Shown here in pieces: positions 1-48,667 of a DNA stretch of 48,667 nucleotides. The DNA is from Cyclobacterium plantarum (GTDB lineage Bacteria > Bacteroidota > Bacteroidia > Cytophagales > Cyclobacteriaceae): contig NZ_JAANYN010000019.1 of NCBI RefSeq assembly GCF_011290685.1, positions 1 to 48,667 of the forward strand. Direction: 5' to 3'. The notes below the pieces were generated by a model. It made no database searches. It saw nothing but the letters and a program-made list of their open reading frames with translations, and was not told the origin of the DNA. Within the stretch, counting starts at the first letter, position 1. Each line of letters starts with the position of its first letter. The position numbers and the translations under genes are program-made.

Positions 1-72
1 AGGCAGAATAATTCCACATACGTGTACCGGATTATCCGAAAGTTTAGGCAAGACCTGATGCTTTAATACAGG

Positions 73-2961
73 CTATCTGGACATGGCCAGTGAACAAGCC
101 TTGATTTTATCAATAATCTGTTGGATTTTTACCGGTTTGGTAAGGTAGTCGGTCATCCCTATCCGCAAAGCCTCATCCACATCTTCTTTAAAAACACCGG
201 CAGATAAACCTACAATACTTACTGATTTCCCATATGGAAGGGTTCTGATCACTTTTGTAGCATCCATCCCATTCATGCCTGGCATTTGGTTGTCCATAAA
301 AATCAGGTCGAATTTTTTTCCTTCCACTATTTTCACTGCTTCCATCCCATTCATCGCTACTTCGGGGGTATATCCCATTTGCTCCAGAAGCATGATCATA
401 AACTTGAGATTAATCTCATTATCTTCAACAACAAGGATTTTTAAGGGGTGGTCTTCAGCCAGGGTTTCAAAGTCGGTTACCTCTTCCGTACCTGACATTA
501 CATGTAAAGTGGTATTTTCCTCTCCATTGATATGGGAGATAAGGGTAAAAGAAAACAGGGAACCTACTCCAAGTTCGCTCTCTATTTGTAAAGCCCCTCC
601 CATCAATTCAATTAGTTTATTGGCTATTGCCAGGCCCAGACCAGTACCCTGGTACTCTCCGTTTGAAGCAGCCCCCACCTGGGTAAAAGGCTTGGTGAGT
701 TCAGGCAGCTTTTTCTGATCAATTCCCACTCCATCATCCTGAACTGCGCAGGATAAAATGAGATTATTGGAAAATAATTTTTCTCCTTTCAGGGAAATGT
801 GAATTTTTCCTTTTTTTTGAGAATACTTTACGGCATTGCCGATAATATTGAAAAAGATTTGCGCCAATTTTTCCTTATCCAAAACAATGGCATCTGGCAG
901 TGATTCATCTATTTCCAATTGAATTTGTAAAGCTTTTTCCTTCACCATTCCTGAAAAAATATTAATGATCCGTTCCATTTCCTGTTTCAAATTAAACAGC
1001 ACAGGATACAGCTCCATCCTACCCGCTTCAATCTTTGAATAATCCAGAATGTCATTGACAATATGGAGCAGGGACTCGCCGGAATCACCAATTATGGAAA
1101 GCAATTCTTTTTGTTCTTCCGACAGCTTGGTTTTGTTCAGCAAACCGGTGATCCCCAGCAAACCATTTAGCGGTGTCCTTATTTCATGACTCATATTGGC
1201 CAAAAAATTAGATTTCTCTTTATTGGCAATTTCAGCTTTTTCTTTTGCATCCCTTAAACCTTTCTCCCAAAGCTTCTGCCCTGTAATATCCCTGGCCACA
1301 GACATCATCCTCCCTTCATCCAGTTTAAAAAACCTGACCTCAAAAAATCTCCTGCCAATGTCCAGCAACAGATCCAACTCTTCCGTTTGCATTTTCCCGG
1401 TCATTACAGCCCTTTTGAAGGCCCTCATGGCCTTATCACCTGCATCTCCGGAAAGGATTTCACTGATGTTTTTTCCCAGGGATTTTTGAGGAGGCTGTAA
1501 TAAAAATTCATCATTCTGGACATAATAATCCAGGAAATCGCCCTGATTGTTGTAAATAAAAATGATATCCGGAAGACTGTTTAAAACAGATCTCAACCGA
1601 TTCTCACTTCGGATCAATTCCTGATCAGCAATATATTTATCATGAATATCAGAGCATATGCCCACATCGCCTAAAAACTGGCCTGTCGAACTGTAAATCA
1701 ATTTCTCAAATATTTTTACCCTTACCGGGCTTCCGGTATTTCGGGTCATGGTCGCTTCAAAGTAATAAAAATCTTTTTCCTCCTTGATGGCCTTGTTTTT
1801 CGTAAGCAAAAAGGCGTCTGCATCTTCCTCCATCAAATGAAAAGGGCTAAGTGCTAAAAACTCCTGAGGGGTGTAACCCAAGACCTCCTTCACATTGTCA
1901 CTCACCTGATAAGGGATCAATTTTTCATCATGATAATAAATAAATCCCTTGGACTGCTGCAATAATATAGTTTGTTGCTTTAAAAGATTATCCAAATCCT
2001 TAGATTTCTTTTCTAATAATTGGTTGTTTTCGCTTGTCACCTGGAAATACCTCGATAAAAAGAATACGAACAATAAAAGCAAAGCAAAAAGCGAAAGAAA
2101 AAAGTAAAAGTAAGTTCCAAAAATCCCGGATACAATAGTAGCCTTATCCTGAGAAAAAACGAAAGCCAAAGAAGTATCTAAATTAATAAGGGAAAAGGGA
2201 TATTGTATGATTAAATTTATTCTTTTATCCTCAACTTCATCATATTTTACCCAGCCCTCATATTCACCTCTCAGGCCTCCTTCAATTTCCCTGTTGATGA
2301 CACCCTGAAGCGGTTCATCAAGTAAAACCAGCTCCCTAACCTCATTCTCCGCCAGATTAAAAAACACCCCGTCCATAAAAATGAGTTTATGGGTATCAGC
2401 CCCTAAATAGTAATTGGCGAGGTGATTGATAAAGTATTTTTCCAGGCTAAGCTTTACCAGTATAGTCACATTTCCCCTGCTTGACTTAATTCTGAAGCAA
2501 TGCTGGCAGGTTTCTTTACCTATTGCTATTGAGGATTGAACGACTGAAAAATAATTGGCGTCGGATACATGGTATTTTTTTCTAAATTCCCCCTTCTCTA
2601 TGATTAAAGTATCAATAAGGTTGATGTAATTGTTTAAAAGTCTACGTACCCTTGTTTCATCAACCGGATTTTCATCAAGGGACGGATTATAATTCAATGG
2701 TTTTTCCTGATTATTGGCGTAAAAAATAAGGTCTTCATTCAGGTTATTGAAATTTCTTTGGGCTTCATTGGCAGCAAGTTCTACCTGCCTACTTAAAAAA
2801 ACCTTCCTGTTTTCAATCAGGTTTTCCGACAAGGAGCGGTAAAAGAAAAATGCCAGCATGACTGTAAATAAAATCGCCACTATACTCAGACCAATAAGCC
2901 ACCAAAACTTCCTGGTCTCCGTTTGGCATTTATCCAATTTGCTTTCTGTCTTCCTAGTCAT
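73..2961 (-). CDS. Hybrid sensor histidine kinase with periplasmic sensor, two PAS domains and a receiver
   Basis: Inner-membrane hybrid kinase of 962 residues. A short cytoplasmic N-terminus is followed by a membrane helix (about 20-42), a periplasmic Cache-like sensor region (about 43-280), a second helix (about 282-305), two PAS domains (about 330-440 and 450-565), HisKA with the H-box SHEIRTPL (His592), and HATPase_c. The HATPase shows an N-box NIIGNAVKY, a G1 box DDGVGID and a G2 box GTGLGL. A C-terminal receiver has the acidic pair E846/D847, phosphoacceptor Asp890 in FMDNQMP and Lys942. There is no output domain, so phosphate probably passes to an HPt or other partner. The start overlaps the end of the upstream lipoprotein gene by 8 bp, implying translational coupling. 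Ligand unknown. Confidence 0.95.
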
Positions 2962-3955
2962 GGATATCCAATAAGTACCAGTCCATAATATTCATCTTCC
3001 TGCAATAGGTCATAAAACGCCTTCCCGCCATTTCAAAACTGTGAATACTTTCTTTCTCAAGTAAAAATTTGGATGCCATTCTCCTGACTTCTTTGCTTTT
3101 GCTTTTAAAAAGGTTAAAATCCTCTCTCCTAAAGCTATCTGAATGAATGGTTTGAATGTAAGCGTGGTTCTTCAAAGGAGGCAAACTTAAAGCTTCGATT
3201 GCCGCTGCCTTACCCGCTACAACGGTACCCTGGTTGTCGATCAACATGAGCTTTTTATCATATTTATCCAGAAATGAATCCATAAGGTCCGATAAGGTAA
3301 TGTCAAAGCCCAACACCCCTTTCAATTCATTTTTATGATATACCGGATGAATCAGGGATAAAATCCAACCTCTGCCTACCGGGTCAATATAAACCTCCTC
3401 TACCCAGACAGATTCCCTGTTAGGATTTCTGTCTTCATCTGCAAGGTAAAAAAAATTGAAAGCTGTGATATCAATATCAGGCTCAATGGAATTTAACAAG
3501 TCATAAGGAGGATATAACCTGCTAAAATTACTGGACGAATTGAAGTAAACCTGACTGACCATCGGCCTGTTTTCAGTGATTTTCCGGAATTCCTCATCCA
3601 TTAATTCCGTAGCAAAAACCTCCCTCACAGAACGGTTTTTGTTTTCAGCCAACAAGGATATAAAAACGGTGCTCCCTTCTCCTTCATTATTCCTGCTGTA
3701 AAAAAAACCATTTCCATCGGTCTGGAATTTATCAGCATTGACAAGTGCTGCAAGGCTATCGGATTTTTCGAACAATCCCGATGAAAAAACAGCTAATTGA
3801 GATATATCTTCCTCCAGTGGTAGTAAGTCCGCTTCTGCTTTATGAATCAAGGTATCTAAAAGCAAAAAATGGTCTTCACTCTCCATCTTTCTATCCGATT
3901 GACAGGCAGAAGAAATCAATAAAACCAAAATGGGTGTAAAAAATAAATATTTCAT
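2954..3955 (-). CDS. Cache-domain lipoprotein, probable sensor partner of the downstream kinase
   Basis: Secreted lipoprotein of about 333 residues. The chosen start gives the signal [18 protein letters not shown] with lipobox SSAC. An ATG eight codons upstream (3979) is in frame but adds a poor n-region and would lie at or above a candidate promoter. The middle of the protein has the Cache/PDC pattern: a line of PPYD, a [18 protein letters not shown] segment, then [18 protein letters not shown] and a following short helix. No enzyme motif is visible. It is the last gene before the hybrid kinase and overlaps it by 8 bp, so the two are probably co-translated. I infer that it feeds a periplasmic signal to the kinase, whose own periplasmic region is also Cache-like. 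It could instead be an independent ligand-binding protein. Confidence 0.85.
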
Positions 3956-3957
3956 CT

Positions 3958-3984
3958 TTGAATATTTAAATATATTCAAATTTA
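3958..3984 (-). promoter_or_regulatory. Inverted repeat and candidate -7 box at the Cache lipoprotein start
   Basis: A perfect inverted repeat, TTGAATAT and ATATTCAA around a 6-bp spacer, spans 3958-3979. The minus strand also reads TAAATTTG (3984-3977), which fits the Bacteroidota -7 consensus TAnnTTTG; no matching -33 TTTG is present at the usual spacing. Together they lie directly upstream of the ATG at 3955. This could be an internal promoter with an operator, or simply AT-rich sequence with chance symmetry. Confidence 0.35.
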
Positions 3985-4221
3985 AATATTTTCCATAGCA
4001 ATATGAAGAGATTGTCGCATTTCATCGAATCTTTCTTTGACTTTATCAAAAAAACTCCCTTCCAATAGCTGATCAAGATCCTTCTCATCCAACACATCCA
4101 TGGCAGGGACTTTAAAAGTTTGCTCTACCATACCGGAGTCAAATTTAAGCAGGTACTTATTGTTCCAATCAAAAAGACTGATCCTAATACCCTCTTTGCT
4201 GATTTCTCGAACTACCCTCAT
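3982..4221 (-). CDS. Small conserved hypothetical protein coupled to OsmC
   Basis: Protein of 79 residues with no known function. It is soluble, with no signal peptide or membrane segment, and is mixed alpha/beta: an N-terminal strand-rich part (MRVVREISKEG, then a SLFDWNNKYLLKF stretch) and a charged C-terminal helix (FFDKVKERFDEMRQSL). The ATG at 4221 overlaps the OsmC stop in an ATGA arrangement, which decides the start; a longer in-frame reading to 4284 would run inside osmC. The tight coupling suggests a shared transcript and perhaps a linked role. It resembles small uncharacterised proteins I associate with Bacteroidota, but I cannot name a family. Confidence 0.75.
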   Translation of the reverse strand: MRVVREISKEGIRISLFDWNNKYLLKFDSGMVEQTFKVPAMDVLDEKDLDQLLEGSFFDKVKERFDEMRQSLHIAMENI

Positions 4222-4634
4222 TCCGGCCTTATTACTTTTGCGGTATAAACGATCTCCGACTTGAGAGATGAAGCAACAGAACAATATTTATCAACAGCAA
4301 GCCTGACCACTTTTTCGAATTCGGCTTGGGTGGCGTCTGGAGAGGTCAGGACAAATAACAGGTGGATTGAAGTATAAAAAGAAGGGACACCATCATTCCT
4401 GATCCCCTCTGCCTCAATTTTAAAATCAGTTACCTGCTTTCGCTTTTTTTTCATCATCAGGACGGTATCAACAGCTGAACACCCTGCCAACCCGGAAAGC
4501 AGAAGTTCCATGGGTGACTGGTACTTTTTATCCTCTCCGGCATACATGTCAATATGGACCTTATTCCCAGTGGCATTTACTGACTCGTATTCATGGTCAG
4601 CAATCATTTTTAAGGTGATTGTTTTTTTATTCAT
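4218..4634 (-). CDS. OsmC family peroxiredoxin-like protein
   Basis: OsmC/Ohr-fold protein of 138 residues, the normal length. OsmC and Ohr proteins reduce organic hydroperoxides using two cysteines. The first is seen in the typical SPMELLLSGLAGCSAVD helix, and the second in the CSVASSLKSEI segment near residue 115. The sequence fits the YhfA/OsmC-like branch more than Ohr. It is the first gene of a probable four-gene minus-strand unit, coupled to the next gene by an ATGA overlap. A candidate -7 box lies about 65 bp upstream. The exact substrate cannot be read from the sequence. Confidence 0.92.
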   Translation of the reverse strand: MNKKTITLKMIADHEYESVNATGNKVHIDMYAGEDKKYQSPMELLLSGLAGCSAVDTVLMMKKKRKQVTDFKIEAEGIRNDGVPSFYTSIHLLFVLTSPDATQAEFEKVVRLAVDKYCSVASSLKSEIVYTAKVIRPE

Positions 4635-4700
4635 GATTAACTTTAAGATAACATAAATTGATTGTTTGACACCAATTTATGGCCAAAACTTGATCTTTTG

Positions 4701-4708
4701 CAAAGATA
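4701..4708 (-). promoter_or_regulatory. Candidate -7 promoter element for the osmC operon
   Basis: The minus strand reads TATCTTTG, a full match to the Bacteroidota -7 consensus TAnnTTTG. A clear TTTG at -33 is missing, with only a T-rich stretch at the expected distance. Transcription would begin near 4694, giving a leader of about 60 nt before the osmC ATG. Confidence 0.4.
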
Positions 4709-4879
4709 AGAATTGAAAAGGAAAAAAACAGAACGCATTACCTTACTGTCTTTACTAAGACTTTGGCTGATAAACGCAGGTATCAATTCGACCGGTATAA
4801 CTTGGAAAACATGAGCAATATCCTATTTTTACACAAACCATTGACTGATCTTTACCATTTGTAAACCAGAAGTATAAAA

Positions 4880-5959
4880 ATGAAATTCTCTCTTTATTTA
4901 GGCAAATATAGTGGCATCAAAGTATTCATCCACTGGACCTTTTCGCTACTTATATTATGGATTATTATAGCCAACACCCGCTCCGGAACGCCAATCTTAG
5001 ACACAGGATGGACAATTTTATTTGTTATTTTGATTTTTTTATGTGTGATTTTACATGAGTTTGGTCATGCACTCACGGCTCAAAAATATGGTATCCAAAC
5101 CCGGGATATTATTTTGCTGCCAATTGGCGGGCTGGCGAGATTGGAAAAATTACCGGAGGATCCAAAGGAGGAACTTAAGGTAGCTCTGGCAGGACCGCTG
5201 GTAAACCTGGTATTATTTTTACTCTTATCCGTCATTTTATTTTTTACCGGTTTTGACTTTAATTTGTTGGAAGCACCAAAGCTGAATGGTTCAAGTATAT
5301 GGCTTTTTCTGGCTTCGGCCAATTTTTTCCTGGCAGTTTTCAACCTGCTGCCCGCCTTTCCTATGGATGGTGGCAGGGTATTAAGGGCTTTGCTATCTTT
5401 CAAAATGCCCAGGGTAAAAGCTACAGAAATAGCAGGAGGCACCGGTCAGATCATGGCCATCCTATTTGTGTTTTTCGGGCTTTTTAACAATCCGCTTTTG
5501 GTCTTGATCGGCATCTTTATTTTTCTTGGAGCCCAGGCCGAAGTCAATCAAACCAAACAACATTCCTTTCTGGAGGGATTTATTGTTGGGGATGCGCTGA
5601 TGAGCAAATTCCCGGTTTTGGCATATAATTCACCCCTGCAGAAGGCCGTTGACAAGCTTTTGGATGGTCAGGCAACCCATTTTGTTGTGGTGAAGGAAGA
5701 CTCCCCAGTAGGCATCCTTAGCCGTGAGGGTATCGTACAGGGCCTTCAAGACCAAAGTGCGCAGATATCCATTGAAAAAGTCACTGACATAAATCCCCTG
5801 AAGCTTGAAATAACTTTGCCTCTTGAGGAAGCATTAAAGAAAATGGCCGCTGAAAACAAAAAAGTCGCATTGGTTTACGAGGCACAACATTTCATAGGTA
5901 TACTGGATCAGGAAAATATTTCCGAATTTATCATGGTAAAAAATGCCATCACCCGATGA
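4880..5959 (+). CDS. Site-2 protease family (M50) intramembrane metalloprotease with CBS pair
   Basis: Integral membrane zinc protease of 359 residues. The zinc motif HEFGH lies at residues 59-63, and the third ligand region NLLPAFPMDGGRVL has Asp163. The N-terminus (SLYLGKYSGIKVFIHWTF) is typical of the compact M50 branch that carries C-terminal CBS domains. About six hydrophobic segments fill residues 15-215. Two CBS motifs follow (about 230-350), which in other proteins bind adenine nucleotides and could gate activity. The natural substrate is unknown. The stop overlaps the ATPase start in an ATGA arrangement, so the protease and pump are probably made together. Confidence 0.93.
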   Translation: MKFSLYLGKYSGIKVFIHWTFSLLILWIIIANTRSGTPILDTGWTILFVILIFLCVILHEFGHALTAQKYGIQTRDIILLPIGGLARLEKLPEDPKEELKVALAGPLVNLVLFLLLSVILFFTGFDFNLLEAPKLNGSSIWLFLASANFFLAVFNLLPAFPMDGGRVLRALLSFKMPRVKATEIAGGTGQIMAILFVFFGLFNNPLLVLIGIFIFLGAQAEVNQTKQHSFLEGFIVGDALMSKFPVLAYNSPLQKAVDKLLDGQATHFVVVKEDSPVGILSREGIVQGLQDQSAQISIEKVTDINPLKLEITLPLEEALKKMAAENKKVALVYEAQHFIGILDQENISEFIMVKNAITR

Positions 5960-8616
5960 TCCAAATACCTGATCACCCACATAGCATCCATCATGTAGAA
6001 ATAAAAAAAGCCCTGGAAACCTCTGAGTCCGGAATATCCCAGGCTTCGGCAGAACAAAGAAAACGCCAATTTGGACTAAATGAAATCCCCGACAGGAGCA
6101 AAAAATCCCTCTGGAGCATTTTATTTAAACAGTTTCAAAACATCATGGTGTATATCCTGTTGGTGGCTGCCTTTATTTCCTTTTTGACCGGACATCAGGT
6201 AGATGTGATTGTAATCCTTGTGATCGTAGGTATTAACATTGCCATAGGTTTTATTCAGGAATATAAAGCGGAAAATGCCATGCAGTCCCTAAAAGGTTTT
6301 ATGGTTCCGCAATGCAAAGTCATCCGGGAAGGAAAATTATCGACCATCCCTTCAAAAGAACTCGTCCCTGGGGATTTGATGAGTTTATCAGCGGGTGACT
6401 TGATACCGGCTGATGGTGTAATCTTCCAAACCCATGATGCCCAGGCCATGGAGGCCTCCCTGACAGGGGAAGCTGTTCCGGTAGAAAAAGATGCCAACCC
6501 GGGGCCGGAGGCAAGCCTTGTAGCCGACCGAAAAAACATGGTCTGGAAAGGCACCTTTCTTACCAGTGGTGAAACGCTTGCCTGGGTTACGGCTACAGGA
6601 CTAAAAACCCAGCTTGGCCTGATTGCAGACAGCATTTACACCATCCCTCCCAAAGATTCAAATTTTAAGAAAAAATCCGACATGCTGGCCAAACAGATGG
6701 CCATCTTGGCAATTATAAGCTCACTTATCTTATTTTTTGCCGGATACTTTTTTCAGGAAATCCCTGTAAATGAGCTGTTACTAATATCCATAGCAGCATT
6801 GGTATCAGCTATTCCTGAGGGATTACCTGCCGTCCTTTCGATTGTACTGGCCATCGGTTCTTACAGAATGTCCAAAAAAAATGCCATTATCCGGGAAATT
6901 TCAGCAACAGAAAGCTTGGGTACAGTAAGTACTATTGTCACAGATAAAACAGGCACCTTGACCCAAAACACCATGACCATCAACACCCTTTGGCAAATCG
7001 GAGGGGCTGAGGTTTCTGTTTCGGGCGAAGGTTGGGAGCACAAAGGGGAAATTACTGGTAGTTTGGAGGATATAGCCGCTATGGATCAATTGTTGGAGAT
7101 AGCTGCCCACTGCAATAATGCTACCGTTTCCCTCAGTGATACCGGCAAATATCAAATTTCAGGAGACCCAACAGAGGCTGCATTTGCTGTGCTGGCCAAA
7201 AAAGCTGGTGTAGAAAAAAAACTGCCTATCCTGGAAGATTTCCCCTTCAGTTCTAAATTAAAATACCGGTCTTCCATAATTGAAAAACCCGGTGGTCTTT
7301 TTAAGCTTTTTATTGGCGCACCCGAGATTATTCTGCTAAAATCAACCCGATTCATGGGTAAGGAAAGTTATCATCCACTTGATGCAAATGAATTGGCATT
7401 AAGCCACAAAAAACTGGATGATTGGTCAAAAAAAAGCTATAGGGTTTTGGGTTTGGCATTTAAACCTCTAAATGAAAATAGGGCTGAAGAAGAAGAAGAA
7501 GAAGGTGAAATGATCTTTTGTGGACTTGCTGCCATGATTGACCCACCACGCCCGGAAGTACCTGAAGCAGTAAAGGCCTGTCACGAAGCAGGAATCAGGG
7601 TGATTATGGCTACTGGAGACCATGCCCAGACTGCATTGGCCATAGGAAAAGAAGTGGGTATTGTTTTACCAGGGAGGGAGCAGGTGCTCTCAGAAGCAGA
7701 CCTGTTGCAACTAAAAGGAAAGGATTTTGACAAGGCCATACAAGAAGTAGATATTTTTTCACGCCTTAGCCCATTAATGAAACTCCGGATTGCAAAATCC
7801 CTGCAAGATCAGGGTGAATTGGTAGCCATGACCGGAGATGGGGTTAATGACGCTCCCGCATTAAAACAGGCCAATGTGGGCGTGTCCATGGGAATCATGG
7901 GCACAGATGTAGCCAGGGAGGCCTCATTGGTGGTCTTGGCAGACGACAATTTCGCTACCATTGTCAAAGCTGTAGAACAAGGGAGAATTGTTTTTAACAA
8001 TGCCAGAAGAACAAGTTTTTTTCTGGTCACAACCAACCTGGCAGAAATTCTTACGCTAATAGTCGCCATTGGAGCGGGATATCCCCTGCCCCTTACTGCT
8101 ACTCAAATCCTTTGGATCAATCTGGTCACAGATGGGTTTTGTGATAAGGCACTTGCCACTGAAGCAGGTGTGGGAAATGAATTGAAAAAGCCGCCTGTGA
8201 ACCCCAAAGAGAATATCATCAATAAAGAAGTTCTTCCTTCCTTGATTCTCAATACCATTTTTATGACAGGCCTGGCCCTTATCGGTTTTATGGTTTATTT
8301 GCCTCAGGGCCTTGATAAAGCAAGAACGATTGTTTTTATCATCTTGGCATTTACCCAACTTTTCAATGTATTCAATATGCGAAACCTAAAAGGTTCTGCC
8401 TTTAAAGTTGGATTATTCTCTAATAAATGGGTAAATTATGCTTTACTCATTTCGATATCCATACAGGTGCTGATTATCGAAGTTCCTTATTTTGCGGGTC
8501 TTTTTGAATTCCAAAGTATTTCCTTTTTGGAATTGTTAAGTTGGGTCTTCTTATCCTCCTTTGTGTTGTGGATCAATGAATTATATAAACTTATATTTAT
8601 TAAAAATGAAATTTAA
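5956..8616 (+). CDS. P2A-type cation-transporting ATPase (Ca2+-like)
   Basis: P-type ATPase of 886 residues. In order it has the cation ATPase N-domain (1-70), actuator domain with TGEAVPV (about 165-180), the M4 ion-binding motif IPEGLPA, the phosphorylation motif DKTGTLT with Asp330, a KYRSS-type nucleotide-binding segment (the family pattern is KxRxS), the hinge MTGDGVNDAPALK, and an M6 motif NLVTDGF. The IPEGLPA and NLVTDG motifs place it with SERCA/PMCA-like pumps rather than heavy-metal pumps. In place of the SERCA LPATALG after NLVTDG it has FCDKALATE, a variant found in some bacterial relatives, so ion choice is uncertain. An in-frame run of six GAA codons (7486-7503) encodes an acidic loop. 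It overlaps the M50 gene upstream and the CoA transferase start downstream. Confidence 0.94.
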   Translation: MIQIPDHPHSIHHVEIKKALETSESGISQASAEQRKRQFGLNEIPDRSKKSLWSILFKQFQNIMVYILLVAAFISFLTGHQVDVIVILVIVGINIAIGFIQEYKAENAMQSLKGFMVPQCKVIREGKLSTIPSKELVPGDLMSLSAGDLIPADGVIFQTHDAQAMEASLTGEAVPVEKDANPGPEASLVADRKNMVWKGTFLTSGETLAWVTATGLKTQLGLIADSIYTIPPKDSNFKKKSDMLAKQMAILAIISSLILFFAGYFFQEIPVNELLLISIAALVSAIPEGLPAVLSIVLAIGSYRMSKKNAIIREISATESLGTVSTIVTDKTGTLTQNTMTINTLWQIGGAEVSVSGEGWEHKGEITGSLEDIAAMDQLLEIAAHCNNATVSLSDTGKYQISGDPTEAAFAVLAKKAGVEKKLPILEDFPFSSKLKYRSSIIEKPGGLFKLFIGAPEIILLKSTRFMGKESYHPLDANELALSHKKLDDWSKKSYRVLGLAFKPLNENRAEEEEEEGEMIFCGLAAMIDPPRPEVPEAVKACHEAGIRVIMATGDHAQTALAIGKEVGIVLPGREQVLSEADLLQLKGKDFDKAIQEVDIFSRLSPLMKLRIAKSLQDQGELVAMTGDGVNDAPALKQANVGVSMGIMGTDVAREASLVVLADDNFATIVKAVEQGRIVFNNARRTSFFLVTTNLAEILTLIVAIGAGYPLPLTATQILWINLVTDGFCDKALATEAGVGNELKKPPVNPKENIINKEVLPSLILNTIFMTGLALIGFMVYLPQGLDKARTIVFIILAFTQLFNVFNMRNLKGSAFKVGLFSNKWVNYALLISISIQVLIIEVPYFAGLFEFQSISFLELLSWVFLSSFVLWINELYKLIFIKNEI

Positions 8617-9907
8617 ATTAAATACAGCAAGTCCGGATGAGGCAGTAAAAAATATTAAAAGTCACCAAAGGGTATTTGTGCATGGAAGTGCCGCCACCCC
8701 TACTGTATTATTACAAGCCCTGGCCAAAAGAAAAGAGGAATTAAAAGATGTTGAAATTGTGTCCATCACCACTTTAGGTGAAATGCCCCTGGCCACTGAA
8801 TCTTGTAAAGGAAGCTTTTTTATCAATTCTCTTTTTGTTTCTGAAAACGTAAGAAAAGCGGTGAACAGCGAGCAAGGTGGTTATGTTCCCATTTTTTTGA
8901 GTGAAATAGGCCGCCTCTTCAGAAAGCAGATATTACCTATCGATGTAGCCATGGTTCAAGTATCTCCTCCGGATAATCATGGATATTGCTCCCTTGGCAC
9001 TTCGGTAGATGTGGCCAGGCCCGCAGTAGATACTGCCCGTTATATTATAGCACAGGTCAACCATCAGATGCCCAGAACATTGGGAGATGGCCAGATCCAC
9101 GTAAATAATATAGATGTGGCGATAGAAGTAAATGAGCCCCTTCCCCAGGTGGATTATTCCGCTAAACTCAATGAGGCAGATTATAAAATAGGCAACTACA
9201 TAGCAGAAATGATTGATGACGGCTCCACCCTGCAATTGGGTATCGGGGGTATTCCTGATGCCGTTTTAAAATCCCTTGGACAACACAAGGACCTGGGTAT
9301 ACACACCGAAATGTTTTCTGACGGAGTTATAGATCTGTTTGAAAGCGGAGCGATAACCAACCGTTTTAAAAAGAAACATCCCGGAAAAGTGGTTTCCTCT
9401 TTTGTCATCGGCACCCAAAAGGTCTATGACAGTATTCATGATAACCCGGCTTTTTCTTTTCATGAGGCGGCCTATGTCAATGATACGGCCGTAATCAGAA
9501 AAAACCCCAAAGTCATATCTATAAATTCATGTGTAGAGATTGACCTCACGGGCCAGGTCTGCGCAGACTCCATAGGGAGTTACCACTATTCCGGAGTGGG
9601 TGGACAAATGGATTTTATGAGAGGTGCAGCCCTTTCAGAAGATGGCAAACCCATTATGGCACTGAGGGCCAGTACCAAAAAAGGAAAATCAAAAATCGTT
9701 CCCTTTCTAAAAGAAGGTGCCGGAGTGGTAACCACCAGGGCCCACATGCACTACGTGGTCACAGAATTTGGTGCTGCTTACCTTTATGGCAAAAACCTGC
9801 GGCAGCGGGCCTACGAACTTAAAAAAATCGCCGCTCCGGAACACCAGGAAGAATTGGACAAAGCCATCTTTGAAAGGTTTGGGAATTTCACCTACCCTCT
9901 CCAATAA
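8606..9907 (+). CDS. Acetyl-CoA hydrolase/transferase (4-hydroxybutyrate CoA-transferase-like)
   Basis: Class I CoA-transferase family protein of 433 residues, normal length. It has the N-terminal segment VFVHGSAATPT, a mid-region QLGIGGIPDAV, and the catalytic-type glutamate (Glu235) in HTEMFSDG. The C-terminal part contains SYHYSGVGGQMDFMRGA and VTEFGAAYLYGK, both typical of 4-hydroxybutyrate/acetate CoA-transferases. It would move CoA between acyl donors and acetate or a related acid, or hydrolyse acetyl-CoA. The ATG at 8606 is used because it overlaps the ATPase end by 11 bp and begins the family's N-terminus; a longer reading to 8561 has no support. The link with a protease and a cation pump is unexplained. 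Confidence 0.93.
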   Translation: MKFKLNTASPDEAVKNIKSHQRVFVHGSAATPTVLLQALAKRKEELKDVEIVSITTLGEMPLATESCKGSFFINSLFVSENVRKAVNSEQGGYVPIFLSEIGRLFRKQILPIDVAMVQVSPPDNHGYCSLGTSVDVARPAVDTARYIIAQVNHQMPRTLGDGQIHVNNIDVAIEVNEPLPQVDYSAKLNEADYKIGNYIAEMIDDGSTLQLGIGGIPDAVLKSLGQHKDLGIHTEMFSDGVIDLFESGAITNRFKKKHPGKVVSSFVIGTQKVYDSIHDNPAFSFHEAAYVNDTAVIRKNPKVISINSCVEIDLTGQVCADSIGSYHYSGVGGQMDFMRGAALSEDGKPIMALRASTKKGKSKIVPFLKEGAGVVTTRAHMHYVVTEFGAAYLYGKNLRQRAYELKKIAAPEHQEELDKAIFERFGNFTYPLQ

Positions 9908-9957
9908 AATACAAACCATGGAATTAGCTGTAGTGAATTGAGAAAAATCATACAGCT

Positions 9958-10085
9958 GATTTCATGTGTTTATAATTGTTTCTTAATGGTCACATGCTCG
10001 TCCGGATGACGTCAGTCGGACAGGAAATCTCGCATGGTTGTTAGTCATCCAAGTGTGTGACCGCTACATCATGCTAGATTTCATG
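9958..10085. repeat. Intergenic structured region containing repeat copy A and nested inverted repeats
   Basis: The space between two convergent genes holds unusual symmetry. An outer pair GGTCACA (9988-9994) and TGTGACC (10056-10062) encloses GGATGAC (10004-10010) and GTCATCC (10044-10050); GTCCG and CGGAC also pair locally. A 9-bp direct repeat, GATTTCATG, occurs at 9958-9966 and 10077-10085. The right part (10024-10082) is one copy of the 59-bp element described separately. No run of T follows, so this is not an ordinary intrinsic terminator. Confidence 0.6.
10024..10082 (-). repeat. 59-bp inverted-end repeat, copy A
   Basis: On the minus strand the element starts GAAATCTAGCAT and ends ATGCGAGATTTC, forming terminal inverted repeats that match at 11 of 12 positions. 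The body carries GTAGCGGTCACACA and ACAACC. It aligns without gaps to 42561-42619 at 47 of 59 positions. It lies 9 bp beyond the stop of the TPR kinase. No reading frame is visible in it, so it is a non-coding repeat, probably REP- or MITE-like. Confidence 0.75.
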
Positions 10086-10091
10086 AGATAT

Positions 10092-11966
10092 TCATGCTTT
10101 TTTTAACTGAAGGGTGAATTGCGTCCCCAAACCTGAAAGGCTTTGCACATCCATCCTGCCACCATTAAGGGTCAGAAATTGCTTGACCAAAAGCAAACCT
10201 AAACCAGTGCCTTTTTCGTTTGCTGTTCCCACCATGGAGGGTATACGGCCTTCATCCTCTCCATTGATCAGGTTTTGATGGACCTCATCTATGCCGACTC
10301 CGGAGTCTTTAATGTGACAATAGACAAAACGTTCATCTTCCTCATAAAAAATACTTATGCGGCCATATTCCGGAGTGAATTTGATCGCATTACCGATCAG
10401 GTTTTGGATAATGATTTTAAGGTGGTTTTTATCCACCCAAGCAAGACCAGGCAGGCCTGAGGCTCCCTGGTGCCGGATCTCCAGGAATTTGGTCCTTACC
10501 TGAAAATTTAAATGCTCCAATACCCTATCCACCATCTCTGTCACGTCCACCACTGTAGGTTTGGCATCCATGCCGTCCATTTGGGTATTCGCCCATTCCA
10601 GCAAATCATTTAACAAACCTTCCGTATTTTGAACCTGTCCGGATAAAAGCGCAAAAACATCCTGCTCTTCCTTTTCGCTAAAATATCCTTTTCCCTTCAT
10701 GTCAAGAAGTTGCTTGATGGCGTTAATAGGTGACCTCAAGTCATGGGATATAATGGACAATAACCTTGTCCTTACCTGATTTAACTCCTTTAAAGATTGA
10801 TTTTGTTGTGTTATCAAATCCTTTTGCTGTCTGATAGCATTATTTTTCTTCTCCAAAGAGCGGTTGAAATGTTCTTTTAACCGCAAATGCTTTGAGAAAA
10901 AATAAAGCATACCAGCCAGCAACACAACTAAGACCACCAAAAAACCCATCAGTTTGTAGTGCTGTTGTATCAAGGTGTTGTCCCTTTCCTTTTCTGCTCT
11001 CAGTCGCTGATTATCTGTCTGGGTCAGGTTTAGCTGAAGCCTGGCCATTTGCCGGTTCTTGGCGGCATTATATAGGCTATCGCTGTAGGCTTTATGCGCC
11101 TGCAAATGATAAAAGGCTTTATCAAAAATAGCCAGTTCACTGTAAATCCGGCTTAGCAATCCCGTGATTTGTTGCAAATCCCAATGTGCCCCATGGGCTT
11201 CTGCAATCTCCAAAGCCTGTTTACCCAGATCCAGGGCATGTTCTATATCCCCTTTGTCAAAGTGAATTGCCGCCAAACCCGTCAGGGCAAATGACTTCTC
11301 CCAGTTGGTTAGTAACAAATCGTCGTACAATACTTCCAAATACAACTCCTCTGCCCGGTCCAAATCTCCCCTTTCATGGTATACCCTGGCCATTCTGTTT
11401 TTTACCATGAGGTTTAGCACTGACTTCCTATCTGCCTCCAAAAATACCATCGCTCTTTCCAAATGGTCCAAAGATCGATTTAAATCACTCAACTCATCGT
11501 AGGCAATTCCTAAATTGAAAAGATTTTTGGCCACTCCCAAGCTATCTCCGAGCAAGGTATTGCCCTCCAAACATTCTGTCAAAAGCTGAATGGCTTCCTC
11601 ATATTCTTTATCCACCATTTGGATTAAAGCCCTTCCATTGGTTGCATAGAGAGACTCTTTTATGGCATTTGCCTGATCTCCAAAGTTCTTTGCCACTGCA
11701 AAATGTTCAAGGGCTTCATTATAGCCTCCTGAAATATAATGAACCCTTCCTGCCTGGTTATGAATCCGGGCCAAAAGCAAGGGATCATTGGTAGCTATTC
11801 CCAGACTTAATGCCTGGTTCACCAAGGCCAGTGACTCCTCCTTTTGATCGTATTGTAAAGCACTCGCTTTTTCAAGCAATGAGTCAATTCTATCCGAGGC
11901 CTGGGCCAATGATACTGAAAAGAAAATCGCTACAAGAAGAATAAAAATGGTGCATTTAAAGGGCAT
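10092..11966 (-). CDS. TPR-repeat sensor histidine kinase
   Basis: Membrane-anchored histidine kinase of 624 residues. A signal peptide (MPFKCTIFILLVAIFF, ending near QA) leads to a periplasmic region of about six tetratricopeptide repeats (residues 35-320). A membrane helix follows (about 339-358), then a coiled coil, HisKA with SIISHDLRSP (His408) and HATPase_c with NLIGNAIKF, DSGVGI and GTGLGL. There is no receiver. The layout matches the widespread Bacteroidota TPR kinases, in which the repeats probably sense a protein or peptide. An in-frame ATG at 12008 was rejected because a strong promoter places the transcript start near 12003. No response regulator is adjacent. Confidence 0.94.
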   Translation of the reverse strand: MPFKCTIFILLVAIFFSVSLAQASDRIDSLLEKASALQYDQKEESLALVNQALSLGIATNDPLLLARIHNQAGRVHYISGGYNEALEHFAVAKNFGDQANAIKESLYATNGRALIQMVDKEYEEAIQLLTECLEGNTLLGDSLGVAKNLFNLGIAYDELSDLNRSLDHLERAMVFLEADRKSVLNLMVKNRMARVYHERGDLDRAEELYLEVLYDDLLLTNWEKSFALTGLAAIHFDKGDIEHALDLGKQALEIAEAHGAHWDLQQITGLLSRIYSELAIFDKAFYHLQAHKAYSDSLYNAAKNRQMARLQLNLTQTDNQRLRAEKERDNTLIQQHYKLMGFLVVLVVLLAGMLYFFSKHLRLKEHFNRSLEKKNNAIRQQKDLITQQNQSLKELNQVRTRLLSIISHDLRSPINAIKQLLDMKGKGYFSEKEEQDVFALLSGQVQNTEGLLNDLLEWANTQMDGMDAKPTVVDVTEMVDRVLEHLNFQVRTKFLEIRHQGASGLPGLAWVDKNHLKIIIQNLIGNAIKFTPEYGRISIFYEEDERFVYCHIKDSGVGIDEVHQNLINGEDEGRIPSMVGTANEKGTGLGLLLVKQFLTLNGGRMDVQSLSGLGTQFTLQLKKA

Positions 11967-12009
11967 ATTATCAATATTGACAATTATACAATAAGTAAAA
12001 ATGTACAAA

Positions 12010-12040
12010 CAAAAATAGCTAAATTAAGATTTTAAACAAA
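12010..12040 (-). promoter_or_regulatory. Bacteroidota-type promoter of the TPR kinase
   Basis: Reading on the minus strand, TTTG (12040-12037) and TATTTTTG (12017-12010) are separated by 19 bp. This matches the -33/-7 consensus TTTG-N19-21-TAnnTTTG fully. Transcription should begin near 12003, leaving about 37 nt before the ATG at 11966 and excluding the longer start at 12008. Confidence 0.75.
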
Positions 12041-12100
12041 TATAATTTCTATAAAATTAATTTAATATTATAAAAGTATTTTGTAATCAAAAAAACGCTT

Positions 12101-12407
12101 TTAAAATAACTCTTTCAACACCCTATGAGCTGCATGAAAACCGCACATACCGTGAATTCCTTCCCCGGGAGGGGTTGCAGAGGAACACAGATAAACCCCT
12201 TTGGCCGAAGTGCTGTAAGGAGAAAGTCTAAGAGCCGGCATGGTGAAAACCTGGCAAAGTCAGTTCCCTGGTGCGCATCCCCCCTCCCACCTGGTCTTTG
12301 CCTTCAATCAATAAAACTTTTAATCCATGTTAGACCAATACGATCGCGGCTCCAAGCCCATTAGGTCCAGAACCAACTACAACTGCGTCATAAAATTTAT
12401 CAGGCAT
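12101..12407 (-). pseudogene. Internally deleted phytoene-desaturase-like NAD(P)/FAD oxidoreductase
   Basis: Remnant of a roughly 500-residue flavoprotein. The first 56 codons keep the Rossmann start DAVVVGSGPNGL and LLIEGKDQVGGGMRTREL. Codon 26 is TAA (12330-12332), where CAA (Gln before HGLKV) is expected. Near 12235-12245 the reading jumps, in another frame, straight to the family's C-terminus: [28 protein letters not shown] and a final ELF stop. About 420 codons are missing. The remnant ATG overlaps the aminotransferase stop by one base (TAATG), so the intact gene was once coupled to it. The remnant cannot make a working enzyme. Confidence 0.85.
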
Positions 12408-13741
12408 TAAGCTCCTTTTGATTCAATATTCTGGTTTCCATTGTCGGGGGCCAGCCTGGACAAGGCCAGCACAAATCTATCCAAATCGGCGGTACGGGTA
12501 TACACATGAGGCGAAACCCGGACACAGTTGATATTGCCGTAACTTATGGAGGTGGTATGTATTTTATATTTACTCAGTAGTTGTTGTCCCAGTTCCTGTG
12601 GTGTCAACCCCCTCACTGATACTCCTGCAATGGCGCAACTATAGGCCGCTTTGAGAGAAGTATGAATTTTCACACCGGGAATGGTAAGGGCCTTTTCTGC
12701 CCAGTAATTTTTTAAATACCGAACCCTTTCCTCTTTTCTTTTGGCACCAATCCCATTGTGAAAATTCAAGGCTTCTCCTATGCCTTGTTCCAAAGGAAAA
12801 CTTCGGGTCCCCAGCGTTTCAAATTTCCGGATATCAGCACTCCTGGGATCACCGTTACAAAGCAATGGCCAAACTTTGGAAATTTTGTCTTTTTTAATCC
12901 AAAGCATGCCTGTCCCTATTGGAGCCGAAAGGTATTTGTGCAAGCTGGTACCGAAATAATCCGCTTCCAGATCGGGAATAGTAAAGTCCAACAACCCAAA
13001 TGAATGGGCACCGTCTACAATCACCTCCAGACCTCTATCATGTGCCATTTGACAAATTTTCTTTACAGGCATGATCTGCCCCACCCAGTTGATTACATGA
13101 GTGACATGGATGATTTTGGTCCTGGGGCTAATGGCCTTCCGGTAGGCATCAACGATTGATTCATCGTCCTCTACAGGAAAATCAAAAGAAATCTGTTTGT
13201 ATACTATCCCTTCTCTTTGCTCCCTTTGGCTCCAGGCCTGCATCATGTTGGGATAATCTTGCTTGCATCCTATAACTTCATCACCCTTTTCGAGGTCCAA
13301 GCCATAAATAATGGTGTTCAAGGCCTCTGTTGCATTGCGGTTGATGGCCAATTCCTCCGGATCACAACCAGCTAGTAGTGCCAGTTTTTCTCTCAAAGGT
13401 TCCCTTCCCTGGTCAAGGATTCTCCACATATAATAGGATGGAGCTTGATTGGACATTTGGTTATACCGCTCCACCGCATCCAAAACCAGCTGGGGACTAG
13501 GAGAAACACCTCCATTGTTCAGGTTCAGAACCGGAGATGAGCTGGCTGGATAGCCTTGTTGGATGAAGGCCCAAAAATCCTCATTCTCTGCCATTCTTTC
13601 CGGAGACACATCCTTGTATAGTTGGCTTTTTGCCGCTAAATCTGCAGCAAACACCTGCTGATACAGGCTATTGACGGAAAAGGCTCCGGTAAGAACCGCT
13701 GCTTTTCTGAAGAATTCTCTTCTATTGGTTACAGGTTTCAT
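12407..13741 (-). CDS. Tat-exported class V aminotransferase (isopenicillin-N epimerase-like)
   Basis: PLP-dependent fold-type I protein of 444 residues. The N-terminus NRREFFRKAAVLTGAF is a twin-arginine signal, which points to export to the periplasm already folded with its cofactor. The class V body shows NRNATEALNTIIYGL, the cofactor aspartate in VIVDGAHSFG, and the Schiff-base lysine in FGTSLHKYLSAPIGTGMLW. Relatives include isopenicillin-N epimerase and cysteine desulfurase-like proteins, but the substrate cannot be assigned. Its stop overlaps the start of the decayed flavoprotein, so its original partner has been lost. A -7-like box and a palindrome lie upstream. Confidence 0.92.
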   Translation of the reverse strand: MKPVTNRREFFRKAAVLTGAFSVNSLYQQVFAADLAAKSQLYKDVSPERMAENEDFWAFIQQGYPASSSPVLNLNNGGVSPSPQLVLDAVERYNQMSNQAPSYYMWRILDQGREPLREKLALLAGCDPEELAINRNATEALNTIIYGLDLEKGDEVIGCKQDYPNMMQAWSQREQREGIVYKQISFDFPVEDDESIVDAYRKAISPRTKIIHVTHVINWVGQIMPVKKICQMAHDRGLEVIVDGAHSFGLLDFTIPDLEADYFGTSLHKYLSAPIGTGMLWIKKDKISKVWPLLCNGDPRSADIRKFETLGTRSFPLEQGIGEALNFHNGIGAKRKEERVRYLKNYWAEKALTIPGVKIHTSLKAAYSCAIAGVSVRGLTPQELGQQLLSKYKIHTTSISYGNINCVRVSPHVYTRTADLDRFVLALSRLAPDNGNQNIESKGA

Positions 13742-13815
13742 TTTCAGAGATTTTAGTTAGTGGTTGATGTTAATAAATGAAAATTAAAGGCAGTAAGCTG
13801 CCTGGTTTTATTAAG

Positions 13816-13852
13816 AAGTCGACATCGACTTTTGCGAAAATAATCAAATTTA
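13816..13852 (-). promoter_or_regulatory. Candidate promoter and palindrome upstream of the aminotransferase
   Basis: The minus strand reads TAAATTTG (13852-13845), a match to the -7 consensus, without a clear -33 box. Just downstream in the transcript direction is a perfect palindrome, AAGTCGA and TCGACTT around 2 bp (13816-13831). A small hairpin (GGCAG, 4-nt loop, CTGCC) lies further downstream near 13790. The palindrome is well placed to be an operator or leader hairpin. No regulator is encoded nearby. Confidence 0.4.
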
Positions 13853-13958
13853 TCGATTTTTTCTGATTGGCTGCTTTTACGCCTCCTGCTTCATCCTGAG
13901 AAAAAATTTGCTTCTGGTGTCAATTTATCGGAATTTTGGGGATTCAAACAATAAGAGG

Positions 13959-14909
13959 ATGAGAGACATCAAATTGGTGGAAGTCAGATCGGAATTAGCC
14001 GCTGGAACCAGGGGGGCCAGCATGGGAATTGATGCCCTAAAAGTAGCCAGCCTGGATAAGAAATCCGACTTTTTCACCAAATTCGATCCTGTCAATGTAA
14101 AAGATGCCAATGATTACCTTTGGCGGGGCAATGAACATCCCTATGCAAAACATATCGATGGAGTTTATGAGGTAATTCATAATGTCTACACCACCATCCG
14201 GGACTTGCGAGAAAAAAGAAAATTTCCGATTGTCCTTGCCGGAGATCATTCCACCGCTGCAGGCACGATAATGGGTATTAAAGCTGCCCATCCCGAAAGA
14301 AAACTTGGAGTAATATGGATAGACGCACATGCAGACTTGCATTCACCTTTCACAAGCCCTTCCGGAAACATGCACGGCATGCCATTGGCCATGTGCCTGG
14401 GAATTGATAATCTGGAACAAAAACTAAACGACCCCCTTCCGGGAACTGTAGCCTATTGGGATAAACTCAAAAACATAGGCGGAGAAAAACCAAAAATTTC
14501 ACCCGAAGACATCGTATTTATCGGCGTAAGGGATACTGAATATCCGGAAAACTACCTGATAGAAAAGTACGGAATCACCAACATTTCCGTGGCAGAATTG
14601 CGCACTTCCGGCATCCCTTCTGCAGCATCCAAAGTTTTGGATAGGCTGAAAGCCTGCGATCAAATTTACATTTCCTTTGATGTAGACAGCCTGGACACTT
14701 CTATTTCGAAAGGAACCGGCACCCCCGTGCCCGACGGATTGACTTTATCTGAAGCTGTGCAACTCAATGAAGCATTGATCAAGGATAAAAGGGTGTGTGC
14801 CTGGGAAATTGTAGAGGTTAATCCTACGCTGGATACAGAAAATGCCATGGCTGAAAATGCCTTTGAGATATTGGAATCTACCACCAGGTCCCTGGTACAA
14901 AACTTCTAA
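13959..14909 (+). CDS. rocF: Arginase family protein (arginase)
   Basis: Manganese ureohydrolase of 316 residues that would convert L-arginine to ornithine and urea. All metal ligands are visible: His97 in GDHS, Asp122, His124 and Asp126 in DAHAD, and Asp241 and Asp243 in SFDVDSLD. The substrate-loop segments SGNMHGMPL and SKGTGTPVPDGL are the arginase forms rather than agmatinase. The ATG at 13959 begins the conserved IKLVEVRSELAAGTRG start; a longer reading to 13908 is not supported. It converges with the NUDIX gene. No urease or ornithine gene is adjacent, so it acts as a stand-alone step of arginine breakdown. Confidence 0.92.
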   Translation: MRDIKLVEVRSELAAGTRGASMGIDALKVASLDKKSDFFTKFDPVNVKDANDYLWRGNEHPYAKHIDGVYEVIHNVYTTIRDLREKRKFPIVLAGDHSTAAGTIMGIKAAHPERKLGVIWIDAHADLHSPFTSPSGNMHGMPLAMCLGIDNLEQKLNDPLPGTVAYWDKLKNIGGEKPKISPEDIVFIGVRDTEYPENYLIEKYGITNISVAELRTSGIPSAASKVLDRLKACDQIYISFDVDSLDTSISKGTGTPVPDGLTLSEAVQLNEALIKDKRVCAWEIVEVNPTLDTENAMAENAFEILESTTRSLVQNF

Positions 14910-14920
14910 GTTGCCAAAAT

Positions 14921-15343
14921 TTATAATCCCGGATGCTTTTCCATAAACATTCTGGCGAATGCTGTAACATTAGGATACATGTTGGTTTCCTCGAGCACTT
15001 CAATGGCAGAAAAAAAACGGACTTCACAACATTCAGGTGAAGGGACAAAGCGCAGGTGTTCCAGTTCCGTAAGGTATATGACATTGGCAATATAAACCCC
15101 TTTATGGTTTTTTACCGTGAAAAAAAAACAAGGTTGATCGGCAATAGCACTTGTTTTGAGTTGCATTTCTTCCCATATCTCCCTTTTGATTCCCTCCTGA
15201 GCAGATTCTCCATGGTCTAGTCCTCCACCGGGCAGCTCCCATATGCCATTGTCCTCTTTGACCAAAAGAAAACGATGGTTCTCATCCAGAATGAGTGCTT
15301 TTACACTTATCCGGTAAAAACATTCCGGTATTTCCAATTCCAT
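14921..15343 (-). CDS. NUDIX hydrolase
   Basis: Small NUDIX-fold hydrolase of 140 residues. The box reads GGLDHGESAQEGIKREIWEE and keeps the core REIWEE for metal binding; the glycine that normally follows is replaced by glutamine (EEMQL). NUDIX enzymes cleave nucleoside diphosphates linked to another group; the substrate is unknown. The ATG at 15343 lies 4 nt after the nitrilase stop, so the two are probably one operon. The longer in-frame reading to 15460 falls inside the nitrilase gene. Confidence 0.9.
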   Translation of the reverse strand: MELEIPECFYRISVKALILDENHRFLLVKEDNGIWELPGGGLDHGESAQEGIKREIWEEMQLKTSAIADQPCFFFTVKNHKGVYIANVIYLTELEHLRFVPSPECCEVRFFSAIEVLEETNMYPNVTAFARMFMEKHPGL

Positions 15344-15347
15344 GAAT

Positions 15348-16307
15348 TCAGTTATTTTTCTGGTTTGAGAGCCAGGCAACTTTCTGGACAGGCACATGTT
15401 CACGACCCAGGATATCCCGGTAAAGTTCCGGTCTGCGTGCATTCTTGTACCTAAACCCACCCGCCTGCTTTAGCTTTTCCGGGTTTAGGGTAGCAAGGGC
15501 AAAATCATCATCCAATTTCCGGCATTCTGTGATGATATCTCCAAAAGGGTCAATCACCATCGAACACCCATTTTTCAACTGATCATCATCCATGCCAATT
15601 GGATTGGAAAAAACAGCATATATGGCATTATCATAGGCCCTGGCCGGGAGCCATTTCATGAGCCATTGGCGGCCCTTCATTCCATCAAATTCAATCCTCA
15701 GTGAAGTTGGGTCTTTGTGCCTGTTATCCCAAAGGAGGGGATCCACAAATCCCGCCCCAGGCCTGGAAGAAGGGGTACACATGGTTACATGCGGCATGAA
15801 AATCACATCTGCCCCCAATAAGCTGGTAGCTCTTACATTTTCTATAATGTTGTTGTCATAGCAAATCAGTATACCACAATTCCAGCCATGTATATCAAAA
15901 ACAGTATATGAAGATCCCGGGCTGAGGTGGGGATTGATAAAAGGGTGCAGCTTGTGGTGCCTGGCTTTCAGCCCTTCTCCATCCACACAGACATAGCATT
16001 TGTACATGCGCTCCTCTTTATCCTTTTCAAAAAGCCCTGCCAAAATGGTTATTTCATGCCGCCGGGCTATTTGGATAAGCCGTTCAACGCTGGGGCCATT
16101 TGGTACAAATTCAGCCAAACCCAACATCTGTTCACGATTTAATTTGCGGGCAAATGTGTATCCTGTGATAGAACATTCATGAAAAGCAATCACCTTTGCC
16201 CCCTGACTGGCAGCCTTTTGGCTTATACTTTCAATAATCTCCAGATTATACGCTTTATCCCCACTTCTGTGTTCAAATTGTGCAGTTGCTACTGTTAACT
16301 CTTCCAT
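15348..16307 (-). CDS. Nitrilase superfamily carbon-nitrogen hydrolase
   Basis: Amidase-type enzyme of 319 residues. The catalytic triad is readable: Glu44 in FHECSITGY, Lys119 in RHHKLHPF and Cys149 in ILICYDNN. The family splits C-N bonds in amides, carbamyl compounds or nitriles, and releases ammonia. The sequence is closer to the N-carbamoyl/aliphatic amidase-like branches than to true nitrilases, but the substrate is not assignable. The ATG at 16307 starts the family's EELTVATAQFEHR strand; the longer start at 16337 is unlikely. The neighbouring NUDIX gene follows after 4 nt. Confidence 0.92.
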   Translation of the reverse strand: MEELTVATAQFEHRSGDKAYNLEIIESISQKAASQGAKVIAFHECSITGYTFARKLNREQMLGLAEFVPNGPSVERLIQIARRHEITILAGLFEKDKEERMYKCYVCVDGEGLKARHHKLHPFINPHLSPGSSYTVFDIHGWNCGILICYDNNIIENVRATSLLGADVIFMPHVTMCTPSSRPGAGFVDPLLWDNRHKDPTSLRIEFDGMKGRQWLMKWLPARAYDNAIYAVFSNPIGMDDDQLKNGCSMVIDPFGDIITECRKLDDDFALATLNPEKLKQAGGFRYKNARRPELYRDILGREHVPVQKVAWLSNQKNN

Positions 16308-16355
16308 AATCAAAATCCAATGAAATTTATCGGGCAAAATATTGCCCCCGGGCTA

Positions 16356-16595
16356 TTATTGCAATTCTTCTTTTATAGCGGCCAACAAGGAAAATTCATC
16401 CGGACTGTCTGCCTGAACATGCCAGACCATTACCCCTCCCAATCCTCTTGCTTTTGTCAGGGCGGTTTTTCGTTTGATGAGCTCTTGGCTGTTATAATAC
16501 AATACCTTGAAATCCGGATCAGAATCCATTACTTCCATCGGTGCAATGGAACAGGAAAAAAATCCGATAATTGTAATTATCAGGCGAATCAACAT
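16356..16595 (-). pseudogene. Truncated GH18-like glycosidase remnant (ends kept, middle lost)
   Basis: An open frame of 79 codons that looks like the two ends of a family 18 glycosidase joined together. It starts with a hydrophobic signal (MLIRLIITIIGFFSC, weak lipobox). From about residue 30 it has the typical C-terminal strand and helix of GH18: FKVLYYNSQELIKRK, RGLGGVMVWHVQADSP and FSLLAAIKEEL. The catalytic DxxDxDxE region and most of the barrel are absent; intact relatives are about 330-400 residues. The frame is intact, so a short secreted peptide could be made, but it cannot be an active chitinase. Confidence 0.65.
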
Positions 16596-16676
16596 GACGT
16601 ACGTATTGTTTGATTTGATGTAACAATTTAATGTTCATCCTTCAAATAACAATAATTCAGTAGGAAATATTCTTTT

Positions 16677-17480
16677 TTACCAAACCAGGGTAGCGATCAC
16701 TGGCAAATGATCTGAGGCATAGGTTTCATGGATCACCCGGTGGTCCTTTACCGAAATCTCAGTGTCTGGTCTGTAAAATATAAAATCTATGGCCTTTTTG
16801 GGATCTATCACTGGAATGGTAGGTGGGCAATCTTCCTGACAAGTCCTGGTAAAATGACGGTCCAATTGATCAATGGCCTCAGATCCTATTACGGCATTGA
16901 AATCTCCGGCCATGATCAGCGGCAAGGTTTCCTTCTCAAAATAAGCGGTAATATCCCTTGCCTGGTTGGCCGCATTGGTATTGCTGCTAAAATCAAGGTG
17001 GGTAGAGGCAAATTTTAGTTTCTCTCCGTCAGGTAAGGTAACCAGCACTACAAGCATAGCCCTGGGTTCAGTATTCTCTGCTGAGGACAATTGTAATTTT
17101 TCTTTTTCCTCGATGGGAAACCGGGACAGAATGGCATTTCCATATTCACCTCCCTGGAAGGAAATAGATCTTTCAAAATAAAAATACATCCCGGTCATTT
17201 CGGCAAGCATTTTGGCCTGGTGCAGCCCTGAACCTGAGCGTTGGGTATACACATCCACCTCTTGCAAGGCCACCAAATCGGCCCCACTATTTTTGATTAC
17301 TTTGGCTATGGCCGGTAGATCTATAGAATCCGGAATAGATGGTGGGTTGGCATGGTGAATATTATAAGCCAAAACTTTCACTCCACTTTGGCCAAAAACG
17401 GGAGTAGAAAGCCCCAAGATTGAGAGGCCAAACAACAGGCAAAACAGAAAATGACAGGAGACAAAAAAGATAATTTTCAT
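16677..17480 (-). CDS. Secreted endonuclease/exonuclease/phosphatase family protein
   Basis: Exported EEP-fold metal-dependent phosphodiesterase or phosphatase of 267 residues. The signal peptide spans about residues 1-31, ending near VFGQ. The fold motifs are clear: AYNIHHAN, LVALQEVDVYTQRSG, GDFNAV and the C-terminal SDHLPVIATL. Members cut nucleic acids, sphingomyelin or inositol phosphates, and the target here is unknown. It is followed by the GH18 remnant on the same strand, and the leader upstream is long and AT-rich. Confidence 0.92.
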   Translation of the reverse strand: MKIIFFVSCHFLFCLLFGLSILGLSTPVFGQSGVKVLAYNIHHANPPSIPDSIDLPAIAKVIKNSGADLVALQEVDVYTQRSGSGLHQAKMLAEMTGMYFYFERSISFQGGEYGNAILSRFPIEEKEKLQLSSAENTEPRAMLVVLVTLPDGEKLKFASTHLDFSSNTNAANQARDITAYFEKETLPLIMAGDFNAVIGSEAIDQLDRHFTRTCQEDCPPTIPVIDPKKAIDFIFYRPDTEISVKDHRVIHETYASDHLPVIATLVW

Positions 17481-17882
17481 AGGATAAAGGGTTCAGATAT
17501 TTAATAAAATTTAAAGATAGGAAATCGGTTTTAAAATATAGTTTTTGTTTAGCTTTCAATTTACTTCCTAATATAAACCCCTTACAAGTACCTGTCCAAA
17601 AAATTTGTACTGCCTCATGATTTATATATTTTTTATTATAAAAGGACTCAGGCAATTTTAAGATTGCAAAATATTGAAGCAAAAGTCAGCCCATATTAAG
17701 AATAAGACTTTCAGGTTAAACCATTTATCTATTAAAAAATGAATTTTAAACATTATTTTTTGATTTTTACATATTTTTTTAGCTTTTTTAAAGTAATTCA
17801 AGGGAAAATTGCATGATTATTTTTAGGATATGGGTACTTTTTTAATTAAAATCAACCTCAATTTCACAGTTATAAATCTAAG
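17481..17882. other. AT-rich intergenic region between divergent genes
   Basis: This 400-bp stretch separates the EEP gene from the large hybrid kinase. It contains only weak symmetry: a short pair AGTAC/GTACT near 17587-17611 and a small hairpin GCAAT/ATTGC near 17652. No full -33/-7 promoter match, RNA gene or convincing frame is seen. Confidence 0.6.
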
Positions 17883-20800
17883 ATGAACAGCAGTGCTGCC
17901 CACATTCCGGAAAATGAAAGCGAAAGATTAAAAGCTTTGTACGCCACCCAACTTCTGGATACCCTACCTGAATCTTCTTTTGACAAATTAACAGAGTTAG
18001 CCGCAGAAATCTGCCAAACACCCATAGCTCTGGTTACCCTTGTGGATCAGGAAAGGCAGTGGTTCAAATCCAAAGTAGGTCTGGATATTTATGAAACCAA
18101 AAGGTCAGATTCATTTTGCCAGTATACCATTATGCAAGATGACGTTTTTTTGGTAGAAGATGCTTCCAAGGACCCGCGGTTCGAAAAAAACCCATACGTT
18201 AAAGGGGAAGAAAAATTCAGATTTTATGCCGGATTTCCCATAAAATCTGAAACGGGCATGAATTTGGGCACCCTTTGTGTTTTGGATAAAAAACCCAGAA
18301 AACTGACGGACAAACAAGTAAAGGCTCTTAAAACCCTTTCTCTTGAAATAGAGACACTTATACAATTAAAGGTAGAGCGAATCAAACTTAAAAAGTTGAA
18401 CCGCAAACTGGAAAAAGTTCTGACAAATGTTGGGGACCTGGTACTTCTGATTGATCATGATTTCGTGATCCGGGAATATTTCTCCATTAAAAACAACCAT
18501 TTGATGTTTCCGGCTGAGGATTTTTTGAATAAAACCATCAATAATTCCGGATTATCCGAAAACCTTGTGGGATTGTTTGAAAGCATGCTCGAAGAGGTTT
18601 TTTCAAAAGGGCAAAAACTTTACAATGAATATTCTCTTGATGTTCGCGGAAAAAGGGACTGGTATGAATTTACCTGCGAACCCCTATTCAAAGACAAAAA
18701 AGAGGTGTTATGTATTATTAACTTAATTAGTCCAAAAAAGCAGCAGGAATTAAAGATAAAAGATCAGGAAAAAGAGTTTAAAGAATTTTTTGAGCAGGCT
18801 CAGGGAATGATGTTCAAACATGATTTGCAGGGAAAAATCCTACAGGTCAATAAGGAGGGTGCTGCCATGCTGGGATATACTTCAGAAGAAGTATTGGGCT
18901 TAAACATGAAAAACCTCATAGAAAGACCTGAATTATTTGAGCAATATCTTGCTGAAATGCTAAGGGAAAAAAAATTCAACGGCAAAAGAAGGTTGGTATC
19001 AAAAAATGGCTCCCCTGTAACCTTTCATTTCAACAATGTGCTTTTTGAATCGCAATTGGGAGAATCCTATATTTTAGGCAATGGCCTGGACATGTCTGCG
19101 TATTACAAGGTTCATGATGAGCTGGAAGACGTGGCCAAAGCAATCTCCGAGGAAAGAACATTGCTTCGCACCATTATAGATAACATCCCTACCAATATTT
19201 ATGTAAAAAACACCCGATATGAAAAAACATTGGTAAATAAAGCAGAGCTGGACTATTTGGGATTCAAAGAGGATAAAGAAGTTTTGGGATCAACTGATGA
19301 GATGCTCTTTACCGATGTGAGTGCCAGAGAAGCCCAGGAAGAAGACGAAACTGTCATTTCTTCCGGCCAGATCATTATCAATAAGGAAGTAGTCCAGGAA
19401 CAAAAAAACGGAAAGAAAAGGTATTGTCTGATATCAAAAATACCTTTGAAAGACGATTCAGGCAAAATTATGGGGATGGTCGGCCTTACCCATGATATCA
19501 GTGAAAGAAAAAAGGCAGAAATCGCCTTATTGGAAAAAAGCAGAAGACTCGATGCCATCATTAAGGGTACTCATGCAGGCACCTGGGAATGGAATATCAA
19601 AACAGATGAAATCATCATCAATGAGAGGTATGCAGGAATGCTGGGATATTCCCCAGATGAGCTTTTGGAATTCACTTCCAAACAGTGGAATGAACTTTGC
19701 CACCCGGATGATTTCCTTCACCGGGAGCATCTACTGCAAAAACATTTTGATAAAAAAACTGACCATTATCAAAGTGAAATACGTCTACGGCACAAAACCG
19801 GCCACTGGGTTTGGATTCAGGACCGGGGCAAAGTTTTTACCTGGGATGCAAAAACCGGAAAACCTTCACTGATGTACGGAACCCACCAGGACATCAGTTC
19901 CAAAAAAGAAACAGAAAACCAGCTTAAAGAGGCAAAACATAGTGCTGAAAATGCCAACAAAGCAAAATCTGAATTCCTGGCCAACATGAGCCACGAAATA
20001 CGGACGCCCCTGAACGGTGTCATAGGCTTCACTGACTTGCTGATGAAGACCCCACTTTCAGACACCCAATTGCAATACATGAATACGGTTTATCAATCCG
20101 CTCATTCCCTTTTGGATCTGATCAATGACATCCTTGATTTTTCTAAAATAGAAGCGGGCAAAATGGAACTGTCCATTGAGCGATCCGACCTCTATGAATT
20201 GGGCACCCAGGTTGCAGATATTACCAAATATCAGGCCCATTCCAAAGGACTGGAGCTACTGGTCAATCTTTCTCCCGCTTTACCTCGCTTTATTTTCGCC
20301 GACGATGTTCGACTTAGGCAGATTTTAGTAAACTTACTGACCAACGCAATAAAATTTACTGAATTGGGAGAAGTAGAGCTAAAGGTTGAAATGAAGGATA
20401 AAGGCAATAGTGAAAGTTCCCCAACTTTGTTTCGGTTTTCTGTAAGGGATACAGGAATGGGAATACCTTATGAAAAGCAAAGGAAAATATTTGAAGCCTT
20501 CTCTCAGGAGGATGCCAGCACTACACGAAAGTTTGGGGGTACCGGGCTGGGACTGACCATATCCAATAAGTTATTGGAATTGATGGGCAGTCAATTGCAA
20601 CTCGAAAGCGAGCCTGGAAAAGGAAGCCTTTTCTTTTTTGACATCCATCTCATGGCCGAAAAAGGGGAAGAAGAGCAGTGGCCTGATAATCACCATATAG
20701 AAGAGGTACTGGTAGTAGATGACAATGACACCAACAGAAATCTGATTCGCGAAATCATGGAATCCAGGAATATATCCTGTCATCAAGCTCCTAACGGGAT

Positions 20801-21896
20801 GGTAGCCTTACAACTTCTTGAGACGAAAAAAAATATTGACCTTGTATTTATGGATTTGCGGATGCCCTTTCTGGACGGTATCGAGGTAACAGAAAAAATC
20901 AGAAAATTAAAACACCCGAAATTGTCCGGTTTGCCAGTAGTTTTGCTCAGCAGCTCCAGTGATGATGCCTTGGATCGGGGTAAAATGGAAACTTTAAAAA
21001 TCCAGCACCGCATTTTAAAACCAATAAAAATCCAGCAGATTGCGCAGGTGCTCAGGAAAATCACCCAATCTTCAGAAGGAGATGAAGTAATAATGGAAGA
21101 AGATCTTCAGGTACAACAAAACCTTCTGGCCAACAAAAAACATGTTGTTCTGATTGCCGAGGACAATCCGATCAATATGAAACTATCCAAGATCATCCTG
21201 TCTAAAATCAGTCCCACTATTCAAATTGTGGAGGCAGACAATGGGCTAAAGGCCTACGAATATGTCATCCGTCAAAGGCCGGATTTGGTATTGATGGATG
21301 TGCAGATGCCCATTATGAACGGATATGAAACAGCCAAAGCCATACGGTCAGTCAAAAACGGTAAAGACCTCCCCATTATTGCGCTTACAGCCGGCACTGT
21401 CAAAGGAGAAAAGGAACGGTGTCTGGAAGCTGGTATGGATGACTACCTGAGCAAGCCACTCGTGCAAAATAGCCTAACCACCATGATTATGAAATGGCTG
21501 CTACCCGAACAGCAATCGGTTAAGGAAAAAAAACAAACGGAAGAATTTCAGGACTTCAGGAGCAAACATTTCGATAAAATCCATCTGCTTAGCCTGTTTG
21601 ATGGAGAAAAAGCCATAGGAAGAGAACTGTTGAAAATTGCCAGATCCACTTTAGAGGAAAGCAGTAAGAAACTCAGGGAGGCACTTCAAAGTAAAGATGA
21701 AAAAATCCTGCTGGAAGTAGGTCATAAACTAAAAGGGTCGGCAGCAACTGCCGGATTCTTTAGATTGCTTCCTTTAACAGATCAATTGGAAAAAAGAGCT
21801 GATTCAGGAAAGAATCAGGAACTTTTTGAATTGGGCAAACAAATACGGGAGGAGTTGGATTACCTTCTGGAAAATTATGGTGATTTTACATTGTAA
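17883..21896 (+). CDS. Cytosolic multi-PAS hybrid histidine kinase with two receivers and HPt
   Basis: A full phosphorelay in one 1337-residue protein with no membrane segment. In order: GAF domain (about 1-165), four PAS-type regions (about 175-290, 298-410, 425-540 and 555-680, the last two with PAC motifs such as HDISERKKAE), and HisKA ([10 protein letters not shown], His704). HATPase_c follows with NLLTNAIKF, DTGMGIP and GTGLGL. Receiver 1 has Asp991 in FMDLRMP, and receiver 2 has Asp1139 in LMDVQMP. The HPt domain has His1281 in GHKLKGSAA. Signal would pass His, Asp, His within the chain and then to an unknown regulator. The GAF part resembles those of kinases that respond to small ligands or light, but the ligand is not readable. 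Confidence 0.95.
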   Translation: MNSSAAHIPENESERLKALYATQLLDTLPESSFDKLTELAAEICQTPIALVTLVDQERQWFKSKVGLDIYETKRSDSFCQYTIMQDDVFLVEDASKDPRFEKNPYVKGEEKFRFYAGFPIKSETGMNLGTLCVLDKKPRKLTDKQVKALKTLSLEIETLIQLKVERIKLKKLNRKLEKVLTNVGDLVLLIDHDFVIREYFSIKNNHLMFPAEDFLNKTINNSGLSENLVGLFESMLEEVFSKGQKLYNEYSLDVRGKRDWYEFTCEPLFKDKKEVLCIINLISPKKQQELKIKDQEKEFKEFFEQAQGMMFKHDLQGKILQVNKEGAAMLGYTSEEVLGLNMKNLIERPELFEQYLAEMLREKKFNGKRRLVSKNGSPVTFHFNNVLFESQLGESYILGNGLDMSAYYKVHDELEDVAKAISEERTLLRTIIDNIPTNIYVKNTRYEKTLVNKAELDYLGFKEDKEVLGSTDEMLFTDVSAREAQEEDETVISSGQIIINKEVVQEQKNGKKRYCLISKIPLKDDSGKIMGMVGLTHDISERKKAEIALLEKSRRLDAIIKGTHAGTWEWNIKTDEIIINERYAGMLGYSPDELLEFTSKQWNELCHPDDFLHREHLLQKHFDKKTDHYQSEIRLRHKTGHWVWIQDRGKVFTWDAKTGKPSLMYGTHQDISSKKETENQLKEAKHSAENANKAKSEFLANMSHEIRTPLNGVIGFTDLLMKTPLSDTQLQYMNTVYQSAHSLLDLINDILDFSKIEAGKMELSIERSDLYELGTQVADITKYQAHSKGLELLVNLSPALPRFIFADDVRLRQILVNLLTNAIKFTELGEVELKVEMKDKGNSESSPTLFRFSVRDTGMGIPYEKQRKIFEAFSQEDASTTRKFGGTGLGLTISNKLLELMGSQLQLESEPGKGSLFFFDIHLMAEKGEEEQWPDNHHIEEVLVVDDNDTNRNLIREIMESRNISCHQAPNGMVALQLLETKKNIDLVFMDLRMPFLDGIEVTEKIRKLKHPKLSGLPVVLLSSSSDDALDRGKMETLKIQHRILKPIKIQQIAQVLRKITQSSEGDEVIMEEDLQVQQNLLANKKHVVLIAEDNPINMKLSKIILSKISPTIQIVEADNGLKAYEYVIRQRPDLVLMDVQMPIMNGYETAKAIRSVKNGKDLPIIALTAGTVKGEKERCLEAGMDDYLSKPLVQNSLTTMIMKWLLPEQQSVKEKKQTEEFQDFRSKHFDKIHLLSLFDGEKAIGRELLKIARSTLEESSKKLREALQSKDEKILLEVGHKLKGSAATAGFFRLLPLTDQLEKRADSGKNQELFELGKQIREELDYLLENYGDFTL

Positions 21897-21971
21897 CTAA
21901 AATCAGGGTCAGGTGAAAATTCTGCTTTAAATCCTTTTAGGTAGGGCGAAAAGAGAACCGCCATTTTTTCT

Positions 21972-21979
21972 TACCTTTG
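21972..21979 (+). promoter_or_regulatory. Candidate -7 element for prs
   Basis: TACCTTTG matches TAnnTTTG and lies 36 bp before the prs ATG, giving a leader of roughly 28 nt. A matching TTTG at -33 is absent, so this remains a partial match. Confidence 0.45.
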
Positions 21980-22014
21980 GTGCTCTTAAAAAACAAACCA
22001 CAAAAAATCCAATT

Positions 22015-22944
22015 ATGCCCGAGACCAAAATATTCTCAGGTTCAAATACGCTCTATTTGGCCAAAAGTATTGCCAAAGCCTACGGACAAACCCTCGGCGA
22101 CCTGACCCTTGCCAAGTTTAGTGATGGAGAAATGTCTCCCAGTTATAACGAATCTATCAGAGGTTGCAATGTATTCCTCATTCAGTCTACAAACCCTTCA
22201 GCTGACAATCTCCTTGAACTTTGCCTCATGATCGACGCAGCCAAGCGGGCAAGTGCCTATAAGGTTTGTGCGGTTATTCCCTATTTTGGATACGCCCGAC
22301 AGGACCGCAAGGACCGTCCCAGGGTCAGCATTGCGGCCAAGTTAATTGCCAATATGCTAACTTCCGCCGGTGCCGACAGGATCATGACCTGCGATCTACA
22401 CGCAGGGCAAATCCAGGGATTTTTTGATATTCCTTTGGATCATTTAAACGGTTCAGCTATATTTGTGCCCTATTTGAAAAGCCTGGATTTAGGCAACCTG
22501 ATTTTTGCTTCACCTGATGTAGGCGGGGTAGGAAGAACCAGGGCTTATGCCAAACATTTTGAAGTAGATATGGTCGTCTGTGACAAGCACAGAAAAAGAG
22601 CCAATGAAGTGGCTTCCATGCAGGTGATCGGAGATGTAGATGGAAAAGATGTGGTTTTAATCGATGACCTGGTGGATACAGCAGGCACTATGTGTAAGGC
22701 AGCGAATATCCTTCTGGATAAAGGGGCTAATTCCGTAAGAGCCATCTCCACTCACGGTGTACTTTCAGGGAAGGCATATGAAAACATTGAAAAATCCCAG
22801 TTGTCGGAATTGGTGATTACGGATACTATACCGGCTAAACAGGAATCGTCTAAAATCAAAGTGCTGACTGTGGCGGATTTATTCGCCAAAGCCATCCATG
22901 CGGTGACGGGAAACTCTTCAATCAGTTCACTATTTATTCAGTAA
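22015..22944 (+). CDS. prs: Ribose-phosphate pyrophosphokinase
   Basis: PRPP synthase of 309 residues, standard length, making phosphoribosyl pyrophosphate from ribose 5-phosphate and ATP for purine, pyrimidine, histidine and NAD synthesis. Motifs include KFSDGEMSPSYNESIRG, PYFGYARQDRKDRPR (ATP-binding flexible region), CDLHAGQIQGFFDIP, VVCDKHRKRANEV and the PRPP loop VLIDDLVDTAGT. The 27-nt gap to the L25 gene indicates a shared transcript, a common prs-ctc pairing. Confidence 0.97.
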   Translation: MPETKIFSGSNTLYLAKSIAKAYGQTLGDLTLAKFSDGEMSPSYNESIRGCNVFLIQSTNPSADNLLELCLMIDAAKRASAYKVCAVIPYFGYARQDRKDRPRVSIAAKLIANMLTSAGADRIMTCDLHAGQIQGFFDIPLDHLNGSAIFVPYLKSLDLGNLIFASPDVGGVGRTRAYAKHFEVDMVVCDKHRKRANEVASMQVIGDVDGKDVVLIDDLVDTAGTMCKAANILLDKGANSVRAISTHGVLSGKAYENIEKSQLSELVITDTIPAKQESSKIKVLTVADLFAKAIHAVTGNSSISSLFIQ

Positions 22945-22971
22945 TAATTTTAATTTTAACCAAATATATTC

Positions 22972-23562
22972 ATGAAATCAATTGAGATTATAGGGTTTAA
23001 AAGAGCAAATCTCGACAGAAAATCCCTGGATGTCCTTCGGGAAGAAGGGAATGTCCCCTGCGTAGTATATGGCCCCGGAATCAAGGAGCAGATACATTTC
23101 CATTCTCCGGCTATTTTATTCAGGGACTTGATCTATACCCCGGAAGTTCACATGGTAGATCTAAACATTGAAGGAACCACCATAAAAGCCATCCTCAGAG
23201 AGGCGCAGTTTCACCCGGTAAGTGAGGTATTGCTGCACGCCGATTTTTTGGCTTTCAGTAGTGATAAAGCCATCAAAATGGAAATACCAGTTAAACCATT
23301 CGGGAATTCCCCAGGTATTATCAAAGGGGGTAAATTGGAAATAAAAACCCGTACCCTTTTGGTTAAAGGTTTGGCCAATGACTTGCCCGATGAAATTCCA
23401 GTAGATATTTCTTCTCTTGAACTGGGTAAATCAGTGAAAGTAGCCGATCTGAATGTAGAAAAGTTTGAGTTGCTGAATAGTCCCAATGTGACCATCGCAA
23501 CGGTTGGTATTCCAAGAGCATTGAGAGGCAAAAAAGGTGAAGAGGAAGAAGGAGAAGTTTAA
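22972..23562 (+). CDS. rplY: 50S ribosomal protein L25/general stress protein Ctc
   Basis: Two-domain L25 (Ctc/TL5 type) of 196 residues that binds 5S rRNA. The N-terminal RNA-binding domain (about 1-92) contains VPCVVYGPG and LREAQFHPVSEVLLHADF. The C-terminal beta domain (about 95-180) begins IPVKPFGNSPG, followed by an acidic tail ending EEEEGEV. The long form is the usual version in this phylum. It lies between prs and pth in a translation/nucleotide gene run. Confidence 0.96.
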   Translation: MKSIEIIGFKRANLDRKSLDVLREEGNVPCVVYGPGIKEQIHFHSPAILFRDLIYTPEVHMVDLNIEGTTIKAILREAQFHPVSEVLLHADFLAFSSDKAIKMEIPVKPFGNSPGIIKGGKLEIKTRTLLVKGLANDLPDEIPVDISSLELGKSVKVADLNVEKFELLNSPNVTIATVGIPRALRGKKGEEEEGEV

Positions 23563-23589
23563 TTCTTTCATTCTTTGCAAAACATTCCC

Positions 23590-23626
23590 AATCCTGCCCT
23601 GTTTTTTCACAGAGCAGGATTTTTTC
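23590..23626 (+). terminator. Intrinsic terminator after rplY
   Basis: A perfect 8-bp stem (AATCCTGC and GCAGGATT), extended inside by CTGT/ACAG, is followed by TTTTTC. It lies 28 bp after the stop and ends the prs-rplY transcript, so pth probably has its own promoter. Confidence 0.85.
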
Positions 23627-23687
23627 TTGCTAAACCATTTGGTACACTCTACAAATAAATTTTAGTGAAAAGCAATAGACTTAAAAA

Positions 23688-24248
23688 ATGAAATACCTTA
23701 TCGCAGGCCTGGGAAATATCGGACCGGAATATGAATTGACCCGCCACAATGTAGGTTTCCTGATATTGGATAGACTTGCGGACAAGGAAAAACTAAACTG
23801 GGAAAGTAACCGCCTGGCCTTTAATTCACTTTTTAAGCACAAGGGAAGGCAAATCCATTTAATAAAACCGACCACCTATATGAATCTCAGTGGCAAGGCG
23901 GTCAATTACTGGATGAAGGAATTGAAAATCCCCAAAGAAAATGTTTTGGTGGTGGTTGATGATATTGCCTTACCTTTTGGTAAATTGCGGATGAAGTCAA
24001 AAGGATCTGATGCAGGCCATAACGGACTGAAAAATATTGCCGAACTCACTGGAGGACAAAATTACGCCAGACTACGATTTGGTATAGGCAACGATTTCTC
24101 CGCAGGTCGCCAAATTGATTATGTTCTGGGCAGATGGTCTCAACAAGAGATAGATTTTTTACCAGAAGCCATGGATAGGGCAACAGAGATGATTATTGCC
24201 TTTTGCACTATCGGGCTTGAAAAAACCATGAATCAATACAACCAATAA
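23688..24248 (+). CDS. pth: Peptidyl-tRNA hydrolase
   Basis: Pth of 186 residues, standard length; it frees tRNA from peptidyl-tRNA released by stalled ribosomes. The catalytic region shows GLGNIGPEYELTRHNVGF with the active His, then KPTTYMNLSGKAV, and VVVDDIALPFGKLRMKSKG followed by AGHNGLKNI. The C-terminus has the usual helical extension. It is 3 nt from the next gene. Confidence 0.96.
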   Translation: MKYLIAGLGNIGPEYELTRHNVGFLILDRLADKEKLNWESNRLAFNSLFKHKGRQIHLIKPTTYMNLSGKAVNYWMKELKIPKENVLVVVDDIALPFGKLRMKSKGSDAGHNGLKNIAELTGGQNYARLRFGIGNDFSAGRQIDYVLGRWSQQEIDFLPEAMDRATEMIIAFCTIGLEKTMNQYNQ

Positions 24249-24251
24249 AGC

Positions 24252-24542
24252 ATGCCTCACATTAATCTCGGGATACAGATAGTCCCAAAAAGTAAAACAA
24301 TAGATAGCTACCCCTTAGTAGACAAAGCCATTGCCGTCATTGCTGCTTCGGGTGTGAAATACGAAGTAACCCCTTTCGAAACAGTAATGGAAGGCCCTGA
24401 GGATCAATTGATGGCAATAGCCAAACAGGCTCAGGAAGCAGTACTTGCAGCAGGCGCTGATGAAATATTGGTCTATTACCGCATGCAGATTCGACCTGGC
24501 AGTGAGGTTAGTATGGAGGAAAAAACCAGTCCTCATCGATAA
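24252..24542 (+). CDS. Thiamine-binding protein (UPF0045/MTH1187 family)
   Basis: Small cytosolic alpha/beta protein of 96 residues with the family's two-part pattern: INLGIQIVPKSKTIDSYPLVDKA..., then YEVTPFETVMEGPEDQLMAIAK. Members bind thiamine or related pyrimidines and often act in thiamine salvage. It follows pth after 3 nt, and the Wzi-like gene starts shortly after it, so the three are probably co-transcribed. Its role here is not shown. Confidence 0.85.
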   Translation: MPHINLGIQIVPKSKTIDSYPLVDKAIAVIAASGVKYEVTPFETVMEGPEDQLMAIAKQAQEAVLAAGADEILVYYRMQIRPGSEVSMEEKTSPHR

Positions 24543-24601
24543 ACTTTCCAGTTATGATCCGGCAAGCCAAGAAAAAGCCATGCATCAATCCATTAAGAAG
24601 G

Positions 24602-26284
24602 ATGGAGCGGCCGGTGTTTGTATTTTTCTTGTTTTTATGCTACGCTGATCTATCAGGGCAAAGTCTGCCCGTAAACTTTCCCTTGTATCAGGACTACCTG
24701 AGAAGACAACAAATTGCAGGGGAGTTTCCTATTGAACATAGTTTTCAGCTTTTACCCCTGCAAGCCGAATTTACTGAAAAACAACACATTTTAGCAGACA
24801 GCAACACCAACCTGGGATTTACCAAACCCTTATTACCTGGAAAAAGCGGAATCCAGTTTCACCTTTTGCCGCTGCTACTCAGCCAAAATTTCAATGCTTC
24901 TTACCCCTATGGTTGGGGAGAAGGGCCTATACTACCCGCCAGAGGCTTTCAGCATTTACTGGAAGTAGGATTTCAGGCCAATTTTGGGCCTGTTAGCCTG
25001 CAGCTATACCCCCAATTTTTCCATGCCCAAAACCTGCCATTCCAGGAATATGACAACTCTCTTCCCGAGATATTTTTTATTCGGATAAGCAATTTTATTG
25101 GCCGGCTGGATATTCCCGTCAGGCACGGCAACCAACCCATTCGCCGGGCTTTGCCGGGTAATTCTCATTTAAAAGTTAATTTCGGTGCTTTTGCAGCAGG
25201 AATATCTACGGAAAACCTCTGGTGGGGCCCGGGAATACAACAGGCTTTGCTAATCAGTGACAATGCAGAAGGCTTTCCCCATGCCACCATCCATACACGT
25301 AAGCCTGCCAGGACAGCCATAGGCCACTTTGAAGGTCAATATTTTATGGGTAAATTGGGAAATTCCCACCTGCCCTACTATAGCGACAGCAGTTTTGAAC
25401 GGTTTAGAACATTTCCCGATGATTGGCGCTATTTTACGGGAATTACACTAAACTATTCCCCAAAATGGGTGAATGGCTTATCCATTGGTGTGGGAAGAAC
25501 TTTTATGATGTACAGCAGAAAACTGGCTGAAAATGGCTGGGCTGCCTGGTTTCCTGTTTTTGAAGGTCTGCAAAAAGAACGTGTCGGGCTGAATGCATCT
25601 AGAGCCCGTGAAACAGACCAGCACTTTTCTGCTTTTGGACGTTGGGTTTTACCAAAAGTGAAAATGGAAATTTATGGAGAATTTATTCGGACAGATCACG
25701 CCTTAAACTGGCGGGAATTGATACTCAACCCTGAACATGCACGGGGTTATACCTTGGGATTCAGCAAAATAGTGCGCCTTAGGGAAAAAAAGCAGGTTTT
25801 CATCAACCTGGAAATGACCCAAACCGAAAACAGTATCAACAACCTGGTAAAATACGAAGGCAGCAATTTTAATTTTAATCATGGTGGACTGGGGCTTTAC
25901 GAGAATTTTCAGGTGGTCCATGGCCTGACCCATAAAGGAGAAATAATCGGATCCGGCCTTGGGCACAGCGGCAACAGTGCCAGGTTTACCGTCAGCAAGG
26001 TAAATGGCCTTAACACCTGGGGATTCTCCCTGGAACGGCTGTCCAGAGACAATAATTTCTATAATTTCAATCAGGCCAACGGGCTGGATCTGCTCCCATG
26101 GGTAGATTTAAGCCTGGGAGCCCATTGGGAAAAAAAAGTGGGGCATTTTCTTTTTTCAGGCAGGGCACGGCTAATTCGCTCTCACAATTACAATTATGGA
26201 ATCAAACAAAGCAACTCTCTGGGAGACATTGGAGAGAAGCAGCTAAATTTTCATTCCAGAATCAATTTGGCCTACCTTTTTTAA
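24602..26284 (+). CDS. Wzi-like capsule assembly outer-membrane protein
   Basis: Secreted beta-barrel protein of about 560 residues. The start at 24602 gives a clean signal (MERPVFVFFLFLCYADLSG); an ATG at 24554 is also in frame with a longer n-region and cannot be excluded. Alternating strands run to the end, which finishes in NLAYLF, an aromatic outer-membrane terminus. The central block KVNFGAFAAGISTENLWWGP is what I recognise as the Wzi family, whose E. coli member helps hold capsule at the surface. No capsule export cluster is nearby, so function in capsule is inference. Confidence 0.7.
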   Translation: MERPVFVFFLFLCYADLSGQSLPVNFPLYQDYLRRQQIAGEFPIEHSFQLLPLQAEFTEKQHILADSNTNLGFTKPLLPGKSGIQFHLLPLLLSQNFNASYPYGWGEGPILPARGFQHLLEVGFQANFGPVSLQLYPQFFHAQNLPFQEYDNSLPEIFFIRISNFIGRLDIPVRHGNQPIRRALPGNSHLKVNFGAFAAGISTENLWWGPGIQQALLISDNAEGFPHATIHTRKPARTAIGHFEGQYFMGKLGNSHLPYYSDSSFERFRTFPDDWRYFTGITLNYSPKWVNGLSIGVGRTFMMYSRKLAENGWAAWFPVFEGLQKERVGLNASRARETDQHFSAFGRWVLPKVKMEIYGEFIRTDHALNWRELILNPEHARGYTLGFSKIVRLREKKQVFINLEMTQTENSINNLVKYEGSNFNFNHGGLGLYENFQVVHGLTHKGEIIGSGLGHSGNSARFTVSKVNGLNTWGFSLERLSRDNNFYNFNQANGLDLLPWVDLSLGAHWEKKVGHFLFSGRARLIRSHNYNYGIKQSNSLGDIGEKQLNFHSRINLAYLF

Positions 26285-26359
26285 ACCCATTTAGGTAATA
26301 ACCTGGGATTTAAAAAAAATTGGAATGGTGGGTGCTAATCCTTTCATCATGAAAAATAC

Positions 26360-26389
26360 GCAGGCTTTCAACCAGGAAAGCCTGCTTTT
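26360..26389 (+). terminator. Intrinsic terminator after the Wzi-like gene
   Basis: A perfect 10-bp stem, GCAGGCTTTC and GAAAGCCTGC, with a 6-nt loop is followed by TTTTC. It lies between convergent genes and can serve both strands; on the minus side the run is GTATTTTTC. Confidence 0.85.
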
Positions 26390-26395
26390 CAATGT

Positions 26396-26818
26396 TCATT
26401 TTGCCCAATAATCCACTACGGTCACATCCTTCATATGTGGACTTAACACTTCCACAAAAGCTTTATGGTCGGGGTGTGGAAGATAAATTTCCCGGTCTTC
26501 TTCACTTTCAAAGCTTACTAAAAAACAATGCGTCAATCCTTTATTCAAGCCCTCAGGACTATTGTTTGTTCCCCATTCAAAGTCCCTGATCTGAGGTATT
26601 TTATCTTTTAAGGCGATAAAAGCATCTTCCACCTTTTTGATATCTTCCTGACTGGAATCCTCCTTAAAGGACAACAACACCACATGTCTCAACATGGCTT
26701 TCTCGGTTACATTTTGCTCCATTTCTATGACTTTTTCTTCAGTTTCATTAGATGTGTTTCTGGATTGACAGGCTGAAGCCAACAATACCAGTATGGCGAT
26801 TGGAAAAAATTTGTTCAT
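26396..26818 (-). CDS. Dabb-domain lipoprotein
   Basis: Exported lipoprotein of 140 residues. The signal ends in the lipobox ASAC (MNKFFPIAILVLLASAC). After a short acidic linker (25-42) comes a stress-responsive dimeric alpha/beta-barrel (Dabb) domain with LRHVVLLSFKEDSS, FEWGTNNSPEGLNKGLTHCFLVSFES, and HPDHKAFVEVLSPHMKDVTVVDYW. The fold is usually cytosolic, so anchoring it outside the membrane is notable. The ligand is unknown. Confidence 0.85.
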   Translation of the reverse strand: MNKFFPIAILVLLASACQSRNTSNETEEKVIEMEQNVTEKAMLRHVVLLSFKEDSSQEDIKKVEDAFIALKDKIPQIRDFEWGTNNSPEGLNKGLTHCFLVSFESEEDREIYLPHPDHKAFVEVLSPHMKDVTVVDYWAK

Positions 26819-27143
26819 GGTTTTTTTATTTTGGTTATCAATTGAACGATTAATAAGTAAAATAAATGAAAAAAAATCATTTTAATGCAAACAACCATCT
26901 TAATTGTTCCTTTGATGGCTGTCTATTTTTGAAAAACCTTGATGATTAGGTGAAATCTTGATTTTTTATTGCTTGGCTTTCTTATTTTAATTTAAGTCAT
27001 ATTCAATTTTTTATGCTACTTTTATAAAAAATTTATTTATTCTAGGCCAGTATTTGGATAAAAAACATTTGCCTTTTAATAGGTGGATGCGACCAAATTA
27101 AAATAGCAGCTATTTTAAACAGCATTTAAGCGTCGTAATTTTT
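26819..27143. other. Divergent regulatory region with a 21-bp palindrome
   Basis: This AT-rich stretch separates the Dabb gene from the response regulator. A TATTTTTG (26924-26931) matches the -7 consensus on the plus strand, but its best -33 is only ATTG at 17 bp. The one strong structure is the palindrome at 27098-27118, listed separately. No RNA gene is seen. Confidence 0.5.
27098..27118. promoter_or_regulatory. 21-bp perfect palindrome upstream of the response regulator
   Basis: Arms TTAAAATAGC and GCTATTTTAA flank a single central A. The palindrome ends 25 bp before the regulator ATG. Its position fits a repressor or activator site, or a leader hairpin that covers the ribosome entry region. 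No DNA-binding regulator is encoded beside it. Confidence 0.5.
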
Positions 27144-27545
27144 ATGGATAAGATCGGATTTACGTACATTGTGGACGATGACCCACTTTACAATTTTGGA
27201 ACAAAAAAACTCCTGGAATTTACTTCCTTTACAGAGGAGGTATCTTTTTTTTTAAATGGTGAAGCCGCCTGGAAAGATTTCGAAAAAAGAAACAGCGAAG
27301 GAGCTTCGCTTCCTGATGTTATTCTCCTGGATATCAATATGCCCATCATGAATGGCTGGCAATTTCTGGATTTGATATCAGCGGCAAAATTTACGCATCC
27401 CGTAAAGGTTTTTGTTATTTCATCTTCCATCAACCAGGATGAAATGGACAGGGCAAACACTTACCCTTTGGTAGTGGACTACATCACCAAACCGATGACA
27501 CTCGATAAATTCAAAGACCTGAAAAAACGAATCCTTAGTTTGTAA
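27144..27545 (+). CDS. Single-domain response regulator
   Basis: Receiver-only protein of 133 residues with no output domain. It has the acidic cluster VDDDP, the phosphoacceptor Asp in LLDINMP, the Ser in VISSS and the Lys in YITKPM. The sequence is of the Bacteroidota stand-alone receiver type, which may pass phosphate in a relay or bind a partner protein. The three hybrid or simple kinases in this window are candidates as donors, but none is adjacent. Confidence 0.93.
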   Translation: MDKIGFTYIVDDDPLYNFGTKKLLEFTSFTEEVSFFLNGEAAWKDFEKRNSEGASLPDVILLDINMPIMNGWQFLDLISAAKFTHPVKVFVISSSINQDEMDRANTYPLVVDYITKPMTLDKFKDLKKRILSL

Positions 27546-27573
27546 TTTTATTAAACAGGCATTCAAACAATTT

Positions 27574-27606
27574 AGCTGGCTTTTATTCCTGACCAGCTGT
27601 TTTTTT
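27574..27606 (+). terminator. Terminator of the response regulator
   Basis: A stem AGCTGG/CCAGCT with a 13-nt loop is followed by GTTTTTTT. It extends into the 3' end of the convergent GH3 gene, so its bases serve both a terminator and codons. Confidence 0.7.
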
Positions 27607-30600
27607 CATGGCCTGGTAGACCTCTTCCAATATATTGGTTCGTATATTCAGACGGTATATGTTTCTGTTTTCTCGTGTAGGATATACCCTATTGGACAGA
27701 AAAATGTAGACAATTTCATTTTCAGGATCTATCCATGTATATGTCCCTGTAAAACCAGAATGGCCGAAACTACTGGCAGGTGCACTGGGAGCAGCATTCC
27801 CGTTGGGATCTCCAGGCTTATTGGGCCTGTCAAAACCCATACCCCTGTAATTTCCTGATGCGCAATACACACACCTGGAATATCCGGATACTACCCCAGG
27901 AGCAATGAGCTGCTGTCGGGCATAATTTCCATCATAAAGGTAGAGGTGCATGAGTTTGGCCAAATCATTGGCATTGCCAAACAATCCCGCATGTCCACTG
28001 ATCCCGCCCAACATTGCTGCACCCTCATCATGAACCGTGGCATGTAACAATTGCTTTCTAAATGCGGTATCTTCCTCTGTAGGAACAACCCGATTCAGGG
28101 GATAATTCTTATAGGGATTAAAGGTGAGGGTACCAGCTCCCAGAGGCTTATAAAGATTTCGTTCCAGGTAATCGTAAAAATCCTCTCCGGTAATGGCCTC
28201 CACCACCTTTGGCGCTAAAATAAAAGAAAGGTCACTATAAACATACCCTGGTTCTGGATTTAAAGGTGATTCGAGTATCTCCGAATAAATCTTCTGGTCG
28301 TATTTGCGATGGATGTACAAATTATTGGCAACTTTAACGGGAAACCTCCTTGAGGAGTCTGACTTCATGGTATACCATTTAAAACTGCCATTTTTCCTGA
28401 CGGTGGACATCCAGAAAGGAATCCAGGACCTTAACCTGGCCTGGTGTGTCAATATATCCGTATATTTCAAATCCGCTTTATTTGTCCCTCTTGCGGGTGG
28501 ATAATAGGTGCCCAGGGTCTGGTTTTCATCAAACTTACCCAGTCCCTTCAGGTGCATGAATGCTGCCAGTGAAGTGCTTATTTTAGTGATAGATGCCAGG
28601 TCATACAGGTCATCAGCGCTCACCTCCTGCAAAGAATCATAGGTATGGTAGCCAAATGCCTTGTGGTAAAAGACCTTTCCTCCTTTGGCCAATAAGATCT
28701 GTCCCCCCGGAATAGCCTTCTCGCTGATAGCAAGCTGCATCAGGGAATCAATTCCTGTCAAATCTGCTGTGGAAATTCCCACTCCTTCGGGTTGGGTATA
28801 GGCCATACGTAGACCTGCTGCTGTTTCCAACCCATCGCCTATTCCAAAAGCTCCATTGACGGTTACTGGCAATTTACCACTGGCCCCTATTGCTCCGAAA
28901 ATTAACTGAGCTGTCAGGTCCTGTGTCAATGGGGTTTCCTGATAGGCTGCGATCAGTCCGGATGCCCTTTCCAATCCGGGGATTTTATCCAGACTGTACA
29001 CATTACCAAAAACACTGACGACAACAGCCTGGTTTTTCATCAGTTCCCTCAGCAGAACGCTCATTTCGGGGCTGATCCCAAAATCATTGCCTCCCTCACG
29101 GATTCCCAGACCATGTATTCCTACCAGGATCAGCTGAAAATCCGAAAGTTGTTGCTTCAATTTGTAAATGGCTTCCATGCCTCCTTCCTGTGGAAAGGTG
29201 AAATGATCCATGGGGACATACCTTTCCAGACCCTTCTGAAAATCAGTGATCTGACTGGTACCCAAAGATAGCGATGCGATTTTGGTGTTCTCCAAACCCT
29301 TTACCGGTAAGATATTATCCTCATTTCGTAGCAAAGTAAGCGATGCTTCGGTTAATTTCCTGCTGAGGAATTCTGCCTTAGGGTTATTCAAATCTGCAAT
29401 CAGATGGTCTGTTTCCACCGGTTGAAAGCTGTCCAGGCCCAGCCATGCCTTGGCTTTGAGCACTTTAAGTACCCGCTGGTCTATTTCTTCCTGGCTGATC
29501 TCTCCCCTTTCCATGGCATTTTTCACTTCTCTAATGGTAGCAGGAACATTCATGGTATTCAATAGCATGTCATTACCCGCCAAAAGGGCTTTCACATCCA
29601 CTACACCGGGGGGATAAAAACCTGCCACAGCCTGCATGTTCAGGGCATCGGTAAAAACCAATCCCTCATAACCCATTTCCTCTTTCAGTAAATCAGTAAC
29701 AATGGGTTTGGATAAGGTGGACGCCAATTCAGGTGTATCATCCAATGCCGGAATTTGCATATGGGCGACCATGATGCTGCCAAGTCCCTTATCCATCAAT
29801 TGCTGAAAAGGATACAATTCCGTTTCCTGCAACCTCTTTTTAGAAAAATGAAGTACCGGCAGGGAATAATGGGAGTCTGCATCAGTATCCCCATGTCCCG
29901 GGAAGTGTTTGGCAGACGCCAATATCCCATGATCCTGCATGCCTGTCATGTATGCCAGTGATTTTCTGGCCACATTCTCCTTCTCCTCCCCAAAAGAACG
30001 AAAGCCAATAACCGGATTATTGGCATTGTTATTTACGTCTACCACAGGTGCGAAATTTACATGGATACCAGACCTTTTGGCCTGTCGGGCTACCTCCTTT
30101 CCCATGTCATAGAGTAGGCCTTCATCCGAAATTCCTCCAAGTGCCATCTGGTAAGGATAGCGAACTGTACTGTCGAGTCGCATTCGCAATCCCCACTCTC
30201 CATCCAGTCCGATCATCAGAGGTACTTTGGTTTCCTCCTGAAAGCGGTTGATCATGTGGGCCTGCCGGACGGGTCCCCCCTGAAAAAAAATGATGCCTCC
30301 CACCCCATACTTACGTACCAATCCGGATATGGAATCCACATGAACCTGATCCTTGTTGGAATAAGCAGGTATCATGATCAACTGGGCTATACGTTCTTCA
30401 GGACTGAGGGTGGCCAAAACTGAATCTGCCCATGGCTGATATTGTTCATCCAAAAAAGGAGGAGCCTGCTCTTGGGCCATAAGCAGTGAAATCGCTTGTA
30501 AAAAAAATGCCATTAAAAGTAGTATTCTTCTTATAAAAATTAGCTCACCTTTACCCTTAAAAACCGAAATGGGAAAAAGAATTAACTCTTTTACGTTTAA

Positions 30601-30615
30601 ATTTTTTATCATCAT
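27583..30615 (-). CDS. GH3 glycosidase fused to a serine hydrolase (beta-lactamase fold)
   Basis: Secreted two-enzyme protein of about 1010 residues. The N-terminal part (about 55-390) is a GH3 barrel of the NagZ kind: KHFPGHGDT followed by DSHYSLPV, with the probable nucleophile Asp in FTDALNM. A linker domain (about 430-600) follows. The C-terminal part (about 625-1010) is a penicillin-binding/beta-lactamase fold with Ser in SITKIS (SxxK), the Tyr in YSDLS and the GHAGLFG turn. The pairing suggests action on peptidoglycan or muropeptides, with separate glycan and peptide or ester cleavage; that is inference. ATGs at 30615 and 30612 are adjacent, and a TTG further upstream (30630) is less likely. 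It ends with the convergent response regulator. Confidence 0.92.
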   Translation of the reverse strand: MMIKNLNVKELILFPISVFKGKGELIFIRRILLLMAFFLQAISLLMAQEQAPPFLDEQYQPWADSVLATLSPEERIAQLIMIPAYSNKDQVHVDSISGLVRKYGVGGIIFFQGGPVRQAHMINRFQEETKVPLMIGLDGEWGLRMRLDSTVRYPYQMALGGISDEGLLYDMGKEVARQAKRSGIHVNFAPVVDVNNNANNPVIGFRSFGEEKENVARKSLAYMTGMQDHGILASAKHFPGHGDTDADSHYSLPVLHFSKKRLQETELYPFQQLMDKGLGSIMVAHMQIPALDDTPELASTLSKPIVTDLLKEEMGYEGLVFTDALNMQAVAGFYPPGVVDVKALLAGNDMLLNTMNVPATIREVKNAMERGEISQEEIDQRVLKVLKAKAWLGLDSFQPVETDHLIADLNNPKAEFLSRKLTEASLTLLRNEDNILPVKGLENTKIASLSLGTSQITDFQKGLERYVPMDHFTFPQEGGMEAIYKLKQQLSDFQLILVGIHGLGIREGGNDFGISPEMSVLLRELMKNQAVVVSVFGNVYSLDKIPGLERASGLIAAYQETPLTQDLTAQLIFGAIGASGKLPVTVNGAFGIGDGLETAAGLRMAYTQPEGVGISTADLTGIDSLMQLAISEKAIPGGQILLAKGGKVFYHKAFGYHTYDSLQEVSADDLYDLASITKISTSLAAFMHLKGLGKFDENQTLGTYYPPARGTNKADLKYTDILTHQARLRSWIPFWMSTVRKNGSFKWYTMKSDSSRRFPVKVANNLYIHRKYDQKIYSEILESPLNPEPGYVYSDLSFILAPKVVEAITGEDFYDYLERNLYKPLGAGTLTFNPYKNYPLNRVVPTEEDTAFRKQLLHATVHDEGAAMLGGISGHAGLFGNANDLAKLMHLYLYDGNYARQQLIAPGVVSGYSRCVYCASGNYRGMGFDRPNKPGDPNGNAAPSAPASSFGHSGFTGTYTWIDPENEIVYIFLSNRVYPTRENRNIYRLNIRTNILEEVYQAMKKTAGQE

Positions 30616-30727
30616 TACGAATACCGTCAAATTGACCGGAAAGATACCAATTTTGTTGCTTCCCGTTTAAATGATTTAAAGAAATTGCCTATCATTGGAA
30701 GTTAATTTTCACTTCAATCAGGAAAAT

Positions 30728-32182
30728 ATGAGTCCACTGTTGGTTTTCGGTGTCATCGCAGGATATTTTGCACTTTTATTACTGATCAGTTACCTGACTT
30801 CCCTTAAATCAGACAGCCTTACGTTCTACACCGGCAACAGGGAGTCTCCCTGGTTTTTGGTAGCCTTTGGCATGGTCGGCGCATCCCTGTCAGGTGTTAC
30901 CTTTATTTCAGTTCCCGGTGAAGTGGGCAATACCAATTGGGCCTACCTGCAATTCGTAATGGGCAACATGGTGGGTTATGCCTTAATTGCCCTGGTACTG
31001 ATTCCTTTATTTTATAAACTGAACCTGATTTCCATTTACGAATACTTAAAAAGTAGGTTTGGCCAAAAGACCTACCTTTCAGGGGCAACGATTTTCCTTA
31101 TTTCACAGACTATTGGCGCCTCCTTTCGCTTATTCCTTGCGGCTACGGTCTTACAGATTGCCTTTTTCGACGCTTTTGGTATACCCTTTTATGCCTCGGT
31201 TTTTACGACCATGGTCCTGATTTGGTTATATACCTATAAAAGTGGTATCAAAACCATTGTCTGGACAGACACGCTGCAGACCGCCTTCCTGCTATTGGCG
31301 GTTATGATAACCATAATCGTAATCGGCAACCAACTGGGGAAAAGTGGAGGTGAAATCCTTTCCATCATCGGAGAAAGCGACCTGTCCAAAATCTTTGTCT
31401 GGGAAGGCAATACCAGTCAGAACTTTTTCAAAATGTTTGCCGGCGGGGTATTTATCACCATTGCCATGAACGGACTTGACCAAAATGTGATGCAAAAAAA
31501 CCTTACCTGCAGAAACAAGGGGGAAGCTCAGAAAAATATCTTTTGGTTTGCTATCAGCTTTTTTCTTTCCAATCTGCTTTTCCTGGCCCTGGGTATTTTG
31601 CTTTACCACTACGCAGGTGTAAATGGTCTGGCACTGCCGGAAGCCACTGACGAGCTTTTCCCTACTCTGGCACTGAATCATTTTGGTACTCTGGCAGGAG
31701 TAGTCTTTTTATTGGGCATCACGGCAGCAGCCTTTTCAAGTGCAGATTCTGCTTTGACAGCACTGACCACTTCCTTTTGTATTGATATCGTAAACCTTCC
31801 AGCCAAAAATAATATCAACCAGGACCAAACCAGAAGGTGGATCCATATCGGCTTTACCTTTTTGGTATTCCTTACCATCGTGGTTTTCAATGAAGTCAAT
31901 GACAGAAGTGTGGTAAGTGCAGTATTCAAAGCTGCAGGCTTTACCTATGGACCATTACTGGGGCTCTTTGCTTTTGGATTGACCAATAACCTGAATATCA
32001 GGGATCGTTGGGTGCCTTACATTTGCCTACTCAGTCCAGCACTGTCATTTGTGATCGATTGGAACGCCGCCTCCTGGTTCAATGGTTTTCAGTTCGGATT
32101 TGAAATCCTTTTGGTGAATGCTGCCATCACCTATCTGGGCCTATTGATTGTTTCCAAAAATACCCGGTCAGCGCATCAGTGA
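30728..32182 (+). CDS. Sodium:solute symporter (SSS family)
   Basis: Integral membrane transporter of 484 residues with about 13 helices. It has the SSS signatures: a GNRESPWFLVAFGMVGASLSG segment, an ATIFLISQTIGASFRL helix, and LDQNVMQKNLTCRNKGEAQKN. It most resembles the sialate/solute branch. The substrate is not assignable. The start at 30728 has AGGA a few bases upstream (TCAGGAAAATATG); the longer reading to 30695 lacks such a site. It lies just upstream of a small membrane protein gene that overlaps it by 15 bp on the other strand. Confidence 0.93.
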   Translation: MSPLLVFGVIAGYFALLLLISYLTSLKSDSLTFYTGNRESPWFLVAFGMVGASLSGVTFISVPGEVGNTNWAYLQFVMGNMVGYALIALVLIPLFYKLNLISIYEYLKSRFGQKTYLSGATIFLISQTIGASFRLFLAATVLQIAFFDAFGIPFYASVFTTMVLIWLYTYKSGIKTIVWTDTLQTAFLLLAVMITIIVIGNQLGKSGGEILSIIGESDLSKIFVWEGNTSQNFFKMFAGGVFITIAMNGLDQNVMQKNLTCRNKGEAQKNIFWFAISFFLSNLLFLALGILLYHYAGVNGLALPEATDELFPTLALNHFGTLAGVVFLLGITAAAFSSADSALTALTTSFCIDIVNLPAKNNINQDQTRRWIHIGFTFLVFLTIVVFNEVNDRSVVSAVFKAAGFTYGPLLGLFAFGLTNNLNIRDRWVPYICLLSPALSFVIDWNAASWFNGFQFGFEILLVNAAITYLGLLIVSKNTRSAHQ

Positions 32183-32362
32183 AAATGGCAACATAAACAA
32201 AGCGAATATCATAGATAAAGTAAGAGTGACTCCGAAGCCCAAAAGCCGAAATGGGAGCAGGATCAGCCAGATTAGTGGGTATAGGAATAACAACAAAATG
32301 GCGAGGGGCCAGCAAAGAACAAAGAGAATAGCCCAAAGCACCAGTCCGGTAAATGCGCTCAT
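32168..32362 (-). CDS. Small hydrophobic membrane protein
   Basis: A 64-residue protein of almost continuous hydrophobic helices: LVLWAILFVLCWPLAILLL, a central IWLILLPFRLLGFG, and a C-terminal LTLSMIFALFML. It looks like a two- or three-helix membrane protein. It runs opposite the symporter and overlaps its last 15 bp. No family is recognised. The dense hydrophobic pattern makes chance unlikely, although short frames always carry some doubt. Confidence 0.6.
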   Translation of the reverse strand: MSAFTGLVLWAILFVLCWPLAILLLFLYPLIWLILLPFRLLGFGVTLTLSMIFALFMLPFSLMR

Positions 32363-32562
32363 GATTTGAATTTTAATGGTGGTATTGACTTTATCTGATC
32401 CAATTGAATGCCAGGAATTCGAAAGGCTCTTTTTGCCATCCCAGAGTTGTTTTAATGGAACTACCCATTTTCAGAGTCCGGTATCGAACAGTATTTTGTC
32501 CGAAAGGCCGCATTTCAGATTTCTGAATAAAAAATAAAATTGATGCTTCCTGCAAACCAATT

Positions 32563-33537
32563 TTAGAATAAAAGTGCTTTGAAATGAGACAGGTAAAGAG
32601 ACTGTAAAAAGGCCCGGTCTTCACCACTTGACTTCACCGTGCCTGCGGTATTCTGAATGGCTTGCTCGGGGGTTCTGATTCCAGGTATCACAGTGGATAC
32701 CCCCTCAAAACCAAGCACAAAACTCAAGGCCAACTGTCCCGGGCTGATCCCATATTTTTCCGCTAGCGGCCATACCTGATCCAGTGCATCCAAATATTTT
32801 CCCAACAAATCAGGGGGGAGCCTGAACCTTCGGTGGTCGTCCTCAGAAAAACGGGTTGCTTTAGTAAATTTCCCGGTAAGCAAGCCAAATTGAAAAGGCA
32901 TTCTGGCAATCACCCCATAAGCAGACCGGGCAGAATTTGCCACAACAGGCAAAGCTTCCTGGTTTAAAATATTCAGCACCAGTTGAAAGCCCTGGCCCAA
33001 ACCCTTTCCAAGCAGATAAGCTGCTTCGGGTTGAGGGTCAAAAGTATTCAGAGAAACACCCCAATGGCGTATTTTACCTTCCGTTTTTAATTGTTCCAAT
33101 GCTTCAATGCACTCAGCATTCTCCATATCAGCTACTTTAGCAGTATGCAATTGGTAAAAATCGATGGTCTCCCTTCTGAGCCGCTTTAAGCTGCCCTCGC
33201 AAGAGGCCAAAATGTGCTTTTTGGAATAATCCATGTATATATTGCCGTTACCATCTATCCGGTGCCCTACCTTGGAGGCCAAAACTACCTCTGGGTCATT
33301 GGATAACTCCTTACCTATCAGCTCCTCTGAATGCCCCAAACCATAAAAGTCAGCTGTATCGAAAAAGTTGATACCCCTGTCCCTTGCGGTTAGCAGAGCT
33401 TTTTTAGAAATGGCATCATCTACTTGTCCCCAGCCTATTGGGGTATCTCCCGCCATGGCCGGACCTCCAATAGCCCAGGCTCCAAAGCCTATTTCACTTA
33501 CACTCAAGTCAGTTTCTCCAAATTTTCTGTAATTCAT
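32563..33537 (-). CDS. Aldo/keto reductase
   Basis: Cytosolic NAD(P)H-dependent oxidoreductase of 324 residues. The start MNYRKFGETDLSVSEIGFGAWAIGG is typical of the family. The catalytic tetrad is readable: Asp in FFDTADFYG, Tyr in the same segment, Lys in VVLASKVGH and His in DFYQLHTAK. A C-terminal STVIPGIRTPEQ segment binds the cofactor. The natural carbonyl or sugar substrate is unknown. It stands alone. Confidence 0.94.
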   Translation of the reverse strand: MNYRKFGETDLSVSEIGFGAWAIGGPAMAGDTPIGWGQVDDAISKKALLTARDRGINFFDTADFYGLGHSEELIGKELSNDPEVVLASKVGHRIDGNGNIYMDYSKKHILASCEGSLKRLRRETIDFYQLHTAKVADMENAECIEALEQLKTEGKIRHWGVSLNTFDPQPEAAYLLGKGLGQGFQLVLNILNQEALPVVANSARSAYGVIARMPFQFGLLTGKFTKATRFSEDDHRRFRLPPDLLGKYLDALDQVWPLAEKYGISPGQLALSFVLGFEGVSTVIPGIRTPEQAIQNTAGTVKSSGEDRAFLQSLYLSHFKALLF

Positions 33538-33768
33538 GGCAAATGTTTTGAGGAATAAGAAATTGATTAGGAAGCTGGAAATACGATATCAGTTTAATAT
33601 TTCAATAAAAATTTAATAAACCAAATGTTTTAATGCTTAAAACTAAATCGAATTACAGTAACCTTATTTAAATAAACAGGATAAGGCTATTTGGCATTTT
33701 TTCATAAACATAAAAAGAGAAAACTAAGTTTAACTTATTTTCGTAAAAAAAGGAAACTCAAAAACTAA

Positions 33769-34269
33769 ATGGAAAAACACTTTACGCTCCCGCTTCTACT
33801 GATTCTGTCGATTTTCAGTTCCTGTCAAAATGAGGAGGATACTTTACCGCCCTTTCCTTCAACAGTTTTGGGTACCTGGGAAATGGTAGGTTTTAATGAT
33901 TACCTTAAACTGGACTATGTTACCTCTTTTCAATTCGATGCTGACGGAACATATACTTACAGTTCCACCCTCCGAGAGAAAGACAGTGACCTTGACTTAG
34001 GGTTCAATTTCCTCGAAACGGGAACATTTAGAGCTGGTTCGGAAAAAAATCTGATCAGATTGGCCCGCACCGATTTCCTTCACAAGCCTTATGGCGCAGA
34101 AAAACAATTCTATGCTAAAGAAGAACTCGACAAGGGCTTTGTAGAACCAAACAGTGAATATCCACTGCGGTTTGAAATTCGGGATAATGGCAATACTTTC
34201 TTTATCCCCGGGGGTATAGTAGGTGGGGATGTTCTTGTACCGGATAAATTCTTTGAGCGGAGAAAATAA
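33769..34269 (+). CDS. Lipocalin-like lipoprotein
   Basis: Exported lipoprotein of 166 residues. The signal ends in FSSC (MEKHFTLPLLLILSIFSSC). After a short linker, GTWEMVG and a run of beta strands (TSFQFDADGTYTYSSTL) match the small lipocalin-like proteins common in this phylum. Function is unknown; there is no enzyme motif. Another such lipoprotein lies 0.7 kb downstream on the same strand. Confidence 0.7.
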   Translation: MEKHFTLPLLLILSIFSSCQNEEDTLPPFPSTVLGTWEMVGFNDYLKLDYVTSFQFDADGTYTYSSTLREKDSDLDLGFNFLETGTFRAGSEKNLIRLARTDFLHKPYGAEKQFYAKEELDKGFVEPNSEYPLRFEIRDNGNTFFIPGGIVGGDVLVPDKFFERRK

Positions 34270-34392
34270 AGCGTTTCATTACGGGGCTTCTCCTCAAGCC
34301 AGGGGACCTGAATCCTGCCTATTTATTCGGTCAGTATCCATTTTTTCTAAAAAAATATTTTATTTTTATAGTTAACATTTACTATCTCCATC

Positions 34393-34836
34393 ATGGTAAC
34401 CATCAAAAAACTTTCTCACTCAGAAGTCCATCAATTTCAGGCCCTTATTCAGGTATTTGAAAAGGTATTTGAAATGGAAAACTTTTCTATGCCGGCCCGG
34501 GAGTACCTGGAAAAGGTTATTCAGAACCCTGGATTCATGGTTTTTGTGGCAGAATGGGAAGGGAAAATCATCGGTGGCCTGACGGGCCACACGCTGGATA
34601 AATACTATTCCGAAAAACAACAAGGCTATGTGTATGACTTGGCCGTTTCAGTTGCCCACCAAAGAAAAGGGGTTGGAAGAAAATTAATGAACGCCGTTTT
34701 GGATTATTGTAAAGCTGCCGGATATGATGAAGTGTTTGTTCAGGCCGAAACGATAGACAAATATGCGCTGGATTTTTACCGGTCCACTCCGGTCACTTCG
34801 GAGGAAGATGTGCGGCACTTTACTTATGATTTGTAA
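34393..34836 (+). CDS. GNAT N-acetyltransferase, AAC(3)-I-like
   Basis: Cytosolic acetyltransferase of 147 residues. The acetyl-CoA loop is clear: YVYDLAVSVAHQRKGVGRKLM. The C-terminal FYRSTPVTSEEDVRHFTYDL closely resembles the aminoglycoside 3-N-acetyltransferase I branch. Many chromosomal relatives act on other amines, so antibiotic inactivation is not shown by the sequence. It is flanked by two small lipoprotein genes on the same strand. Confidence 0.85.
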   Translation: MVTIKKLSHSEVHQFQALIQVFEKVFEMENFSMPAREYLEKVIQNPGFMVFVAEWEGKIIGGLTGHTLDKYYSEKQQGYVYDLAVSVAHQRKGVGRKLMNAVLDYCKAAGYDEVFVQAETIDKYALDFYRSTPVTSEEDVRHFTYDL

Positions 34837-35004
34837 AACCATGGCAAAGCTACAGTTCCCTTTCCCTTTTAGTGCAACTGTAGAATAGCATGCAAAAGCC
34901 AATTTCACCGATCAAAATAATGCCAAAAACCAAAAAAATAACACCCTACCTCAACAGACTGACCAAATCCCTCGTCTCAGTGATATAAACCAAAAAAATT
35001 ACCC

Positions 35005-35418
35005 ATGAAAACAACCTTATTTACTTTTGTGCTTGGCCTGTTGCTTTTCTCCTGCATGGAAAATGAAGATCTTTCCGCCCTCAGCTCAGGCCCGGTACCG
35101 GTAGGGAACTGGAGCAATCTGGAGTACCGGGAAAATGGCTTTGAAATGGAAAAGGTGAATCAGCTTCAGGAAAACACCTATGGCTACCGCTTTCTAAGCA
35201 ATGGTAAATTGATCCACCGGGCCAATAGCGGTTGGTGCGGCACCCCTCCGATCGTAACTAGTGATTTTGAAGGAACCTGGGAAAAAGAGGGGGATATCAT
35301 AACACTAACTGCTGCGTTCTGGGGAGGAACTCAGGTTCAGAAATGGAAGATAAGTAGTTCCACTGGAAATAGCCTGGAGATTGAAGTAATTAGCTCGGAA
35401 ATGCAAATGGAGGAATAG
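35005..35418 (+). CDS. Lipocalin-like lipoprotein
   Basis: Exported lipoprotein of 137 residues. The signal ends in LFSC (MKTTLFTFVLGLLLFSC). The mature part has VGNWSNLEYREN, YRFLSNGKLIHRA, GTWEKEGDIITL and further strands, a small barrel-like pattern. Its architecture repeats that of the lipoprotein at 33769, although the two are not close in sequence. A pair of short A-rich direct repeats, 60 bp apart, lies upstream (34928 and 34988). Confidence 0.65.
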   Translation: MKTTLFTFVLGLLLFSCMENEDLSALSSGPVPVGNWSNLEYRENGFEMEKVNQLQENTYGYRFLSNGKLIHRANSGWCGTPPIVTSDFEGTWEKEGDIITLTAAFWGGTQVQKWKISSSTGNSLEIEVISSEMQMEE

Positions 35419-35587
35419 CTATCATTACAAAAGACTATTTTTACAGGACGAAACGAACTGTACCTCTTTGTTTTTTTGACACTTGCCATGATGAAAAGCT
35501 AAACCCCGGTTATCAATTGCATTGCGGTGGTCTGCGTGAGGTCTAAAAATCCGGGAGCAAACAAGAATTTATTTGCCTTTAAGAAAA

Positions 35588-35633
35588 AAGCGATATCGAT
35601 CTTTTCCTGTTTGAGGAAAGACTGATATCGCTT
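35588..35633 (-). terminator. Intrinsic terminator of the susCD transcript
   Basis: A perfect outer stem (AAGCGATATC with GATATCGCTT) plus an inner TCTTTTCC/GGAAAGA pairing with one bulge forms a long hairpin. On the minus strand it is followed by TTTTTTC. It lies 15 bp beyond the SusD stop and ends the pair. Confidence 0.85.
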
Positions 35634-35647
35634 AAATTTTAATTCAC

Positions 35648-37351
35648 TTAACAATCAGCTCCGATATACCCACAATTCTGTTGATACCCTCCACTGGTTC
35701 TATCAATTTGCTCCAGCGGTATTGGTCTGAAAATGTGGTAATCCTGTATGTTATTTCTGCCTTCCGGGTTGTGGGCCCTTACCCTTTCTACCAGTTTTCC
35801 TGTCCTGGCAAGGTCAAACCAACGGTGACCTTCTCCAACCAACTCCCTCCCCCTTTCATCCAAAAGGAAATCCAGTGTCGCTTCACCTGCCGCAATTTCG
35901 ATTGCTGATTCCATACCAGGCCAAGCCCCCCTTCTTCTTATACTATTGATATCTTCTGCAGCACCTTCCTGGTCTCCCAGCATGATACGGGCTTCTGCCC
36001 TGATCAAATAGGCGTCTGCCAAGCGCATCAAAGGATGATCCCTTTGTCCCGGAGGATGTTGCCTATTTGGCCGGGTTGGATCTATCCATTTGTTCAAGGT
36101 AGGGTACCATCTCTCATCATATTGACTATTGGTGATCACCAGGTAGGGAGTTCTTCCGATCCTATCCTCAGTCCAGAGTTCATCTTTGCCTGGACCCGGA
36201 ATAAAAACTGCTGTGTCACCGATACTGTACTTTTTGGTACCCACCAGGTTCGGGGCTACATAGCCCTGATTGGCATCCTCTGCTGTCCATTCAGGAATAC
36301 TACTTTCAGTATTGGATATCCAGGCATGTTTATAGGTTTTGTCATAACGAGCATCCATGTCCCGGTCCCAGAGGCCAAGAAGGAAGTCGGTAGGCCGAAA
36401 CCTTATCCAGGGCCTGCCATTTTCTGTATCCCTGGCCATTCCCGGTAAGATATCGTATTCCATCAGGAAATATAAATGGCCACTATGCCCACGCGTATCC
36501 AATCCTTCATCCACTTGATTCTTATTATTCTGAATGGAAAAAATGATTTCGCTATTCCGTTCATTGTTGATATCCCAGAGATTTGCGAAATCAGGCAACA
36601 AATTGAAATTATAATTGTTAATTACATTCCCCATTAACCGTTCTGCCTCCTGAGCATCTGCATTGCCCTGTCCATAGGATTGGTAGGCCCTGGTCATCAT
36701 CACCTTTGCCAGGAGAAATTCTGCTGCAGGTTTGCTGACACGTCCATAATCATTTTGAGCATCCGGTAAATTGGAAATGGCAAATTCCAGGTCCGGAATT
36801 ATGGCTTCACTGTAAATTTGCCCTGCAGGCGTTCTGTTGGCCTCAATTTCCACTCCCACTGTTTCCTCCAAAGAAAGGTGAACGTCCCCGAAAAAACGCA
36901 CCAGATTGAAATAGAAAAGGGCTCTCAAAAAACGTACTTCAGCAATCCTTGCAGTTTTCATGGCCTCAGAAACTCCATTTACGTTTTCTGACCGGTTGAT
37001 GACAGCATTCGCCTGGTTGATTCCCCTGTAGAAATCCCTCCAGGTGTCCCTCACAAAACCTTGTGCCGGACTGAAAGCTCCATCATAAAAATTGATCATT
37101 TTATGACTTCCTCCCCTACCATTCGTATGCAGATCCGTCCCAAAAACGGTCATGGTAAAACCCCGCTCCCAACCATAAAAGCTTTTGGTCTCTGCATATG
37201 TGGCAGCAACTGCAGCCTCAAATCCGCTGGCGGTGGTATAATAAGTACCCGCTGATACCCCTGAAATGAGATCTTCCTCCAGATAATCTTCACAGGAGGT
37301 GCTAAATATTCCTGACAACAGGACAATAATAATAATCCATTTATTGTTCAT
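35648..37351 (-). CDS. SusD/RagB family nutrient-binding outer-membrane lipoprotein
   Basis: Surface lipoprotein of 567 residues, standard length. The signal is MNNKWIIIIVLLSGIFSTSC with a Cys lipobox followed by EDYLEE. TPR-like helices line the middle (RFLRALFYFNLVRFFGDVHL is typical), and the C-terminus has RGRELVGEGHRWFDLARTGKL and the ending NCGYIGADC. It caps the SusC barrel and presents the nutrient, usually a glycan or peptide. The ATG at 37351 is preferred because the in-frame reading to 37378 would overlap susC. No hydrolase is linked to the pair. Confidence 0.95.
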   Translation of the reverse strand: MNNKWIIIIVLLSGIFSTSCEDYLEEDLISGVSAGTYYTTASGFEAAVAATYAETKSFYGWERGFTMTVFGTDLHTNGRGGSHKMINFYDGAFSPAQGFVRDTWRDFYRGINQANAVINRSENVNGVSEAMKTARIAEVRFLRALFYFNLVRFFGDVHLSLEETVGVEIEANRTPAGQIYSEAIIPDLEFAISNLPDAQNDYGRVSKPAAEFLLAKVMMTRAYQSYGQGNADAQEAERLMGNVINNYNFNLLPDFANLWDINNERNSEIIFSIQNNKNQVDEGLDTRGHSGHLYFLMEYDILPGMARDTENGRPWIRFRPTDFLLGLWDRDMDARYDKTYKHAWISNTESSIPEWTAEDANQGYVAPNLVGTKKYSIGDTAVFIPGPGKDELWTEDRIGRTPYLVITNSQYDERWYPTLNKWIDPTRPNRQHPPGQRDHPLMRLADAYLIRAEARIMLGDQEGAAEDINSIRRRGAWPGMESAIEIAAGEATLDFLLDERGRELVGEGHRWFDLARTGKLVERVRAHNPEGRNNIQDYHIFRPIPLEQIDRTSGGYQQNCGYIGADC

Positions 37352-37364
37352 GATTTTTTTCTTT

Positions 37365-40300
37365 TTAAAATGATACATTCACCCCCAATAAAAATTGCCG
37401 CGCCGATGGAATGGAACCAGCGGTAATATCACCTGCCAACTCCGGATCCCAGGTGTCGAATGTGGACCAGAATACAGGATTTTGAGCAGATGCATAAATC
37501 CTTAACCTGCTCATGGCCATCTTTTCTGCGAGACTTACTGGTAGATTATATCCAAGGGTGACATTTCTCAATTTCACAAAACTGCCATCGAAGTAACTCC
37601 TGGTGGATGAGTCTCTGGGAAATTCCTGATAAACATTGGGCCTGGGATTGGCATTGCTTGGGTTATCAATTGTCCAGTAATCCACATTTAGGTTATTGTA
37701 CCTTGCCTCGAGGTTATTGTTGGAATCATGAAATCTACTTCTGATCATGTGACCCATCCTGTAAAAAAAGAAGAAGCTTAAATCAAAGTTTTTGATTTGA
37801 AACCTGTTGGTTATTCCTCCTACATAATCAGGAACATCAGATCCCAACACCAACCTGTCGTCCGGCGTGATCCTATTATCTCCATCCTGATCTTTCAACC
37901 TGATCTCACCGGGAAATTTGTTTTCCATTTCCCTGGCCATATCCACTTCATCTGCTTGCCAAATACCAATTTTTTCATAATCGAAAAACACCCTTATCGG
38001 TTGTCCAATGAACCATTGGTTACCCGTATCGTCAATTGGATTGCCATTTTCGTCCCTGAAGACAAGATCAGTAATTTGTTCTCTATATCTGGAAACGTTG
38101 AATTGAACATCCCATCGGAAATTCATTTTGTCGATCGGGGTGGCATTCAGGGTCAACTCCATTCCGTTGGTTTTGGTGGCCCCAATATTTTGGAGGATAT
38201 TCTGATAACCAGAGGTATAGGGCAGGTTCCTTTCCAATAAAATATCTGTTGTATTGGTAATATAATATTCGAATGAACCAGAAAGCCGGTTGTTGAAAAA
38301 GCCAAAATCAACACCTAAATTCGTGGTTGCCGAAATTTCCCAACCCAAATCACTGTTTGGAATTTCATTTAAACCAAATCCCAAATAAGGCGTATCCCCT
38401 AAAGCATATACGGTTCTCCTTAACCTGCCTAGAGTTTGGTAGGGATCTACTGAGGTGTTTCCTACCTGCCCATAAGAGACCCTTAACTTAAGTTCTGTCA
38501 ATAAATTTTGATCTCTTAAAAAGCCCTCTTCGATTACACGCCATCCCATAGAACCCCCTGGAAAATAAGCCCATTTCTTTCCCGGCCCCAACCTGGACGA
38601 GCCATCTGATCTTAAAGTAGCCTGAAAAAGATATTTTCCCATGAAGTCATAGTTTACCCTTCCCATATAAGAGGAAAGAGTCCATTCCTCCAATCTACTG
38701 CTCAAATTCCCCTTGACTTCAGCTGTCCCAATATCATAAAACAACTGGGATTCATAAGGAAGGTTAGAAACTTCGGTGCCATGCTGTTCTGTCCTCAATC
38801 CCTGTATACTTTGTAAAAAGGTAGCCTGAAAGGAATGGTTTTCTCCAAAGTTCTTATTAAAGTTTAGTATATTTTCAACAGTATATCCAAAATCTGCCTG
38901 GTTTTCAATGGAAGCACTGGCGGGACCTCCCCTGTTTGTATTGGTTTGGCTGGCCCTGAAGTTCCCAATCCTATTGTACCTGATATCGGGGCCTGCATTG
39001 ACCCGGAAAGTTAAGCCCTCAACAATCTTAGCTTCCATATAGACCGGGGCAAATATCCTTGTAGACTTTCGTTCATCCACATATGCCCCGGGCACCAATT
39101 CATTTAAAGGGTTTGTCCGGATGCCGTCATTGGTAGGTAAAAACCGCAAACTACCATCCTCATTAAAAGGTACGCCGAGGGGATTATTGGATACTGCCTC
39201 TCCAATGGCTGATCCTGATCCCCAATTCTGAATGGCAAAAGAAGCTAAAAATGATGTGCCTACTTTAAAAACCTTACTGATTGAATGATCCAGATTGATC
39301 CGGGCAGTGGCCCGGGTGTAATCCATGTTGTCCACAATTCCTTCCTCGTTGAAATAACCCAATGATATGTTAAACTGGGTTTTCTCACTGCCACCATTGA
39401 CACTCACCTGATGATTGGTTTGATGTCCCTGCCCTATGATCAAATCCAACCAGTCGGTGGACCTTCCCATATTGACGGATTCCAGTTCAGTGGGATCCAG
39501 AAATACCTGTTCATCGGATGGCACTACACCATTCCAGGAGGGCTGACCGGTATCGGGATCCCACCTTCTGGCCTCTCTTTTCATGGCAGCATATTGTTGT
39601 CCGTTCATCATGTCCACCATATTGGTGACATTGGAGATCCCATAATATCCTTCATAAGAAACGGTGGTTTTTCCGGTAGAACCTCTTTTGGTCGTAATAA
39701 TAATAACCCCATTGGCGCCTCTGGAACCATAGATGGCAGTTGCTGCCGCATCCTTTAATACCTCCATGGAGGTAATATCCTGGGGATTAATATCAAAAAT
39801 GGCACTGGTGGCACTGGTTTGGGGAATGCCATCAATAACGTATAAAGGGTCATTAGAAGCGGAAATGGACCTTCTTCCACGGATAAGTATCTGGGGATTT
39901 TGTCCTGGCCTGCCTCCTGAGGATACAATATCCACACCTGCTACCTGACCTTGCATGGCTTCAACAGCACTCGCTACCGGGATTTCCTTTATGGATTTTT
40001 CATCTAAAGAGGATATAGCCCCGGTAATATTCCTTTTCTCCTGAGACCCGTAACCTACTACAACTACTTCATCCAGAGAAGAAAAATCCTCCTCTAGTAC
40101 AATGTCCAATTGGGTTTGGTTTCCTACGGTGACTTGTTTGGTTTTGTATCCGACAAAAGAAACAACCAAAACAGCCCCCTCCTGGGCCTCAATTTGGTAT
40201 TCACCATTGATATCAGTGGCAGTTCCTACGGAGGTACCCTGAACCAGAATCGTAGCACCGGGAATGCCCTCTCCTAGCTGGTCGGTAACCCTACCTGTAA

Positions 40301-40463
40301 CAATTATCAACACATCAACCACATCTGCATAGCTGTTATGATCCCTTGCCATACCATCCAGATTGATTGCCATTGAAGTCGGTATAACAATCATTAACAG
40401 AAGATTGCCATACAATAGTTTTTTACCTGCCTTTTTAAAAAGGTTTGGAATTGTTTTTTTCAT
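37365..40463 (-). CDS. SusC/RagA family TonB-linked outer-membrane transporter
   Basis: TonB-dependent importer of 1032 residues. After the signal (about 1-35) comes a carboxypeptidase-like regulatory domain (about 50-135, GRVTDQLGEGIPGATILVQG), then the TonB box region DEVVVVGYGSQEKRNITGA. The plug has GQVAGVDIVSSGGRPGQNPQILIRG, TSMEVLKDAAATAIYGSRG and NGVIIITTKRG. A 22-strand barrel fills the rest and ends in LLGVNVSF. It uses proton-motive energy through TonB. No STN domain or anti-sigma partner is adjacent, so control is probably not of the ECF type. Confidence 0.96.
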   Translation of the reverse strand: MKKTIPNLFKKAGKKLLYGNLLLMIVIPTSMAINLDGMARDHNSYADVVDVLIIVTGRVTDQLGEGIPGATILVQGTSVGTATDINGEYQIEAQEGAVLVVSFVGYKTKQVTVGNQTQLDIVLEEDFSSLDEVVVVGYGSQEKRNITGAISSLDEKSIKEIPVASAVEAMQGQVAGVDIVSSGGRPGQNPQILIRGRRSISASNDPLYVIDGIPQTSATSAIFDINPQDITSMEVLKDAAATAIYGSRGANGVIIITTKRGSTGKTTVSYEGYYGISNVTNMVDMMNGQQYAAMKREARRWDPDTGQPSWNGVVPSDEQVFLDPTELESVNMGRSTDWLDLIIGQGHQTNHQVSVNGGSEKTQFNISLGYFNEEGIVDNMDYTRATARINLDHSISKVFKVGTSFLASFAIQNWGSGSAIGEAVSNNPLGVPFNEDGSLRFLPTNDGIRTNPLNELVPGAYVDERKSTRIFAPVYMEAKIVEGLTFRVNAGPDIRYNRIGNFRASQTNTNRGGPASASIENQADFGYTVENILNFNKNFGENHSFQATFLQSIQGLRTEQHGTEVSNLPYESQLFYDIGTAEVKGNLSSRLEEWTLSSYMGRVNYDFMGKYLFQATLRSDGSSRLGPGKKWAYFPGGSMGWRVIEEGFLRDQNLLTELKLRVSYGQVGNTSVDPYQTLGRLRRTVYALGDTPYLGFGLNEIPNSDLGWEISATTNLGVDFGFFNNRLSGSFEYYITNTTDILLERNLPYTSGYQNILQNIGATKTNGMELTLNATPIDKMNFRWDVQFNVSRYREQITDLVFRDENGNPIDDTGNQWFIGQPIRVFFDYEKIGIWQADEVDMAREMENKFPGEIRLKDQDGDNRITPDDRLVLGSDVPDYVGGITNRFQIKNFDLSFFFFYRMGHMIRSRFHDSNNNLEARYNNLNVDYWTIDNPSNANPRPNVYQEFPRDSSTRSYFDGSFVKLRNVTLGYNLPVSLAEKMAMSRLRIYASAQNPVFWSTFDTWDPELAGDITAGSIPSARQFLLGVNVSF

Positions 40464-40774
40464 GAAATTTTGGGGTTTAAATTAATTGATATTCATTTTT
40501 TTTACATTCCGGAAATCCTTTGCCGATCTCCTTTAAGTACCTTTCTTCATAGGCAGGGGGTTTAACTAATTGTAAAATCCAAATTGTAGAGCGGATTTTA
40601 TACCACTTTACCTTGTTGTTTTCAAAATCAGAATCTTAGAAAAGGAGAAGATCACCTAAAACTATCGCCATGACATTTCCTTTTCCTATAATAAATAGTT
40701 GGTGTATTATGATATTCAATTTAGTGATTAAATTGGCATTTAATACTTTTTTTAAATATTTGTTCCTTCAATGG

Positions 40775-40791
40775 TATAATTTCAAATTATA
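40775..40791. promoter_or_regulatory. 17-bp palindrome upstream of susC
   Basis: Arms TATAATTT and AAATTATA around one C form a perfect palindrome about 310 bp before the susC ATG. It could be a regulator site, but AT-rich palindromes also occur by chance. Confidence 0.35.
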
Positions 40792-40910
40792 ATTGGTAAA
40801 ACAGGAACTTATACCCAATACCTGTATAAAAAATAGTTTTAGTATTGAAGGCTTTATTTTAAAAAGAAATACCTACAATTCGAATGAAGAGCCTGCCCTA
40901 AAATGAAGGG

Positions 40911-40937
40911 CCATCTTGAAAAGGCTTTTCAAGATGG
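40911..40937. repeat. 12-bp-stem hairpin between susC leader and barrel gene
   Basis: CCATCTTGAAAA and TTTTCAAGATGG form a perfect stem with a 3-nt loop. It lies about 55 bp past the stop at 40993 on the minus strand and lacks a U run, so it may be a weak terminator or an mRNA-stabilising hairpin. Confidence 0.5.
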
Positions 40938-40992
40938 AATCTGGCAACCATTAGCTCGACAAATGAAATTTTAATATGATGTTTTCCCTTAT

Positions 40993-41652
40993 TTAGAAAA
41001 AGTACCTTAGCCCAAGACTGGGTTGGTTGAGAAAACCGGCTAATTCAAAACCCCATCCCTGATATTTGGTGGTGTTCAATTCTCTATAAAATCTTCTTTT
41101 ATTATAAATTCTAAAAAACCGGGCATCTAAAAAAATAAGTTCAAAACTGAATTTTTCATGTGGAAAATAGGCCAGTCCCAGATTGCCAAAAAGGCCTACA
41201 TTCCTGGCAGTCTGCAGGGAATTGGATCTATCTCCTTGTTGCATTTGTTCTACATAAGTTTCATTCCAATGGTAATTTAATTCATAGGTGCCCATCAAAA
41301 ACAACTTGGGTTGGACCTCAATGTATCTTCTCAACCCCATAAAAACGTCCACCTCTTTTCTTTCAAATCCGTAGGCCAACCCTTGAAAGTCTGAGCCTTG
41401 ATAATCATTGTTACCTTTATTGCTTTGGTAGCTTCCTCCACCTATAATACTCAGCCTATCTTTAATAAAATAGGAATAAGAAGGCGTTAATCGGAGATTA
41501 TCAATTTGACTGTCCAATCCATTCTCTATAGTTCTGCTGTTCCAATCGATTTTTAATCCCAACGCATGAGTGCCCTGTGCTACCTGCCCAATGGCCTGGA
41601 AGCCTATAAAATAAAGCCCAATGCTCAAAAAAAGGTAAGTTAGCTTCTTCAT
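40993..41652 (-). CDS. Outer-membrane beta-barrel protein
   Basis: Exported protein of 219 residues. A signal peptide (about 1-22, ending near GQVAQG) is followed by alternating strands. The chain ends in SLGLRYFF, the aromatic last-strand signature of outer-membrane barrels. Its family is not assigned. It follows the other barrel gene in an ATGA overlap, so the two are co-translated and may form one surface unit. Confidence 0.8.
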   Translation of the reverse strand: MKKLTYLFLSIGLYFIGFQAIGQVAQGTHALGLKIDWNSRTIENGLDSQIDNLRLTPSYSYFIKDRLSIIGGGSYQSNKGNNDYQGSDFQGLAYGFERKEVDVFMGLRRYIEVQPKLFLMGTYELNYHWNETYVEQMQQGDRSNSLQTARNVGLFGNLGLAYFPHEKFSFELIFLDARFFRIYNKRRFYRELNTTKYQGWGFELAGFLNQPSLGLRYFF

Positions 41653-42254
41653 TGGTCTTTCTGTTTAAAAAAATAGATCAGCCCTACACTATTGGTGGTG
41701 ATTAAATCAAATGCAAATCGGGAATCACTGGATTCCTGGTCTGTTCCCAATTGATCCAATGACCTGGAATAAAGCAGGCCTCCTAAAGTGGCTTCCACCA
41801 TCCATTTGGAGCTGATTCTATAAGCTGCCCCCGGGGAGATGGATAAGGAAAAATTATTAAAGCCATCATCTCGTATGATAGCACCTGTGTATACTGCTCT
41901 TGGCTCAAAAAAGAGGGAGAAATTTTCAGCCACTGTGAAATACTTTCTATAAAAAACACCCATTCCTCCCGAGAGGCTGTTGGTTGTGGATTTACCCCCA
42001 TTCACGTTAGTTGAAGTACTTCTACTAAAGTTGATTTGGGGAATAAGCCCGATTGCAGCAGACTCACTTACAAAAAAGCCCAAATTTGGATTAAGATGGA
42101 TACTAAAATTGGAGTTGTTTGATTGGGCAATTACTTCGCTGGTATTGATGGATAAACCAAAACTTCCTCCCGCAAACTTATCCCCTTTATTAAACTGGGC
42201 AAAGGCATTGGAAATCCCGGATACAAAAATAAAGAGTAGAAATAGGTGCTTCAT
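41649..42254 (-). CDS. Outer-membrane beta-barrel protein
   Basis: Exported protein of 201 residues with a signal peptide (MKHLFLLFIFVSGISNAFAQ) and a mature barrel-like run such as GGSFGLSINTSE, GLIPQINFSRS and SNFSIHLNPNLGFFV. The ending VGLIYFFKQKDQ places the last strand just before a short tail. No function is known. Its stop overlaps the ATG of the next barrel gene. Confidence 0.8.
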   Translation of the reverse strand: MKHLFLLFIFVSGISNAFAQFNKGDKFAGGSFGLSINTSEVIAQSNNSNFSIHLNPNLGFFVSESAAIGLIPQINFSRSTSTNVNGGKSTTNSLSGGMGVFYRKYFTVAENFSLFFEPRAVYTGAIIRDDGFNNFSLSISPGAAYRISSKWMVEATLGGLLYSRSLDQLGTDQESSDSRFAFDLITTNSVGLIYFFKQKDQ

Positions 42255-42352
42255 AGAAAAAGGGTTTTTGTTAAATAGGATTAATTTAAAAATTAAATTT
42301 AATGGTTTGTTAGTTATATTACGAAAATTTTAATTTAATGGTTTGACTTACA

Positions 42353-42556
42353 ATGGGAAAATTTAAAAGCTTTTGGGGCTTCAAAAATTTCATAGATCCT
42401 TTTACAGGTCAAAAACTGAGCTTAAAAGATAGTCCAAAAGGTTTGATGGTGGAGAAAGAAAACCGGCATTTTCCACTCTTTTTTACAGGATTTAAGGTAA
42501 AACTACTATCTTACCTTGCCAATGAGGCGGATTCCATTATATATGCATTCCGGTAA
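42353..42556 (+). CDS. Possible small hypothetical protein
   Basis: A frame of 67 codons starting MGKFKSFWGFKNFIDPFTG and ending NEADSIIYAFR. Its composition is protein-like and it fills an otherwise empty gap, but there is no family, signal or membrane pattern. The repeat copy B begins 4 bp after its stop. It may be chance. Confidence 0.3.
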   Translation: MGKFKSFWGFKNFIDPFTGQKLSLKDSPKGLMVEKENRHFPLFFTGFKVKLLSYLANEADSIIYAFR

Positions 42557-42560
42557 TTTT

Positions 42561-42619
42561 GAAATCTTGCAACAAGTAGCCGTCACACAGAGGGAAGACT
42601 CACAACCCTGCGAGATTCC
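42561..42619 (+). repeat. 59-bp inverted-end repeat, copy B
   Basis: The element begins GAAATCTTGCA and ends TGCGAGATTCC; these ends match as inverted repeats at 9 of 11 positions. The body has GTAGCCGTCACACA and GACTCACAACCC. It is gapless against copy A at 10024-10082 (minus), with 47 of 59 identical. It lies 52 bp upstream of the esterase ATG. Confidence 0.75.
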
Positions 42620-42671
42620 AACCCGATAAATTGGCGCAAGTTATGCCCATTAAAGAACAAATTAAAGACAC

Positions 42672-43544
42672 ATGAAAACGTATTTAATCTTTTTCTTTTT
42701 GCTTATCTTCTCCCTCATGAGCAAAGCACAAGGAACCGACACGCTTTACCTGTGGCCGGATAAGGTCCCCGGTGAGACCGGAGCCAAGCATCCGCCCGTT
42801 CAGACCCCCAATACCAGTGGTGAGGTCACGCGGCTAACCGATATTACCGACCCGGCCATAATGGTCTTCAAACCCAAAGGCGCAGCTAACGGGGCAGGGA
42901 TCATCGTTTGTCCTGGCGGAGGCTACAATATCCTGGCAATAGACAAAGAAGGCTACGAGGTCGCGGAATGGCTCAATCAATTGGGATTCACTGCCTTCGT
43001 ACTTCAATACAGGGTCCCTGACAAAAGAGATGCAGCTCTCTGGGACCTGCAGCGTGCCCTCCGGCTGCTTAGAGGTCAGGCAGCTGATTGGCAGCTTGAC
43101 CCGGATCGCCTGGGAGTTATGGGCTTTTCAGCGGGTGGCAGCCTGGCAGCAAGAGCCAGCACCCGATTTTCAGAAAGTACCTATACTCCTGTTGACAAGA
43201 AGGACAGCCTTTCTTCCCGTCCGGATTTTGCCCTGCTGATCTATCCGGCCTACCTGGACGAAGGAAAAAATCGCAGCCTGACACCAGAACTGCGTCTTAG
43301 CGATGATACTCCTCCGCAATTTCTCTTCGGTACCGCAGATGATCGCTATGGCAACAGTGCTTTGGTAATGGCGGGAGCACTTCGTGACCAAAAACTGCCT
43401 GTTACTTTGCATTTTCTATCAGAAGGTGGCCATGGATATGGCCTGCGAAAAGGAAATATTGCCGCCGAAACCTGGCCCGGACTGGCAGAGAAATGGCTTC
43501 GACAACTTCTTTTAAAAGATAACCGGCAATTGATACCCAGATAA
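42672..43544 (+). CDS. Secreted alpha/beta-hydrolase (esterase/acetylxylan esterase-like)
   Basis: Exported hydrolase of 290 residues. The signal is MKTYLIFFFLLIFSLMSKA. The oxyanion segment VCPGGGYNILA is followed by the nucleophile elbow GFSAGGS. The C-terminal His is in GGHGYGL, and the probable acid is in GTADDRYG. The family contains carbohydrate esterases and related lipases, and the substrate is not assigned. The MscS gene starts 4 nt after the stop, so the two are probably one transcript. Confidence 0.9.
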   Translation: MKTYLIFFFLLIFSLMSKAQGTDTLYLWPDKVPGETGAKHPPVQTPNTSGEVTRLTDITDPAIMVFKPKGAANGAGIIVCPGGGYNILAIDKEGYEVAEWLNQLGFTAFVLQYRVPDKRDAALWDLQRALRLLRGQAADWQLDPDRLGVMGFSAGGSLAARASTRFSESTYTPVDKKDSLSSRPDFALLIYPAYLDEGKNRSLTPELRLSDDTPPQFLFGTADDRYGNSALVMAGALRDQKLPVTLHFLSEGGHGYGLRKGNIAAETWPGLAEKWLRQLLLKDNRQLIPR

Positions 43545-43548
43545 ATCC

Positions 43549-44421
43549 ATGAACTTTAATGAATCCCTGGAAAAATTAACTGCACTTGTCACTGGCGATT
43601 TAGCAGATTTGCGGCAGTTGCTGATTGCCCTGTTGATTGGGCTCGCAGTTCTTTTGTTTTTTATTTACCTGTCCAGGTGGATAAAAAAAATCGTCCGCAC
43701 CCGGCTCAACAAAAGAACGGAGGACAGTTTACTGGCTGCTTTTATTGCCGGTAGTATTCGCCTCCTCATAATGCTGTTCGGGATAACCCTGGTACTTCGT
43801 TTTTTGGGTCTCACAGGTGCGGTAAGTGGGTTATTGGCTGGAGCTGGCATTACTGCATTCATTATAGGCTTTGCGCTTAAGGATATCGGTGAAAATTTTC
43901 TGGCCGGGATTTTACTGGCTTTCAAAAGACCCTTTAAGGTGGGAGATATTGTGGAAATCACAGGCATCAGCGGGAAAATTCTGGCCCTTAACTTACGGGA
44001 TACCCAGATAAAAACGCCGGATGGCAAGGACGTATTTCTACCCAATGCATCCATTATCAAGAGTCCTTTGATCAATTTTACCATTGATGGCTACCTGAGC
44101 TACGGATTTACAGTGGGCCTGGGTTATGGCTGCGATTACCAAAAAGCAATAGCACTAATCACTCAAACCATGCAGCAAGTACCTGGTGTCTTGACAGGAA
44201 AAAAGAAACCTGTGGCACTGGTTACCGAAATGGGCGATAATTCCCTACAGGTACGCGTGAATTATTGGGTTAATACCTATGACAGGAAGCAACCGGATGT
44301 GCAGGTTCGTTCCCAGGCCATTATTGCTGTATTAAAAGCACTGGAAAAAGAAGGAGTGCCTTTGCCAGGAAAAATTATTGAAATCAAAAGCCCTTTACAG
44401 ACAGGAAAAGGAAGCATTTAA
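43549..44421 (+). CDS. mscS: Small-conductance mechanosensitive channel (MscS family)
   Basis: Inner-membrane channel of 290 residues that opens under tension to release solutes in osmotic downshock. Three N-terminal helices lie at about 20-40, 60-85 and 85-120. The pore helix reads GAGITAFIIGFALKDIGENF. The beta domain follows (GDIVEITGISGKIL, then FLPNASIIKSPLINFT), with the alpha/beta cap after it. It lies 4 nt after the esterase gene. Confidence 0.95.
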   Translation: MNFNESLEKLTALVTGDLADLRQLLIALLIGLAVLLFFIYLSRWIKKIVRTRLNKRTEDSLLAAFIAGSIRLLIMLFGITLVLRFLGLTGAVSGLLAGAGITAFIIGFALKDIGENFLAGILLAFKRPFKVGDIVEITGISGKILALNLRDTQIKTPDGKDVFLPNASIIKSPLINFTIDGYLSYGFTVGLGYGCDYQKAIALITQTMQQVPGVLTGKKKPVALVTEMGDNSLQVRVNYWVNTYDRKQPDVQVRSQAIIAVLKALEKEGVPLPGKIIEIKSPLQTGKGSI

Positions 44422-44827
44422 ATAAAGCCTGATCGCAAGTGGCAAACAGGATATTTTTAATTTTATCCTTACCTTAAAAAAAACAATATGGAAGTACCCT
44501 CTCCTACTGGCCAGTGTTAACAAATATTAAAAGAGTTTTTGCCGTGGTTTTATCAGATTAATCCTAATCAGTGATCATTTTTGTTATTCCCTAAAAGATT
44601 TCCTCATTATTAAAAAGGGCATTAATGGATATAATGATAGGGTCAAAGGAAAACCTTATATGCCATATATGATTCATTTTTTTTACCATATAAGATGGGG
44701 CTGCAATCAAAAAAAATCGTGGAAATCTACGCCTACTTCTTTTGAACCCATCATGTTCAACAGGGATTGCAAAGTAGGGATCAAAAAAACCTCATATGTC
44801 ATATATGGTTTTCTTTTTTTTTTACAT
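44422..44827. other. Intergenic region with a degenerate long direct repeat
   Basis: About 400 bp between convergent genes. Two related blocks (near 44641-44690 and 44777-44826, about 138 bp apart) share TCAAA, ACCTYATATGYCATATATGR and a long run of T, differing by a few substitutions and short gaps. Weak hairpins lie near 44451-44470. No frame or RNA gene is visible. Confidence 0.55.
44641..44826. repeat. Degenerate 45-50-bp direct repeat pair
   Basis: Copy 1 is near 44641-44690 and copy 2 near 44777-44826. Both have a short palindrome CATATATG and a T run after it. They are similar over about 45 bp with several mismatches, and copy 2 ends next to the stop of the propeller gene, where the T run could help end its neighbours. 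Confidence 0.5.
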
Positions 44828-45757
44828 TCAGTCCAATTGCTCAAAAGTAAGGGCCAACTTTTTATTGTCCGGACTAATGGATATTCTACTGATATTACCG
44901 TAGCCGGGAATGCTGAAAGTGGCTATTTTTTCCCATTGTATACTTTTATTTACTTTCCGCATGTACAAATCATTTCCTCTGCCCATCAACAAGGTATTTT
45001 TATCCACCCAGCAAAAATCCTCTGCTCCTCCCAGTGCCAAACCTAAACTTGTTGTTTCCCTTTTTTCAATATCATAGGCTTTCAATTCATAAGTGGTTTT
45101 CCCATCTGCTACTATATTGTTGTTTTTATCCAGAAACACTATTTCCCCTTTCTTCGGTCTTTTTTGAACAGACCTCCCCGTATTAACCGCAATCTCATGG
45201 ACATCATCCCTGCTATAAGGGAACACCAGGCGATTGGGCTCACCGATAACAAAAAGCGCAGCCACATCCTCATGCCATCCGTAATACCCCACGGGTTGAA
45301 TATCATCATACAATAGTTCGGGCTCTCCCAAATTAATAGGGTATAGCCAGAGCCTTTGGCTGCTGTCCTCCTCTACTGTTATGGCCGATATGTATTGTCC
45401 ACAGTTGGTTAAGTCTGGAGAAAATTCACTTTTGTTTTTGGTTCGGGTCATGTTGGTGAATTTTTCACTTTCCCAATTGTACATGATAATATCAAAATTA
45501 CCAGACGGGTCTTCAGATGAAAAAACCAACTGTAAATCATTGATAAACTTTGGCTGGTTATCGTAAAATTCATTTTCTGTTATTTTCTCAGCAGTTCCTG
45601 AAAAGATCTTGAAACCCAGCAAATTGTTTCTGGTGTCTACTAAAAACAGATCAGTGGATTGCTGTGCAAGGCTCATGTTGCCAATTCCACATAGGTAAAT
45701 AAAAAGAATAATAAGGATGTAGGGAGCTGGAAATTTTTTGATTCTATAAAAAGGCAT
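44828..45757 (-). CDS. TolB-like beta-propeller protein
   Basis: Exported protein of 309 residues. A long hydrophobic signal or anchor (about 10-31) is followed by repeats that resemble PD40/WD40-like propeller blades: EFSPDLTNCGQYIS, IYMYNWE-type segments and a final ISRISISPDNKKLAL. Such proteins bind partners or substrates at the cell envelope. No enzyme motif is seen and the exact family is uncertain. Confidence 0.6.
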   Translation of the reverse strand: MPFYRIKKFPAPYILIILFIYLCGIGNMSLAQQSTDLFLVDTRNNLLGFKIFSGTAEKITENEFYDNQPKFINDLQLVFSSEDPSGNFDIIMYNWESEKFTNMTRTKNKSEFSPDLTNCGQYISAITVEEDSSQRLWLYPINLGEPELLYDDIQPVGYYGWHEDVAALFVIGEPNRLVFPYSRDDVHEIAVNTGRSVQKRPKKGEIVFLDKNNNIVADGKTTYELKAYDIEKRETTSLGLALGGAEDFCWVDKNTLLMGRGNDLYMRKVNKSIQWEKIATFSIPGYGNISRISISPDNKKLALTFEQLD

Positions 45758-45817
45758 AAAAAAAGCTGGTTTAAATTTAATTTAAAACTAATCTACAAAA
45801 TACTTGTTATATTCTCA

Positions 45818-46897
45818 GTGGGAAAATTAGATTTATACACAGATAAACATTTAAATCAACTTAGACATCTTGAGGACGGACTCGCTGACAAGGCCGTTTG
45901 TTCACTTCTATTGGAAAAAGAGTTGCTTTCAGGCATCAATTCATGGCAAGAAATCCCCGATAGCCTGCCTGATATTTTCCCACCAGCCGTAAAGAACTAT
46001 TTCGAATTTTTCCTGAAAGACCATCCCCACAAAGAAGCTCCATTTATTCGGGAAGCACAGTTTTTTTTTGAAAAATATTCCAGCATGATTTTGTCTCTGC
46101 TTGGTTTCTATTCCTTGCCTTATACCTATGCCTTTGGAGACGGTGCTGAGGTATTGGTGAGGTCAAGAAAAATTGTTGAAAATCCGGGTGAACGATTGGC
46201 AGAAACTGCCCTTTTCGTATTGGAGTGTTATCGTCCCGGAGCTTTTGAAAGTGATAAAAGGGTTTTAATGGTCCTCGCTAAGGTGAGGTTGATCCATGCC
46301 ATGTCCAGGCATTTCATAAAAAAACATGCCGTAGACTGGGATCAGTCATGGGGTCGACCCATCAACCAGGAAGATTTATTGTCAACAAACCTTACTTTCA
46401 GTTTATTGATAAGTAGGGGAATTCAAAAGTCCAATCATTCCATTTCCTCCAAGGAACGGGAGATGCTTTTGGCCTACTGGGGTTTGGTAGGCTATTATCT
46501 GGGCATTGACACTAAATTTTGGCCAGCGTCCAACAAGGAAGCATTTGAATTAGAAAAGATCATTAGAAAGAGGCATTTAAAAAAATCCATAGCGGGCAAA
46601 GTATTGCTACATTCCCTGTTGAATTTTTATAGAAAAAATTTATTCAGACCGGAGCTTTCTCCGTTTTTAGAAAATATTTTACAATATTATCTGGGTGAGG
46701 AAATTAGCCGTATTCTGGAACTTAATGCCAGCCAAAAATTGCCGGAATTTTTTCTTAAGAACCTCAATAAATTTAGCCCTTTCAGCCAGAGTGCGGGAAA
46801 TTCAACATTCCATTCCATTTATAAAGAGTTTCTAACCAACACGCAAAAGGCTTTGGGGGTGGAAGTTGGGATCAACCTGCCAATGCCCCGAAAGTAA
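45818..46897 (+). CDS. Oxygenase MpaB family protein (DUF2236-like)
   Basis: Helical protein of 359 residues related to MpaB and rubber-oxygenase-like heme proteins. The typical core is present: KVRLIHAMSRHFI, then WGRPINQEDLLSTNLTFSLL, and a LLAYWGLVGYYLGID segment. Such proteins bind b-type heme in known members; that activity is not proven here. The start is GTG at 45818 because no upstream ATG lies in frame and the next Met is deep inside. No signal peptide is seen. Confidence 0.85.
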   Translation: MGKLDLYTDKHLNQLRHLEDGLADKAVCSLLLEKELLSGINSWQEIPDSLPDIFPPAVKNYFEFFLKDHPHKEAPFIREAQFFFEKYSSMILSLLGFYSLPYTYAFGDGAEVLVRSRKIVENPGERLAETALFVLECYRPGAFESDKRVLMVLAKVRLIHAMSRHFIKKHAVDWDQSWGRPINQEDLLSTNLTFSLLISRGIQKSNHSISSKEREMLLAYWGLVGYYLGIDTKFWPASNKEAFELEKIIRKRHLKKSIAGKVLLHSLLNFYRKNLFRPELSPFLENILQYYLGEEISRILELNASQKLPEFFLKNLNKFSPFSQSAGNSTFHSIYKEFLTNTQKALGVEVGINLPMPRK

Positions 46898-47034
46898 ACA
46901 TGTCGAATTCCGGCAATTATTATCAATTCATTGTCCAAAACCGGACATAAAATGTATTGCTTCCGAACATCAACTTTTAAAAAATGCCCCTTAGCGGCCA
47001 GAATACATCCTTTTAATAATGGCATTCATTTCGT

Positions 47035-47349
47035 ATGTTTATTGTCATGCGACCTTTACCACCAGGACTTTTGGAATTGATGACGTGGACCCTTGCACTA
47101 CTGGGAATATATTTTTTTGGAAGTGCATCAGATCATCATTTCAGTCTATGTCCATTGGATAACCTGGGTTTTTCCTGGTGCCCCGGATGTGGATTGGGCA
47201 GGTCTTTGCACCATTTGATGCATGGAGAGTTTCTAGTTTCATGGCAGCTTCACCCATTGGGAGTTTTTGCACTGACAGTGATTCTGTGGCGTCTGGTTGA
47301 TTTGATATTTCTTATTAAAAAACAAAAAAAGTTATGGCAAACGTATTGA
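47035..47349 (+). CDS. DUF2752 family membrane protein
   Basis: Small membrane protein of 104 residues with two or three helices. The family motif is clear: CPLDNLGFSWCPGCGLGR with paired cysteines, followed by HPLGVFALTVILWR. No function is known. It overlaps the TM2 gene by 16 bp, so the two are co-translated. The ATG at 47035 is used; an in-frame ATG at 47047 is also possible. Confidence 0.85.
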   Translation: MFIVMRPLPPGLLELMTWTLALLGIYFFGSASDHHFSLCPLDNLGFSWCPGCGLGRSLHHLMHGEFLVSWQLHPLGVFALTVILWRLVDLIFLIKKQKKLWQTY

Positions 47350-47714
47350 AACACTTACCTGAATTGGAAGGAATGGAATTGGGATACATTCAGGGTATTT
47401 TAAAAGACATGAATGAGGAGCAGGCAGCCCTTTTTTCTCAGGTTTACCGAGCCCGGAGAAAAGATAGCCAGATGATCTTGATTTTGACCCTGATAGGCTT
47501 TTTCGGCTTTGCTGGATTGCACCGTTTTATTTTGGGACAAATTGGTTTGGGTATTTTATATCTTTTGACTGTGGGACTGTGTTTTATCGGGACTATCGTG
47601 GATTTGGTCAATTACAAAAGCCTTGCTTACGAGTTCAATATCAAGGTTGCACATGAGACCATATCATTAATGTCAATGAGCAGTAACCTTAAACAGGAGG
47701 ATAAAAATGAATAA
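47334..47714 (+). CDS. TM2-domain membrane protein
   Basis: Protein of 126 residues with a soluble N-terminus (1-50) and the TM2 domain (about 50-95): GFFGFAGLHRFILGQ, then GILYLLTVGLCFIGTIVDL. The family is membrane-embedded with unknown role. It overlaps both neighbours, by 16 bp upstream and 8 bp downstream, which marks a tight three-gene unit. Confidence 0.88.
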   Translation: MANVLKHLPELEGMELGYIQGILKDMNEEQAALFSQVYRARRKDSQMILILTLIGFFGFAGLHRFILGQIGLGILYLLTVGLCFIGTIVDLVNYKSLAYEFNIKVAHETISLMSMSSNLKQEDKNE

Positions 47715-48651
47715 GAGCCGATTTGCCCTTCTGCTTCTGGCTATATCCAGTTGCCTCATTGGTTGCAATCCCTTGCCCATGGAAACCATATCTGACCTGG
47801 AAACTTCATATGAGGGAATTAAAAAAGTTACGGTCAACGGAGGAGCACTTGAAATAAGTTATACCGGTGGAGAAGACACTGACAAGGTTTACCTGAGTGC
47901 GTACATCACCTCCACTGACCCGGATTTGGAAGGAGTAGTGTTCAATAGGTCAGGCGACGAACTGATTGTTGAATTTGATCCGGACATTGATTTTTCCTTC
48001 TTCTTCGGGAATAGGGTTAAGGGGTTTATCAGTATGACAGGTCCATCGGAAATGGCGCTTGACATGCACAGTTCATCCGGAAAAATGGAGGTCAATAATG
48101 TACGTCATGAATTCATTGAACTTAGGGGGAGTTCTGGCAAAATTGAAGCCAGCAACCTGGAATCCCCTAACCTTCATGTCAAAATTTCGTCAGGAAAAGC
48201 TGATTTGGAAAATATTCAGGGAGATTTAAATCTGGAATTGTCTTCAGGAATGGGGTCTTTACAAGGAATGAAAGGGAATGTCAGGTTTAAAGGCTCTAGC
48301 GGATTGGTGAAAATTTCTGATGTCAATGGCCTTGTCACCGGGGAAATGAGTTCCGGAAAAGCCGATCTGGAAAGCGTGGAAAGTTTGGGCGCAATCTCTA
48401 TTTCTTCAGGCATGCTGTCTGCCGTAAACTGCGGATTGGGAAAGGAAACCCAATTATCAGCCTCCTCTGGCTACATGAAAATTGAAACGATTTCTGACCT
48501 CAATAAGTATAATTTTGATTTTAAAGTAGGTAGTGGCAGACTTAGTATAGGAGATCGATCCAGTAGTGAGGATCTGATCATCGATCATGGCGCCGAAACA
48601 ACCATTAAAGGCAAACTTCAATCCGGAAGATTGGATATACAGGGCAGTTAA
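47707..48651 (+). CDS. DUF4097-type beta-strand-repeat lipoprotein
   Basis: Exported lipoprotein of 314 residues. The signal has lipobox LIGC. From about residue 110 to the end it has about nine repeats of roughly 20 residues built on SSGK or SSG, for example SSGKMEVNNV, GSSGKIEASNL, SSGKADLENI and SSGKADLESV. The pattern indicates a right-handed beta-solenoid as in DUF4097. Its function is unknown, but its coupling to DUF2752 and TM2 membrane proteins suggests an envelope complex. The gene is complete near the window end. Confidence 0.85.
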   Translation: MNKSRFALLLLAISSCLIGCNPLPMETISDLETSYEGIKKVTVNGGALEISYTGGEDTDKVYLSAYITSTDPDLEGVVFNRSGDELIVEFDPDIDFSFFFGNRVKGFISMTGPSEMALDMHSSSGKMEVNNVRHEFIELRGSSGKIEASNLESPNLHVKISSGKADLENIQGDLNLELSSGMGSLQGMKGNVRFKGSSGLVKISDVNGLVTGEMSSGKADLESVESLGAISISSGMLSAVNCGLGKETQLSASSGYMKIETISDLNKYNFDFKVGSGRLSIGDRSSSEDLIIDHGAETTIKGKLQSGRLDIQGS

Positions 48652-48667
48652 AAAAGGCAAAAAAAAG

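What the first reader, a model, noticed from the sequence alone, without database searches (positions are those of the whole stretch)
10024..42619. A 59-bp repeat with inverted ends occurs twice, 32 kb apart
Copies at 10024-10082 (minus) and 42561-42619 (plus) align without gaps at 47 of 59 positions. Both have GAAATCTnGCA at one end and its near-inverse at the other, and share GTAGCnGTCACACA and ACAACC inside. Both are non-coding and lie next to gene ends or starts. This fits a small dispersed element (REP- or MITE-like) or a structured RNA motif. I do not recognise it as a known family.
Basis: seen in the sequence. Interest (0 to 1): 0.8.

Follow-up and report, generated by a model that had tools for sequence, protein, structure and literature searches.

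The report
Mobile repeat targeting gene start codons
In Cyclobacterium and related bacteria a tiny mobile DNA repeat jumps precisely into the start codons of genes and carries its own ATG, so the gene keeps a start codon; what moves it is unknown.

Summary
The two 59-bp copies are real: 47 of 59 positions match, and 200 shuffled queries reach at most 35. They belong to a dispersed family: 22 BLAST matches in the window's genome, copies in 11 of 12 genomes of the genus and in 32 of 148 sampled genomes of the family. The 59 bp are only its first hairpin. A unit runs from a host target, usually ATGAAA, through hairpin A, an optional GC-rich hairpin and hairpin B to a second ATGAAA.

In 60 of 84 arrays with a readable 3' end, that last ATG opens a long ORF. 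Empty orthologous sites at eight gene starts place the insertion exactly at the start codon. At one gene the left junction keeps a host TTGAAA while the right end reads ATGAAA, so the right ATGAAA is best read as element-borne, not a target duplication. Near-identical copies at seven places in one genome indicate recent movement.

I see no terminal inverted repeats. No mobilising enzyme was found among those tested. Best reading: a non-autonomous, hairpin-ended element that captures start codons, probably moved as single-stranded DNA (inferred).

The parts
10079..10084 (-). copy 1: left target ATGAAA (host side)
   Evidence: sequence; the aligned empty site in relative G004 reads ATGGAA
   Evidence: model hit 73 bits (this copy is in the model's training set)
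10000..10021 (-). copy 1: optional GC-rich hairpin GTCCG..CGGAC between hairpins A and B
   Evidence: sequence; RNA and DNA folds
9963..9996 (-). copy 1: hairpin B, CATGTG..CACATG
9960..9965 (-). copy 1: right-end ATGAAA; opens only 5 codons here (intergenic insertion)
42559..42564 (+). copy 2: left target, here TTGAAA
   Evidence: sequence
   Evidence: model hit 60.7 bits (in the training set)
42640..42674 (+). copy 2: remnant of hairpin B; the 5' arm no longer pairs well
   Evidence: not formed in the folds
42672..42677 (+). copy 2: right-end ATGAAA, which is the start of ORF 42672-43544
42672..43544 (+). 290-aa ORF that starts at the element's ATG; alpha/beta hydrolase (PF07859)
8561..9907 (+). 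neighbour of copy 1, ends 5' of it on the + strand; acetyl-CoA hydrolase/transferase
10092..12008 (-). other neighbour of copy 1; TPR histidine kinase, convergent with 8561-9907

Best explanation
It is a non-autonomous mobile DNA element. Shown: it inserts next to a short target on one strand, usually ATGAAA (sometimes TTGAAA, CTGAAA or AAGAAA). The left junction keeps the host target and the right end reads ATGAAA. Coding-strand ATGAAA is a common gene start, and at such a site the element's last ATG becomes the gene's start codon in the right frame, so the gene survives. A finished element ends in a fresh ATGAAA, so further copies can insert there and build tandem arrays. Inferred: hairpins A and B are recognised as single-stranded DNA by a transposase acting in trans, in the manner of IS200/IS605 or REP transposases. 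The internal segment GATTCCATnTG may serve as a guide, because it is complementary to the target and to the element's own right end. The enzyme is not identified.
For: Copies. Start codons: 60 of 84 arrays; 13 of 22 places examined in the own genome. Base rate: 148 of 343 ATGAAA sites that are not inside CDS are start-like or open an ORF, binomial p 2e-7. Empty sites: 16 filled/empty comparisons, 14 at eight start codons and 2 at intergenic copy 1; left-flank identity 0.61-1.00 against a mismatched-locus control of mean 0.48, maximum 0.59 (n=226). TTG start kept at the left junction, ATG at the right. Same gene start hit by different subfamilies in different species. Hairpin B pair 6-35 covaries: GC 15, CG 8, AU 3, 0 of 500 shuffles. 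A divergent copy in another family keeps the plan with changed but matching arms, CATCCG/CGGATG. Recent movement: 7 copies in G006 plus 1 in G004 differ at 0-1 of 91 positions. Guide match 10 of 11 in 12 of 14 minimal units, 9 of 11 in 2.
Against: No mobilising enzyme found: no element beside any of 33 Y1 loci, and no Y1 cluster shared by G004 and G011, both rich in copies (one of G011's three Y1 genes was not fetched). The element-free genome G009 also has Y1 genes. Single-strand DNA folds are unremarkable for 3 of 4 copies (z -0.38 to -1.69), and in one minimal unit the best DNA fold forms neither hairpin. Hairpin A is nearly invariant, so it hardly tests pairing. The empty sites at three of eight starts read ATGAGA, TTGAAA or ATGAAG, and two relatives at other loci read ATGCAA and ATGGAA, so an exact hexamer is not always seen. 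The base-rate test uses crude ORF calls on loci chosen for holding elements. The guide match includes two letters (TC) added from the tandem junction and five positions that are hairpin B itself.
Confidence: 0.62

Rival explanations
1. It is a conserved cis-regulatory RNA of the 5' UTR, such as a leader or riboswitch, kept at gene starts by selection and not mobile.
For: Most arrays end at a start codon. RNA folds are more stable than shuffles for 5 of 6 copies (z -2.2 to -3.9; the sixth -1.3). One pair covaries.
Against: Presence and absence at the same gene between close species, unrelated genes downstream, intergenic copies such as window copy 1, tandem arrays, near-identical copies at unlinked places, no Rfam match.
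Confidence: 0.08
2. It is a classical MITE: terminal inverted repeats moved by a DDE transposase, with ATGAAA as a 6-bp target site duplication.
For: ATGAAA flanks both sides in most copies.
Against: The ends of the unit show no inverted repeat (by eye). The same hexamer recurs at different sites, whereas a duplication would vary with the target. In the CN-hydrolase gene left is TTGAAA and right is ATGAAA while two relatives have TTGAAA.
Confidence: 0.1
3. It is moved by a site-specific recombinase guided by RNA or by a shared core (IS110-like), or by a reverse transcriptase.
For: Sequence-specific target shared by both ends; structured element; reverse transcriptase matches in 11 of 12 genomes of the genus.
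Against: IS110 (PF01548) is over its cut-off in 6 of 12 genomes and absent from carriers G000, G005, G006, G007 and G008. Reverse transcriptase (PF00078) is absent from G001, the genome with most matches. Other recombinase families were not searched.
Confidence: 0.15

Closest known systems
IS200/IS605-derived non-autonomous elements (PATE-like)
   Same: No terminal inverted repeats, hairpins near both ends, insertion next to a short target that stays at the left flank, a similar sequence closing the right end. The IS200/IS605 rules are from passages of PMC6006769; PATE papers were seen only as a search listing.
   Different: No TnpA/TnpB element with these ends was found; TnpB (PF07282) has 0 matches in 12 genomes. 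The terminal hairpins overlap target and end, and the target is a start-codon hexamer.
REP/BIME elements with RAYT (TnpA-REP) transposases
   Same: Short, dispersed, mostly non-coding, hairpin-forming, tandem clusters; Y1 genes present in all 12 genomes of the genus.
   Different: No Y1 gene flanked by the element in 33 loci; two unlike hairpins in direct repeats instead of alternating REPs; precise target; the Y1 genes sit among palindromes of other sequence.
Rickettsia palindromic elements (RPE)
   Same: About 100-150 bp, tolerated at genes because the reading frame survives (passage of PMC10969869).
   Different: RPEs insert inside ORFs and are translated as part of the protein; this element sits before the ORF and supplies the start codon.
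TIR-type bacterial MITEs (Correia, ERIC, RUP and others; names recalled or in the abbreviation list of PMC10969869)
   Same: Short, non-autonomous, dispersed.
   Different: No terminal inverted repeats and no ordinary target duplication here.

Membership tests
REP/RAYT system | cognate Y1 transposase gene flanked by copies of the repeat | tested here: not met
   6 own-genome Y1 loci and 33 Y1 loci of 52 matches in the genus: only isolated weak motif hits, no element
REP/RAYT system | GTAG- or CGTC-type tetranucleotide at the foot of a 20-40 bp palindrome | tested here: inconclusive
   GTAG and CGTC strings occur inside hairpin A in many copies but not at its foot; not tested systematically
IS200/IS605 family (non-autonomous member) | subterminal hairpins at both ends, no terminal inverted repeats | tested here: met
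   hairpin B supported by covariation, hairpin A nearly invariant; DNA folds weak for 3 of 4 copies
IS200/IS605 family (non-autonomous member) | target retained at the left flank, element-borne sequence at the right end, no duplication | tested here: inconclusive
   TTGAAA left / ATGAAA right at the CN-hydrolase gene with two TTG empty sites; the other sites mostly cannot tell, since both hexamers are alike
IS200/IS605 family (non-autonomous member) | autonomous IS with the same ends and a TnpA gene | tested here: not met
   not seen in 33 Y1 loci of the genus; TnpB 0 of 12 genomes; the scan for hairpin B without hairpin A missed most known units and does not count
TIR-type MITE | terminal inverted repeats | tested here: not met
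   unit ends read by eye: starts TCGAGC, ends ..AACAC(ATGAAA)
TIR-type MITE | target site duplication that varies with the site | tested here: not met
   flanking hexamer is the same at most sites: left ATGAAA in 90 of 112 rows
known structured RNA (Rfam) | match to a curated family | tested here: not met
   0 matches: whole window at gathering, copy 1 at E<=1, L020 and L031 at gathering
IS110 | DEDD transposase present in carrier genomes | tested here: not met
   over cut-off in 6 of 12 genomes, absent from G000 and four other carriers
integron attC site | integrase and cassette array | not tested
   considered because of the 59-bp length; no integrase search made

The most novel reading that the evidence does not exclude
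A family of hairpin-ended mobile elements whose evolved target is the translation start itself: an internal guide complementary to ATGAAAT directs single-strand insertion at start codons, and the element's own terminal ATGAAA becomes the new start codon, sometimes upgrading a TTG start to ATG. Start codons serve as a safe haven in a compact genome, and the element rewrites 5' UTRs gene by gene.
Probability: 0.35. Interest if true: 0.9.

Novelty: new variant of a known kind. Interest (0 to 1): 0.76.

Why it matters
Small bacterial repeats are known that tolerate insertion within genes or between them. I know of none (recall, plus the searches) that inserts at start codons and hands the gene a new one. 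If the reading holds, it gives a natural, repeated experiment on how 5' UTR replacement affects expression in Bacteroidota, which use little Shine-Dalgarno pairing (recalled). It also points to an unidentified enzyme with six-base specificity for ATGAAA. The genus holds Y1 genes with the motif of the orphan subclass 1.2 described in PMC6006769, for which no substrate is known there, so an open question becomes testable.

Tried and rejected
REP with RAYT in cis: rejected. Y1 enzyme by co-occurrence: no shared cluster, and G009 without elements also has Y1 genes; 31 of the 33 loci gave a protein for clustering. IS110, TnpB, reverse transcriptase. Recurrent gene near the element: ORFs of 80 loci compared all against all; the largest group spans 13 loci, and I recognised no transposase by eye, with no family search of these groups. 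Autonomous copy with a gene between the hairpins: the scan matched only 29 tails, so it is inconclusive. Presence in viruses: exact pattern, 0 in viral contigs. Upstream ORF as a device for translational coupling: from the left ATG, 42 of 149 units stop within 12 nt before the right ATG, 29 stop within 8 codons, 30 stop elsewhere inside, 48 read past (2 of them in frame); no clear rule. Clean empty site for window copy 2: none; relatives show no element there by eye, but the flank next to the junction does not align.

Rows dropped: 2 of 159 model hits, cut off by a locus end, were left out; 5 of 44 rows with an insert in the left arm were left out of A3 and A4; L132-L165 were not given, 112 of 181 rows were kept by a rough filter that still holds some units behind another unit.
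Full report
Observation. The two copies are at the stated places and match at 47 of 59 positions; the best other 59-mer in the window matches at 32, and 200 shuffled queries reach at most 35. A search with copy 1 gives 22 matches in the window's genome of 6.17 Mb and matches in 8 of 19 genomes searched, all 8 in the genus (8 of 12; own included) and 0 of 7 outside it.

Distribution. A covariance model of hairpin A (R1, from 39 rows) finds 78 matches in the own genome and 150 in G001, where the number scored was capped at 150; 11 of 12 genomes of the genus have matches at E<=0.01, and G009 has none. Many of these genomes supplied training rows. In the family, 32 of 148 sampled genomes and 23 of 84 genera match at E<=1e-4; in a sample of the order, 7 of 194 genomes, one of them (G195) from another family. 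The exact pattern is absent from viral contigs.

Anatomy. The unit is longer than 59 bp. It reads: host target (usually ATGAAA); TCGAGCATGACG..CATGCGAGATTCC (hairpin A); an optional GC-rich hairpin of varying sequence; CATGTG..TTATAAACACATG (hairpin B); AAA. From left ATG to right ATG it measures 83-141 bp in 149 units, 88-92 bp in 104 of them. Units often stand in direct tandem, sharing the ATGAAATC at the junction. A second subfamily has the same ends but another hairpin A.

Structure. In hairpin B the middle pair covaries: GC 15, CG 8, AU 3, GU 1, unpaired 6 of 33 distinct rows; 0 of 500 shuffles reach the observed number of double changes, though only this one pair changes on both sides. 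Hairpin A is 98% paired in its main stem but almost invariant, so it is weakly tested. RNA folds have z from -1.3 to -3.9 in six copies; DNA folds from -0.4 to -3.2 in four, and in one minimal unit the best DNA fold forms neither hairpin. Stronger support comes from G195: its four copies read ATGAAA CGAGCATG..GCGAGTTCCATCCG..CGG ATGAAA. The arms of B are changed on both sides, and both the left end (TC to C) and the facing arm of A (GATTCC to GTTCC) are one base shorter (the alignment has part of these).

Start codons. In one search the model gave 159 hits in the window and 80 named loci; 157 were grouped into 92 arrays, 84 had a readable right end, and in 60 of these the terminal ATG opens an ORF of at least 60 codons, or at least 20 to the locus end. 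In the own genome 12 of 22 places examined do so, and a thirteenth does after a further subfamily-2 unit. For comparison, 944 plain ATGAAA sites in the same kind of loci lie inside CDS; of the 343 others 148 (43%) are start-like or open an ORF, and of intergenic ones only 19 of 214 open an ORF. The excess, 60 of 84 against 43%, has a binomial p of 2e-7. That test is rough: ORFs were called mechanically, the loci were chosen for holding elements, and copies are related.

Empty sites. I fetched orthologous upstream regions from the genus and compared filled with empty alleles. Eight start-codon loci align: an ArsC-family gene and a ChaN-like gene (G000 filled, G011 empty), the MKSLISW gene (G001; G003 and G006 empty), a DUF6807 gene, RsgA, KdtA, a CN-hydrolase and the MKLPVI gene (G001 filled; G003 and/or G006 empty). 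Example..taggaaaaaaag ATGAAA ACC.. empty against ..taggaaaaaaag ATGAAA TCGAGC..aaacac ATGAAA ACC.. filled, with 59 of 60 left and 57 of 60 right positions equal. Over 16 comparisons left identity is 0.61-1.00, against a mismatched-locus control of mean 0.48 and maximum 0.59 (n=226). In five of the eight loci an empty allele has exactly ATGAAA; in KdtA it is ATGAGA, in the MKLPVI gene ATGAAG, in the CN-hydrolase TTGAAA. Copy 1 of the window is an intergenic insertion: the aligned site in G004 is ATGGAA, in what looks like the arm of a terminator hairpin. Copy 2 has no clean empty site.

Duplication or element-borne end. At the CN-hydrolase gene both empty alleles start TTGAAA; the filled allele keeps TTGAAA at the left junction and has ATGAAA at the right. 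The simplest history is a TTG ancestor and an element that brings its own ATGAAA. Left targets that differ from ATGAAA are TTGAAA 8, CTGAAA 3, AAGAAA 3, ACGAAA 2 and single others, against 90 ATGAAA, in 112 rows; 3 rows are out of register. This is the IS200/IS605 topology as described in passages of PMC6006769, but it rests mainly on one locus.

Activity. Seven copies in G006, chosen for equal scores, and one in G004 differ at 0-1 of 91 positions while their flanks differ. The same gene start has been hit by subfamily 1 in G001 and by subfamily 2 in G000 and G011.

Mechanism. Shown: sequence-specific insertion at (A)TGAAA, oriented with the target, leaving the gene with an in-frame ATG. Inferred: movement as single-stranded DNA by a hairpin-reading transposase in trans. 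In 14 minimal units the internal GATTCCATnTG is complementary to the right end plus TC at 10 of 11 positions in 12 and 9 of 11 in 2; part of this is hairpin B itself. Against: none of 33 Y1 loci carries an element, G004 and G011 share no Y1 cluster among those fetched, and G009 has Y1 genes but no element. TnpB is absent from all 12 genomes, IS110 from several carriers, reverse transcriptase from G001. The enzyme is thus unknown; it may be lost in some species, or of a family that I did not search.

Known or new. No Rfam match. Eight answered literature searches gave no paper on such an element, judged from listings and abstract starts. Passages were read in PMC3733652, PMC6006769 and PMC10969869 ('start codon' does not occur in its text); in PMC2759123 the terms asked for were absent. 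The library lacks most subscription journals. I file it as a new variant of a known kind, non-autonomous short mobile elements, with an unusual target.

Noticed in passing
L009-L014 and L246-L272 (Y1_Tnp loci of the genus): Every one of the 12 genomes has Y1 transposase genes (2-7 each). Of the 31 proteins read, most carry a Y motif like YIxNQxxHH, as in the orphan subclass 1.2 of PMC6006769. They sit among palindromic repeats of other sequence, which look like further REP-type families.
   Followed up: partly
window 10000-10021; many copies in L002-L051: GC-rich hairpins of several sequences (CCGACTGGCGTCAGCCGG, TCCCGATTTAAGATCGGGA, CCTGTCTGCCGACAGGCAGG) stand at the same point between hairpins A and B; another stands in the left arm of A in 5 of 44 rows. 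They look like nested small elements.
   Followed up: no
L043, L051, L167, L177, L305-L307: A second subfamily with the same ends and a different hairpin A (GATTAAAATCATC..GATGATTATTTTAATC type), also at start codons.
   Followed up: partly
L321, L322, L323 (G195, another family of the order): Four divergent copies. Two loci end at ATGAAA before what look like a kinase and a methyltransferase ORF (by eye). In L321 the stop of the upstream gene overlaps the target (ATGA).
   Followed up: partly
units: The left ATG of the element opens a short ORF; in 42 of 149 units it stops within 12 nt before the right ATG (often TTATAA), which could allow translational coupling. No consistent rule.
   Followed up: partly
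L288 (G005): A more distant relative of the element (ATGAAATCCCGTATGCACC..) at the same DUF6807 start codon that is hit in G001 and empty in G003 and G006.
   Followed up: no
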